Shown here: one piece after another, positions 1 through 64,000 of the stretch
How the letters are laid out: each line of letters opens with the position of its first letter
How positions within the stretch are numbered: position 1 is the stretch's first letter
NCBI GenBank assembly: GCA_009602725.1
Contig: WELB01000074.1
Location: forward strand, 422,189 to 486,188
DNA: 64,000 bases
Origin: Spirogloea muscicola
Taxonomy: Eukaryota > Streptophyta > Zygnematophyceae > Spirogloeales > Spirogloeaceae
Direction: 5' to 3'
Notes under the pieces: generated by a model
Database searches by the model: none
What the model saw: the letters and a program-made list of their open reading frames with translations, nothing else
Told to the model about the DNA's origin: nothing
Made by a program: the position numbers and the translations under genes

Positions 1-40
1 GGGGGGGGGGGGGGGGGGGGGGGGGGGGGGCGCAGCGGAC

Positions 41-71
<31 letters not shown>

Positions 72-72
72 T
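1..72. repeat. Poly-G run and GGGCTC microsatellite at the window edge
   Basis: Bases 1-30 are an uninterrupted G run. From about 49 to 72 a GGGCTC-type hexamer is repeated about four times. The G run lies exactly at the sequence edge, so it may be a sequencing or assembly artefact and not genomic. No coding signal is visible. Confidence 0.8.
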
Positions 73-1199
73 GGCGGCGGCACCTGGCGGCCCGCCTGCC
101 CGGGGCGCCGACAGCCTCCCAGGGCTGTCGCGACGCGGCGCCGGAGCACCTGCAAGGGGCCGGCCGATGCACGCGGCACCGGTGGGAGGGTTTGATTTCG
201 ATCGAGCGGGCCCCTCCTCGTCCCGGTCGATGAAGAATCACCCTATTGCTTAGGCCAAGCCAGGAAAGCAAGCGCGACCAGACTAACTGGTGGCTGGGAG
301 AGGCCACCCCAAAAGAATAGAAGAAGTGGTTCTCCCAATGGGGGCAAGGGCTGTGAGAAGCCAGCCCGAGAAGAATTGACAAGGTTCGAAGGGGCCAGAT
401 TACGAGCAAAGCAGCGACTGCGGGGCCTGAAGAGGCTAAAAGAATGGACAAGGTCTGAAGGCCAGGGGACCCGCAACCAGGAACCAAGTTTCTCTGCCCT
501 GCGGCTGCTTAGCAGGGGTTACTGAGTGCTTCGTAGCGAGCACTTTCTCTCTTTCTTTCGTAGCTGCTTCGTTTCTTTTTTGTGCTTGTCTTTCTTAGTG
601 CTTCCCCTGGCCCCTTCTCGTACTGTGTTCATTCTTTATAAAGAGCAAGCGCGGCCAGATTAACTGGTGGCTGGGAGAGGCCAGCCCAAAAGAATGGACA
701 AGGTCTGAAGGAGCCGGAGTGCTAATGACTGAGACAGCAGTAAGCGGACTCTCAGTAACCTCCAGTCAGTAGATGCAAATCTGAATAGCTAGCGGGCGGA
801 AAGACGTCGCCTCTTTTTGGGCTGGCTTTTCCCAGCCCATATCCTCAATGGGCGAGCCCTTCTCTATCGTGATCGCTGTAGTCTCTTGCATAGATAGAGA
901 GACAGGCTCTTCCACTAGAGTGCGATGGCTGTCATTGGCCTGCCCACCAAAACTACTGAGCAAATTTCGAAGAGGCCTGCATAGCTGTGTGGTTTTGGCT
1001 CGGTAGGAAGTGCGCGCCCATAGAGAAGAGGGGCTGGAAGAAGAAGTGGCTCTCCCAATGGGGGCAAGGGCTGTGAGAAGCCAGCCCGAAAAGAATTGAC
1101 AAGGTTCGAAGGGGCCAAACTACGAGCTAAGCAGCGACTGCGGGGCCTGAAGAGGCTATGGCAGAACGGGGGAGGATGGAAGAGGGGCCGGTAGGATGA

Positions 1200-1650
1200 A
1201 ATCACTGAGTAAACACGAGTGAGGAGCCGCAAATCCGAAAGACTAGCAGCCGGAAAGCAATCCCCCTGACGAAAGCCAGAGGCTGCAGCTAGAGCACGGC
1301 CAGCACGTAGGTGCAAGGCGTGGGCCATGGACCGCTGGAGGGAGATGGAGAGAGGCGCATACGATAGATCTGAGCTAGCGAGCCAGCGGCGTTGAAGTCA
1401 GCCTGCTCACCTCGCCTGCAGGACACGGTGGGTCTCGCAAGCCGGGCCAAGAGGTCGAGCGACTGGGACCTGAAGGCCCCGTGCACATTGACGGCCAGGG
1501 GTACGAACTCGTTCCTGCCGGGTGGTCTGCGTACTTCCGTCGCTTTGCTGCGAGTGGCGTTCGCCGCAGCATGGCCAGCCCTCAAGGCAGAAAGCCCCGG
1601 ATGAGAACGGTCCACCTCATCTGTGGTGACAACAACGTCGGCGAGCCACT
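1200..1650 (-). mobile_element. LINE family A fragment, C-terminal endonuclease end
   Basis: On the minus strand this encodes the end of the same protein as the long LINE copy at 24210-25625. Shared pieces in order are DRSHP, FVPLAVNVHGA, AAGSLAQIYRMRL and an Ala-rich tail ending near a SDLRLLTR motif. The frame changes near 1325, just after the YRMRL block, compared with the long copy. It is 5'-truncated within the endonuclease domain, which is usual for LINEs. Its downstream 3' UTR-like part is the stem-loop module at 1035-1190, so coding end and stem-loop form one unit. Confidence 0.75.
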
Positions 1651-2449
1651 TCTCTCTTTGGCGCCTTTCGACCCTTTAGACCTTCTTCATTCTTTCTGGG
1701 CTGGCTCTCACTCTTCGGAAGAGCTCACTTCTTGTCCACAGTTCCAAGGGGCCCGAACAGCATTATAGCACACAGCGACTCAAGTGGCTAATGACGAGGT
1801 TCAAGGGCCAACACCACACAGCCATGCGAGTAGCTACGTGTGAAGCTTAATGATTAGTTTTTCCGACTCGTCAGCTAGCTACGCGCTTAGCGCTTCCCAG
1901 CCCCTTTGGACCTGCTGCTCTTTCTGACTAGAAGCAACTTGACCTTATTGAGCGTCCACTCGCAGAAGTCCTGGAGAGTAGTTTCGTGCTTCTTGCGCCT
2001 TCCAGCCTTTTCAGACCTTGTTTAATCCTTTCGGCTGGCCTCTAACAGCCATAGCCTTACGTTGGAAGAGCTGTCTTTTCCGGCCCTTTTTTTACCCTGT
2101 TCATTCTTTCCCTAGCCCCTTCGAAATTTTTACCCTGTTCATTCTTTCCCTAGCCCCTTCGGAAAAGCTAACTTCTCTTTCAGACCTTGTACGTTGCTTT
2201 GGCTGGCCATGTCCGAAGGGGCCGAACAGCGCTTTCCATTCAAAGGGTTGTTCTTTCTGGACCTTGTCCATCTCAACATCGAGAAAGAAGCAGCTCATCC
2301 GAAATGGGGCGAGGGCTGGGAAAGCGACCCAACAACAGACTGAACAAGGGACGAAGGAGCCGGAAACACGTGGGGACCCCTAAGGCGCCTGCTAAGTAAG
2401 CACTAGTTTATCTGATTGTTGGGCCGGCCTTCTAACAGTCATCACCCCC

Positions 2450-2790
2450 TTCTGCACCAGAAAGCAGGTCGAGCTTTAGCTGGTGGCATAAGGGCTTGTC
2501 ATTTGCCGTCCGGTGATGAGGAAAGAAAAGACGCTTCCAGGAGAGGGCGGTGGCTGTGAGATGCCAGCCCAGAGAAAAGAATACAGCTGTAATTTACCAA
2601 ATTCCGAAGGGGCCAGAGAAGCTCTGAAGTCAGGTGATGGGGCATCAGTTAGCGACCATCACATTTGGAAACGTGGTTACTGAGCGGGTCAGCTAACAGC
2701 GGGTGATGTACATCTGTTCATGTGCTTGCCCTTGTACCTACCCATTCAGGCCCTCTATCACTCAATGCAATTGCCATTCTTTCTGGACTA
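2450..2790 (+). mobile_element. LINE family B 3' tail interrupted by a nested insertion
   Basis: The sequence at 2450-2518 and 2633-2790 matches the end of the family B LINE at about 50205-50390: a GCACCAGAAAGC block, an AGCGACC block, a terminal ...GGTTACTGAGCGGGTCA segment, then GTGCTTGCC. The two halves are separated by 2519-2632, a stem-loop repeat in the opposite orientation. The insert is flanked by GGTGATG at 2512-2518 and again at 2633-2639, consistent with a target-site duplication. The tail therefore predates the insert. Confidence 0.7.
2519..2632 (-). mobile_element. Nested 114-bp LINE 3'-end copy with 7-bp flanking repeats
   Basis: A short element with the core GGCTGTGAGATGCCAGCC and the side block CGCTTCCAGGAGAGGGCGG. 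Relatives with the same side block lie at about 42605-42660 and 59160-59215. It is flanked by identical 7-bp direct repeats (GGTGATG). It sits inside a family B LINE tail whose uninterrupted form can be read at about 50260-50290. In LINE orientation it runs on the minus strand, with the stem-loop near its 3' end. Confidence 0.65.
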
Positions 2791-3062
2791 AGCTTCCGGC
2801 CCTTTCAATCCTTGTACACTCCTTAGAGCTCGGAATTAACAAGATCCCAGTCCCTGTAGTTTCTTGCATAATTTTGTGATCTTGGCTCTTTCCAGCCCTT
2901 TGAACCTGGTCAATTCTTTCTGGGCTGGGCTTTCAGAGTTCCCGCCTATTTGGAAGACTAAGTGGCGAAGCTTTGGAAGAGCTCACTTCTTCTTTTGGGC
3001 TGGCCTCACAGCCATTGCCTCACGGTAGAAGAGCTGTTTCTTTCGTTCAAGTCCTTGTACAA

Positions 3063-3290
3063 TCCGCATGCGCCTGTCCATCTCCCCTACCGCATGCGCC
3101 TGTCCATCTCCCTTCTCCATAGGGAGAGCCACTTCTTCAGCGAAGAAATTGCTCGCCCATCAGCGCTCCATGGCCCACTCCTTGCACCTGCGTGCTGGCC
3201 GCAGCAGCCTCTGGCTCTCGTCAGGGGGATTGCTTTCCGGCAGCTAGTGTGTCGGATTTGAGGCTCCTCACTCGTAGTGATTGAGTGCTT
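3063..3290 (+). mobile_element. LINE family A C-terminal fragment
   Basis: The plus strand carries YRMRL-type coding sequence, present twice in tandem at about 3066-3115. It continues with the Ala-rich MAHSLHLRAG-like segment and ends in a SDLRLLTR-like segment at about 3250-3280. This matches the end of the LINE at 24210-25625. The fragment is scrambled by small indels and part of a stem-loop module is inserted at about 3115-3150. Confidence 0.6.
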
Positions 3291-3560
3291 CATCCTGCCC
3301 CAGTTCTGGGCTAGCGCTGGTGGCCCCTTCGTAGTATGGCCCCTTCGAACCTTGTCACTTTTTTTGGGGCTCGCTGTTCACAGCCCTTGCCCCCCTTTTG
3401 GGGCGAACCTCGTCTCCTTTGGGCTGGCCACTCACAGCCATTGCCTTACATTGAAAGAGCAGTTGCATTCGATTGTCTTTTTTCGAAGAGCTTCTCACCT
3501 TCCCAAGTCTTAGGGCCCCGCGCCAGCCCCCTCCGGCGGCGGCGGCGGGCGGCGGCGGCC

Positions 3561-3629
3561 ATGGCGGCGGCCGCGGCACTGCCGAGGCGCCGGGGCTGGC
3601 CTCCCACTGCGCCGGCCCCTGCGGCCTGA
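3561..3629 (+). CDS. Possible 22-codon upstream ORF of PRMT10
   Basis: An ATG in a strong Kozak-like context (GCGGCCATGG) opens a 22-residue Ala/Arg/Pro-rich frame. It stops 111 bases before the PRMT10 start at 3741. It is relevant only if transcription starts upstream of it, which the sequence cannot show. The region is very GC-rich, so a chance ORF is quite possible. No conserved peptide is recognised. Confidence 0.25.
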   Translation: MAAAAALPRRRGWPPTAPAPAA

Positions 3630-3740
3630 CCTCGGCTCGCGCCGTCGGGGTTAGACTTAGGCTTCAGGGCCTGCCAGGGGCCCAGCTGCCGGCAGCGGCG
3701 GCGGCGGCGGCGGCTTCGGCGGGGAGAGAGCTGCGGCGCC

Positions 3741-6571
<2,831 letters not shown>

Positions 6572-7605
6572 GTAATCTTGCCACTAGAACAGGAATGGGC
6601 AGATAGTTGTGCCCTTATTCCTTTTGGAGCCTCTTTAGCTGCAGGCATTAGCTTGCCTATCAGCAGTGCAGCTGGTGTTCTTTTGCAATTTAACTCTTAC
6701 TTGATTACCATTCGTAGTCTGCAGCAAAGCTAAAGCGCCTCACCTTGGCCGGCTTTGTATGAACATGGCCACACAGCATGGTCTGGCCGCGAGATGATTA
6801 TCGCTGATGTTGATACTCCTGTCTTGGTACTGTGCTCATATCATGCAAGCAACTCGCTTATGCAGCTGTAAGTTTCACACTTTAAACATCAGATTTCAGT
6901 CTCATGGATTTCATGGATGCTGCTCCTGAATGGAGGGCATGTGTACTGTTTAGTGGACTGCCTTAACCCTCAACCCAATATGCTCGATGTTGTATGAACT
7001 TGCACGATTCTTGACAACCTGAACGCACTTGATAGACTGAGCAGCACATCTGGTGATGATGACTTTGCTTACATGTTAGCCTACTGGTACACCATTGCAG
7101 AAACAGAACAAAATTATCAGATAAGCTATATCACAGTGGATACTTATGTAAGCAGATAAAGCACAACATCCGCAACGACTTTACAAAGTAGCTCGCAAAT
7201 TAAGAGCCAAACCTAAGCTAACCAGGAGTATTATACACCTGGCATAAGCTACATTTGCTTGGCAGTAGCATGGCCTGTCAACCTTAATAAGACAAACATA
7301 TCTAAAAGCTTGTCTGGGGTGCTTTCCTTCCAATACTCTGCCCTTCCTTTCGAGCCCGTACGTGCAGCTAGCACTGGACCTCCACAGGGTAGGAATGCTT
7401 CAAAGTGTGCGGGAAGGAAACAACACTAGCGGCCTTGTCGCAATCCTCGTAGCTTGTGTGCTGGTCTAGAGCACAGACAAATTTGACGAAGTGCCGCCAG
7501 TGGTCGGCCTGCACCCCATGGCATCGGGCAACTAGTGAGTACGCCTGGACACATGTAAGCTGTCAGATAAGCTCAAAACCATAATCTTGTAACAGCAGGA
7601 GTTCA
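6572..7605. other. Convergent 3' intergenic region, no gene seen
   Basis: About 1 kb between the ends of PRMT10 and beta-amylase. It is less GC-rich than the flanks and presumably carries both 3' UTRs. No coding frame with family resemblance, stem-loop repeat or RNA gene was recognised. Confidence 0.6.
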
Positions 7606-10192
<2,587 letters not shown>

Positions 10193-10961
10193 GACGCGAG
10201 CTCCGGCCGCCGCCACCTGCGAGGAGAGCCGCGCCGCTTCTGACAGCTCCTGCCGCCGCCGCCGCCGCCGCCGCCGCCGCTGCCGGTACCGTCGCCGGAC
10301 AACAGGCGCCCTGGTGCGCGGGAAGCTCGACGAGCTTGGTGGGTTTCGGCTATGGCGGCCGGGGGGGAAATCAGATCCGTGGGCTATTGTCGCCACGTTC
10401 CGTAGGGTTGGTGACCAGACTTTTGCGGCTCCCATTCGTCGTGGCCGCCCGTAGGTCTGCGCTTCCCGGTCAGTTATGGACCTTTTGGGGGGGACTGGCC
10501 CTTCGCAGCCGTTGCTTTCCCCGGGCCTGATCTCTTTCCGATAAGGTAAATAATACATCCCCCCGTTTATTTCTCCGCCGCCGATTGCCTATCCCCGGCT
10601 ACAGTGTGGGGTCCCCCCCCGCTCCGCATCTCGCCCGCGCTCCGCTACCGTGGATGTCAGTCATCTGACGCACGAGGGAGTTGCCCAGTTGCCACGCGCG
10701 CGTGCCTCCGCAGGCTGTGATTAGGCGCCGCCCCCGCGACCTCGGGCACGAAGCCGTCTCGGGGCACCACGTGGCGGCTCATCTTGTGGCTGGCGTGGCT
10801 GCCGCGATCCGCGGTGCTCCGCTCACCATTGGCTGTCCAGATCCGGCGCCCCGCACGCGCCGATCGAGGTCTCGTGGGCAGCCCGCAGCTCGCCACGTGC
10901 TCACCGCGGAGCCCGGATTTTCGGGGCTACCGACACCGTCAGATCCGTGCCCCAGCCCCCC

Positions 10962-10968
10962 GGGCCCA
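10962..10968 (-). promoter_or_regulatory. Site II motif (TGGGCCC on the minus strand)
   Basis: GGGCCCA on the plus strand is TGGGCCC on the minus strand, matching the TGGGCY site II element bound by TCP factors in plant growth and ribosomal-protein gene promoters. It is about 160 bases upstream of the UTP21 ATG and about 84 bases from a telo-box. In land plants this pairing is typical of ribosome-biogenesis genes. A single 7-mer can occur by chance; the pairing is the argument. Confidence 0.5.
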
Positions 10969-10994
10969 CTGACGGGGGAGTTTAGCGAGGGGTG

Positions 10995-11044
10995 TAGCTG
11001 CCGGGGGGGTTTACCGCAGCGGCGCGGTAAGCCCCCGACAGCTA
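10995..11044. repeat. Imperfect inverted repeat in the UTP21 promoter
   Basis: The left arm TAGCTGCCGGGGG...TTTACCGC and the reverse complement of the right arm TAGCTGTCGGGGG..CTTACCGC agree over about 20 positions with a few mismatches, around a short centre at about 11018-11022. It lies directly upstream of the telo-box. Function is unknown. Confidence 0.6.
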
Positions 11045-11051
11045 GGGGCTT

Positions 11052-11065
11052 AAACCCTAGGGTTT
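11052..11065. promoter_or_regulatory. Palindromic telo-box AAACCCTAGGGTTT
   Basis: The 14-mer AAACCCTAGGGTTT is a perfect palindrome that carries the plant telo-box AAACCCTA on both strands. It sits 62 bases upstream of the UTP21 start codon, in the expected 5' UTR or core-promoter zone. Telo-boxes are enriched in plant promoters of translation and ribosome-biogenesis genes, which fits this gene. Regulation by it is inferred. Confidence 0.65.
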
Positions 11066-11127
11066 GGAGGAGAGAGGCGCCAAGGCGGCTCACACTGCAG
11101 TGCCAGGTTCTGCGGCGCGCTGCAGCC

Positions 11128-14100
11128 ATGCCCGTGTTCAGCGCCTTCCGGGCCGCCGGCTACGTCGCCGACGGCGTGCCCGCGGCCGTGCAGCGGCGCG
11201 GCCGCGAGGCCTTCGTCACCGCCAGCGTCGGCAAGGCCTGGCAGATCTTCAACGTGGGCAACCACTTAATCCCACGAGACGCCCGCCCCCTCTCCGCCCT
11301 CCCTCTGCCTGACCCGCCTTCTTCTCAATCAGGAGCTCCGCCCTCCTCCTCCGCTGCATATGTGTTGGCGTTGCTTGGCTGTGTAGCCAGTGTAGCCAGC
11401 TGCTTTACTACAGAAGATTTGTCAAGAAGATGGCCGAGCTCGCATCCGCCGCGGGCTTGACGGCCGGCCATCCCTCTGCCGCGCGTGTGCAGGCCTCTAA
11501 GCTCAACTTGGTCTTTGTGGGTGAGCTCTCTCGCTCCGGCGATTCCGACGAGACGAGCACGCCTCCCTCCTCCCCTCGAGAATGCAACCCCGTGCTATCT
11601 ACCCTTGCGCCTGGGCGTGGCTGCTCGGCAGCCTCGCCGCCGCAGCGCGGAGGCCTCACGTCAACGACGTTGCACAGCAAGAAGCGAGGTTGGCCGTTTC
11701 TTAACTTAGCCCCCATGCCGGGTGGGTGGGTGCTCGGCAGGCCCGCAGCTGCCAAAGACCATCCGGGCGCTGGCGTCGTGGCGGGACTTCACGTTTGCAG
11801 CACACGGCCGCAACGTTGCAGTCTTTAATCGCGCGCACCTGGTGCGCACACGGCGTCCGGCCACCGCCGCCTCTGCCTCGCCACAGCACTTACTCGCCCC
11901 GCTGCTGCCTCACTCAGTTGATGCACGATGTTAGTTGAGAACATGTCTGAGGGCGACCTGAAGCACTCAGGGTGTCACTGTGGATATGCAAACCAAAGCT
12001 ATGAAAGCCTAAAACCATACATACACAGTTGAGATGAGCAACAATTGCATCTCGGCGGCAAATAACACGATCTAACAATTGGGGCTGCCGCTCCAGGTAG
12101 CCACTTGGAGTGCACACACAGGCCGCATCGTGGCGCTGCTGGTCTTTGGTGACTACCTGCTCAGTGTTGGCGAGGACCGCCGCTTGGTTGTGTGGCACGC
12201 TGCCAAGGCTGGCGAGCAGTCGGCGCCCGTGAAGGAGCTCCACCTGGGCGACGGCTTCAGCCCAACATGCATCATGCACCCCGACACGTACCTCAACAAG
12301 GTGCGTCCTCCTACTGCTTCTGTGGTCATATCAGTCGCTTGACATCCATCACCTAGTCCTTTACGGTTATTGTCCGATATAGGGTTCAGGGCTTGGACTC
12401 ATACCTCTAGGGGTCAGGGTCGGGGTTTGAGAATTGAATTTGAGGATAAAGCGGTCTATATTTGATGGGTCTGGAACTCAACACGCTCGCTGGCGCCAAG
12501 ACAGGATATAGGGTCATAGAGGTCATGAGTCTTACGTTATTGCCGAATGCAGTAGCTGCGGTTCCTGTGACCAGCGGCGAGACGCTGCAAAGGTCAAGGG
12601 CAGTGGACTGCTCTCGTGCGCTGCTACGCATGTGTTGACTGTCTGTGTGCGCTCATTGGCCCAGGTTCTGCTGGGCAGCCAAGAGGGCAAGCTCCAGCTT
12701 TGGAACGTCCTGAGCGGCCAGATGGTCTTTGAGTTTGCTGCGCCAGCAACCAGTGCGGCCGCTGTCACCTGCCTGGTGCCGTCGCCCGCCTTGGACGTGG
12801 TGGGTGTCGGCCACGCCAACGGCGCCGTCTGCGTGCTCAACATCAAGTACAACGAGGCCGTGATGGAGTTCAGGCACACCACCCCAGGGGCTGTCACGTC
12901 GCTCTCTTTCAGAACGGGTGCGCCTCCTAGGGAGATGACAAGCCCTTATGACTCTGATTTGCAAGCCATGATCACCATTACTTGACTTGATGTCAGTCTG
13001 AAACCCAGAGGATCACGACTGGAAATGCTCATGACGAGCAGTCACAGTGGTCTTTAGGGTTTAGGGTTTACTTGTTTCTTAGTAGATGCTGCTAACATGC
13101 TGCTACGTGCTTTGTGGAGGTCATGCAGATGGCCAGCCGTTCCTTGCGGCAGGGACAGTGTCGGGCATGATCACCGTCTGGCACCTGGAAAAGCGCAAGC
13201 TCCAGACAGTGGTCAAAGATGCGCACGACGCGCCTGTCACGTCGCTGCACTTCTTTGCAGGCGAGCCAGTGCTCCTGTCCTTGTCGCCAGACAATTCAAT
13301 CAAGGTGCGCGGGGCCTGTCACTGAAGTGCAACAAAGCTCGTTTCACCTTAAGCATTGCCTTGAAAGGACTTGCCTTGTGCATAACTTCAAGCCGGGCCC
13401 TGGGCTTGCATCTGCGCAGATGTGGATCTTCGACACACTGGATGGGGACGCCCGGCTCCTGCGTTTCCGCAGTGGCCACAGCGCGCCTCCAACATGCATC
13501 AGGTGCTGCAAAGATGATAGACCACAGAAGCTTGAATGCGTTTTGTGGGTCACCATATATATATAGCTGCACGTACACTCCAGCATATTACTGCATATTA
13601 CTGGGTTGTACTGGGACTTTGGAAGTCCTAGTCATGGTTAGTGAATATTGAGAGGCGGTCATGTTTAGTGAGTATGAGAGGCCAATGCTGCCTGCTTTGG
13701 TGCACTTGATTGCTGTGCTGCATCTGTTGGCAGCTGGCATTGCTGTTGAGGTTCTTCTAGGCAATGTTTGCCTCATGTACTTACTGCTCTGCACCCAATG
13801 ATGTGTGCCGGGCTTTGGGGCAGCTATTACGGCGAGGGAAGGCACATACTCTCAGCCGGACAGGACAGGGCTTTCCGCTTGTTCTCAACCATCCAGGTCT
13901 GAGCGCAAATACCCTTGTGTTAGCCTGGCTGCTGGAAAGCTTGTCGAGCACCCTCGTCAAATAAGGAAGTCACGTGCAAAGCAAGCCTTGGCTGTCTTTG
14001 CAGGCGCTTGCACCCTCCATGCTTGTCCTGGGGCTTTGATTTAAATATTAAAGCGCTTCGCTGTCTCGATAACGCTTGCATACTTCCATACGCTTGTGGT

Positions 14101-17100
14101 TCTAGCAAACATGCGCACTCGATATGTTTGATCAAACAAGTCAAGATGTAGATATCTGGAAGCTGGCAGATCTGCGTCGCTACTTTTGCCCTTGCAGAGG
14201 TGCTGATCCGTGGTCAGTCGCTTGTCCTACGCTAAAGGACCAACAATCAAGGGAGCTCTCGCAAGGGCATGTAGCCAGGAGAGCAAAAAAGCTGCGGCTC
14301 AAGGTAAGGTCTGTGATTGCTCAAAATGTTGGGCCCACTTTCAGATTGGTTGGGCCTAACAAGCTGTTCATGACATTGCTCGAGCCGATGTCATGCATGT
14401 CAAAATTCTCCCATGCTGCGCAACACAAACTCTGCACGAAATTTCTTCTCTGGTACAGGAGGAAGAAGTGAAGCTGGCCCCAATCACTGCCTTTGCTGCA
14501 GGTAGATGTGCAGAAAGGCCTGGCAGCCCATTGAAAGCCTCATGGCCTTTGTCATATGTATTTGGCTTTGTCACATGATTTGCGTCTTACAGGTGCCCTT
14601 TATATGAGGCCATCTGCTTGACTTGTGTGTGGACACATCATCTCACCTTCTCCTGAACCTGGCATGCTCATTGCAACCTGTCCTTTCAGAGGAGATCCGA
14701 GAGCGGGACTGGGCAAACGTGGTTACCTGCCATGTAGGTGACCCGCGGGCGTACACCTGGCAGCTCCACAAATTTGCAATTGGCGAGCATGTCTTGCAGC
14801 CACCTGGTGGGAAGCTGACCCCCGTGAAGGTACTTGGCCACATACACAGCCCCAACAAGCTGACCTTTACTGTGGACATACCTGTTACATGTCCTCTCTG
14901 TCATGATATTAATGCAACTGGTTTGGGCTGTGTCAATTATTCTTCTCTGGGTCATATCTATGCTTCGTCTTTCTCTGCAGGCCTGCTGTATTAGCACATG
15001 TGGGAACTTCGCCATTCTTGGAACTGCCGGTGGGCGTATTGACCGCTACAACCTGCAGTCAGGCCGTCACAGGGGCTCGTATGCAGCCGCCAAGTGGCAA
15101 TATGCTCCAGCTCACGATGAGGCGGTCATTGGCTTGGGTACTGACTGTACCAACAGCCGGATGCTCAGCGGGTCTTATGATGGGACCATAAAGGTGGGCC
15201 CTGAAGCCTTAATGCACAACGCTTTAGCAGACCAGACCAGACCAGACCAGACTGTTTGCTAGGTCCACGTGATGCTGAGGCCTTGTAATTTGTGAAGGTT
15301 TTTGCAACTTTTGCCAGAGCATACCGACCTTCTTGTCCTTGTCAGGAATCAATATCTGAAAATGCAAATGATATCCTGCTATGGATGCTAGATCTGGAGC
15401 TTCAAAGCTTTCACTCTGCAGGCGACCTTGGAGGTCGGCTCACCTTTGACTAAGCTGGTGTATCACAGAGGGAATGGTAGGGCATCTGTTAGAAGACCCC
15501 CCTCCTTTTTACCAGCCATACTCTGTATAAAGTGGTTATCGAAGAGCAAGAAATTGGACCTTGAGTTTCAGCTTTTCTTCAATCTGAGGCTCTAGTGCTC
15601 TATGTCTTCAGGCCATGCAGTAGTACCCAATGCTGCTGAACATGGGTATCACTCTAAGCAAGCTGGTGTCATGGCAGATATGGTGGCCTCCGCTTCGGTG
15701 GATCACGTGCTGAGGATCCACGATCCAATTGCTCAGCGGCTCGTTCGCAAATTCGAGGGTCACAAGGACCGCATCACCGATCTGTGCTTCAGGTCCATAC
15801 ATTGCAGTTCACCATTAGAAGCCTTTCCTTCTTGTTCATAGGTCACTGTTTAGTTCCTTGCACTTGTTAAGTGATGCCTATGTTGTATGCCTACCTTAAG
15901 TTGAGAGCTGCCTGTCTGGTTTTGTTGCAGTCATGATGGGAGGTGGCTACTCTCGTCGTCCATGGATTCAACGGTCAGGGTGTGGGACGTCGTGGGAGCT
16001 CGTCAGTTGGATGCCATGCGCACTGACGTCCCTGTTACAGCACTGACGCTGTCGCCGTCCATGGATATGCTCGCCACCACCCACGTTCGACGCAATGGGA
16101 TCTATCTGTGGTAACAGTACCTTCACAAGCACAAAGGGTGGACAAGTTATCATATTTGCCGCTAGACACTCTTGTTCTGCTCCATCAATGAGAAAATCTG
16201 GGTGATGGCTTTGCAGGGCAAACCGGCTGATGTACACCGCTGGCGCGTCCGTGAAGATCGCCAGCGGGTATGAAGTCCAAGATGCGCACTTGCCAACCGT
16301 GTCTAGTGGTCAGGCAAACCAGCAAGATGGCGATACTTTGCAAGGGCTTGATTCCAATGGGATTGAATCAGAAGGCATGACAGAAGACAGGCAGGTAGAT
16401 GGGACTCCAGAATCGCGACAGAGAAAAGCTGACAGTATGGACGCAGACGAGGAGGAGGCTGCCGGCGGAAGCCTGATTGATGGGGATAGAGCGCCTGGCG
16501 AGGCCGATTTCAGTGGCAGGGAGCCGGCAATGCCAGGCCTCATTACACTCTCACTTCTGCCCAGAGCCCAGTGGCAAGCATTGGCAAACCTTGACCTTAT
16601 CAAGGTGCGTGGGGTCAGTGATCCAGTGGCAGTAATGACCGTGACATTTATCTTACTTCTCCATCCACGTTGCTCCAGTTCACATGGAAATGAACAAGGT
16701 ATATAATAGCAATAGAAGTTGCAATGGACATTATCTTGGGCTTGGTGTCAGCTCAACAGTATGACACAGTCAATTTTGCTAAGGAGTGCCATACTGATAG
16801 GTTATAGTGTGAAGTTCCGCTCTTGACTAGTCCAGGAGGTAGGTCTAGGGTCTATGGTCTGACAAACTTTTGCACCCTCCTTGAGGTGCAGCTCAGGAAT
16901 AAGCCGGTAGCACCCCCTAAGAAGCCGGAGCATGCTCCATTCTTCCTCCCAACGTTGCCAACAACATCTGGCATCCCAGAGTTTGTGCCGAAGAAGGATG
17001 AGTCAAGCGGTCAGAGCACGAGCAGGATACGACAACGAAGCAGCTTGGAGATAGTCGAGTCTGACTTCCTCCGACTGCTCCACGAAGGGAAGGAGTCGGG

Positions 17101-17986
17101 CAGTTGTAAGTGTCAAAGTCCCTCATCTCAAGTCTGTCGAATTTGTTGCTTAAGTTCCACACTACAGAAGCAAAAGTTGATGGGTACAAGGTTTTGTCCT
17201 AGATTGCATCTCCATCCATTGCGGCTGGCCTTGGCATCGTTTAGCGATCTTCATTGCTTGATATGATCGGGTCCAGACAATATACGCGCTTTCTGTTTTG
17301 TGGACTTGGGCTCCGCTAGTTCTGACCCTGCTTGCAGATGGGCCAATGCCTATGCGTTTCTATGTTGCAGAAGTGCTGATGGTTCTGTTGCACAGGACAC
17401 AAGCTCAAATTTAGACTTGACAAAGTTTTGTCTGCTTCATTCTTTGTTTTTTTTCTGTGGGCTGCAGACAAGGGGCTAATGAAGCTCTTGGAAGGGATGT
17501 CGCCGTCGGCCATCGATCTGGAGCTGAGAAGCTTGGAGATTGTGGACGATCTTGAAGCAATCAAGGGCCTCACGACAGTCAACAACAAGGAGGTGGCAGA
17601 AGTGGGCCAAGTTATTGACTTCTTGGCAGCAGAGGTGGCCGCTGAGTCCAACTTCGAATTTGTGCAGGCTCTCATCCACCGCTTCCTCAAGGTAGGAACT
17701 TGCCTCCTCTACAAGCCATCCTGGAGTTATGGTTAAAATGTCAGTGGGAGCTGTAAATATATATGGAGTTTGAGGATTGGGCGGGCAGCGTCCTATCAGA
17801 GACATGGCCTTCAAGCGCACTTTCACTTTCCTGCAGATCCATGGCGAGGCAATTTCTGCATGTGACATCCTGCGGGAGAAGGCCAAGGCGTTACTGGATA
17901 GGCAGGCCGCTGCATGGCAGCGGCTGGATGCCCTTTTCCAAGACGTGCGATGCATGGTGGGATTCCTGAGCAACATGGCCTCCTGA
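11128..17986 (+). CDS. UTP21: U3 snoRNP subunit UTP21 / WDR36-like WD40 protein
   Basis: Nucleolar SSU-processome protein needed for early cleavages of pre-18S rRNA. Nineteen exons join in phase to about 953 residues: 11128-11253, 11493-11520, 11741-11841, 12097-12300, 12665-12917, 13129-13304, 13420-13502, 13824-13896, 14238-14303, 14459-14501, 14690-14829, 14981-15193, 15392-15476, 15678-15792, 15931-16110, 16217-16604, 16892-17105, 17468-17691 and 17837-17986. Two WD40 propellers are followed by the UTP21 C-terminal helical domain. Diagnostic segments are [12 protein letters not shown] plus RRAKK between the propellers, [64 protein letters not shown] and [13 protein letters not shown]. The end FLSN.. 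matches the plant protein. A Glu/Gly-rich low-complexity stretch lies near 16310-16530. The start is the first in-frame ATG with good context; the N-terminus aligns with family starts. Promoter elements are listed separately. Confidence 0.94.
13053..13070 (+). repeat. TTTAGGG telomere-type repeat in UTP21 intron 5
   Basis: TTTAGGGTTTAGGGTTTA is two and a half units of the Arabidopsis-type telomeric repeat. It lies inside the intron between 12917 and 13129. It may be a second telo-box or a scrap of telomeric DNA left by break repair. Confidence 0.75.
15230..15252 (+). repeat. ACCAG pentanucleotide microsatellite in UTP21 intron 12
   Basis: A run of about four to five ACCAG units shortly after the donor at 15194. 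It is a simple tandem repeat without apparent function. Confidence 0.8.
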
Positions 17987-19150
17987 AAAAGTATCTCATC
18001 AAGTCTGTTGATGTGAGCATGCCGAGGTCCTTGCATCCTGGCATGAGCCGCTCTGTGAGGAGGTCACATGTGCAAGGGCACAGCCAGCCTTCATGGATCG
18101 CGAAGTGGGCAGCAGCTTCTGTGCAGCACACTCGTCAGGGCTGCGTTGGCAGCGGCAGCAGCGGCAACAGCTTCTGCTGGGACCAGCGGCGGGTGGGGCA
18201 GAAGGGATTGCCCTACAGATAGGACCCGAATTGCTGTCATATAGAGATATTGTACACGTGTCATATAGACAGTGCTCTGACGCAGCATCCATTGCGTCGC
18301 AAGGCCGCTTTTGGGTGCAAGTCAGCGCACGTAGTGGACGCTGAAGAGCCCAGAAGCGAGACAAGACAGCGGCTGCCTTTGCACAAGAACTAGCCCAGGA
18401 GAAGATGGCGGCCTCCTTTGGAGATGCTGGTGCTATGTGCAGGAGAGCAGCTACAAGCAGCTACAGCTATTGCTTGCTCCTCCTGCTGAACGCTGACACA
18501 GTCGAATCATCCCAAGAGCAGGTAGCACATTGCCACACCTGGTCCAGCTTATGCACAGCTCGCCAGTGCAGGTCTTCCACAACACCTATCGGACTCCCAT
18601 CAAGTCGTTTCAGGCCTCTTGCTTTGCACCTGCCTACTGTATGCGCCTCTGCAGCAGCATTGGGTTCTTGATCATGGAGGCTACCTTTCTGTTCTCATGG
18701 TGTCCAGCCTCCAGCTGTTGAGCAGGGTCAGTTGTGCGTAGCCAAAGTTGCTCTATTGCTACGAGTACTTTCCTTTGTCCCCCCCCTTGTTGGAGCACTT
18801 ACTGCTCCTCCACTTATGCAAATCTTGTACATTTGGCTGGATCTAGGGGACAGGATGACGCTTAAGCTTTGTTGAGCCCCTGTTGCTGGTTGTGCTCACT
18901 CGAGCACCATCCATGCTTGATATTGGGCTGGCCTCCCCGGCCTCCCTCAGCTGCTATTGCCGTCATACTACTTCTTCTTTGTGTGCTCTGTATCACCTCT
19001 CATCCGAAATTCCTCCTCTGCTGCAACCGTTCGGGCAGGCTGTTCACAGCCCTTCCCCTTTTGGCCACTCACTCAAGCTATTTGCTGCTGCTCACTCGCG
19101 GGTACTGAAGCTTCCCTCTGCGTCGTCTCGAGTCTAGCTGTGTAGTCTTT
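17987..19150. other. Intergenic region downstream of UTP21, no gene recognised
   Basis: Contains only short open frames without family resemblance. There are short C-rich and CT-rich stretches near 18781 and 18930-19000. The first few hundred bases presumably hold the UTP21 3' UTR. I see no RNA gene or clear repeat before about 19150. Confidence 0.55.
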
Positions 19151-20000
19151 CTTCTCGGCAGCTTCATTGGCTCTTTGGATTCCATTCTTTTTGGGCTGGC
19201 CTTTGCCAGCCCCTCTTCTCTATGGGCGAGCACTTTCTCCTGGAAAGAAATAGAAGGCGCGCGGTGCGCATGACATTGAAAGGGAGGCCAATCATGGCAT
19301 TACAAATATCCTTTCAACTGGGTAATGAGCTGGCTAAGGGGGACACTGATATCCCCGATTGAGAACAAAGAGTGAGCCCTGGAAGCGCCTTCCTCCCAGG
19401 TTACTGAGTAATATGTAGCTGCTTGGTTTCTTGTTGTGCTTGTTTTTTTAGCGCTTCCCCCGGCCCCCATTCTCGTACTTCGTTCCTTCTATTTTGGGCT
19501 GGCTTTTCCAGCCCCTATCCTCAATGGGCGAGCCCTTTCTTCGTTCTCCCATCAGAAGCGAGAGAGGGCCCGCGGTGCACATGAAATTGAAAAAGAGGCC
19601 AATTCTAGCCTTACAAATGACCTGTTAACTGGGTAACGAGCTGGCTAAGGGGGACACTAATATCCCCGAGTGAGCACATGCATATCTGACAAGCTATCCT
19701 GAGGCGCCAAACCACCACCACGGAAGCCATTAGCCTGGGCTAATGCACGAGCAGCACGCTGGTGTATCGCGAGTGCCTGGGAGCGCTGTTGACTCAATGA
19801 TAGCATTCTATAGCATGCAACGATGGCTTACGGGACACTAGAATGCCCCAAGCTACCCGCCCGACTACGTCGGCGGGCATCGACATGCGGTGCCAGGCGA
19901 TGGAGGAGGGAAGACCACTTCGTTCCGTAGCCGCCGTAGATGTCCATGGCGCATAGGAAGAAGTGGTCGCCCCGGGGGTGGTCATTGTAGTGCCATCAGA
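19150..20000. repeat. LINE debris with two copies of a family C tail
   Basis: Stem-loop modules (GGGCTGGC...GCCAGCCCC then ..ATGGGCGAGC) lie at about 19190-19240 and 19495-19545 in reverse orientation. Each is followed by a module with GCGCGCGGTGCGCATGA, GGGAGGCCAAT and a GGGGACACTAATATCCCC inverted repeat, at about 19255-19370 and 19562-19700. On the minus strand the second reads the C-terminal motif LSDMHVLTRG, so these are LINE family C ends. Comparable tails lie at about 23815-23940 and 42690-42845. No host gene is visible. Confidence 0.65.
19830..19994 (-). mobile_element. LINE endonuclease-domain fragment, divergent family
   Basis: On the minus strand the frame reads HYNDHPRGDHFF followed by AMDIYGGYGTKW. 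This aligns with the YTDHPREDEFFPLAID plus GALGARW segment of the family A LINE endonuclease at about 25160-25235. The fragment is only about 55 codons and is a decayed relic of a family distinct from A and B. Confidence 0.5.
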
Positions 20001-20330
20001 AGCCAAGCCAGGCCTTCGAGTTGCCGTCTGTTGAGCCGCTTTCTGATGAGCCGCTTCCGGCTTTGCTTCTCCAGCCCCCCCCCCCCCACCCCCCCGGCTT
20101 CCGCGACGCGCACGTGCACCGGGGTGTCGGGCCGCGGTCGTCCGCCGCAAGGGGCCCGACCGTCGGGCCCGGGCGCGCGAGCCATCGTCCGGCGCCACGT
20201 GTCCTTCACAGCGGAGCGAGACTGCAGGCCCTCCCACGCGCGCGCGTGCGGCCCGCGCGTGGGCCCCGGCCGCGGGGCGGGCGTGCCGCGCCCCTCTCCG
20301 CGATCCGCGGCGGCGACCGCGGCAAGCATC

Positions 20331-20618
20331 NNNNNNNNNNNNNNNNNNNNNNNNNNNNNNNNNNNNNNNNNNNNNNNNNNNNNNNNNNNNNNNNNNNNNN
20401 NNNNNNNNNNNNNNNNNNNNNNNNNNNNNNNNNNNNNNNNNNNNNNNNNNNNNNNNNNNNNNNNNNNNNNNNNNNNNNNNNNNNNNNNNNNNNNNNNNNN
20501 NNNNNNNNNNNNNNNNNNNNNNNNNNNNNNNNNNNNNNNNNNNNNNNNNNNNNNNNNNNNNNNNNNNNNNNNNNNNNNNNNNNNNNNNNNNNNNNNNNNN
20601 NNNNNNNNNNNNNNNNNN
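20331..20618. other. Assembly gap (288 N)
   Basis: A run of N inside a GC-rich region just upstream of the first readable exon of the alpha/beta-hydrolase gene. It probably hides that gene's start codon and first exon. Confidence 0.98.
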
Positions 20619-22395
20619 CTGAGGGGCGCCTGCCGCGCCCCGCGCCGCGGCCAGTCGTGTTCCTGCACCGCGCGGCGGCGTCGTCGGCCATGTTCGCGCC
20701 CGCCCTCGCCCTCTTCGCCGGTGCCCCCCGGCCTCCGCCCTCGCCCTCCATGGCCAGCGCCGCGCAGGCCGCCGTCTCGCCGCCGGCGGATGCGAGCCGG
20801 CCTTGAGGACCATTCCTCCGCCGCTTCTGACACGGCTGTCGGAAATTAGCGATGACAACGAGATAAAGGACATCACGGAACGAGCAGATAGGCATCACGG
20901 GATGGCGCCTGACGAGAGCCGCCGCCGCCGCCGGCTGCCGATTGTGCCGCAGAGCGGGGCTTCCGCTGCGTCGCGCTGGACCTGCTGAGCCGCGGCCAGT
21001 CCTCCCACATGCGTAAAGCCGCCCTCCGTTTGCCCTCGCGGTCATCGGAGCAGGGGCCTGTTGACACTGCCCGGGCCGGCGGTTGGTGGAACGGGCCGGC
21101 GGTTGGTGGAACGGCAGCCCAATGGCAGGGCGTCTGCTGGTTGTGCTACCAGCGTAGCGGGTCGCCGGTTCCTTACGTTCAGGCCTCGAGGCGATGGCTG
21201 AGTATCGGTCTGAAGCACTGTAAGAAGGGGTTTGGCTTGTGACTCCTCTTTGGGAACTGCGGCGTGCCAAAGTGCGTGCAGGGGACGCGGAGCCGAGCAT
21301 CACAGAGCTGGCGCACACCGTCGTTGAGGCGGTGGATGCCATTTGCGCGTCCTCGTCCTTTGACGTGGTGAGCCAGTCCGATTGAGAGCTTGCAACCCTG
21401 GAAAAGGCTGAGAATGTCGTCATCTGATCTCACTCTCGCGCAAAGTCTCACACTCAGGAGTGCATTCCATGTTGTTGTAGTTGATGTTCTCGTTTTGAGA
21501 AGCCAGAGTCTGGATCCTCGCAGTAGTACTATGCCACTGTTATGATCGACGAGCTTGAGCTTGTAGCATCTGCCAGTGCTCGATGCAGGTTGGGCACCAG
21601 GCTGGCGCCTCAGTGGCCATGCATGTAGCACTGACGTACCCGCAGCGCGTCCGACGGCTCGTCTTGTGGGGCATCCCCATCTTGGAGACGCCGTGGCGGG
21701 AGCAGCTTCTGCAGCCTCAGCTGCCGCAGCCGCCTGACACTCGCAAGGACCACCCTGCTGCAGTGCCCCAATCTCTGCACAATCGCTTTCCTGGCGAGAT
21801 GCAGGGCTGGCCTGTCCAGGTGATGAACGCATGCATCACATGTGGCTTCGTGCACTCGCTTGCAGCAATCACATGCGCATGTCCGTAGTGCTTTGAACCA
21901 TTCTTAGAAGTCAATCCTTATCTGCGAATTCAGCCCCGTGTGCAAGGACGTCGAGCTCCTGATGACAGGCTTTGCTCGGTGTGACCCTCTCGAGACTGTG
22001 CAGTTTGGTCACTCGAATTAATACCTGCATGCAAGGAGAAGACCTGCAATAAACGATACTTCTCTGGCCGTTCCTTCCTACCCTTGATCATTGTGGGAAT
22101 GCCTGTGCCCTGCCAGGCTCGGGCAGTGGTCGAGATGCTGCAGATGGGCGAGGAGCGGGCGTGGCTTATCAAAGCTGCTGCAGCTATGGACCATGAAGTG
22201 GCGCTGCATGCCATCCAGCAGCCCGTGCTGTGCATGGCTGGTGACAGCGAGGCATTCCAGGCGGCGACAATGCGTGCCGCCAGCATACTGCCGCGTGGCC
22301 GGTACTGGCACCTCCGCGACGGTGGCATTGATGTCGTAGACCGTTACCCTGAGGAGTACACGCGGCTGATTGTGGACTTCCTGCTCAAGCACTGA
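20619..22395 (+). CDS. Alpha/beta-hydrolase-fold protein with altered catalytic motifs (5' partial)
   Basis: Readable exons: <20619-20720, 20953-21012, 21282-21367, 21589-21819, 21947-21997 and 22117-22395. Phases agree across all junctions. Fold markers in order are PVVFLHRAAASS (beta3 and oxyanion segment), RGFRCVALDLLSRGQSS (beta4), the nucleophile-elbow position VGHQAGASVAMHVAL, RRLVLWGIP, PVLCMAGDSEAF (beta7 with the acidic residue) and a C-terminal GGIDVV...PEEYTRLIVDFL. Canonical members have HG, G-x-S-x-G and a catalytic His near the end. Here the segments are HR, G-H-Q-A-G and GGID, so neither a Ser nucleophile nor a His is seen at the usual places. The reaction is unknown; a non-hydrolytic or scaffolding role is possible. 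The exon at 21947-21997 is the least certain. The start lies in the gap before 20619. Confidence 0.75.
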
Positions 22396-24205
22396 CGATG
22401 CCTGGATTGTTGCCCACCTGCGGGCGGAGGATGTGGTCACGAGCCGCGTCGTCGTCCACCCAGGTGGTGTTTTGTGGCTATGCCACATCCTTTCAAGCGT
22501 GCTCCCCTGTCCAAAGGGCCCTGCAGACTCCTAGCTCAGTAGTGCAGGTACGTACATGACCAGGTCGAGGAGGCCTTCTCGACCCAGATTCAGCGCCAGC
22601 AGTTGCATGCATGCTTCTGCGCAGCGTGGTCAAAATGCCACACGAAGGACATGTTTTAGGTGGCCCATCTGGTAGCGCATAGTCCCGGGTCCGCAACTAA
22701 CTCTCTCCTTAGGCCTCATGTGCTGAATGACAATTTTCTGCGGTAGTTTTTGCACTGTTTTGGTGCTATGGATTTGTGGCCCAATTTGTTGCCTCCTTCA
22801 CACTGTGCTGCGTTCTCGTTGCACGTGTGTGTAGCTTGGAGGACAGCCGCAGGGCTAGGGCCTCGTTCCTCCGCCCTTTTTCTGACAATTGAACAGCGTG
22901 ATCAATTTCTGCCACGCTCCAATGCTTCCAGCGCTGTCGCCGCCGTGATAGGAGCTGCGCAAGCAGCAAGCCCGACGTGAGGCAAAAAGAGAAGGAAACG
23001 AAGAAGTGGCTCTCCCAATGAGGGCAAGGGCTGTGATAAGCCAGCCCGAACAAAGAAGTGACAAGGTTCGAAGGGGCCAAAGTACGAAGGGGCCAAAAGC
23101 GATAAATCAGAACTGGGTTGGGATAGGATAAATGACTCAATAACTACGAGTGAGCAGCCGCTCATCCGAAAGACTAGCTGCCGGAAAGCAATCCCCCTTT
23201 CGAAAGCGAGAGGCTGCAGCGAGAGGCAAGAAGGCCAAGTACAAGGCCAAGCAGAAGGAAGGAGGGAGGCCACACGAGTGTCAGAAAGCCTGAGCGGCCA
23301 AGCACAGGAGACGGTGGGAGAAGACGCGCGGTGCGCATGGTTGGAAAGGGAGGACCAAGGCGAGCCCGAAGAAGAAATGCGGCTGCTGATATAAAGCGGC
23401 TGTAAAGGCCAGCCAGATGAATTCGTGTCTTCATGACGGACCCTCAGGCTGGGCAGACAGGGCGCTCTTAGTACCCCCGTGTCAGCAGTAGGAAGTCAGG
23501 TGAGCTGAGGGGAGGAAGAGCAACCCTGCTGCAAGCCAGAGGCTGCTGCAAGAGCGCGACCGGCTCGGCGATGCAAAGCAAGCGCTTGGGACCCCTGTAA
23601 GCCGTTTTTGCCTTCAATTGTTTCAAATACGCGAAAATTTACCTGTAGGGGCATAGATAGACGCATGCGGTAGCAGGACAAAAGGCCCATATGCACCGAG
23701 CCTCTAGTAAGGTGCTTATCAGGAAGGAAAGGGAGGACCAAGCTGAGGCCGACGAAACGGCTCGCTCAGTGGAAGGCAAATGGCTTTGAGAGGCCAGCCC
23801 AAAAGAGAAGGCGCGTGGTGCGCACGACATTAAGTGAGGCCAATTCTAGCCTTACAAATGTCCCGTTACGGGCTAATGAGCTAGCTAAGGAGGACACTAA
23901 TATTCCCGAGTGAGCACATGCATATCTGACAAGCTAAGCGGGGAAACGGAGAGTGCCACGCTTGGGGCCACACAGAAGCGAAGCCCTTGGCTGAGAGGGA
24001 GGGGAGAAGGCGCGCGGTGCGCATGAAGATGGGAAGATGCAGGCCAATGCAGTGTTCAGGCGAAAAGCTAGTGCCACAGTGAGCCAGAACCGGCGCTCTA
24101 CAGCTGCAGTCGCTTCGGAGGGGCGGCGGCGGCGGCAAGAGGAAAGGAAGGGCTCGCCCATTGAGGATAGGGGCTGGGAAAGCCAGCCCCAAAAGAAGAG
24201 GTACA
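22396..24205. repeat. Intergenic region, unique to about 22985, then LINE debris
   Basis: 22396-22985 shows no gene. From about 22990 to 23085 there is a full stem-loop module of the first subfamily. It is followed at 23140-23230 by the minus-strand family A C-terminus, and at 23480-23670 by another minus-strand scrap with an inverted YRMRL-like end. At 23765-23810 lies a stem-loop, at 23815-23940 a family C tail and at 24145-24205 another stem-loop. The insertions are stacked in several orientations. Confidence 0.65.
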
Positions 24206-24209
24206 AAGT

Positions 24210-25625
24210 TGTGCCGACGCAGGCATGGTGACGAGCCTGGCGAGGGCTTCCCCCAGTCGCCTGCCGCTCTTCACCAGGCGACGCTACCCCTCAGATACGG
24301 CGGTCTCGGCTTGCGCCCGCTCGTCCGTTCCTGCCGGGCAGCGTACCTCGGCAGCTGGGCGCAGACAGCCGCCTCCGTGGCCCAACGTTTCTTGGTCCAC
24401 GGCCAGCGTGCGCTGGAGCAGGCGGTGGTGGAGGTAGACACGGGAGTGCTGCCTTTCCAGGCGTCGCTACGCTCCGCCCACCAGGAGCTGCTCGCGGTGC
24501 ACCCGGACCTGGCGGGCCAGGCGGTCTCCTTTGCGCACCTCGCGCACACCGCCGACCTGCGCGTCCAAGCGCGCTTCGCAGCCGCAATGGACAAGGCAGC
24601 CTTCACCACCGCCTTGCTCCAGCTCCCGGAGGCCGACCTGGGCGGGCGCGCGCGGTTCCACTCGGGCTCCTCCCCGGGGGCCGCGGCGTGGCTCCAGGCC
24701 CTCCCCGTCAATGAAGCCCTCACACTCCCGGACGAGGTGTTCCGCAGTGCCGTCCACCGGCTCCTGGGCCTGCCGCCGCCATGTCTCCAGGGTGTGCAAC
24801 AGTGTGAATGTGGCGAGCGAGGGGCCGAGCCTGGGGAGCTGGCCGCTCATGTTCTGCGCTGTTCCCACGGCGGAAAGCGGACAGCGGCCCACGACCATCT
24901 CCGGGATGCCATGCATGGCATCCTTGTGGAGGCTGGCTTCTCGGTGGCAGCCGAGAATTCTGCCGTCATGCCGCTCCAGCAACGGGCCGACGGTCTCCAC
25001 GCTCGTCGCGTGGACCTTGTGGCCACCCCACCAGCAGGCGGGCCACGTCTTCTCCTGGACATGGTGACCACTGACTCCTATGACCGCTCACACCCAATCC
25101 AGTGTGCCACCAAGGCTGGGTATGCGGTAGCCTGCGCCGCTCGGGCCAAGGAGCTAGATTATACAGATCACCCGCGGGAAGACGAGTTCTTCCCGCTCGC
25201 CATCGATACGCACGGGGCGCTGGGCGCTCGGTGGCTCGAGCTGCTCAACCAGCTCTCACGTCACGCCATTGTCCGCCGCTTCCATGGGGAGCCGGTGGAC
25301 TCCCATGCAGCAGGGTCGCTAGCGCAGGTGTACCGCATGCGCTTGACCGTCTCGCTGCAGAGGACTATGGCCCGCGCGCTGCACCTGCGTGCAGGCAGAG
25401 CCCTCGCTGCTGCCTCTGGCTCTGGCCAGGGGACCCGCTTCCAGGAACCCAGTCTCTCTGACCCTGAGGCTGGTTAGCAGGGGTTACTGAGTGCTTCGTA
25501 GCTGCTTCGTTTCGTCGTAGCGCTTGTTGTTCTTCGTACTTCCCCTGGCCCTTTCTCGTCCTTTGTTCATTCTTTTCTGGGCTGGCTTTTTCCAGCCCCT
25601 ATCCTCAATGGGCGAGCCCTTCTAT
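24210..25625 (+). mobile_element. LINE family A, longest copy: RT end, zinc knuckle and restriction-like endonuclease
   Basis: An open frame of more than 400 codons runs to the stop at 25475-25477. In order it has the end of a reverse transcriptase (LPLRYGGLGLRP, then AAYLGSW), a cysteine/histidine knuckle (CECG, then AAHVLRC), a helix HDHLRDAM, and a restriction-like endonuclease core. That core is RRVDLV, 14 residues, then LLLDMVTTDSY with two Asp, followed by TKAGYAVACA. The YRMRL and Ala-rich tail follow. This order is that of non-LTR retrotransposons with a C-terminal PD-(D/E)XK-type endonuclease (R2, NeSL, CRE-like). The copy is 5'-truncated within RT. Near the end its frame leaves the family's ...LVSRGY-stop, which continues in another frame to about 25488. 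The 3' tail ends with a stem-loop module at about 25565-25622. Confidence 0.85.
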
Positions 25626-26019
25626 AAAGTAAGAGAATGAGAGAAAGGCGCGCGGGGCGCAGGAAATGAAAAGGGAGGCCAATTCAAGCCAATACACACT
25701 TCAAGCATGCCTGAGCTTGGATTCAGCCGTCTCCGATGGGGGCCAGGGGAAGCGCTAGGAGGGAAAGGAAAGGCCGCCAGTCAGGCGACGAAAGTGGGAG
25801 CCGGAGACTGCTGCGCGCCATCGGGCGCAGGCGGAGGGCAAACAGCCGCTGACAGGCTGCTGTCGGTGGCGGCAGTGGCAAGCGGCGGCGGCGGCGGCGG
25901 CGGCGACGGCGGCGGCGGTGGCGGCGGCGGAGCTGATCAGACGTGGAGGAGGACTGGGCGGCGGATTTGGGTTCCGCTCTGAACTGAGATACTGGCCACG
26001 CTGGCCTCTCGTCAGAAAA
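25626..26019. other. Spacer before HEMK2: family C scrap and GC-rich leader
   Basis: 25640-25690 repeats part of the family C tail (GGCGCGCGGGGCGCA and GGGAGGCCAATTC). From 25700 to 26019 the DNA is GC-rich with GGC triplet runs at about 25880-25935. It is a probable promoter or 5' leader of the downstream methyltransferase gene. No separate gene is seen. Confidence 0.5.
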
Positions 26020-27048
26020 ATGCGGGNCGCTGTCCCCGCCGCCATTGCCGCTGCCGCCGCCGACGCCCCGAAGCCGGCGGCCGCCGCCCGCGAGCAGCTC
26101 CCACTGAACCTCCAGACTGTGCGCCGCCAGCGCCCGCCGCCCCGAGCTGCCGCCGCCATTGCAGCCTGCTGTCGTGCTTTGCGGCCTCGCGCTGAGGCCC
26201 AATGTGCTGTGGCTTGTCGCGCGTTCGCTCGCTCAGCTCAGCCGCCGCCATGGCCGCCGCGGGCGCAGATCCTCTCGCCGCGTGCGGCGGACCTGCGGCG
26301 CGTGCAGCGGCACCCCGAGGTGTACGAGCCGTGCGACGACTCGTTCGCGCTCGTGGACGCGCTGCTGGCCGACCACCGTGGCCTCGCGGCGCACCTGCCC
26401 GCGCTGTGCGTGGAGCTCGGCTGCGGCAGCGGCTACGTCCTCGCGTCCCTTGCGCTCATCCTGGGGCGCGAAGCCGGCGGCGCCCAGTTCCTCGCCACGG
26501 ATGTGAGCGGCGCAGCGGTGGAGACGGCGCGCGGCACGCTGGCGGCCCACGGCATCGGCGCCGACATCGTGCATGCGGACTTGCTGGGCGGCCTCGAGCG
26601 GAGGCTCGCTGGCGCTGTGGATGTGTTGCTCGTCAACCCGCCGTACGTGCCGACACTCGACGAGGAGGTCGGGCGCGACGGCATCGCCGCTGCGTGGGCT
26701 GGTGGCGCTCGCGGCCGCGCTGTGATCGACCGCGTGCTCCGCCTTGTCATCGCCGGCAGCGGCAGCGGCGGCGGCCTGCTCTCGCGCAAGGGGTGGATCT
26801 ACCTCGTGACGCTGACGGCCAATGACCCCAGTGAGATCTGCCGCGTCATGCGCCGTGCGGGCTTCGACTCGCGCATTGCCATACAGCGTAACACAGAGGA
26901 GGAGAGCCTGCACGTCCTCAAGTTCTGGCGCTCCGAAATTGGAGAAAAGGCCATCGGTGCATCCACCGGTGATGCCGCAGCCACCACCGCAGCCACCTTG
27001 CTTCGCCCACCGTCCTTCAAGCTCTCCAAGCTTGCCTTCTGGCGGTAG
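26020..27048 (+). CDS. HEMK2: HEMK2/N6AMT1-type protein glutamine methyltransferase
   Basis: SAM-dependent class I methyltransferase. The animal and yeast orthologues methylate the GGQ glutamine of translation release factor eRF1 together with TRM112. The core is encoded without introns. It shows VYEPCDDSFALVDAL, SAM motif I VELGCGSGYV, ATDVSGAAVETAR, the catalytic NPPYVPT, then DGIAAAWAGG, WIYLVTL and VLKFWR near the end. These match HEMK2 better than the bacterial or organellar PrmC/HemK type. The N-terminus is uncertain. The in-frame ATG at 26020 is seven bases before an undetermined base at 26027 and gives an unusual extension of roughly 85-95 residues rich in Ala and Arg. A well-placed ATG at 26250 is out of frame. 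An assembly error, a targeting peptide or a missing exon are all possible. The C-terminal 40 residues are also extra compared with the human protein. Confidence 0.85.
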   Translation: MRXAVPAAIAAAAADAPKPAAAAREQLPLNLQTVRRQRPPPRAAAAIAACCRALRPRAEAQCAVACRAFARSAQPPPWPPRAQILSPRAADLRRVQRHPEVYEPCDDSFALVDALLADHRGLAAHLPALCVELGCGSGYVLASLALILGREAGGAQFLATDVSGAAVETARGTLAAHGIGADIVHADLLGGLERRLAGAVDVLLVNPPYVPTLDEEVGRDGIAAAWAGGARGRAVIDRVLRLVIAGSGSGGGLLSRKGWIYLVTLTANDPSEICRVMRRAGFDSRIAIQRNTEEESLHVLKFWRSEIGEKAIGASTGDAAATTAATLLRPPSFKLSKLAFWR

Positions 27049-27692
27049 TCGCAGGCACTACATGTGTACAAAGTGTGCGGAAGTGATCGAGCCTTTAAGT
27101 TTTGAGCTCCTCGTATGCCTGCAAGCTCAGAGCATATTGATGGAGTTTGGCAAATACAGTTGCCAAAAGTACTTTCAGGCTTACTCCTGGAAGTCATCAC
27201 CACCTTCTTCGGAAATCCTGGCCAATCTGAGTCAAAATTCAGTGTACACACAGCCTGCTGCCCGCTGGTCGGCCCTGCACTAGCTCACATTCTGCTTTGC
27301 TCCCTGGGCTACAGAATGCAGCTGCTGCATGGTGCTCTTCTGCAGGAAGCTGACAGCAGGCATGAAGAAGCCGGGTGAGAAACTCGCAAGCCAAAGCAGT
27401 GGAGCCTCCTCAACCCCTTCCCCAGATTACGTATGCCCTGTCCCGCTTGCTCGCTACAACGCAGGTTCTTGACAAGAAGAGCTTCGGCAAGGTGAGGAAC
27501 AAGAGCAGGCGCGTTCCCGCCGGCTTGCGGAGCCACATCTTACGTGATCTCAGAGACAAAGTCTGTATCCTCGGACAGGGGACTGAGGAACTGACTCGTA
27601 ATGGACCAGGAGCCTCAGCACAACCCCGGTCGATTTCACAGATGCTCGTTTACTAGCAGCGGCCGCATTCTTCTGTTGGTCAGCGCAAATTC
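27049..27692. other. Intergenic region between HEMK2 and a peroxiredoxin, no gene recognised
   Basis: The two flanking genes converge here, so the stretch should hold both 3' UTRs. Short open frames on both strands show no family similarity. Confidence 0.55.
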
Positions 27693-29110
27693 TCACGCGC
27701 TGGCAGATGCAGTCTGCAGCGTCTTTAGGATGCCATCAGCGCCGCTGACGGTGAACGCGCCACCCTCTTCCAAGTTCAGTGTCTTCACCACACCATCCTC
27801 GGCGAGCAGCGAGAATCGCCGACCCCTGGGCACCGGACCTGCTGGCGTGAGCACGCACTCTCGAGCTCGGCCACAGTGCCAGCATGGCCATCGACAGCCA
27901 CAGGAAGGCGAGCGAAAGCTGTGTATTGCACCTGATGCCAAGGCCCTTGTCGGAGAGATCGAGCTCAACGCCGAGTGCGCGGGTAAAGAGGCCACTCCCG
28001 TCGCCCAGCAAGAGAATCTGAATATCGGGCCAGGTCACAGAAATGACCGGAGGCGGCGCTGTCAGCGGCGGTCGCCGTGAAGGGAATGTATACGAGCTGC
28101 TTCTTGCAGGTGCTGCCAGCCTGCCAGAGGGTACGGAGCTGCCTCAGCAAGTAAGCAAGCAAATTTAGTTGGAACTGTGGACCCTTTACGGCCAACGTTA
28201 CCTTGTCGCTGGTGCCGAGCGACTCACCCCACGCCCGCATAACAAAGGCGTCATTCACTGCGCACGTCAGATGTTTGTCAGCGGCCTGATGGGTGAGCCC
28301 GATACTGATGCGGCGGCAGGTGGCGACTTTCTTGAGTTCAGGAACTTCGAAGATCTCCGGAATGATCTGGAAACGAATTGGACTCTGGCCTTGGCGAGCA
28401 GGCAGCGCAGCTGGCTGTGGCATACGAGAGCAGCCGGGAGGCTGGCAGGCTGACCAGCAACGCAGGCAATGGTGTCGACGCCTGCAGCCTTGAGCTCGTC
28501 CGCGTGCTTGATGAAGCCCGGCAGGTGCTTCTGCAGCGGCGGCGCATGTAGCGGCGAGTCAGAGGGCAGCCAGCGCGCCCCGCGCTCACTGCCGAGGTAG
28601 CACTCCCCATGCCACGGCCGTCGACTCCCCTGACGATAGAACATCTAACGTCACAGGAGCCGCGAAGCGCTTTCCCAAAGCCTTCCCAGTGGGATGGTCA
28701 CTTAGTAACATGTAATGAGGAGCCGCAAGTCAGTGGGACTAGCCTGAGAGCAGGTCGGCGTGAACGCCCCTGGCACCGAGAGAAGGACCACCTTCTTGCC
28801 CTTGGTCAGGGTGCTGCGCGAAGGCCACGCCCGCATCACTCGCCCGTCAGGCCATGGCCTGGCGAGGCGGCCGCAAGCGAGCTAGCGAGGCAGGATAGTG
28901 GCGCGGTGCCTGATGGTGACGTTCTGCAGGTTGCCCTCGGTGTCGAAGTAGGCCAGCTCCGCGTCCGGCAGCTTGTCCCCGACGGCGATGGTCTTGGCGC
29001 GCACGCCCAGCCTGCGCCGCGGCGCGGCGGCGGAGGCCGGCGGCGNCGGCGACGGCGGCGGCGGCGGCGGCGGCGGCGCAGAGCGGGGCGGCGGTCATCG
29101 CCTGCGCCAT
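27693..29110 (-). CDS. PRXIIE: Type II peroxiredoxin, PRXIIE-like, probably plastid-targeted
   Basis: Thiol peroxidase reducing H2O2 and organic peroxides with glutaredoxin or thioredoxin. Exons on the minus strand: 29110-28910, 28813-28744, 28530-28455, 28257-28202, 28017-27932 and 27825-27693, giving about 206 residues. Markers are [14 protein letters not shown], the peroxidatic motif [16 protein letters not shown], the second Cys in [32 protein letters not shown] and [18 protein letters not shown]. Segments and spacing match plant PRXIIE. Ahead of the domain are about 45 Ala/Arg-rich residues, plausible as a transit peptide, but they cross an undetermined base at 29046. The first two introns start with GC, not GT (CAG|GCACCG and CAG|GCTAGT); phase and family alignment both require these sites. 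Confidence 0.9.
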
Positions 29111-29664
29111 GGCTGGCCGGGGGGGGAGGAATGGGGACTGAGGACACCTCTGCAAGGGAATCCGCTAAGGTAAGTCACTTACGTAGTTAAATGGAGCGGC
29201 TAAAGTGAGTCAAATTGCAGTACATTAAAAGCAACTCTGGTGCTCGCATATCCGCCAGTCCATTATGGCACTGAGCCAAGTCCACCTGATCAAAGTGGGG
29301 ACCCACATCCAGACGGCCTCACATATCCGAATGTGAGGCCGTCTGGATGTGGGTCATGGCCGGCCTGGCACCCAGGCCTGGCGCCCGAGCTGCGACCATG
29401 GCACGGCGCTGCCGTGACCACGGGAGCCCACTCGCAAACGCACGTCAGGAATGGGTCCCTAATCATACACACTGTCGTCTGCATGTTGATTTAATGGGGA
29501 CCCCACCTCTCGCGTAACATCATGTCCGGTGCGCGCCGACCCTCTGACTCTCTCGTGGCGTCCACGATCACCAAACAAAGCATTCGCAGCGAGCCGCAAC
29601 TGTGAAACATCGGCTTGATCGTGCACATGCGGCGCAGGAGCGTGGGCACTGCAACGGCCATCCT
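29111..29664. other. Spacer between PRXIIE-like and COG6, with a perfect hairpin
   Basis: This is the upstream region of the peroxiredoxin and the downstream region of COG6. Apart from the 24-bp inverted repeat at 29301-29354 I see no gene, RNA or dispersed repeat. Confidence 0.6.
29301..29354. repeat. Perfect 24-bp inverted repeat with 6-nt loop
   Basis: The arms 29301-29324 and 29331-29354 are exact reverse complements around the loop ATCCGA. The left arm starts ACCCACATCC and ends GCCTCACAT. Flanking bases do not extend the pairing. No other copy was noticed in the window. It could be a small fold-back insertion, a hairpin RNA locus or an assembly artefact. Confidence 0.9.
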
Positions 29665-32600
29665 TCAGATGCCAATGATAGTCCTCATCTGCTCGGGCGA
29701 ATGGCGCAGCATCGAGCCCGGATCTGGATAACCATTGACAGGGTCGATCACCGCAGCGTAGATCACGGCATAAGCCTCCGCCAAGGCACTGGCCACTCCA
29801 GTCACCGCCTTGCTCCTCAACCTCGGCAGCTGCAATCGAAGCACGTCACAAGTCAGCACAGTACCAGGAATGAAAACACTACCACAGCTACCCCAAAAGC
29901 CAGCAACCGACAATGTTCATCCTTGAGTTTGGACTTGTCAGAAGATGACCTGCAGCAACCATGCAGACACCCTGACATATTGCTGGCAATTTACTGAGCA
30001 ACTTCAGATCAAGTTCCATGTTGTATACCTAAAGTAGATTGCAGGCAGTTGGAACCACTCTATCTTCAGAGTCAGGTGACAAGTAAGACCCAATTGGAAT
30101 GAGACCTTATGCCTAATAGGTCAATGTGAAACATTGCTGGGGATGCCCACTGTTATTGCTTAAGTGCTCAAGACTTGCTTCACTCATAGTGGCCCATGAG
30201 TACACCGAAGGACTGACCTGAATTTGTTCAAACTCGGACAAAACCCCTTCGGTCCCTGCAAGCAAGGCAAAGAGGGCCCGTAGTGACTCTGCCATGGCTG
30301 CAGGAGACAGCCCCTCCACTTCCGCCAAAGAGCCACCTGCAAGCAGAGAGTCAACAAGACCACAACAAGGTGGTCAACCTCAAGCGCACTCGCCGTGTAA
30401 CGGCCAGACCACATTATCATGCACGTTGTGCCACTCTGTTCTCTTTCCAAGCAATAATTATGCCTGGAGCAGCAACTTGGTACAGAAGCATCAGCTCAGT
30501 CAAACATGGCTGTCGTGACAAGCTGCAAGGAGGACAGGTAGGCTTGTCTACCTTCACCAGCAGGTTGATCAGTAATGTACTCCAGCTTGCTGGAGAGTTG
30601 ACACCTCTCGAGTATCTCTGCCACCTCCTGTTAGTAGGCATACAATCCACACAACACCCGCAACATCACACAAACCACCTCTTTTCTTTTGCAGGCAGAC
30701 ACATTCATTGTATCCAAGTTGGCCCATGAAGCTGCCTTGCTAACCAACCTGCAGACACTTAACAGACCCACCAGCCATCCTGGTTATGCCACCAGCCAGT
30801 CGGTCCATGTATTGACCGCAGGCCAGGATTGCTTTCAATCGACTTCTTTTTTTGCATTCATAATCTTCGAGCACCTGGTCAACAATGGAGTTGATGTGGC
30901 TCTCAATGGCAGCGTTCAACTTCTCCACCTGTGTGACCGCAACCTCGTAGGGAAAAAGAGGCTGCTGCATTGCTGCCAAGCAGTTCACAAGGAACATCAA
31001 CCTCAGGATCTGGACCTCCTGCGCAGCAGAACTGAGAGCCAGTAAGATGCCCAACGTGAGCACTTGATGATGGACTGGACATGGAGAGAAGATATGTGCA
31101 GACAAAGCATGTGTGTAGCATATTCTCTATTGCAAAGTACTCAATTGCTAGTGTCAGAGGCAAGCATGAGGGCATCCACAAGTGCAACATATCGTACATG
31201 GGCAGAAGGTGGCTTGCTTGCAGCACTATCTGCACTCTGACGTCTGGACGGAGACGAAGTTAACGCCCTCCCGCTGCCTGACCGCAGGAGCAGTGGAGAA
31301 TCTGCAAGACAGTGAGAAGCTTCATTACAGCCCAGTACTGCTGTGTAACTCCTTTCAACGGCATGAATGTTGAGTCTGTAGTCAAAGCTTCATTCTCAAA
31401 ATGACGAACACTTTAGTACCAGGATAGGAGAGTCGCTCAAGGATGAAGTTTGGTATTTGGCATACCACGATGGCTGTCACTGCTGAGTCGTCGCATTGCT
31501 GGAATGGCAGACTTGCTGCCGTAAAGCTCAGCGGCCCTTTCACACATCTACAGAGCTCTCATGTGCCAAGTAGGAGAAATAAATACCCAAAGCCAGAATA
31601 TTCAGAGGTGACTGTCTTTGAAATGCAACAGAGATGAGAATCTTGCGTGTCCAATTAGGCAAGATGTGGTCTTACAGATGGGAAAATTAGCTCAAAGAGA
31701 AGAGGGAGTAGCAAGCGGGAAGGACATGCACAACTCTACCTGCAGCAGCGGTCCCAGGAGAGCCTCCATGACAGGGTCAAACGACGGCTTCTCAACACCG
31801 GCTGCCACCATCATGCGCCCATGCGTCTCGAGGAGCTCCAGGAGCACGGACAACGATTCGGCCACTGCAGGTGGTGGCGCCAAGTCAGCTTGGACCGGCG
31901 GCGGGTATCTCAGGAGCTTGTCGCCCCGCGCTTTCAAAGTGTCGAAGAAGGTCCGCCGCGCAGATTCCTTAGCCTCCTTCAGGGTCTCAGACAGGGCGGC
32001 TCCCTCGCCAAGAAGCTCCAGGAACTGAATCAGCCAGATCAGGGGTAGATAATTGAGCATAACTAATACTCTTCATAGTCAAGCTTTCTAACCTCCTCTT
32101 CACTCTACTATTGCCGAAATTGCACCTTTGCAAGACTGCAGCCAAAAGCCATCATTTAGTGGCCTTGATTCGACCAAATGACTGTTATATTTTTTATGGA
32201 AATCCTGGACCTTGCCCCACCTAAGCTAGAATCTCAGCTCAAGATCTACATTTGTGGAAGCATCAATGCTATGGTGCTTGGTTACGAACCTTCTTAAACA
32301 TAAATGGCACGTACAGGCACGTACAGAGAAGGTGATGTACTTACGGTTTGGCTATAGAATGCCAGCAGATTGGTGAGCTTGTAGGAGAGCTGGAGGCCAG
32401 GCTGCCCAGTCAGCACCTGCTCCACTCGAACCTTGAAGGGCCGACAGACGCCCTCGAAAATGCGGTCGAGGACAGATGTCATGTCCGCCTCGACCAGCCC
32501 AAGGCTCCCAGACCCAATGCTGGTGCTCCTCGGCAATATCTGGGGCTCTGCCCCTCCTCCAGCATCAACGGAGAACCGTCTGGACACAGCACCGTTGCCA

Positions 32601-34820
32601 TGCTTGTCGTCGGAACTGAAGAGCGCCGCGGCAAGCTCCTTCTCTGAGGCAAGGGCCTGGAAGCGCAAAACCCAACAACCTCGCCCGCGGCTGTCATTAG
32701 CATTATAACCTTTTTCTTTCTAGCAACAGACAGAATCGTCAGACTTGATATTCTTGATGAAGTGCCATCTCAGTCACAATGTGAAGCTTGGAATGGACCT
32801 GATGGAGCCAAGCCAGCATGTCCCCAATGTATCTCAAGGGATCGTGAGCGTGGACTTCAATGGGGCGTGGCATGCCACCTGGCCCGCCCTGCGTGAGGGC
32901 CCCAATGAACCGCCGGAACAAGGCATTGTGTCTCGTGTTCGCCACCTGGCCTTCACAAACAAGGTCACCTCACACAGATGTGAAGAACGTCGCGAGGTGC
33001 TAGATGACATGTGACCCTGATCTAGTCCCCTCCACTCTGCGACACACTGCCAGGCTGGTCGAGGCTCGGCTGAGCTGTTGACACATAGCAAGCGAAGCAA
33101 GGAGGCTGCCTGCACTTAGATGTTGATGTGCTATAGAAGCAAGATGCAAATCTGAGGGATCGATGGCAGCCTCGCACCTCTTCTGCGCAATACTTGAACA
33201 AGACCGGCCGCTCCTTCAGGGACCCTGCCGCGGTCTTGAGCAGGTCGCTGACGTCCGGGGTATCACTGTTCCCAAGATTCCGGCACTCTGCTTGCACCCA
33301 TCTGGTGCATGAGTCATGTGGGAATCCAATGAGTACGACGTGTGTGCCCAGAGTTTGCTTGACCCACTTGACATTGGCTTGGCATGCATAATGCAAGCAT
33401 CGACTTGATGTGGCTACAAGCTTGGCAAAGAATGCTGTGCCACAGAGAAGATCTTGCAATGTCTGGTCTGGTGTCCTGCCTGCACAGCCGCTCGTACGCC
33501 CCTTCTTGGTAGACAGCCATCACATCCATGAGCTCCAAGCCCGCCCTCTGCCAATACGACGCACAGTGACAGCAGCCCATTAGTGTCCTGATAAAAGTTG
33601 CATTAAAACGCGGCAAGCTTTCCATTATTTCATTGACAAAGTCAAAAAGCACGCCATTGAAGGCCAAAACATAGTCAAGAGGTTGCAGTGTATCCTCTCT
33701 CTCAGTTTTTTCACAGTGCCAGTCAGAGGTCGCAAGGGACGGCTAGACGCACTTGGTGGTGTGTGCGCAGGAGCACTTTGCAGTTAGCATGAATCTCCTG
33801 CACCCGCGACAGCGCCTTGAAGAAGTCTTCACCCAGCTCCTCCTCTCGAAGCGCGCTGATCTGCTCGGTCCAGGATGCAACATGAACCCCAGCGCGCCAA
33901 AGTATAAGAAGTCTCGTCAAGGGCGTGCTTCAAGCCCTACTGAGGCAGTAGGCCTTTTTAGCAGGTGCAAGGTGCCACTTTACAGAGGACATTGGCTTGG
34001 CGAGGGGACGAGGAAGCGCAGCGCCAACCTCGTCCGGGCTGAGCTGGTAGCTGTGGAGGAAGTTGAAGACCAGCTCCTGCCGCCTTACGGTGTTCTCAAG
34101 CTCAGCTTTCAGCCGCTCTGTCGCCACGACCATGTCCCCGGTCGTCGACGTGCAGTTGTTCAGCGCCTTGGCAATGCTGCAGGCCATCAAAGGAGCCGGC
34201 CAGTAAGAGCTGTTGCCAGCACAAGCATCCGCTCCAGCATGCTTCCGTCAGCGCAGCTCCTGAGCAAGACAGCGGTAAACCTGCGTTTGTTGCCAGTGCC
34301 ACTCGGGAACATGGCATACCTGTCGCAGCAGTCAGCGAGGCCTTGGACCTCCGCCTCCACATGATCCAGGGCCTGCTGGCGGCGACGCCCACGAGCGACG
34401 AGAAAGAGCGGTAATGTTAGTGGTACTTACCTTAATCAGTAGCTTGACTCATGTACATTTTACCTCTTACATGTCTCATGATCCTCACAGTCCTCGACTT
34501 CCAGGTTAAAGCCGTGGCAGTGAGGCGGCGATCAAGCCGGTCCAGGCAAAACCTCCTGGCAGCCATTCGGTCGTCCTTGCCAGAGCCATGCCTCGGCTCA
34601 CCGTCTGCGCGGTGTCGAAGGCGGCCAGGAACTCGTCGTTGATGGCCAGGCCGCGGCGCTCGACGGTGGCCCGCAGGTTGCGGCGCGCCTGCAGCGTGTT
34701 GCCGTCGTAGAACGTGGACAGCGCGCCCAGGGACGCAAGGAGCTCCGGGGAGTCCGTCCGCGTCTCCAGCACCTTTTTCAGCTTGCGCGCCAGGCCCGCC
34801 GCCAGCGCCGAGCTCCCCAT
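29665..34820 (-). CDS. COG6: Conserved oligomeric Golgi complex subunit 6
   Basis: Subunit of lobe B of the COG tether, which guides retrograde vesicles within the Golgi and so maintains glycosylation enzymes. Fifteen minus-strand exons: 34820-34602, 34372-34320, 34176-34029, 33860-33753, 33547-33480, 33301-33178, 32945-32799, 32656-32345, 32024-31740, 31547-31466, 31301-31198, 31018-30875, 30627-30552, 30336-30218 and 29829-29665, about 717 residues. Plant COG6 signatures are [115 protein letters not shown] and the final QMRTIIGI. The N-terminal part is helical with coiled-coil character. Intron 5 has a GC donor (TGCAG|GCAGGA). The linker exon 31301-31198 (Ser/Arg-rich) is the least certain. 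It is divergent from the epimerase gene. Confidence 0.93.
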
Positions 34821-35413
34821 TATGGCCGCCGCCGCCGGGCGCGGGCCCTGGGAGCCGTAAGATTATCTCAGGCTGCGGCGGGCCGGTGCGGGCCAGCTCG
34901 GCGGCGGCGGCGGCGGCCGGCCATTGCCGAGCCCCGCNNNNNNNNNNNNNNNNNNNNNNNNNNNNNNNNNNNNNNNNNNNNNNNNNNNNNNNNNNNNNNN
35001 NNNNNNNNNNNNNNNNNNNNNNNNNNNNNNNNNNNNNNNNNNNNNNNNNNNNNNNNNNNNNNNNNNNNNNNNNNNNNNNNNNNNNNNNNNNNNNNNNNNN
35101 NNNNNNNNNNNNNNNNNNNNNNNNNNNNNNNNNNNNNNNNNNNNNNNNNNNNNNNNNNNNNNNNNNNNNNNNNNNNNNNNNNNNNNNNNNNNNNNNNNNN
35201 NNNNNNNNNNNNNNNNNNNNNNNNNNNNNNNNNNNNNNNNNNNNNNNNNNNNNNNNNNNNNNNNNNNNNNNNNNNNNNNNNNNNNNNNNNNNNNNNNNNN
35301 NNNNNNNNNNNNNNNNNNNNNNNNNNNNNNNNNNNNNNNNNNNNNNNNNNNNNNNNNNNNNNNNNNNNNNNNNNNNNNNNNNNNNNNNNNNNNNNNNNNN
35401 NNNNNNNNNNNNN
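34821..35413. other. Divergent 5' region containing an assembly gap (476 N, 34938-35413)
   Basis: Only about 117 bases are readable, all GC-rich. The N run most likely contains the promoters of COG6 and the epimerase gene and the first exon(s) of the epimerase. Confidence 0.9.
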
Positions 35414-37602
35414 CGCCCCGCCGCGCCCTGGCGCCCGCTGCTCGCCGGCCTCGCCGCCGTGCTGCCCGGCCACGCCTTCGCCGCGGTGCGCCCCGCTCCA
35501 TCTCCGCAGCCCGACTTGATAGCTAAGAGCTTCTTGTATACTATAAGAGTCGGTGTACGAAGTTTACAATAGACAGTCCCATATATCTGAGCCCACCATA
35601 ATGATCCAAATGTACTTAGCCTCAGGTGTCTGTTGCTATACGTGCAGTTATGTGTCGCCTTAATGTGGTCAATGTATGAGAGGAAGCTACAGTAGATCTG
35701 AACCCCTGTCCACGACGTAAGGCCTTGTCTAGACCCCTCGTCCCAGGGATGCCGTAGAAGTCAGGCCCTTACTTCCGTGACTGCCCACTCTTACGCGGGC
35801 ACTGGCTGGCCAGCCACTGTGGTGTGCCGCAGTCACAAGTGCTGCCCTGTCTTATCACCGACCCTGCTCCACACCACCTTGCCTGCATTGATGTGTCACG
35901 CGTGGCCACTTGAGTTGCTGACTTGGGTCATCTTCTGCTCGGGCTCCAAGATTCAATACATCAGTTGTCCCAGTCCCTGCTTTTTGATGCTTCTCGTTGT
36001 GTCGACTGATGCACTCCCACTACAGGTGAGAGCGGGCCTCGAGATGGCGCTGCTGGACGCCTTCGCTCGGAGCCAAGGGGTCCCTTTGTGGCGCCTCTTT
36101 GGCGGCCACAGCCACTCGCTGACTACTGACATCACCGTGAGAGCTCCACCTGCTGAGGCACCGCAGAGGGCCATCTCATGGTGCAAGTGTCCTAGTGATG
36201 CTCCTCCAACTGGAACAGAACAAGCAGCTGTGCTCCCATGTCTTGGAGCAGTTACTGCATGCACAAGCTCGCAGGAGCTGCTCTTATCAGCTTCTGAGCT
36301 GAGCATTGTGGTGCTCAGGGTGCAGCTGCATCTTTTTCTGCACCTGAAATGCTTGGACCAATCGTGGTCACTTACATAGACTTGTCTCAATAGAATCTAA
36401 GTATATAGCTGAATAGACACTGATTTGTTCTACAGATTCCTATATGTGAGCCAGGTATGGCAGCGCAGCTGGCAACGGCCTACAAGAAGGAAGGCTTCAC
36501 GACACTCAAGGTCAAGACCGGCGGGAAGACAAAGGCTGGCGACCTGGGCAGGCTCAAGGCCATTCGCCGTGCCTTCCCAGAGTGCGGTGTCATAGTGGAC
36601 GGCAATTGCGGATACACGGCAGCAGAGGCTCTCACCTTCCTCAAGGAATTGCAAGGTCAGTGTAAAACCACTCTGCTCAAGCTCCTGGAATTGCATTAGG
36701 TGCACAATGTTGGAGGACTTACCATAAACAAATGCGGCTGGCATCTCATAGCCTGACCATGCCAGATCATTGACTTGTGTTGCTTACAGTCGGTATACTT
36801 GTAGACAAGCTGCCTCTACACAAGCTGAGGAAATGAGAGATGTCACACTGCAGGTGCTGGACTCCTTCCTGTGCTTTTTGAACAGCCCACAGCACGCGAT
36901 GACTGGGCAGGCCTGACGCATGTGAGTAAGGTGGCTTCTGAAGACTTTGACGTACTAGTGGCCGCCGATGAGAGCTGCCGGGGAGGGCAAGATGCTCGGC
37001 GGCTTGCGGACGGGCAAATGGCGGGCGTGCTCAATATCAAGCTGGCAAAGGCTGGCGTGCTGGGGGCACTTGAGATCATTGAGATTGCTAAGAAGGCCAG
37101 ACTCGGGCTGATGATTGGCGGCATGATTGAGACGCGCCTTGCAATGGGCTTTGCGGCCCATTTGGCAGCTGGCACAGGCTGTTTCAGGTAATCCTCAGTG
37201 CTTTCTCTTTTACAGACCATTGCCTTGATCCTTGTCAGTGTCAGAGACGTTGCTAAATGTTTTAAACAATTCATGCATTGCCAGGAAGCAGTGCTACTGT
37301 ACTGAGTGTAAAACTGTTTGCAGGTTCATTGACTTAGACACACCTTTCTTGCTTGCGTCTGATCCGGTGCACGGCGGCTATACAAGTGAGCAATGACTTT
37401 CAGGAACTTGGCAAAACAATGTATATTGCTTCATATCTTTTGCTGGTCAGAACGAATGAGTGCAGCACTTAGCATTGCCAACAGCTGCCCAGCCGGGCTA
37501 CTAAGATGAGGTCAACGTGCTCATTTGTTGGTGAATGCAGCAAATGGCCCTAATTATGAACTGGGCCACTCTCCTGGACTTGGAGCATGGCTTTCATGGT
37601 GA
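35414..37602 (+). CDS. Enolase-superfamily L-Ala-D/L-Glu (dipeptide) epimerase-like protein (5' partial)
   Basis: Bacterial relatives epimerise L-Ala-D-Glu from peptidoglycan; plants carry a close homologue. Exons: <35414-35485, 36026-36136, 36436-36655, 36854-37187, 37324-37385 and 37541-37602. Family segments in order are VLPGHAFAA joined to VRAGLEMALLDAFA, VPLWRLFGG, LTTDITIPI, TLKVKTGGK with the K-x-K catalytic pair, VIVDGNCGY (first metal Asp), VLFEQP (metal Glu), VAADESCR (third metal ligand), VLNIKLAKAGVLGALEI with the second catalytic Lys, IGGMIETRLAMGFAAHLAAG, then FIDLDTPFLLA and GPNYELGHSPGLG. All metal ligands and both catalytic Lys are visible, so enzymatic activity is inferred. 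The N-terminal capping domain start lies in the N gap. Substrate is not determinable. Skipping the last splice would end the protein after GGYTSEQ. Confidence 0.9.
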
Positions 37603-38385
37603 AGTGATGAGTAAAGTAATGTCAATATAGTTGTACAAATACAAATGTCGGAAGATTGTGAAGCTTACCGTACACTTGCACACTAACGTTGACACTTACT
37701 TTACCTTGAAACTAGCTTACCATATACTTGCCTTAGTGCAGTTCTTCAGGGTTACAAGGTATGGATCTGAATGTATTGACGTGTACAGCTTGGTGACACC
37801 TATTTACCACTACATTACACGTATTTAGTGCAGTTCTTCAAAGTTACAGATCATGAAATCTGGTGCACTGGCATGTGTACAGCTTGCTGACTGTTAGTTA
37901 CTAGTACCTGCCACTTACTTTTTGCAGTTTTTGAAAGTTATTTTCAGATTATGAATCTTTGAAAGTACTGACATGTGTACGGCTTTGTGACAATCAGTTA
38001 TTAAAGCAATAATGCATAATCTCCACGTTAAGGTAACTCACTGCTGTACAGTTGATACTGAAAATATTCATTATTGTGAGAAGCTGAGAAAGAAGCAATC
38101 ACATGTTCCCATGTCATTTTTGAGTCCTTGAGACAATGGCTGATTGCCAACAAACCATGTTGGCTATGTTTTGCTATCTACTGAAAGCGAGACACAAGCT
38201 GCAAGCTTCTTGAGATGCAATGGGAAATTCAGAGTGCATACTGAGGAAACACAACGATGTGAGTTGTTAATATGTTGTTCAAAATCACTCATAATACAAT
38301 GGCGATGAATAGTCACTGCAATGTTGTGTCACAAGTATAGCAAGTACTACAAGCAAATATTGCCATCACAAATGAAATCTCTCGT
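37603..38385. other. AT-rich 3' spacer with a decayed three-unit tandem repeat
   Basis: Convergent 3' region between the epimerase and the second peroxiredoxin. It is distinctly AT-rich compared with the rest of the window. It contains the repeat at 37733-38011 and no recognisable gene. Confidence 0.6.
37733..38011 (+). repeat. Three imperfect tandem units of about 93 bp
   Basis: Units start near 37733, 37827 and 37922. Shared landmarks in each are (A/T)GTGCAGTTCTTCA-like or TTGCAGTTTTTGA, GTTAC/GTTAT, then GTGTACAGCTT or GTGTACGGCTT. Units 1 and 2 are closer to each other than to unit 3. It appears to be an old local duplication in a 3' flank. Confidence 0.65.
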
Positions 38386-39318
38386 TTACAGGGCTTTCAG
38401 GAGATCCTCAGCACTCGACACATTGAACTCGCCACCTTCTTCCAGGCTGAGTTGCTTGATGACACCATCATCCGCCATGAGTGAGAATCGCCGACATCGG
38501 ACACCGAGGCCTGCATTGGATAAGTCGGCATCGAAGCCAAGGGCCTTGGTGTAGGAGCAAGTGCCGTCAGCCAGGAGGACTATCTTGTCAGCAAGGCCAG
38601 TGTAGTCCTTGCCCCAGGCCTTCATGACGAAGGGATCATTCACTGAACATCAGAGGTAAACACAATAAGAGTATGTGAGCTTTCCAACAACATCTCAGGA
38701 TCTCAGCACCTGCCGAGCCAGCTGCCAAGATCTGACTTCCTGCAGCACAGACGGGTTATCTGGCCAGGCCTTCCACTTGTACCAAGGAGGATACCGTACC
38801 AGAGAGGCAGGCAAGCTCCTGGATGCCCTTCTGCTTCAACTCCTCCGACTTCTCCATGAAACCCGGGAGGTGCCGCGTGCTGCAAGCACAGGGTAGCTGA
38901 CGGTGAGAGTCTACTGAATATTCAGCATTGAGGTGCATTGCATTAGTCTAACGGAAGGTGGACAGGGCATGGGAGGGTGAAGGAGCAGCCTGGGCGTAGG
39001 GCAGCAGTGAGAGAGGCCGCAGGAAGCAGCGCCACACCTGCAGACGGGCGTGAAGGCGCCGGGGATGCCGAAGATGACGACCTTCTTGCCGGCGGCCCAC
39101 TGCGCCACGTCCACCTTCTGCTTGTTGTCCTCCTTGTCGTAGTACTCCACCGTGCCCGACGGCAGCTTGTCGCCGACCTTGACGGGAGCCATGGCGGCGG
39201 ATGACGCGGAGAATGGCCTGAGACGCAGGAGGAGGCTGCGGCCGAAGGCGGCGGCGGACGGGGCGGCGGCAGCGGCGGCGGCGCGGCGGGCTGTGGCGGC
39301 GGAGCGAGCTGTGAGCAT
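38386..39318 (-). CDS. PRXII: Type II peroxiredoxin with two possible starts (organellar or cytosolic)
   Basis: Atypical 2-Cys peroxiredoxin of the PRXIIB/C/D/E group. Minus-strand exons: 39318-39038, 38879-38800 and 38642-38386, both introns GT-AG. The domain begins MAPVKVGDKLPSG and contains the peroxidatic PGAFTPVCST, RHLPGF, the second Cys in ELACLSVNDPFVMKAWG, LADGTCSYTKALGFDADL and SLEEGGEFNV. From the internal ATG at 39192 it is about 163 residues, the usual cytosolic length. From the upstream in-frame ATG at 39318 it gains 42 residues rich in Ala, Arg and Ser with no acidic residues, ending in FSASSAA, which looks like a mitochondrial presequence. Dual targeting by alternative starts is inferred. 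A still longer in-frame ATG lies farther upstream. Confidence 0.92.
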
Positions 39319-40383
39319 GGTTGAGAGAGCGGGGTGTGTGAGATATGTAGCGAGCCTGGGGCGGGAGGAGGGCGCCAGCGAGGCATCAGAGTTAGGCACT
39401 AACCTGCAAGTGAGGGCCTTGAGTGGGGAATTAGCGATCAGTGTGTTTCGCTCCGCCGCCACGCCGCTTCAGTGACCAACGTTGGTCACGAACGGGCGCG
39501 CGATTGAACTATCTATAATCAGAGCTTGAAAACAGTGACGACATCATGGAAGTCTATTAGTGTGGCAAGTGCCCGGGCGCACGGGGTGGCAGGTTGTCGG
39601 GCGGCAGCGGGCGGGGTCGTGCTGCGTGGTCGTCGGATGTCGGAGGCGCAAGGGGCTGGAAACTTCCGGGCCCGGCATCAGGCAGATGCCTCAAAGTCGG
39701 GCAGGATCTGTTGTCCTGCACCCAAATGTCTGTCGCTGGCGGTCACACTCAGCGCCGCGCGGCCCAGCAGTAGCCACGTGGCGACGCTTACGGCCCATCG
39801 ACGGGCCCGTCTCCGTCTGTATGGCCGCCACGTGGCCGAGGCTGTGAGTCCTCCCGGGCTGGCCACCCTCAATGGCGTCGGCGCAATGGTGGCCATGAGT
39901 GGTGAGAGCCCAAGCTCGGTGGCGTCAGCCATGGTGCCCCGCCCCACCGGGCGGCGAGCCTAGCTTGCGCCGCACCGGGCCTTCTGGCTTCGAAGCGCAG
40001 ACTGCGGCGACGGCAGCAGTCGTCTCGGCATTGCGAAGGGCAGCGGCGGCGACGGTGCTCCAGTGCAAGGGTGCAGCCGTTGCCGCCGCCGCCGTCGCTT
40101 ATCTCCCTTCCCTCACGGCCGCCAGCCGGAGGGCGCTGGTGGCGCCTTACTGGTGGTTCCTACGTGGGCTCAGAGGCTGGCAAGGTCTCGCTTGGGACAC
40201 ACTCGTTGTGGCGACCATCTGGCAGCCTGATCTTTTCGGCTGCATTCAGTGCTACTGCTCCTCTGCTCCAAGGTGGGGGTGCGCTGTCGACAAGTGGGGC
40301 ATGCTGCAAGTGCCTGGAAAGTCTAGCTGACCAGCGGCCAATGCTCGCGAAAGTCGAGGCACGGCAGCGGTGCTGCTCCCGTC
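39319..40383. other. Divergent promoter region between peroxiredoxin and aquaporin
   Basis: A GC-rich region of about 1 kb between two start codons pointing apart. Open frames here lack family similarity. A site II-like GGGCCCG stretch near 39679 was noticed but is not convincing. No repeat or RNA gene was recognised. Confidence 0.5.
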
Positions 40384-41637
40384 ATGGGGCTCGCCAGCAT
40401 TGTGGCTGGCGATGTGGCCATCAGCTTCTTGTGGGTGCTCTCGTCGTCGTACCTGGGCGCGGCCGCCGGCTTTGTCGCGCCATACCTCCGGCCCGGCTCC
40501 GGCGGCGACGGCGGCCATGAGGGCGGCGGCACCGTGGAGGTTGCGCTCGTGCTGGCCCTCCTACTCGCGCTGCTCACCGTCTTCGACAGTATTGCCTCTG
40601 GCCTCGGCGGTGCCTCCTTCAACCCGCTTGTCAACCTGATGTTCTACGTCGCCGGGGAGGGCTCCGACACCGTGCTGAGCCTCGGGTCCCGTGTGCCGGC
40701 TCAGGTCAGCAGCAGCTTGCACAACGAGGCTGCAGTTTGCCTGTGTATTACTGTATGTGGTCAGCCTCATCAGCCACCTTGCTGCTTGCAGCACAGCCTT
40801 ATAGCTACCCTGGCGGTACAACGACAGCTGACAGAATCGCGTCATTGCCCTCGGGCTCGCCACTGATGAGGCGCTAGGCTGTGGACTGGCAGCAGGGCAC
40901 GCATTCCCCTTGCATCCCAACTCACGAAGTCCTATGACCACGTTTGAATCCCCAATCTGATCTTCTCTTGTATGCAGACGCTAGGGGCAGCCGCTGGCGC
41001 CCTTGCGGCTCGAGGGCTTGCATTCGAGTCTTATAAGAGGAACCTCGGCGGCCCAAAGCTGGGCCCAGGGGTTGACGTCGCAACTGGTGCAGTGGTAGAG
41101 GCTGCGCTAACCGGCACAATTAATCTGATTGTGCTGTGGGCTGTGCTGGCATGCCCAGCAAACAAAACCGTGAAGACAGCTATTATGATGACTGCCACTG
41201 TCATTGTCGTGGTCTTGGGAATGCCATACTCTGGCCCCGGCATGAACCCTGCCAATGTGAGCCTGATCACTGCATAAAGTCCTGCATGCCATGCCCTAGA
41301 TGCATATTGCAATATAGCACTTGACTGGCATGCATCTTCAGTGTGCTTTGCAAGATCACATGCCCGCTTTCCTGAGTGCTCATGCTTGTTAAGCCCGTTT
41401 TTGGAAATGCTCTGCATTCCCATTCCAACTTGCATCGCAAGCTGTGGAGCGCCTGACAGAAGAGCAGCTGTGCAGGCCTTTGGCTGGGCGTATGTCGAGA
41501 AGACGCACAATACATGGGAACACTTTTACATCTATTGGGCAATGCCCACTGTCAGTACGCTTGCAGCCGCTTGGCTCTTCCGGCTCCTCCTCAAGCCGAG
41601 GACCAAAGCGACAATGGTCAAGGAGAAGGAAGCATGA
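40384..41637 (+). CDS. SIP1: Small basic intrinsic protein (SIP1-type aquaporin)
   Basis: Plant MIP-family channel; SIP1 members reside in the ER membrane and pass water. Exons 40384-40704, 40978-41256 and 41476-41637 give 253 residues, close to the usual roughly 240. It begins MGLASIVAGDVAISFLWVLSS. The first pore-loop motif is SFNPLVN (NPL in place of NPA, as variants are usual in SIPs) and the second is GMNPANAFGWAY. FYVAGEGSDT and HNTWEHFYIYW match plant SIP1. About six hydrophobic segments are visible. A Gly/His-rich insert lies in the first loop (about residues 37-48). The C-terminus is Lys-rich (KATMVKEKEA), in keeping with ER retention. Confidence 0.92.
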
Positions 41638-43897
41638 AGTGTTTTGCTTCATGCCATTGAAAGGGTAAATTGCACCTAGACTGATTGTTAGTGTTTCTTA
41701 TGGCGAGTGATAGTAATATGCCTAGTGATACGCCTGCTGTGGCAAAGCTGATGCTTGAGCCAGTTCTAGGTCTTTTCAGTAGAAGCTAGTCATAGGTCTT
41801 CTCAACAGAAGCTTTGTATATAGCCAAGAAAGTTGCAGCGCTCCTTCACGTCATCAACCTGTATATACAACCGGGTAAGGACAGATTGTACAGTACACTA
41901 CTCGTATTGGCTGAGCCTGCCTCCCCTGCTCAAGGACTGGCAACAAAGGTGCTGCAGGAGTGTGAGCAAACATGTCATTCTGTCCGATTACCATCCGAAG
42001 CTCGCCCAATGATGCATTCACAAGCACGACACTTTCAGCAGTGCTTGTGCGAGAGCGGATTAGGAGATGCCCTTCAGAAGAGGGCAGTGGCTCTGGAGGG
42101 CCAAATCAAAGGAGTGAACATGGTCGACGAGAAAATCATTATGTTAAAGGACAAGCATAATTTGCTTCTGCCATGGATAGCCCTCAATTCTTTGGACGGG
42201 AGGATCACAACTTACTGCTACGTATTTCGACCTAAGTGAGGGTTACTGAGCAGCTGCTTGTTGTAGCCACTTTTCTGACGAATCGGATGTGCTCTCTGTA
42301 GAACGTCTTCTACCTTCGCCTAGTCTGCTGGTTTGGCCTGGCATTATGCAGCAACCGCCTCCTTAGGAAAAGCTTCTTTCGTCTGAGACTTATTGTGAGG
42401 GGGTTTGGGTCTAGAAACGGAATAATATGTAGGTCTTTAAGGTCTCCTCTCCTCAGACAAAAGAAGCTCTCGAAAAGGAGGCGGCGATGAAGGTCGACTT
42501 GGAAAGATGGAAGTTGACAAGGGGGGAAGAAGCTTCCCCAGAGGGCGATGGCTGCGAAGGGCTAGCCTAGGCTAGCCTTAAGTGACGCTTTCAGAAGGAA
42601 TGCAATGTTCCTGGGCTGGCCTCTTACAGCCACCGCCCTCTCCTGGAAGCGTCCTTTTCTTCGCAGGCTAATAACTTCCGTGGTGGTGGTTTGGCTCCTC
42701 AGCTGAGCTTGTCAGATATGCATGTGCTCACTCGGGGATACATAGTGTCCCCCTTAGCTAGCTCGTTATCCCGTAACAGGACATTTGTAAGGATAGAATT
42801 GGCCTCCCTTTCAATCTCATGCGCACCGCGCGCTCCTTCTCTCTCGTTCTTCTAGAAGAGTAAGGCTCTTCCAGTAGAGGTCGATGGCTGTGATTGGCCA
42901 GCCCAGAAAAAGATAAGAACCAAGTACGAAGGGGCTAGGAAAGCGCACGGCGACCAGGGTGGCGGGCGCTGTGAGAAGCCGCTGAAACACGCAACTAAGC
43001 AAGTAACCCAAACCCAAACCCTAACCCTAATCCGATGGCCAGCCCACGGGGAACGAGCAAGTTCCTGGAAGGCGACATGCCGGGAGTGGCACGGCGAGCG
43101 CACCCACGTCGTCTCGCGTGGGCGACAAGACGGGCTCGCAGATAAGCCATACGTCGGAGCAGCCAGTCGCGCTCCCCTGAACCGTGGATTGTTTCTCCCC
43201 CCGCTGCGGCAGGCCGGCGCTCCCGCACCCCCAACTAATCGACGGGGGCCGGCCAATGGCGCGGGAGGTCCCAACCCCCCTCCAGCCTCCCCCCCTCCCC
43301 ATCATCACTTCAATCCCCAACCAGCCCCCTCCCCTTGTGGCACCCCACGCGAAGCGCGCTCCAGGAGCCCGCCACGTGCCGCTGATTCAGCCCACGGCAG
43401 CTCCGACCTGGCTCCCGTCGTCACAACCATCGCCGCCGGGTAGTCAGTCCGCCGCCGCCGCCACCTCCGCCGCCGCCGCCTCCGCCCCCGCCGCCGCCGT
43501 TGCCGCCTCTGCCNCCGCCGCCTGCTCGCAGCCGAGAGGGGAGTCTCCAGTGGAGCCGGCGCCGGGCGGGGTGCGGATCGGTGCGATAGCTACGAGCGCA
43601 ACGTCCCGCTGCTGTTGCCGTCGCCACTGCGCTCGCTGCTGCTTCTCCGCCACTGCTGCCGCTGCCGCCGCTCTGCCGATCCGTCGCCACTACCGCCGTC
43701 GCCGTCGCCGCACGGAGGGGTGAGTCCGTGCGTTCTAATCGGCAGGTCCGGTTGCCGCGACCAGGCCACTAAGATAGTCTCTGAGACGATTGAGTATTTG
43801 CCGTTACGTCGCAGCAAGCCGCTGCAGCCCCGGCGCGATCTCCTGCCAGGGCTGACGCTGACGTTCTGACGCAGCCCCTCGCCCGGAGCTGCAGCTC
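41638..43897. other. Intergenic region: unique to about 42400, LINE debris to 43030, then GC-rich leader
   Basis: 41638-42400 contains no recognisable gene. From 42530 to 42935 there are stem-loop copies (42530-42575, 42605-42660, 42862-42935) and a family C LINE tail (42690-42845) that reads LSDMHVLTRGY-stop on the plus strand. A telomere-like CCCAAA/CCCTAA run lies at 43006-43032. From 43100 to 43897 the DNA is GC-rich with GCC triplet runs and an undetermined base at 43514, probably the promoter and 5' UTR of the aminotransferase gene. Confidence 0.55.
43006..43032 (-). repeat. Telomere-like CCCAAA/CCCTAA run
   Basis: The run is two CCCAAA units followed by two CCCTAA units. Its reverse complement is TTAGGG plus TTTGGG. 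It differs from the TTTAGGG form seen at 13053-13070. It lies between LINE debris and a GC-rich promoter and may be a scrap of healed telomeric sequence. Confidence 0.7.
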
Positions 43898-46800
43898 ATG
43901 GCGCCCGGGCCGGACGTGACGGCGCTGGCCAGCAGCTTCGCGTCCAGCCGCCTGCACAAGGCTGTGCCGGCCGAGCGACCGGCCGTCGACCCCGTGCTCG
44001 GGCCGGAGTCTCGGCCTGCAGAGATTGCCACCGCAACCAACGGCGCCCACTACAACGACGTCCAGAAGGTAATTCACCTCACTGATCGCAGACGGCTGGC
44101 CTCTCAGTGCGACGCCACCTCTGCAATCAGGTCCAAGAAACTGTCTGATACTTTTACTCCAAATCTATTTGGATTTAACAGACTCACTAAATTTGCCAAG
44201 TCCCTACAAATAGTAGGGCAGGCAGCTGGGCAGCAAGTTACTTGCCTGAGGTCCTCATTGCGTTACTGGAATCACAAGTAGCGGGCAATTTACCTACAGG
44301 CTGCAGCTTTCACAATTTAAAATCATATGCTTTTGCTGAGTTCTCACAGAGGCCACTGAGTTCTCACGGAGGCCGCAGCCACACTGTCTTGCAGGAGGGA
44401 TGGCATGTCTGCCCGTCAGAGCTGGCCTTGGCCACTGTGAACCCCATCCGCATCATCACGGACGATCTGAGGCTGGACCCTTCCAACAAGAAGTCGCTTG
44501 TCTCCCTTGCCCAGGGCGACCCCACAATGTATGGCCACCTTCAGACAGCCGACGTTGTCACCAGCGCAATTGCCAAAGCCACGGAGAGCTGCAATTACAA
44601 TGGATACACCCACTCACAAGGCCTACTGGAGTGCCGAATGTAGGTTCACATTCTGAAGCTCTATATTCGGCCCACTCTTTTCGTACACCCACAATTGAGT
44701 AATGGCAGCGAGTCTTGTGCCAAATGTCACTCAACTCTTCAACCTTGGAGCAATTGTCTTTCAATGCACATCAAAGGTCTTCTTGGCACTTTGCCCTCAG
44801 TTACCCGTTGTCGTTGTGTCCGTGCTTCTACAGAGCTGTTGGAGAGTTTCTTTCAGAGAGGCTACCCTACAAAGTCTCCCCTGCTGACATCTACATTACC
44901 GCAGGCACAACAGGTGCCTTGCACGTGAGTACTGGCCTGCGTCCGTAGCTTTCAACTGCTGTTGCACCATGTCCCTACTCTTCTGTTGGACTTGCATGCA
45001 AGGTCAGAAGCTCATTGACAGAAGTTCCATGGTCAGTTGACACAGTACTTCTGCATCTGTGCAGCTGTGTATGTCAGCCATGACCAATGCAGGCCGGAGC
45101 AATATTCTGTTGCCACGCCCAGGCTACCCTGGATACATGTGCCTTTGCAGCTTCTTTGGCATAGAAGCTAGGTACTATGACCTCCTTCCAGACCAGGACT
45201 GGGAAGTTGACTGCAAACAGCTGGCCACTCTGGTAGACGAGAACACTGTGGCCATCATGTTGTGCAATCCAGGAAACCCTTGTGGCTCAGTATTCCAGCG
45301 ACGACATCTTAAGGAGGTTGGAGGCGCTGCCCTCTCACTTTGAAGCCCTCTGCATTGACTGTTGTAAGCACTAAACAGACACGATTGTTACAGGGCCTGT
45401 TATACACCACAACACGATATTATCAAGGACCTGTGGAAGGCTCCACTCCATGAGACTGCAATAGATGCTATAGGTCAACAGGGAACTTTGTCATGGCTGA
45501 CAAGGAAATTTGAACTGCAGATATGTGCTGTGGCGGAGGCTGTCAAGGTGCCAATCATTGCAGATGAGGTCTACTACGACATGACCTTTGACCAGAACGT
45601 CTTTACGCCCATGGCAGCTGTCTCACGGCGGGTGCCTGTTCTTACAGTGGGCAGCATCTCCAAGCGGTGGCTGGTTCCAGGCTGCCGCCTTGGCTGGCTT
45701 GTCATTCACGACCCTCATCACATCTTGAGAGACGGGCAGGTGTGCTGCTGTCACGTGCAGTCCTCATGTATGAGCCCTCACCATGCTCGAGAGATGGGCA
45801 GGAGTGCTGTTGTCACATGCAGTCCTCGTCTATGAGCGTTGCGAGCTGCAGGGGTGGGCGTCAGCATCACCTTCAAGCAAACCCCATCACCAGATACTGC
45901 AGATTGATCATAGCAATGCTCAGCATGGATGACAGATGTTGTCCTCAGGTTGTGGAGGCTATTGCGAAGGTTGCCCAGATCAAGGAGGGCACTAGCACCG
46001 CAAACCAGGTGATCGTGTTGCACCGCTGCGTGCTCATTGCAAGCTTTGCAAAGCTGAGTGGGAAGACTTCCAAGCAAGTTTTATGTACATGTATCTGCTG
46101 TGGCATTGCCTATCACTACTGATAAAGCCCTGATTGTAGGCCGATAAATGATACAATTGATACTTATCATGGTGCTTCCAAATTAACACCTCATTCATCA
46201 GAGCCGCAAAGGCCTACTCAGGTCCGCACTAAGCTTGCCTCACTAAGAGTAGTGCTCCTCGTCGGGCAAAATGAGAATAGCTTCTGTGGACCACTTCTGC
46301 TCCTCCTGCTGCAGGCAGCCGTAGCTGAGTTCATGCCAAAGACGCCAAGTGATTACCTGCCATCTATCATGAAGGAGCTGCAAACAGCTGCGGCTGTTTG
46401 CTATGAGCATGTGAAGCGGGTGCATGGCCTTCAGATCACGAGCCAGCCCCAAGGGGGCATGTTCCTGATGGTCTGTTCGAAATCATTGAAGCTCCGTGCT
46501 TGCATATTGATAGAAATAATCTCCATGATGAATGTCCTCAGGTCACCATAGCCTGTGCTCTCCTCTTCATCCTGCCTTGCACTAGTTTGCAACTGAAGCC
46601 TGTAATTGTGTCACGCGCAGGTAAAGATGATGCCAGGCGCCTATAAGGACATCAACAATGACATCCAATTTGCTGCTGCTCTTCTGAAGGAGGAGGCTGT
46701 TGCAGTTGTCCCAGGTGCAGATGTCGCCTTAAGTTGATAACATGTGCTTAGCGCTCAGATTAAATCTATCCCTTACTTTCCATGACTCCACATGAATCTC

Positions 46801-46975
46801 AATCATATGATATCATCAGGACTCCCTTGCTGACACTTGCTATTCCTCACTGGCAGGGGAGGCATTCAAGATGCCAAACTTTCTGAGGCTCTTCTTCGCC
46901 GTTCCTAAAGATTTCTTAGAGGAGGCCTGGCAGCGTATGGAGCAATTCTGTGCTCGGCACGCCGCTTGTGCATGA
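43898..46975 (+). CDS. TAT: Tyrosine/nicotianamine aminotransferase-like PLP enzyme
   Basis: Fold-type I aminotransferase, subgroup I gamma. In plants such enzymes convert tyrosine to 4-hydroxyphenylpyruvate for tocopherol and plastoquinone synthesis. Exons: 43898-44068, 44395-44639, 44834-44924, 45065-45316, 45521-45739, 45949-46008, 46315-46470, 46621-46714 and 46857-46975, about 468 residues. Markers are NPIRIITD, LAQGDPTMYGH, NYNGYTHSQGL, ITAGTTGALH, LLPRPGYPGY, AIMLCNPGNPCGSVF, IIADEVYYDMTF (PLP Asp and Tyr), GSISKRWLVPGCRLGW with the PLP-binding Lys, GGMFLMVKM and LRLFFAVP. Key PLP contacts are intact. The first exon (about 57 residues) is poorly conserved and could include part of a targeting region. 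The donor of exon 2 is chosen by phase. Substrate specificity is inferred from the family only. Confidence 0.9.
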
Positions 46976-48285
46976 CAACGTGCTCTTTCAGACCATCAGT
47001 GTGGGTGCTCGGATTGCCCGCTCGCCTACTCTTGACAGCAGACCTCTGATGACGAAAATCTCTCTGTGACACCTCATACTGCTATTGATGTTATTAGAAG
47101 ACCTTGCTGCATTGCAATTGACCTCTCTGCACGTGTGCACCTGTGCCAGGGTCATACATTGCTGAATTGTCACGATTTGTTGGAGGTACATATGTGCTGC
47201 AGGGATGAATTCGACTTGCATGTCACCATCACTGCTGCTCGAGCAAGCTTGCCTTCTGCATCCTTTGGCATTCAATGAGCACCGAAGCTGCTGTAACTCT
47301 GCAGCATGAGGTGCTAGCTAGCTGGCCTTTCCAAGCTGCCTGCTGCTTGAAGATGAGGGCTGAGCAACTACCTGTGGATGGCCAGCCACTGCCAGCCCAA
47401 CCTGGTGGCCAATATAGTTGCCTCCAACATTTCAGAGACTCGCTTATGGCCCTCTTGACCTGCTATTCGGATGCCCTCCTGGGCCTTCTCTCCCAGCTCC
47501 AGCAGATCGTGTGTACAGTAAGTGCAGGCTATGCAGTGCAAGAAGTTGTTTAGGCAGTTGCAATTAGCAACTCCAACAAGAATGTGACACTAATTTGTAA
47601 GGTGCTATTTGTGGAAGTACAGATATTTTCGGCCTAGCCTTCCACTGCCCCTTGTTTTTGACAGCACAATATGGCTTGAATAAAGACCACTCAGTGGTGA
47701 GGCAATCCAGCAATATCGAGCACTTCGCAGCCTGCATGGAAGTACTTTTGGATTGTATACGGTGCTTCCGCGTTGAAGGGTGGAAAGGGTAATGACCAGC
47801 TTGTGGAGTCCTGCACCTGAGCTGGTAATGAGCGAAATGTCAATTTAACGGATAGGGATGAGAGTGGCTGGGCCCCAAAAGCCTTTTGGTTTTGAGTGAG
47901 ACAAGGCCATCTATTGGTGATTTCTAGAGGGATCCTGTGGTCATATGGAGGACCTCCGCTTGGGCGGAGAAGCTCGGCCCTCTGCCAATCATAGGCGAGG
48001 CAGAAGAACGGGAACAGCGTATTTTCTGTCCTGCAGCTCCTCAGTCAACTAAGACAGTGATAGTGATGAGGGCCTTCACTCACCCGTGCACCTGCAGTCT
48101 GAATCAGTCACTGGGTTGCAAAGCGACTGCCACAACAGGCACTGAGGGCTGCAACCAATGTTGGCTGCTCACGTATCATACTTCAGTCTCGCGAGCCACC
48201 CCACCTCAGCACCTGGCTGGTCGTGACAGTCGCTCCTATGACATCAGCACTTCCTGAACGCTCGGTGCCTTTTGGGTCTTGTGTC
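46976..48285. other. Intergenic region downstream of the aminotransferase, no gene recognised
   Basis: The first part is likely 3' UTR. Only short open frames without family resemblance occur. No stem-loop repeats occur until about 48290. Confidence 0.55.
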
Positions 48286-49440
48286 CTGCTACCGCATGCG
48301 TGTGTCTGTGTCCTTACAGCGGTTCCAAGCGCTTGCTTTGCACCGCCGAGCCGGTTGCGCATTTGCAGCAGCCTCTGGCTTGCGCTGCGGCGTTGCTCTT
48401 CCTCCCCTCAGCTAATCTGACTCCCTGCTGCTGACACGGGGGTACTAAGAAGAAGGGCTCGCCCATTGGTCTTATGTAGTGTTTTGTGGTGTAGTCCTTT
48501 TTCGGCACCTCTTTCTTTGGCTTTGGACATTGTCCATTCTTTTTTGGCTGGCTTTGCCAGCCCCTCTTCTCTATGAGCGAGCACTTCCTTCATCGAGGAT
48601 AGGGGCTGGAAAAAGAGAAAGGGCTCGCCCACTGAGGATAGGGGCTGGAAAAGCCAGCCCAAAAAAGAAGGAACAAAGTACGAGAAGGGGGCCAGGGGAA
48701 GCGCTAAGGAAAACAAGCACAACAAGAAACAAAAGAAGAAAGTGCTCGCCCATAGAGAAGAGGGGCTGGCAATGCCAGTCCAAAAAAGAATGGACAATGT
48801 CCAAAGCCAAAGAAAGAGGAGCCGGAAAAAGGACTACACTACAAAACACTGCAAAATGCGTAGACGATGCACAGGGAAGCTCAGTACCCACGAGTGAGCA
48901 ACATCAGGTCTGAGTAGCTCGCTGCAGGGAAAGATGGCACTCCGCCGAGACCCAGAGGCGGCGGCCATACCACGGCCTGCTCGCGTGTGGACGGCGTGGG
49001 CAAGGGAGCGTTGAAGCGATACCGCCAGGCGCATGTGGAAGACTCGGGCGAGCGAACCGGCGTCGTTGAAGCCGGGCATCGCCCCCACAGCGCAGCTACG
49101 TATTACTCAGTAACCCCTGCTAAGCAGCCTCAGGTCAGAGAAGCTAGGCTCCTGGAAGTAGAAAGGGCTCGCCCATTGAGGATAGGGGCTGGAAAAGCCA
49201 GCCCAAAAATGAGGAACAAAGTACGAGAAGGGGGCCAGGGGAAGCGCTAAGAAAAACAAGCACAACAAGAAACAAAGCAGCTGCGTACTACTCAGTAACC
49301 CCTGCCAAGCAGCCTCAGGTCAGAGAAGCTAGGCTCCTGGAAGTGGGTCCCCTGGCCAGAGCCAGAGGCAGCGCGTGTAAAAAGAAGGGCTCGCCCGTTG
49401 TAAAAATGCCCTTCTCCACTCCTTTGGGCTGGCCTCTCCC
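48286..49440. repeat. LINE debris cluster with a local duplication
   Basis: 48290-48450 (+) carries a family A-like C-terminal scrap beginning at a YRMRV-like site. Stem-loop copies follow at about 48525-48580 (reverse), 48590-48700, 48740-48840 and 49160-49275 (forward). 48890-49090 (-) holds a family A C-terminus with AGSLARVFHMRLAV. A LINE tail block of about 68 bp occurs at 49093-49160 and again at 49278-49345, separated by one stem-loop module. No host gene is seen. Confidence 0.65.
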
Positions 49441-49449
49441 AGCTAGGAG

Positions 49450-50440
49450 GCTGCCAGAGATTCACAACAATCCAAGGAGCCTGGCAAGGCTTACTTCCCT
49501 CGCCACACCTGGAGCCACAGACTGGATCACCTCACACGCCGTGGCCAGCGCCTTCAGCATTAGCTCCGAGGCCTTTCGGACGCTGCTTCAACTCTTCCTC
49601 GGCCTCCCACCTAACTGCCTGATTGGGGTGCGCCAGTGTGAGTGCGGCTTCCGTGCAGAGGGTGCTGAGCTCGCCACTCACATGCTACGATGCCCCACTG
49701 GACCAGATGTGGTGGGCATCCACAACCTCCTCCGTGATGCTCTGGCGGGTTTGATGCGCGACGCCGGGTACCGTGCGATCGTGGAAGTGAACAACATCAT
49801 GCCTATCACCACGGATGCCCAGGGACGTCATCATCGCCGCACACTTGACATTGTGGGCGTGCAACCTGGTGGAGGACCACGGGCTTTGGTGGATGTTGTG
49901 GTTACGGAGGCCTATAAAGGTCCAGCATCGACACACATCGCTGGCCACGCAGTGGGCAGTGCTGAACAAAGAAAGTTGCAGCACTACTCCGGTTACCCCC
50001 GATGTGATCAGCTCTTGCCAGCGGCAATCGATCTTTGGCTGCTTAGGTCCTCGTTTCCTTACTCTCCTTCAAAACATAGCCAATCTAGGCTACACACGAC
50101 ATGCAGATGTGTTCCCGGCTGAGATGGGCTTGCCAGCTGCATATCTGTCGTTCTTGCGACGACGAGTTTCGGCCTGTTTGCAGCGTGCTCAGGCTAATGC
50201 TTTGCACCAGAAAGCTGGGCGAGCTCTAGTTGGTGGCAGAGGGGCTTCGTATCTGCCATCTAGTATTCAGGCATCGGTTAGCGACCTTTATGTCTTGACC
50301 CGTGGTTTCTGAGCGGGTCAATCTACTGTAGGTTATGTAGGTCTTAAGATGTGCTTGCCTTTGTACTTGGCCATTTGGCCTTCGTTTGTTTCAAACACAC
50401 GAATTTTCCAGCCACCAGTTCATCTGGCCACGCTTGCTCT
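49450..50440 (+). mobile_element. LINE family B: zinc knuckle and restriction-like endonuclease end
   Basis: The plus strand encodes a homologue of the family A C-terminus: LLQLFLGLPPNCL, a CECGF...ATHMLRC knuckle, HNLLRDALAGLMRDAGY, then RRTLDIV, 14 residues and ALVDVVVTEAY, the same Asp-Asp spacing as family A. It then has QHYSGYPRCDQLLPAAIDL. The frame shifts at about 50040 and the rest continues in the next frame through FLRRRVSACLQRAQANALH to VSDLYVLTRGF-stop at 50310-50312. The tail has TTGGCCATTTGGCC and ends near 50440 with a stem-loop-type end. The copy is 5'-truncated before the RT core. A second, minus-strand copy lies at 57645-58010. Confidence 0.8.
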
Positions 50441-51230
50441 CAAAAAGGAGGAAGTGGCTCTCCCAACGGGGGCAAGGGCTGTGAGTAGCCAGCCCGAAAA
50501 ATAATTGACAAGGTTCGAAGGGGCCAAAGTACGAGCTAAGCTCAAAAAGGCAGCCCCAAAAAGAATGAACCAAGGAAGAGCGCCCTGTCTGCCCTGTCTC
50601 GTGGTATGGCCCCTTCGAACCTTGTCAATTCTTTTCGGGCTCGCTGTCCTCTTTCTCTGTCTGCCCAGCCTGGTGGGAACACCTGGCTGGCCTCTTACAG
50701 CCACTCTTTTGATATCAGCAGCCGCAAACTTTCTCTTCACTTGCGTAGCCTCCGGCTCCGTCATCAACACCTTCTGTATGTGAGGCTCGGATGTGAGGCC
50801 CCTTCTCGTCCTTTGTTCATTCCTTTTTTGGGCTGGCTTTTTCCATGTTGTAGTGTAGTCCTTTCTCCGGCTCCTCTTGCTTTGGCTTTGGACATTGTCC
50901 ATTCTTTTTTGGGCTGGCGTGGCCAGCCCCTCTTTTCTATGGGCGCGCTTTTCTCTTTTTCCAGCCCCTATCCTCAATGGGCGAGCCCTTTCTTCTTCTT
51001 CTTTCTTCTGATTTGAGGCTCCTCACGCGTAACTACGGAGTGGTCCATCCTCCCCCGTTCTGCCACACATCTTCAGGCCCCGCAGTCGCTGCTTAGCTCG
51101 TAGTTTGGCCCCTTCGAACCTTGTCAATTCTTTTCGGGCTGGCTTCTCACAGCCCTTGCCCCCGTTGGGAGAGCCACTTCTTCTTCCGTATGCACCTGGC
51201 CGGCTTTTACCACCCAGCTATCTTCATGCT
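50441..51230. repeat. Stacked stem-loop copies upstream of the PDI-like gene
   Basis: Copies lie at about 50447-50530 (forward), 50598-50650, 50685-50715, 50800-50850, 50890-50985 and 51070-51185 (reverse). At about 51008-51040 the plus strand reads SDLRLLTRNY, a family A LINE C-terminus, directly followed by its stem-loop tail. This shows the coding end and stem-loop belong to one transcript unit. Confidence 0.7.
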
Positions 51231-51458
51231 ATCAGCAGCTACATTCTATCACTGCAGCTGGCCGGCCGCGNTCGGCCAGTTGTGAGCGCACCGTCTCGCC
51301 CGCGCCTGCCCGGCTGGCCGGGGCCGGAGCCCGGCCGCGGAGCCCGTCGGCGGCCGGCGCTCGAGCTGCGAGTCTCACTCCTGGGATGCGCCTCCGGCTG
51401 CCATCTGCTCCTGCAGCTGCTGCGCTCTGAGCACGGGCTGATCGCGCTGTGATCGCAG

Positions 51459-54400
51459 CCCTGTGTTTGCGCTGAATGCAACCGATTTCAAGACGGAGGT
51501 CGAGGACGGTTCCCAGGTCTACCTGGTGCGAGCCACTGCTGCCAGCCAACCTTCTTGTGGCAACGCCTTGAGCTATGCGACTGCCAACATCATGCTCGGT
51601 GAAGCGGCAGTATGAGCGTGTTAGCATTGAGCACTCACTCAAAGCTGTGACGAATGCAGTGACAAGCAATGGCTGACTGTGCTTGCTCTCCGGAGCTGCA
51701 GATGCTCTTCATTCAAGAGAACTGCGAGCCGTGCGCAGCCGTGAGCCCCTGCCACCACTTTCTGCAGCTCACCATGGCTGCACTACAGCAGAGGGAGGTC
51801 TTAGCGGCAAAGTGCGTGTGTCAACTTGGCTCAGAAGCACTGTGCAATGTGTGAAGGCCACAGAAGCTTGCAGCATTATATCTGGAGCTCTGTGAGACAA
51901 TGCAGGTGGTCCCGGACTATACTCGCGTCGCCAAGAAGCTTGAGGGCATCGTGAAGGTGAGCATTGAGTGAAGTGCACCCTGGAGCTTCTGTGGCAAGCC
52001 CGTATGTCTGGTATTGTTTGCACCTGTCCAGGGCTTCATATCTTGCAAGTTAGTGAAAGCTTGAGCATTATAAGCATAAGGTCTCTTGATAGAGCCTGAT
52101 TTACTGCATCTTCTAGCTTGCCTTCAAAACTTCTTTCCAATACAGCCTGCCAGGCACTTCTGAATGGCAGGCAGGAGTTGTAGACTGCAAGAGTGAGAAG
52201 GCGTTGTGCAGCCGTGCCGGCATTGTGGTAATCCTCCAAACATCAGAAACAGGTTACTGGAGTTGCAACGCTTGAGACCCATGAGCAATGGCTCTGTGAC
52301 AGAGCCATGAAAGCTTCAAGATCATAGTCAAAACATCCCCACTGTCATTGGTCAGTAAAATATTTGCAGAATTCTCGAGTAGTCAGAGTCTTGCTAGATA
52401 TGAGGACAATCCAAGCTGATGATGGTGTTGCTCTACTGGCAAATCTCTATCTGTCGCCAGACCCTGCCTGCCATTCATGTAAGCGCCTGCTGCCGAAGCT
52501 CGTCCTTATCACTCCTGCCTTCTCAGTGTGGAGGCCACTGGATTGAGCAGAAGAGTAAATAACAAAAAGTAAAGCTTCAGCAGAAAGCATAGGTGTTTTC
52601 AAATGCTCCTCATCAGCTCATTGCCTTTGCCACCTGAACTCAAGTGAAAGGCCTCAAGTAGGTTGTGCACAACTTACTTGAAGGAGTTGATTGTAACAGG
52701 CATATTCATGGGAAAAGACAAAGAATCCCTACACAGGCGAACTCTACAAGGTGACTGCAGCTTTGTTGAGGAACAATTCGACTGTTGTGTGTGGGAAGCT
52801 GTATGCCCCTTGCGCAAGCCCTTTCTGTTGAAGAGCGCTTCTTCTTGCATTGGCCAAAGGCAGTAAGCAGTCAGCATTTGAATAAAATTCACCTGTTTGG
52901 CATGGTTTCGCAGCATTCAGTCGTGTACAAGCCTGACGGGCCCGTCAACCTTAAGGAAGTGGCCGACCTTGCCACAGGTGCTATATCAGTTGCTCCCAGC
53001 CAACTGCCGCCGCTCCTGTCTTCACAGCCAAATTGTCATTTCAGCGGCTCTGCTGTGTGGGCTGCACAGGCCTGCTGCCAGCCCAATATGTTGCCAACAT
53101 CTCCACTGAGGATGGATCTGGTGAAAGATTTTTGTCACAGACTGACCTTGCCAAGGTTCTTAAACTACTTATAAATGTTGTGGTTTGTATGGAATGCATC
53201 TATGAGCTTTGTCTTTGAATTTTGTAGTCCGTGGTATGGAAGTCACGCTGTATCAACTGCTGTGACATGATATTTCTACTTGAAGGCATAGATCGTCTCC
53301 AATGCTGTCGTACAGATTTTGGACATACCTTACAAGGCTTGCACTTGCAGGTCTTGCTCTTTTCCAAAAAGGATAATGTGTCCCCCCTGTACAAGGCTAT
53401 GTCTCTGCTTTTCAGGTATGCAGCGGGCCACAAGTAATCCATGATATGTGCATGCTATAAGTCTGGACATCATTGCTTTTCCAAGTTGCCCATGATTCTC
53501 AAAGGTCAGAGGATCCAGAGTCAACATTCTCATAGTGATGGGGGAAGACGTGGTGGGGCATCAGGAGGCGGCTGCATTTTGCTCAAGCTCGGAGCAGCGA
53601 TACAGAGCTTGTAAACCAATTTGGGGCAACAAATTTCCCAGCCATGTATGTTGAGAAGGTATCCTTCTGAGCAAAGTCACTAGGGAGATTGTTTGACAAA
53701 CAGGAGGATAGCGGCTTAAATATGACAGCAAAGACAAGGACAAATGTCTATTGGAGCAGGCATTCCATTGGACAGTGGCTGCTAGCGCTTGATTGATGCA
53801 GATCTGGGCTCTGTCTCCAATATCATGACGTCAGACATGCTTGCTAATAAAATCCAGAGTACAGAGTGCTTATCAATCCAGTACATGAACATCAGGTACT
53901 GAAGAAGGTGCAATTCTGAGCTCATGTAGCACAGGAGTCCTGTGCTTATAAGTAAAATGCGCCTTTCTCCAGGCAGAAGGGACCAGAGTGGAATTTGAGG
54001 CAACCAGCATGAAAGCACCCGAACTATACCTGTTCCTGGAGGTGTATGCTGCGCCCACGCCTGCGAATCTCCAGAATGACGAAGAGGACAAGCAGAGCAG
54101 TCGCGAGAGACCCGCTGAGCAGCCCGAAGGGAAAGCCGGGGCCAGGCTTCCAGAGCGGCTGGCTGTCTCCAACTTCAGCGAAGTGGTGCTAAACTCGGAC
54201 GACCTTTGGATTATTGGACTGATCTCCTCAGGTACAACATATATTCTCCGTGCCACTTGCATGAAACCTTCTCTCTTGCTGATTGGAAGATTGCATCTCT
54301 TGCGTGTCATCTCTCAAGTTGTCGGTGAAAGCGCCAGAGGCTTTTAACCTGGCTTCTCTCCTAAATTAGGAAGTTAGATGAAGATTTTGCTTTGCAGACA

Positions 54401-57234
54401 ACTAATTCGCTTTGTATTTGGGATCCAGAGGCCAGTGATGAGTTACTGCAGGGATGGAGAGGCGCCACCCAGGCGATTTTGGGGCAGGTCAAGTTAGGTG
54501 AACTGGTGATGTATGAGGATGATACAGCTGCTGCACAGCTCGCAGAGGAATGGGGAGCTGTGCCAGAACTGCAGCAAGCGAACATCAGCATTTTTATATT
54601 TCCCTTTGGCGCGGACAGTAAGCAGGAGGAGAAGCCAGAGGTACACTAGCTTCTCAGGAGCATTGACTTTGAAGGCCTTACATAGGCCTCGATTGCCTAC
54701 AAATACAGACCTTTAGATACAGGCCATATAGCCCATAACACTTCCATAACAAGTTGCTCATGGCCAAGTGTTTTGTAGATTCCTGTAAGACTTCAAGTGA
54801 CCCGATTATATCTCTCTAATGACAATTCAAGTTTCACATGACAGATCTACAGAGGTGCTTTGGAGGCCAAGGAGTTGCACAAGGCAGCAATGGAAGCTCT
54901 GCCCTCAAGTTTCATTGCCCACCTGGGGGCTAGTACGCTTCAGGCATTTGCAGGGGCTGATGTTCAGAAGCCCAAGGCCCTCCTTTTCACAAAGAAGACA
55001 GAGGTTCCAAGTATGCTGAAGGCGCTGTCTTGCAACTACCACAATTTCCTGGACTTTGGCATGGTATGCAAGAGATTTTAGCAATGTAGCTGCTATTCAT
55101 TATCTGCCATGTGTCTACTGGTGACAAGCGCCACTTTGCTAGGATGTTGGTTTCAGCACTTTCTTTCCAAAACCCACAAACTGTTCCTTCAATTAAACAT
55201 GGACTTGACATGCTGCTATGTGCAGGTGAATGCTAATGACAAGATGCTTGTGACGCAATTTGGCGTCAAGAAGTTTCCTGAGCTTGTCCTCCTGATGGCA
55301 AATCCCGACAGCGCTGATGAACTGGACTTCAAGACCCAGCATTATCAGGGTCCTCTCACTTATGCGAGCCTTTCCCTCTTCTTTGATACGGTACTGCTTG
55401 TCAGCAGCAAAATCACTAATATTCAGAGATCCAGTAACATTGACAGATACATGTTAGGAGGATGTGGAACAAGTATCAGCATCACTGCTGTGCTGACATA
55501 TTGAACGCCTGCAAGTGACTTCAGCCTAGTGGAGCTCGATGAACACGGCTTATGCACATATTGACCTAGTAAGTGGAACTCCTGGTGGTTGTGTTTGTCC
55601 AGGTGGTGGGCGCAATGGGTTTGGCTGCTGGCAAAGCTGTCCATATTCACGAGATAACAGGAGATGATGCTTTCAAGGAGATTTGTGTAGACACTGGCAG
55701 GTGAGGCGCCACCACAAGGTTGTAGCAGTGCATACATTGAGATCCTGCTGACACACACGGCCAAGGACATCATAAGCAGTGGAGCGCAAGCCTAACAAGG
55801 ACCAGTATGTAGCTGTTGATGCCTTTGAGCTGGTCTGCGCCCAACTGACTGTACAGGCTTCAAGCATAGCTCTATGGTAAGGCAACCTTATGGCAGCAGA
55901 CAAGCATTTGGGTCACCACTCTATTGACACTCTTCTCCCTGCTGGACAGACTGTGTGTACTGGGCGCCTTCAAGGGAAATGGATCGAGCATGTTGGGGGT
56001 CCTCAAGGAGGTGGCTGCAAAGTGGGCGCCTGGGGGCCAATTCTCTTTTGCCTGGGTTGACATGCCCAAAGGGTCTTCCTTCATGTCGACCCTGGGGGTT
56101 ATGGCATCCCAGGTCCCAACAGTGGTGGTGCTGAGCCAGAGGAAAATGCGGTATGCTCAGCTGCAAGACGGATATAGAGCGAGCTCACTTGACAGTATGC
56201 TGGATAGTCTTCTTTCCGGAAAAATCAAGACCCTGCCTCTCCAGGTGACTGGTTGCCACCCTTGCTGGGCTGATCATTTCTTTGCTCATCTGAGAATGCT
56301 AGGAAGAGTGCTTGTGAAGAATGAGTGGATAAGTATCTGCTCATACATGGTAAATACTGGTTACAGTAGACAAGGTGGCAAAGCTTGACATTGTGTGATG
56401 CCCTGCCTCATGCCATACATGCTTGTATATGGTATGGCCTACTACGCATACCTAGATGGTGCATGTAAAGCACCCCGTGCATTTTATACACGTGCCGTCT
56501 TGAGCAGGTGCTTCCATCCTTTGGAATCAAGACCCAAAATACCGTTGAGCCTGTAGTTGAGGAGCCTGTCATTGAGGTATGTGTGACAGACCGTTGGGTT
56601 GGTGCAAGTTCTACGTGTCAGCCTCAATGCACTTGAGCGTCAAATCGGTCGTAAGCAAAGGGCTAGGCAGCATTAACTAGGACGTTGACATGCATGACAA
56701 GATCATAGAGCAACCAGAGCAATCATGGTGGACAAACACAACGATATCAGCAGAGTTTAGTACCATGATGCAGGAGGAGTTTAGCTTAGAAGATGTACTA
56801 GGGGAAGAGCTGGAGGGTGATGTAACACTGGGAACAAAAGCACAGCGTCTGCAGGAGGTACCATCACTACACTCCAACCCCTGTGCTACTTACAGAAGGT
56901 GCTTGAACAATGACAACAATAGTCGCTCCTGACGTGAAGCATGACTATATTGCTGCAAGGTCTGATTGTACCAACATGCGACATTTCATGATAGCAGTCT
57001 CTCTCATCCTTTGTGGTCAAGATTGTAGCAATTTGTGCTGCAGCGGCATAGTAAGTCAAGTTCGATGGATTGCAAAGTAAAGTAGCCTTTCACCAGATTG
57101 AGAAGGAGCTGGAGGAAGAAGCCAGGCAGAAGGAGGCAGAGGCTGCAGCGGCAGCTGAGCAGGAGAAGAAAGCAAAGAAAAAGAAGAAGAAGAAGAAGAA
57201 GAAGAAGATGAGCACGGACAAAGACGAGTTGTAG
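51459..57234 (+). CDS. Divergent P5/PDI-like ER protein with several thioredoxin folds and a KDEL end (5' partial)
   Basis: Exons: <51459-51516, 51702-51740, 51906-51956, 52171-52227, 52461-52478 (18-nt microexon), 52914-52977, 53082-53155, 53351-53415, 53565-53658, 53973-54231, 54429-54640, 54845-55063, 55226-55390, 55603-55700, 55950-56244, 56508-56576, 56681-56857 and 57097-57234, about 716 readable residues. Domain 1 (FALNATDFK, QENCEPCAA, VVDC) is a PDI a-type fold with a CEPC site. Next is a fold starting VLLFSKKDNVSPLYKAMS and ending FGATNFPAMY. A third (FSEVVLNSDDLWIIGLISS, GQVKLGELV) resembles a PDI a' domain without the CGHC site. A fourth starts ALLFTKKTEVPSMLKALS. The last (VHEITGDDAFKEIC through PTVVVLSQRK) resembles the P5 C-terminal domain. 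EEFSLEDVLGEEL, a Lys-rich run and KDEL-stop follow. ER lumen location is inferred from KDEL; no signal peptide could be read because the first exon is unresolved near an undetermined base at 51271. Confidence 0.8.
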
Positions 57235-57640
57235 CACGGGCCTAGTGCTGCATTTCGAGGCAATGCTGCCAGCCATTTGCTTGCACAGATGAGCACTTTT
57301 GGCTATGCGAGTTGTAGTAATACGAGCCTTTGCAGCCAAGGTCTGCAGGGCTGTCTTTGCTTCCATCGAAAGTCGATGTGTTGCACCATGCCTCCTACGA
57401 AGTGCTGAGAGAATCACTGGCTGCGAATTCCATTGTACATGCTTCTTACCAGTCCCAGTGGTATAGCATTGCGCATCACGAGGGAGATCACCGCAAGGGC
57501 TTGAGTTACTGACGTTTATGACTAGCCAGTTCTGCAGTAGTAAGATATAAGCTGCCAGGCATCCTGCTCACGTGCCCTGTCCTAACCTTTTGCAAATGAG
57601 CTCCTGTGAGGATGACGAGTGGCAATGGCTGAGGTGATCA
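57235..57640. other. 3' flank of the PDI-like gene
   Basis: Presumed 3' UTR and spacer. I see no gene or repeat before the LINE copy that begins near 57645. Confidence 0.5.
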
Positions 57641-57644
57641 AGAT

Positions 57645-58010
57645 TATGTGTGTTTGAACAAAGGCCAAAATGGCCAAGTACAAAGGCAAGCACATCTTAT
57701 GACGTACATCACCCAATGCAGATTGACCCGCTCAGCAACTACGGGTCAATACATGAAGGTCGCTAATCGATGCCTGAAGACCAGGTGGCAGAGTCGAAGC
57801 TCTTCTGCCACCAACTAAAGCTCGCCCAGCTTTCTGGTGCAAAGCGTGAGCCTGAGCACGTTGCAAACAGGCCGACACTCGTCCTCACAAGAATGACAGA
57901 TATGCAGCTGGCAAGCCCATCTCTGCCAGAAGCATAACTGCACGATGTGCATAGCGTAGATTGGCGATATTCTGATGGAGAGTGTGGAAACGAGGACCTA
58001 AACAGAAGGA
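57645..58010 (-). mobile_element. LINE family B, 5'-truncated minus-strand copy
   Basis: Reading from 58010 downwards the sequence matches the end of the family B LINE at about 50040-50400. It includes SSFPHSPSEY (SSFPYSPSKH in the other copy), an AWASFSWW-like stretch corresponding to the GRALVGGR region in another frame, the AGCGACC...GACCC end (SDLHVLTR) and a tail with TTGGCCATTTTGGCC. It is shifted by small indels and is non-functional. Truncation at about 58010 fits normal LINE 5' truncation. Confidence 0.75.
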
Positions 58011-58700
58011 TCAAGAGGATGTGGTCAGCAATGCTGGCCGGCTGGGAGATGTCCTCATCCTACTTGGCATAGCATTGCAGCAAGTGAAGAGGAGCCTTCC
58101 TCCAAAGAGACATTGTGGGGCTTGCAGCGACCCTGGCACAATTGGCACTCTCCCTAAAGTAATTACAGGAGCAATATAGATAGTGCCGCCAACGAGGACA
58201 GCGCCAGCCATGACCAGCGCGCCAAGTATCTTGAGGAGATGCCATGAATCTTGAATTGCCACTTACTGCAACATCAGCACCGAAGAGTCATGTGGTCCTT
58301 GTGCCCTTCATTACATTCAGGGCCATTCTGGATCCGGCCTTGCACAATCTTTTCTGCTATATTAGTTTTCAAGGTTAGGGTCGGTGTATTTGACCTTGTG
58401 AGGCAGAATCTGCAGGCGCTGCTGTAATGAGGTTTGTACCTTTGCAGTCCTGAGAAATCGGCTTCATGTTGGTCGGTTACCTTTGCATAATCCTCGTGCA
58501 TACGTCAGACACACATGCGTACTCCCTTGAAACTTCCTGGGAAGTCTTTGCGACACAACCCCAAGGTCACTTGATTGCTGCATAGATCTGCTATGCCCCT
58601 ACTTCTATACACGCCCCTATGGGTACGTGTCTTCCCCTTGGGGTAAAGCACAAATTCATTCCGACATTTCTCGTACTTCTAGGATACGTGCTCTATGCAG
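58011..58700. other. Spacer with one hydrophobic minus-strand frame
   Basis: A minus-strand frame at 58011-58262 encodes about 83 residues with a hydrophobic stretch (GALVMAGAVLVGGTIYIA). No start context, family or homologous neighbour supports it as a gene. Nothing else was recognised until the stem-loop copies from about 58705. Confidence 0.35.
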
Positions 58701-60010
58701 CTCGAATGAGAGAAAGTCCTTTCAGCGGAAGCGGTGGCTGGGATAAGGCCAGCCCAAAAAGGAGTTGGAGAAGGAAAAGCGGGAAGCCCCGCCATCGTTT
58801 CGACAACAGAACTACATAGAAAGGAGCAAGCTCTTCCAAAAGGAGCGAAATGTGTGAGAGGCCGGCCCAATAAGGAAGAGCATAGAGCTCTTGTGAGCGC
58901 GTCGGTATTGTACGTGCTCACTCGTGGGTAAAGGCCTTCTTCAGCTTGCACACACACTATTGTTGTGCCCCACTTTGCTTACAAAAGTGGCTCTCCGAAA
59001 AGGGGGAAAGGGCTGTGAACAGCCAGCCCGAAAAGCAAGGCAAGCGCGGCCAGATTAACTGGTTGCTGGGGGAGGCCAGCCCAGAAGAATGGACAAGGTC
59101 CGAAGAATAGGGCTTCGGTTTATGTAATCCCAAGCTTGCTTGTACAGTGCATAGCCTTGAGAAGGAAGGATGCTTCCAGGAGAGGGCGGTGGCTGTGAGA
59201 GGCCAGCCCAGATTTGCTTGATTTGGCCTCCCTATTCATTCCATGCGCACACGGTGCCTTCTCTCTCGTTGGCTTGGCCAAGTAGCCGACACTGTTGCAG
59301 AAGACGAAGGGGAGACCGTACGCCGAAAGGCTGGGGGGGCCACTGTGGAGTCGCACAGTCGGGCGCGCCCGACCCCTTGAGCAGAGGAGAACATGGGGGC
59401 ACTGGGGAACATGCATAGGCGCAGTCGTGGGCCTGGAGCCCGTGGCCATGCGGGGGGGCCGTCGGCCTGCGGCCCAATGGCTGGGCCGTGCAGAAACAGA
59501 CGGGCCCACGTCACCGTAGACGGCGGTTGACGGCCGTCGAGGTCCAATGGGCGCCCACTGCTGGAGCCCCCGTCCGCGTCAGCGCACGGGCGGGCTGAGT
59601 CGCCCAGTGGGTCCCGGAAGCTTCCAGATGGTCGGCTGCGCGCAGGGAAGAAGTGGCTCTCCCAATGGGGGCAAGGGCTGTGAGAAGCCAGCCCGAAAAG
59701 AATTGACAAGGTTCGAAGGGGCCAAACTACGAGCTAAGCAGCGACTGCGGGGCCTTGAGAGGCTATGGTAGAACGGGGGAGGATGGACCACTTAGTAGTT
59801 ACGAGTGAGGAGCCTCACATCCGACAGACTAGCTGCCGGTAAACTATCCCCCTGACGAAAGCCGGAGGCCGCAGCGAGAGCACGGCCACCACGCAGATGC
59901 AAGGCGTGGGCCATGGACCGCTGGAGGGAGACGGACAAGCGCATACGATACACCTGAGCCCACGAGCCAGCGGCGTTGAAGTCAGCCGGCTCACCGCGCC
60001 TGCGGGACAC
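58701..60010. repeat. LINE debris cluster upstream of PI4K gamma
   Basis: Stem-loop copies lie at about 58705-58765, 58830-58870, 58985-59040, 59045-59105, 59160-59215 and 59640-59775. A LINE C-terminus reading SVLYVLTRG-stop lies at about 58898-58932 (+). A family A C-terminal fragment lies at 59790-60010 (-), reading AAGSWAQVYRMRLSV and ending in SDVRLLTRNY, with its stem-loop tail at 59640-59775. The unique sequence 59220-59640 shows no gene. Confidence 0.65.
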
Positions 60011-60723
60011 AGCGCAGGGGCCCCTGCAGGTCGTCGGGCGGCATGACCGTCTGGCACCGCGCCGCCGGACAGTTTCTTGCGGACAGACCGTTCGGGGGGC
60101 AACGGCCACCGACCGGCGGGCCGGCCCGGATCAAATTCCTCCCGGCACCTCGTACACGTTGGTACCACGCTAGGCTGGCGCCCGTATGGATTTGTCCACC
60201 GTTTCCGGTCGTCCCGATTCGTCGCTGCCGACCCCACTTGCGCCACCGTTGCCGCCCCACCCCCCTCCTCCCCCCTTCCCCTCGCCCCACCGTCTCCACC
60301 CCTCTCTCCCCCAACCTCTTTCTTCCTCTCCCCGCCTTCCACTCAATCACGTTTCCTGTCGCCTCGCTCACTTCCTCCACCCCCCTCCCCGAGACGTTCT
60401 CTCCGCCTNACGGCGGCGGCGGCGGCCGGCGCCGGGGGCGGCCAGGCCCTCGGTGCCCTGCTTGGATGTAGTCGCCGGCGCCCGCGGCGGCAGTCCCCCC
60501 GTGACTCCCGCTCGCGCACGACTACCGTAATTGAACACTGAAGCTTTCGGGACCAATCAGTCTTATATTCTCACGCACTCTCGCGCCTTGATCGGAGGGG
60601 CGTCGAATTGAAAACGTGCACGGCATGATGGGCGAGGAACTTGTACAACACGTGTATATGTAGCTGTGAACAGTTGCTTGACACGACGACGGCGCCTTGG
60701 CAAGGCAGACCTGGCGGTGGCAG
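60011..60723. other. GC-rich upstream region of PI4K gamma
   Basis: Pyrimidine-rich on the plus strand from 60240 to 60400 (runs of C with T). It has an undetermined base at 60409 followed by CGG triplets. Likely promoter and 5' UTR of the downstream gene. No independent gene is seen. Confidence 0.5.
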
Positions 60724-63409
60724 ATGGCAGCCACGGCGCTCGTCCTTCACCCTCGGGCTGTGGAATACGAAGTCGCTCGCCCGGCCAGAAGCCTGTCGTT
60801 CAGCGCCGACCTGTCTCACCTGCACGGCATTTGTATCTTTGTCCTGCCCCCTGGCGGAGACGACATGAGTCTTGTGCCCCTCAGGGTGCTGAATAGTGAC
60901 ACAATTGCCGCTGTCAAGGCGAGGATACAGGCTTCAAGAGGCTTTCAGAGAAGACAACAAAGACTTGTGTATGAGGGCAGGGAGCTCTTCCGTGACGACA
61001 GTCGAGTTCGAGATTATGGAATCAGCGATGGACAGATGCTCCATGTTGTCATGAAAATATCTGGTGAGTGATTCGAACAGGTTGTTTTGTTATATGGTGG
61101 AATTTGTAATCTAGTTCACACCTCACAATGACAAGAACAAACATCCATGAGCCTGTCTTAAGCTTGCCACATTGAGTCAATTCAAGTTACTCATAAATTA
61201 TAGACTCAGAATGTGGTATGTCTTCAACTTTACTGGAGACAACCACAAACAACCGAGTCTGCAGTAAAGGGAGGAGAAGAACTTATTGATAGGACTTTTG
61301 TTGGCTGCAGACTTGGTGCATGGACCAATACAGACTACAAGTTGTAAGAGCTATGCATTGTCTGCAGGGAGGCCAGGTCACCTGAAGACTTCGATGGATC
61401 AAGCAAAGGGACAGGTCTTGTATCAAAGCAATGTATATATTCAGGACCACACAGAAAAAAAGGTGGATAAAGTGCATACATCTGTACCTTGGAAAGGTAT
61501 AGTCAATTTGCCTCTCTCAGCATACAGTTTGTTTCATGTTTGACAACACATTTCTTTGCGACAGCATGAAGGTGTTGGTAAACTGCTGCTTGATGTCGTG
61601 AGTGTCTCATTTGTGGTTTGATTGGTTGCTCTGTGACTTTGCAGCAGATGTTCGCTTATTAGCTATACATACTACAGCAGACATCCAGGGGATCCTTAAT
61701 GGTGGACAAGTTGAGGTGTCTTCGGGAATGTCCAACATTACACTCAGCACCTTAATTCCCTCTCTTGTTGCCGCTTGCAAGTGGCCACATGTTCAACATA
61801 CTGTGGAGGATACCTCGAGCAAGTACATTCACACTTTGGCTTTTAAGGAGGTGGATCCTGTTCTGCAGCAAGCAGTTGCAGAAGCAGAAATTGGCCTCCA
61901 ACTCGGTCACAGCCCCCAATTATGCTCTGATGGTAGTGGAGGCACTTATTTCCTTTCAGACAGTGCTGGGAATGTGCGGTAAGCACCACGGCAGACATCA
62001 TTGTGTATGGACAAATGGGACTGTAGTCGTCATTACAGTTGCCTTGTGGTGTGCCTAGTGTATGCAGTTGAGGACGTTGCCAGACAGATGTCAATGGATT
62101 ATCTTGTGACAGCTTACTCCGCAGATTTATCTTATTGCGATCCTGCATGGTTGCAGAGCTGTATTCAAACCCCTTGATGAGGAACCTTTGGCTGCCAACA
62201 ATCCCCGAGGCCTTCCTGTCTCTTTGACCGGGGAGGGCTTGAAGGCAGGCACTCGTGTTGGTGAAGGTGCTCTGCGTGAGGTCGCAGCCTACCTTCTGGA
62301 TTACCCCAATGGTCATGACGAAAGCTTGGTCAAGGAGGGGCTTGCTGGGGTACCTCCAACAGTGATGGTGTGCTGCTATGGAGAGTTTTATTCTGATAAG
62401 GCGAAGAAGAGTTCGTGGAAAGTTGGCTCCTTCCAGGAGTTTGTGCACGCTCACAGCAACTGTGAAGACATGGGACCAGCAAAGTTCCCTGTCAAGGAAG
62501 TGCAGAAGCTTGCTGTGTTGGACATCCGTCTTGCTAATACAGACCGCAATGGGGAGAATATTCTTGTGTGCGGGATACCAGGGGATAATATGTCAACTAA
62601 GCTTGTGCCAATTGATCATGGCTACTGTCTTCCAGAGAAGGTACGAATGTTGATGATTGCTGGTTTCAACATCTCTGTGATAGGCTTTTGACAGAACCGT
62701 GAATCTATCATTGACTGTTGATTGTCAATATTCGTTTTGCAGTTTGAGGACTGCACCTTTGAATGGCTGAATTGGTCCCAGTCTCAGTGTCCATTCTCTG
62801 ACGACATCTGTGAGTACATTGCGGGCTTGGACGCGGAAAAAGACTTAGCATTGTTGGTCAATCACGGTTGGTCCTTGTCACCACAATGTGCCAGAGTGCT
62901 CCGAATATCAACGGCACTCCTCAAGAAGGGGTCTGCAGCAGGTGAGCTGGTGTTGAGGTGCTCTGATGATGCAAGATCACATTTGCTCCTCAGTATATGA
63001 AAGTGTGATCTAAGTGCACCTAAGTGACATGGGACTGTCTGTTGCGCCATCTATGTGCTTGAGAATTTGCAAGAAATGCGGAGATCATATAAGAAATGAA
63101 TATCTCATGACATTGGCTGTGTCGCTTGTTACAATTGGGGGGATAGCTCAAGGTGGGCACTCCATGGCCAGTGAACACTCTGACTTTGTACTACACCCTT
63201 GTGCATGTGAAGGTCTCAGCCCATACTCCATCGGCTCTATGATGTGTCGGACCAGCCTCAGTGAAATGTCGGAGATTGAGAAAATCTTGGAGGCTGTTGA
63301 GGAGAGCGTGCTGCCAGGAAGCAGCGAGGAGGCTTTTCTTGAGAAAGTGTACATGCTCCTTGACAACAGTGTCCAGAAGCTCGCCAGGTCGCATCCACCT
63401 ATGCAGTAG
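60724..63409 (+). CDS. PI4KG: Phosphatidylinositol 4-kinase gamma-like protein with an N-terminal ubiquitin-like domain
   Basis: Plant-type PI3/4-kinase-like protein. Characterised Arabidopsis PI4K gamma proteins act as protein kinases that bind ubiquitin-pathway partners. Exons: 60724-61063, 61645-61978, 62157-62640, 62743-62941 and 63213-63409, about 517 residues. A ubiquitin-like domain spans about residues 35-113 (SDTIAAVKARIQ, QQRLVYEGRELFRDDS, DYGISDGQMLHVVMKI). The kinase domain has the nucleotide-binding segment RAVFKPLDEEPLAANNPRG (about 225), GEGALREVAAYLLD, the catalytic LDIRLANTDRNGENIL (about 345), the metal-binding PIDHGYCLP (about 377), FEWLNW and CARVLRISTALLKKG. The end is GLSPYSIGSMMCR and VLPGSSEEAFLEKV. 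Land-plant members often have one or two ubiquitin-like domains; this one has one. Catalytic residues look intact. All introns are GT-AG. Confidence 0.94.
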
Positions 63410-64000
63410 ACGGCCGGCCAGGGGTGTCGGCACAGTCGCCCCCTTCCAGTCTGAGTCATTGAAGGCTGAAATCAGAAAGTTATGCAGCTCGATGCTATGA
63501 CGTGCCTACTCTGTACAGAAGGCTTCAATAGTTCCCATCAGTCATATCTGCTAGCACTCTTTAGTTGCCAGGTACAGTCAGGTGCATCAGTTTCAGGTTC
63601 AGCTCAGATTGTCTACACACTATTGCCCGCTCAGCCTCTGTCCTTCCGTGTCAAGCTTTTACTGTCCTCCAGCTTACCAAGCCTATCAGTAAGGTGGCCC
63701 TGGGTCGACTGAAAATCAAATTGTCTCGTGTTGTGTTTCCACCAAATGATAAAATCTGTATGTTTCTGTACAGTACATCGTTGCAAGCTCTTCTGTGTCA
63801 GATTCTTGTAGTTGCTGCCAGACTTATACTTGTGTGATCAAATGAAGTTGCATTGATGATTGCATTGCCGCCTGACCTTTACTTGCATGTTAAACGACTT
63901 GTCTGCATTCGTGCCATCCTTAACAGTATATTCATTCCTCCCATACATAAGCAACTGCCATCCTGTTGATCAGTCAGAACGCCTTGTAAGCTGGCTCTTT
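63410..64000. other. 3' flank of PI4K gamma
   Basis: Presumed 3' UTR then intergenic DNA to the window edge. No gene, RNA or dispersed repeat recognised. Confidence 0.5.

Follow-up and report, generated by a model that had tools for sequence, protein, structure and literature searches.

LINE 3′ ends and their tails

The window, by which we mean the whole 64-kb stretch of Spirogloea muscicola DNA analysed here, contains a repeat that, read in LINE orientation, forms the 3′ tail in seven or more related LINE families. A tblastn search with the longest LINE coding end (LINE A) as query detects 11 LINE coding ends in the window, the weakest at E 0.43. LINE A with its tail and the copies of family F1 are listed first (RLE, restriction-like endonuclease; CM, found by covariance model).

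24210-25474, plus strand: LINE A (family F2), longest LINE coding end (ORF, tblastn; RLE part 24740-25330 modelled); 5′-truncated C-terminal part with a CxCG...H...C knuckle and a putative R2-type RLE-like domain; start approximate, adjoining an inverted F2 tail (end at 24209)
25539-25622, plus: F2 3′ tail with hairpin (GGGCTGGCTTTTTCCAGCCC), downstream of LINE A (CM)
1039-1633, minus: F1 LINE 3′ end; coding 1633-1233, 3′ UTR, hairpin 1087-1069, end ACTTCTTC (tblastn, CM)
59647-60010, minus: F1 LINE 3′ end with coding end; hairpin 59694-59676 (tblastn, CM)
51007-51183, plus: 5′-truncated F1 copy, 177 bp; hairpin 51136-51154; 10-bp low-complexity duplication CTTCTTCTTC
320-438, minus: lone F1 copy, 119 bp, inserted in an F6 copy (267-319 and 439-461) next to its hairpin, on the 5′ side
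50449-50541, minus: lone F1 copy, about 94 bp; 10-bp duplication CCTTTTTGAG; the target resembles, by eye, a degenerate hairpin 5′ arm plus loop
22992-23280, minus: F1 3′ end; hairpin 23047-23029 (CM)
3153-3413, plus: F1 LINE 3′ end with degenerate hairpin (GGGGCTCGC...ACAGCCC), directly joined to the hairpin of an F5 copy
58982-59035, minus: F1 copy whose start is about 6 nt from the hairpin on the 5′ side; the end of an F6 tail comes before it (CM)

The other families and LINE B are represented as follows.

460-866, plus: F2 3′ end; coding 460-495 (tblastn E 0.43), hairpin 819-837; split at about 638-808 by a minus-strand F6 copy, with a 5-bp duplication AAAGA not above control
641-793, minus: F6 3′ end; hairpin 687-669, second block ACCAGTTAATCTGGCCGCGC (CM)
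19399-19541, plus: F2 3′ tail; hairpin 19496-19513 (CM)
24144-24209, minus: lone F2 tail; no duplication above chance
49160-49372, minus: F2 3′ end with coding end; hairpin 49204-49187 (tblastn, CM)
48616-49158, minus: split F2 3′ end; coding 49158-49092, tail 48733-48616, hairpin 48660
about 49090-48735: F3 LINE 3′ end, hairpin 48781, splitting the F2 end at 48616-49158; no duplication above chance
50797-50999 (50797-50845 and 50955-50999), plus: F2 tail split within its hairpin (blastn)
about 50846-50952: F3 tail inside the hairpin of the F2 tail at 50797-50999; 9-bp duplication CTTTTTCCA
48472-48591, plus: F3 tail; hairpin 48545-48563; by eye within a minus-strand F2 fragment; no duplication above chance
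19153-19241, plus: F3 tail; hairpin 19193-19211; adjoins an inverted F8 end (CM)
2522-2573, minus: F4 tail, second block CTGGAAGCG (CM)
42611-42661, plus: F4 tail (CM)
59162-59212, minus: F4 tail (CM)
2020-2082, plus: F5 tail, second block TTGGAAGAGC (CM)
2985-3045, plus: F5 tail (CM)
3414-3471, plus: F5 tail beginning at the hairpin (CM)
42855-42929, minus: F5-like tail (CTGGAAGAGCC) (CM)
58708-58767, minus: F7 tail, single copy (CM)
23370-23719, minus: F10 LINE 3′ end; its coding end is a homologue of 48243-48450, and the hairpin at 23415, TGGCTGGCCTTTACAGCC, is degenerate (weak CM match, E 0.37)
49446-50406, plus: LINE B, 3′ part of a probable RLE-type LINE with its own 3′ end and no module; inserted within an F6 copy (49410-49443 and 50408-50440), in its hairpin, with a 5-bp CCAGC not above control
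19543-19989, minus: F8 LINE 3′ end without module; 3′-end relatives near 42834, 23810, 24009, 19256 and 23323

The tail is about 80 nt long and consists of an upstream tract often ending in ATTCTTTT, a hairpin GGGCTG...CAGCC, a family-specific second block and a CTTCTTC-like end. The pattern GGGCTGGCN{3,8}CAGCC has 26 matches on the two strands of the window, against a mean of 0.12 and a largest count of 2 in 100 dinucleotide shuffles; two loci, 19193/19194 and 50911/50912, match on either strand and are thus counted twice, which leaves 24 distinct loci. The covariance model (59 positions, trained on 25 copies) finds 40 places at E ≤ 1, of which 30 have E < 0.01 (the 25 training rows and 5 others), in agreement with the roughly 30 copies of one stem-loop plan counted in an earlier note on this DNA. 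All 30 lie in six clusters, at 0.26-3.5, 19.2-19.5, 23.0-25.6, 42.6-42.9, 48.5-51.2 and 58.7-59.7 kb. That note had distinguished at least five subfamilies by the second block, and we count at least seven, one of them with a single copy. Relatives of the module were sought in collections of viral contigs and genome contigs and none was found; the sole pattern match there (L001) has no covariance-model match and looks like chance. An Rfam search of the window at E ≤ 1 gave three matches, all below gathering and none of them rRNA. Two of these are miRNA-like and correspond, on reading, to two oppositely oriented tails that form a long inverted repeat.

The module follows, in the same orientation, 7 of the 11 coding ends detected by tblastn. 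These seven were chosen without regard to the hairpin, which is intact in five of their tails (25579, 1087, 59694, 49204 and 819), has one arm mismatch in another (48781) and is degenerate in the last (3366). Additional coding ends came from blastn and repeat matches (F10 23601-23466, F6 793-748). As homology in the F1 and F2 copies ends about 25–28 nt beyond the 3′ arm, in the CTTCTTC-like end, the proposal that several LINE families have the module as their 3′ end is supported, and the LINE ends cited for it (25480-25622, 51008-51185 and, on the minus strand, 59835-59640 and 1240-1035) were all recovered. The expectation that LINEs always end in the module fails for families B and F8, which end otherwise. 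We considered whether the F8 ends are a continuation of the module and rejected this, as the modules next to them belong to different families and F8 ends are found in other places too. Among five hairpin-bearing families the hairpin segment is 80% identical, compared with 57% when shuffled, and identity in the UTR farther upstream is at the shuffled level; the corresponding value for the coding end (57% vs. 57% shuffled) is not a fair alignment because of fixed offsets and hairpin-bearing representatives.

Conservation of the stem and class of the LINEs

The arms had been expected to co-vary, and this is not what we find: the stem core is nearly fixed in sequence, and the arms are either fixed or broken, with none compensated beyond chance. 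None of the four pairs predicted by RNAalifold from 34 rows is changed on both sides, the 24 distinct rows of alignment A5 contain no two-sided change, and alignment A2 has one pair with two cells, a result equalled by 417 of 500 shuffles. Compensatory changes could hardly be expected, because the stem is nearly fixed. Conservation in A5 is flattered by the choice of rows: rows were picked by hairpin-like patterns, and of the 34 A2 rows 25 were kept in A5 and the degenerate ones left out. The outer pairs are often unpaired (columns 19-27 in 12 of 24 rows, columns 13-33 in 10 of 24), and thus the 5′ G persists in rows that have lost its pairing partner.

Folding of eight tails gave minimum free energy z-scores that are modest for most (–0.4 to –2.7), with one at –4.1. 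An outer helix appears in single-sequence folds of several tails, which could suggest that the tail is a piece of a larger, family-specific fold in which the second block pairs with sequence upstream around the hairpin. However, when pairs were swapped among 10 representative tails, the tails' own pairs had a mean of –13.8 kcal/mol and the mixed pairs –15.3 kcal/mol (permutation p 0.95). An outer helix with a co-evolving second block is rejected by this test, and we regard the larger fold as highly improbable.

The LINE C-terminus gave no Pfam match and no PDB sequence match, and a zinc knuckle CxCG...H...C was read in it by eye. An AF2 model of 197 aa, built from three rows, has the order helix-strand-strand-strand-helix-strand and is poor (pLDDT 49, pTM 0.49); LINE A alone gave pLDDT 37 and no usable model. 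The six best PDB matches of the three-row model in Foldseek are all R2 proteins (E 2.5e-5 to 2.4e-3), at TM 0.31–0.35 and rmsd 7–14 Å, and the Foldseek list includes entries titled 'Structure of R2 with 5'ORF and 3'UTR' and 'with 3'UTR and DNA'. As the best structural matches of this weak model are R2 proteins, the LINEs are probably of the RLE type with an R2-like C-terminus. The reverse transcriptase motif [FY][AMVLI]DD[ILVMF] has no match in the six frames of the window, in which the copies are 5′ truncated, and Pfam gave no reverse transcriptase hit either.

Lone copies and nested insertions

Lone copies look like 5′-truncated LINE insertions, as the earlier note had suggested: the F1 copies have a common end at ACTTCTTC and differing starts (438, 50541, 51007 and farther upstream), and some copies have target-site duplications. 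Nine insertions were tested for such duplications against 3000 random placements, with mixed results. Duplications of 8–10 bp are present at four of them (ATTCTTTT, 8 bp; CTTTTTCCA, 9 bp; CCTTTTTGAG, 10 bp; CTTCTTCTTC, 10 bp and of low complexity), each equalled in 34–45 of the 3000 placements. Two more have 5-bp duplications, equalled in 555 and 651 of 3000, and the remaining three have nothing above chance. For the copy at 320-438, ATTCTTTT is duplicated with 8 exact positions, or 11 with one mismatch by blastn overlap. Some RLE LINEs without target-site duplications are described for arthropod Utopia in excerpts of PMC4640811.

Alternatively, the lone copies could be SINEs, a pol III-type family with a borrowed LINE tail comparable to the SINEX/RandI tails of Chlamydomonas. 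SINEX elements and RandI have common tails in this green alga (PMC3747384, in excerpt), and tails of 50–120 bp are common in our window. On the other hand, ARAGORN finds no tRNA-like gene in the window, and the lone F1 copies, to which the comparison of heads applies, have no common head, their starts varying within the LINE 3′ UTR. We therefore consider borrowing by SINEs improbable, and favor 5′ truncation.

The half-copy at 50957 begins at the hairpin 3′ arm, and a reverse transcriptase stop or template jump was considered for it; this was dropped because its missing half lies upstream of an intruding F3 copy with a 9-bp duplication. For the half-copies at 1037 and 48609, both on the minus strand, the other halves were not found alongside, and these copies may be reverse transcriptase stops at the hairpin or template jumps.

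Older copies that are split and have contiguous relatives show that insertion took place (blastn). Tails inserted into other tails lie at or beside the hairpin in five of the eight readable cases, a post hoc count in which two of the eight were read by eye; the binomial p is about 0.006 if the hairpin zone is taken as 17.5% of the target, 0.03 at 25% and 0.11 at 35%. Module pieces adjoining 3′ ends were flagged in 8 of 80 raw matches to family 3′-end motifs, with chance and double-counted matches included, and in the other 72 the 24 nt downstream contain no module piece. By eye there are about 40 distinct ends with 7 flagged; adding by hand the join at 3413 gives 8 of about 40 against a background of 8.5% in the clusters (p 0.018) and 3% in the window (p 2e-5), an enrichment that is weak because the merging was done by hand.

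The nearly fixed arms, the lack of compensatory change and the position of these insertions would also fit a GGGCTGGC/CAGCC block that is kept as DNA, as a nuclease target or a protein-binding palindrome, and not as RNA structure. We find this unlikely, since every module family has the block close to the 3′ end of the element, a place at which recognition of the RNA is known to be needed, and the 72 motif matches lacking a module piece likewise speak against it.

Relation to known elements and a possible mechanism

The R2 protein recognises the 3′ part of its own RNA. The elements described here resemble R2 in their C-terminal knuckle and, by way of the weak model, in an RLE-like fold whose best matches are R2 proteins. 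Insertion into 28S rDNA, a trait of the R2 clade, is not seen: the copies lie outside rDNA, scattered and nested in six clusters among pieces of protein genes, and the tail is one short hairpin with a pyrimidine end. RandI/Dualen and SINEX of Chlamydomonas are likewise green-lineage elements whose LINE tails are common to short elements, and according to excerpts of PMC3747384 SINEX-2_CR ends in (CTTT)n and green-algal RandI families in (ATT)n or (CTATTT)n, whereas the end here is CTTCTTC-like without a clear repeat and no SINE head is seen. Dualen encodes both APE and RLE (excerpts of PMC4640811); the LINEs in the window lack their N-terminal parts. Zepp of Chlorella and Coccomyxa also nests into existing copies, giving arrays of mostly 3′ ends (PMC8226300, in excerpt), but Zepp belongs to the L1 clade and has poly(A), whereas our copies are probably RLE-type, lie in small clusters among genes and have no poly(A) end that we could see. 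The stringent-type tails of UnaL2, ZfL2-1/2 and land-plant L1, as far as the source excerpts go, have a stem-loop near the 3′ end of both LINEs and short copies, and a conserved 3′ stem-loop is present here too. In land-plant L1, according to those excerpts, it is the loop (UCU) and the 3′ flank (CGAG) that stay conserved, while the stem varies with compensatory changes. The present tails have a variable flank next to a nearly fixed stem, although F2 and F3 also have CGAG in the second block.

Taken together, we think it quite probable that the module is the 3′-terminal tail of related non-LTR retrotransposons with a C-terminal R2-type RLE, and that it carries a recognition hairpin. The hairpin is likely recognised by the reverse transcriptase in target-primed reverse transcription; we infer that the element protein binds the hairpin and that the RNA end base-pairs with the target. 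The tail would close the element RNA, and the element protein would bind the nearly fixed stem as a common feature, with the loop or the second block giving family specificity. In zebrafish LINEs, recognition 'can be bipartite', with a general stem and a specific loop (excerpts of PMC4176376). The protein would nick a pyrimidine-rich target, the CUUCUUC end would serve for priming, and reverse transcription would usually halt early, leaving tail-only copies, some with short target-site duplications.

More tentatively, and with some doubt, we speculate that the hairpin is used twice, as an RNA handle on the template of the RLE-LINE protein and as a landing pad in DNA. The pyrimidine tracts at the hairpin foot (ATTCTTTT) and in the loop (CTTTTTCC) would match the CUUCUUC end of the element, so that new tails could home to the old tails of other families and build self-seeding nests. 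Such dual use would account for a stem that is fixed in sequence and does not co-vary.

R2-based gene insertion uses an enzyme of the RLE LINE type (PMC11331408), and the requirements of such proteins at the 3′ end of the RNA matter for practical purposes. One genome that contains several families with a nearly fixed stem and a swapped loop and second block offers a natural experiment on what is general and what is specific in these requirements. If it is true that tails home to tails, this would be a simple route by which a LINE may confine itself to intergenic nests.

The recurring module and its families

The recurring stem-loop reported in the earlier note is real: the pattern GGGCTGGCN{3,8}CAGCC has 26 matches at 24 loci, against 0.12 expected. 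A covariance model trained on 25 module copies, and run over the window with filters off, found 40 places with E ≤ 1; of these, 30 have E < 0.01, namely the 25 training rows and 5 others. Six clusters hold all 30 of these copies. By the second block downstream of the hairpin we distinguish at least seven families, F1–F7, plus a degenerate F10 (the names F1–F10 are our own designations).

Second blocks of the module families
F1: TTGGGAGAGCC
F2: ATGGGCGAGCCC
F3: TATGGGCGAGCAC
F4: CTGGAAGCG
F5: GGAAGAGC
F6: ACCAGTTAATCTGGCCGCGC
F7: single copy

A long near-palindrome around an F4 tail at 42540-42670 (fold z -4.1, duplex -31.6 kcal/mol) may consist of two F4 tails inverted relative to each other. 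At 29300-29355 lies an inverted repeat with perfect 25-nt arms and a 6-nt loop; it is apparently unrelated to the module. The window also holds pieces of genes for a GH14 beta-amylase, a redoxin-family protein, a methyltransferase, a PI3/PI4-kinase and part of an arginine methyltransferase, as well as short interstitial telomere-like repeats (a TTTAGGG pair at 13054-13066; AACCCAAACCCTAACCC at 43000-43030). The gene pieces and the TTTAGGG pair point to a nuclear genome of the green lineage. It starts with a run of 30 G (1-30) and contains two N runs (20331-20618, 34938-35413); single Ns within GC-rich repeats suggest assembly trouble.

LINE coding ends and the type of element

Two long reading frames, one at 24302-25474 and the other at 49403-50285, are related by tblastn, at 41% across 214 aa and, in the next frame, at 33% across 83 aa. 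Used as query, the first of them gave 11 tblastn places including both frames, the weakest at E 0.43, and seven of the 11 coding ends run into the module in the same orientation.

Coding ends and what follows them
25474, 1233, 59819, 48903, 49319, 3257: module
460-495: module, the path to it broken by a later insertion
50285, 57816: family B, 3′ end of another kind
19684: F8, CATGCGCACCGCGCGCCTTC-like end
48379: F10, cut by another element

Taking the module for a LINE 3′ end is thus right for most coding ends, but the claim that LINEs always end in it is wrong in this window, since family B and F8 end otherwise. The seven tails were picked without regard to the hairpin: five of them have it intact, one (GGACTGG, 48781) with a single mismatch in an arm, and one (3366) in degenerate form. 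Downstream of 23601-23466, a relative of the F10 end at 48379, comes a degenerate hairpin at 23415. F8 3′ ends adjoin tails of differing module families, tail-to-tail, at four places (19241-19260, 19541-19570, 25622-25696 and 42834-42855).

The LINE sequences had no match in Pfam or, by sequence, in the PDB, and the [FY]xDD-type RT motif is absent from the window, as expected because the copies are 5′ truncated. An AlphaFold2 model built from three window sequences, itself weak (pLDDT 49, pTM 0.49), arranges its strands in the order expected of a PD-(D/E)xK nuclease, and R2 retrotransposon proteins take all six top places in its Foldseek search of the PDB (zebra finch, silk moth, the turtle Platysternon, and further R2 entries without a species in the title; E 2.5e-5 to 2.4e-3, TM 0.31-0.35, rmsd 7-14 Å). 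Together with the zinc-knuckle pattern CxCG...H...C in both LINE proteins, this weak model points to the module LINEs being most likely of the restriction-like endonuclease type.

Conservation of the hairpin

Of the 24 distinct rows of our 25-row alignment, 23-24 keep the inner pairs (GGCTG with CAGCC), as do 31-32 of 34 rows once degenerate copies are included, figures inflated by the use of hairpin-like patterns to choose the rows. Paired cells amount to 86% in register vs 35-64% when slid. In 12 of 24 rows the loop-adjacent G-C pair no longer forms, yet its 5′ G is retained. The hairpin can form, and its letters are kept, rather than pairing alone. Across five hairpin-bearing families, identity is 80% in the hairpin segment (57% shuffled), 64% before it and 67% after it (56% and 55% shuffled), and at the shuffled level farther upstream in the UTR.

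Co-variation of the arms, whose absence the earlier note named as a refutation, fails in the letter: no pair had both sides changed in the 25-row alignment, RNAalifold supported 0 of 4 pairs over 34 rows, and the one pair with two such cells in the 34-row alignment was no better than shuffles (417/500). As the core scarcely varies, the test is uninformative and no refutation. An outer helix suggested by single folds did not hold up in a swap test (p 0.95).

Lone copies, nesting and proposed recognition of the tail

F1 copies share the end ACTTCTTC and start variously at 438, 50541, 51007 and further upstream; they thus look like 5′ truncations, one of the two origins suggested for lone copies in the earlier note. 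No tRNA-like sequence was found in the window. Nine insertions, gathered by scanning for old copies interrupted by younger ones and then by reading, were examined for target-site duplications: four have exact junction repeats of 8-10 bp (ATTCTTTT, CTTTTTCCA, CCTTTTTGAG and the low-complexity CTTCTTCTTC), equalled by 34-45 of 3000 random placements; two have 5 bp, equalled in 555 and 651 of 3000; and three have just 3-4 bp, matched by 1739-2833 of 3000, hence nothing beyond chance. A 52-bp insert at 23602-23651, splitting an F10 coding end, resembles, by eye, a family B 3′ tail standing alone (GTTTCAAAYACRCGAA), so LINEs that lack the module may leave tail-only copies too.

Eight nested insertions have a readable target, six from the split-copy search and two found by eye.

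Nested insertions by position in the target
F1 in F6; F6 in F2: directly 5′ of the hairpin
F3 in F2; LINE B in F6: within the hairpin, at its loop or 3′ arm
F1: in a degenerate hairpin loop
F3 in F2 UTR; F3 in F2 spacer: away from the hairpin
B-tail (identified by eye) in F10 coding end: away from the hairpin

Five of the eight thus lie at or beside the target's hairpin and three away from it, which gives p 0.006, 0.03 or 0.11 for assumed hairpin zones of 17.5%, 25% or 35% of the target, in a small, post hoc test. Zepp elements nest in one another as well (PMC8226300), but Zepp is L1-clade.

The best reading of the tail is that it is of the stringent type: the element protein would hold the tail hairpin, and priming would take place at a pyrimidine-rich nick. 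For zebrafish LINEs, PMC4176376 describes recognition that can be bipartite, with a general stem contact and a specific loop contact, and a nearly fixed stem with a variable loop and second block fits such recognition. 3′-tail hairpins and common tails are already known, green-algal tail sharing being noted for SINEX/RandI (PMC3747384); among the matches listed from the open-licence literature, no title or abstract opening describes this tail. Possible homing of tails to tails would be a twist on a known kind of tail.
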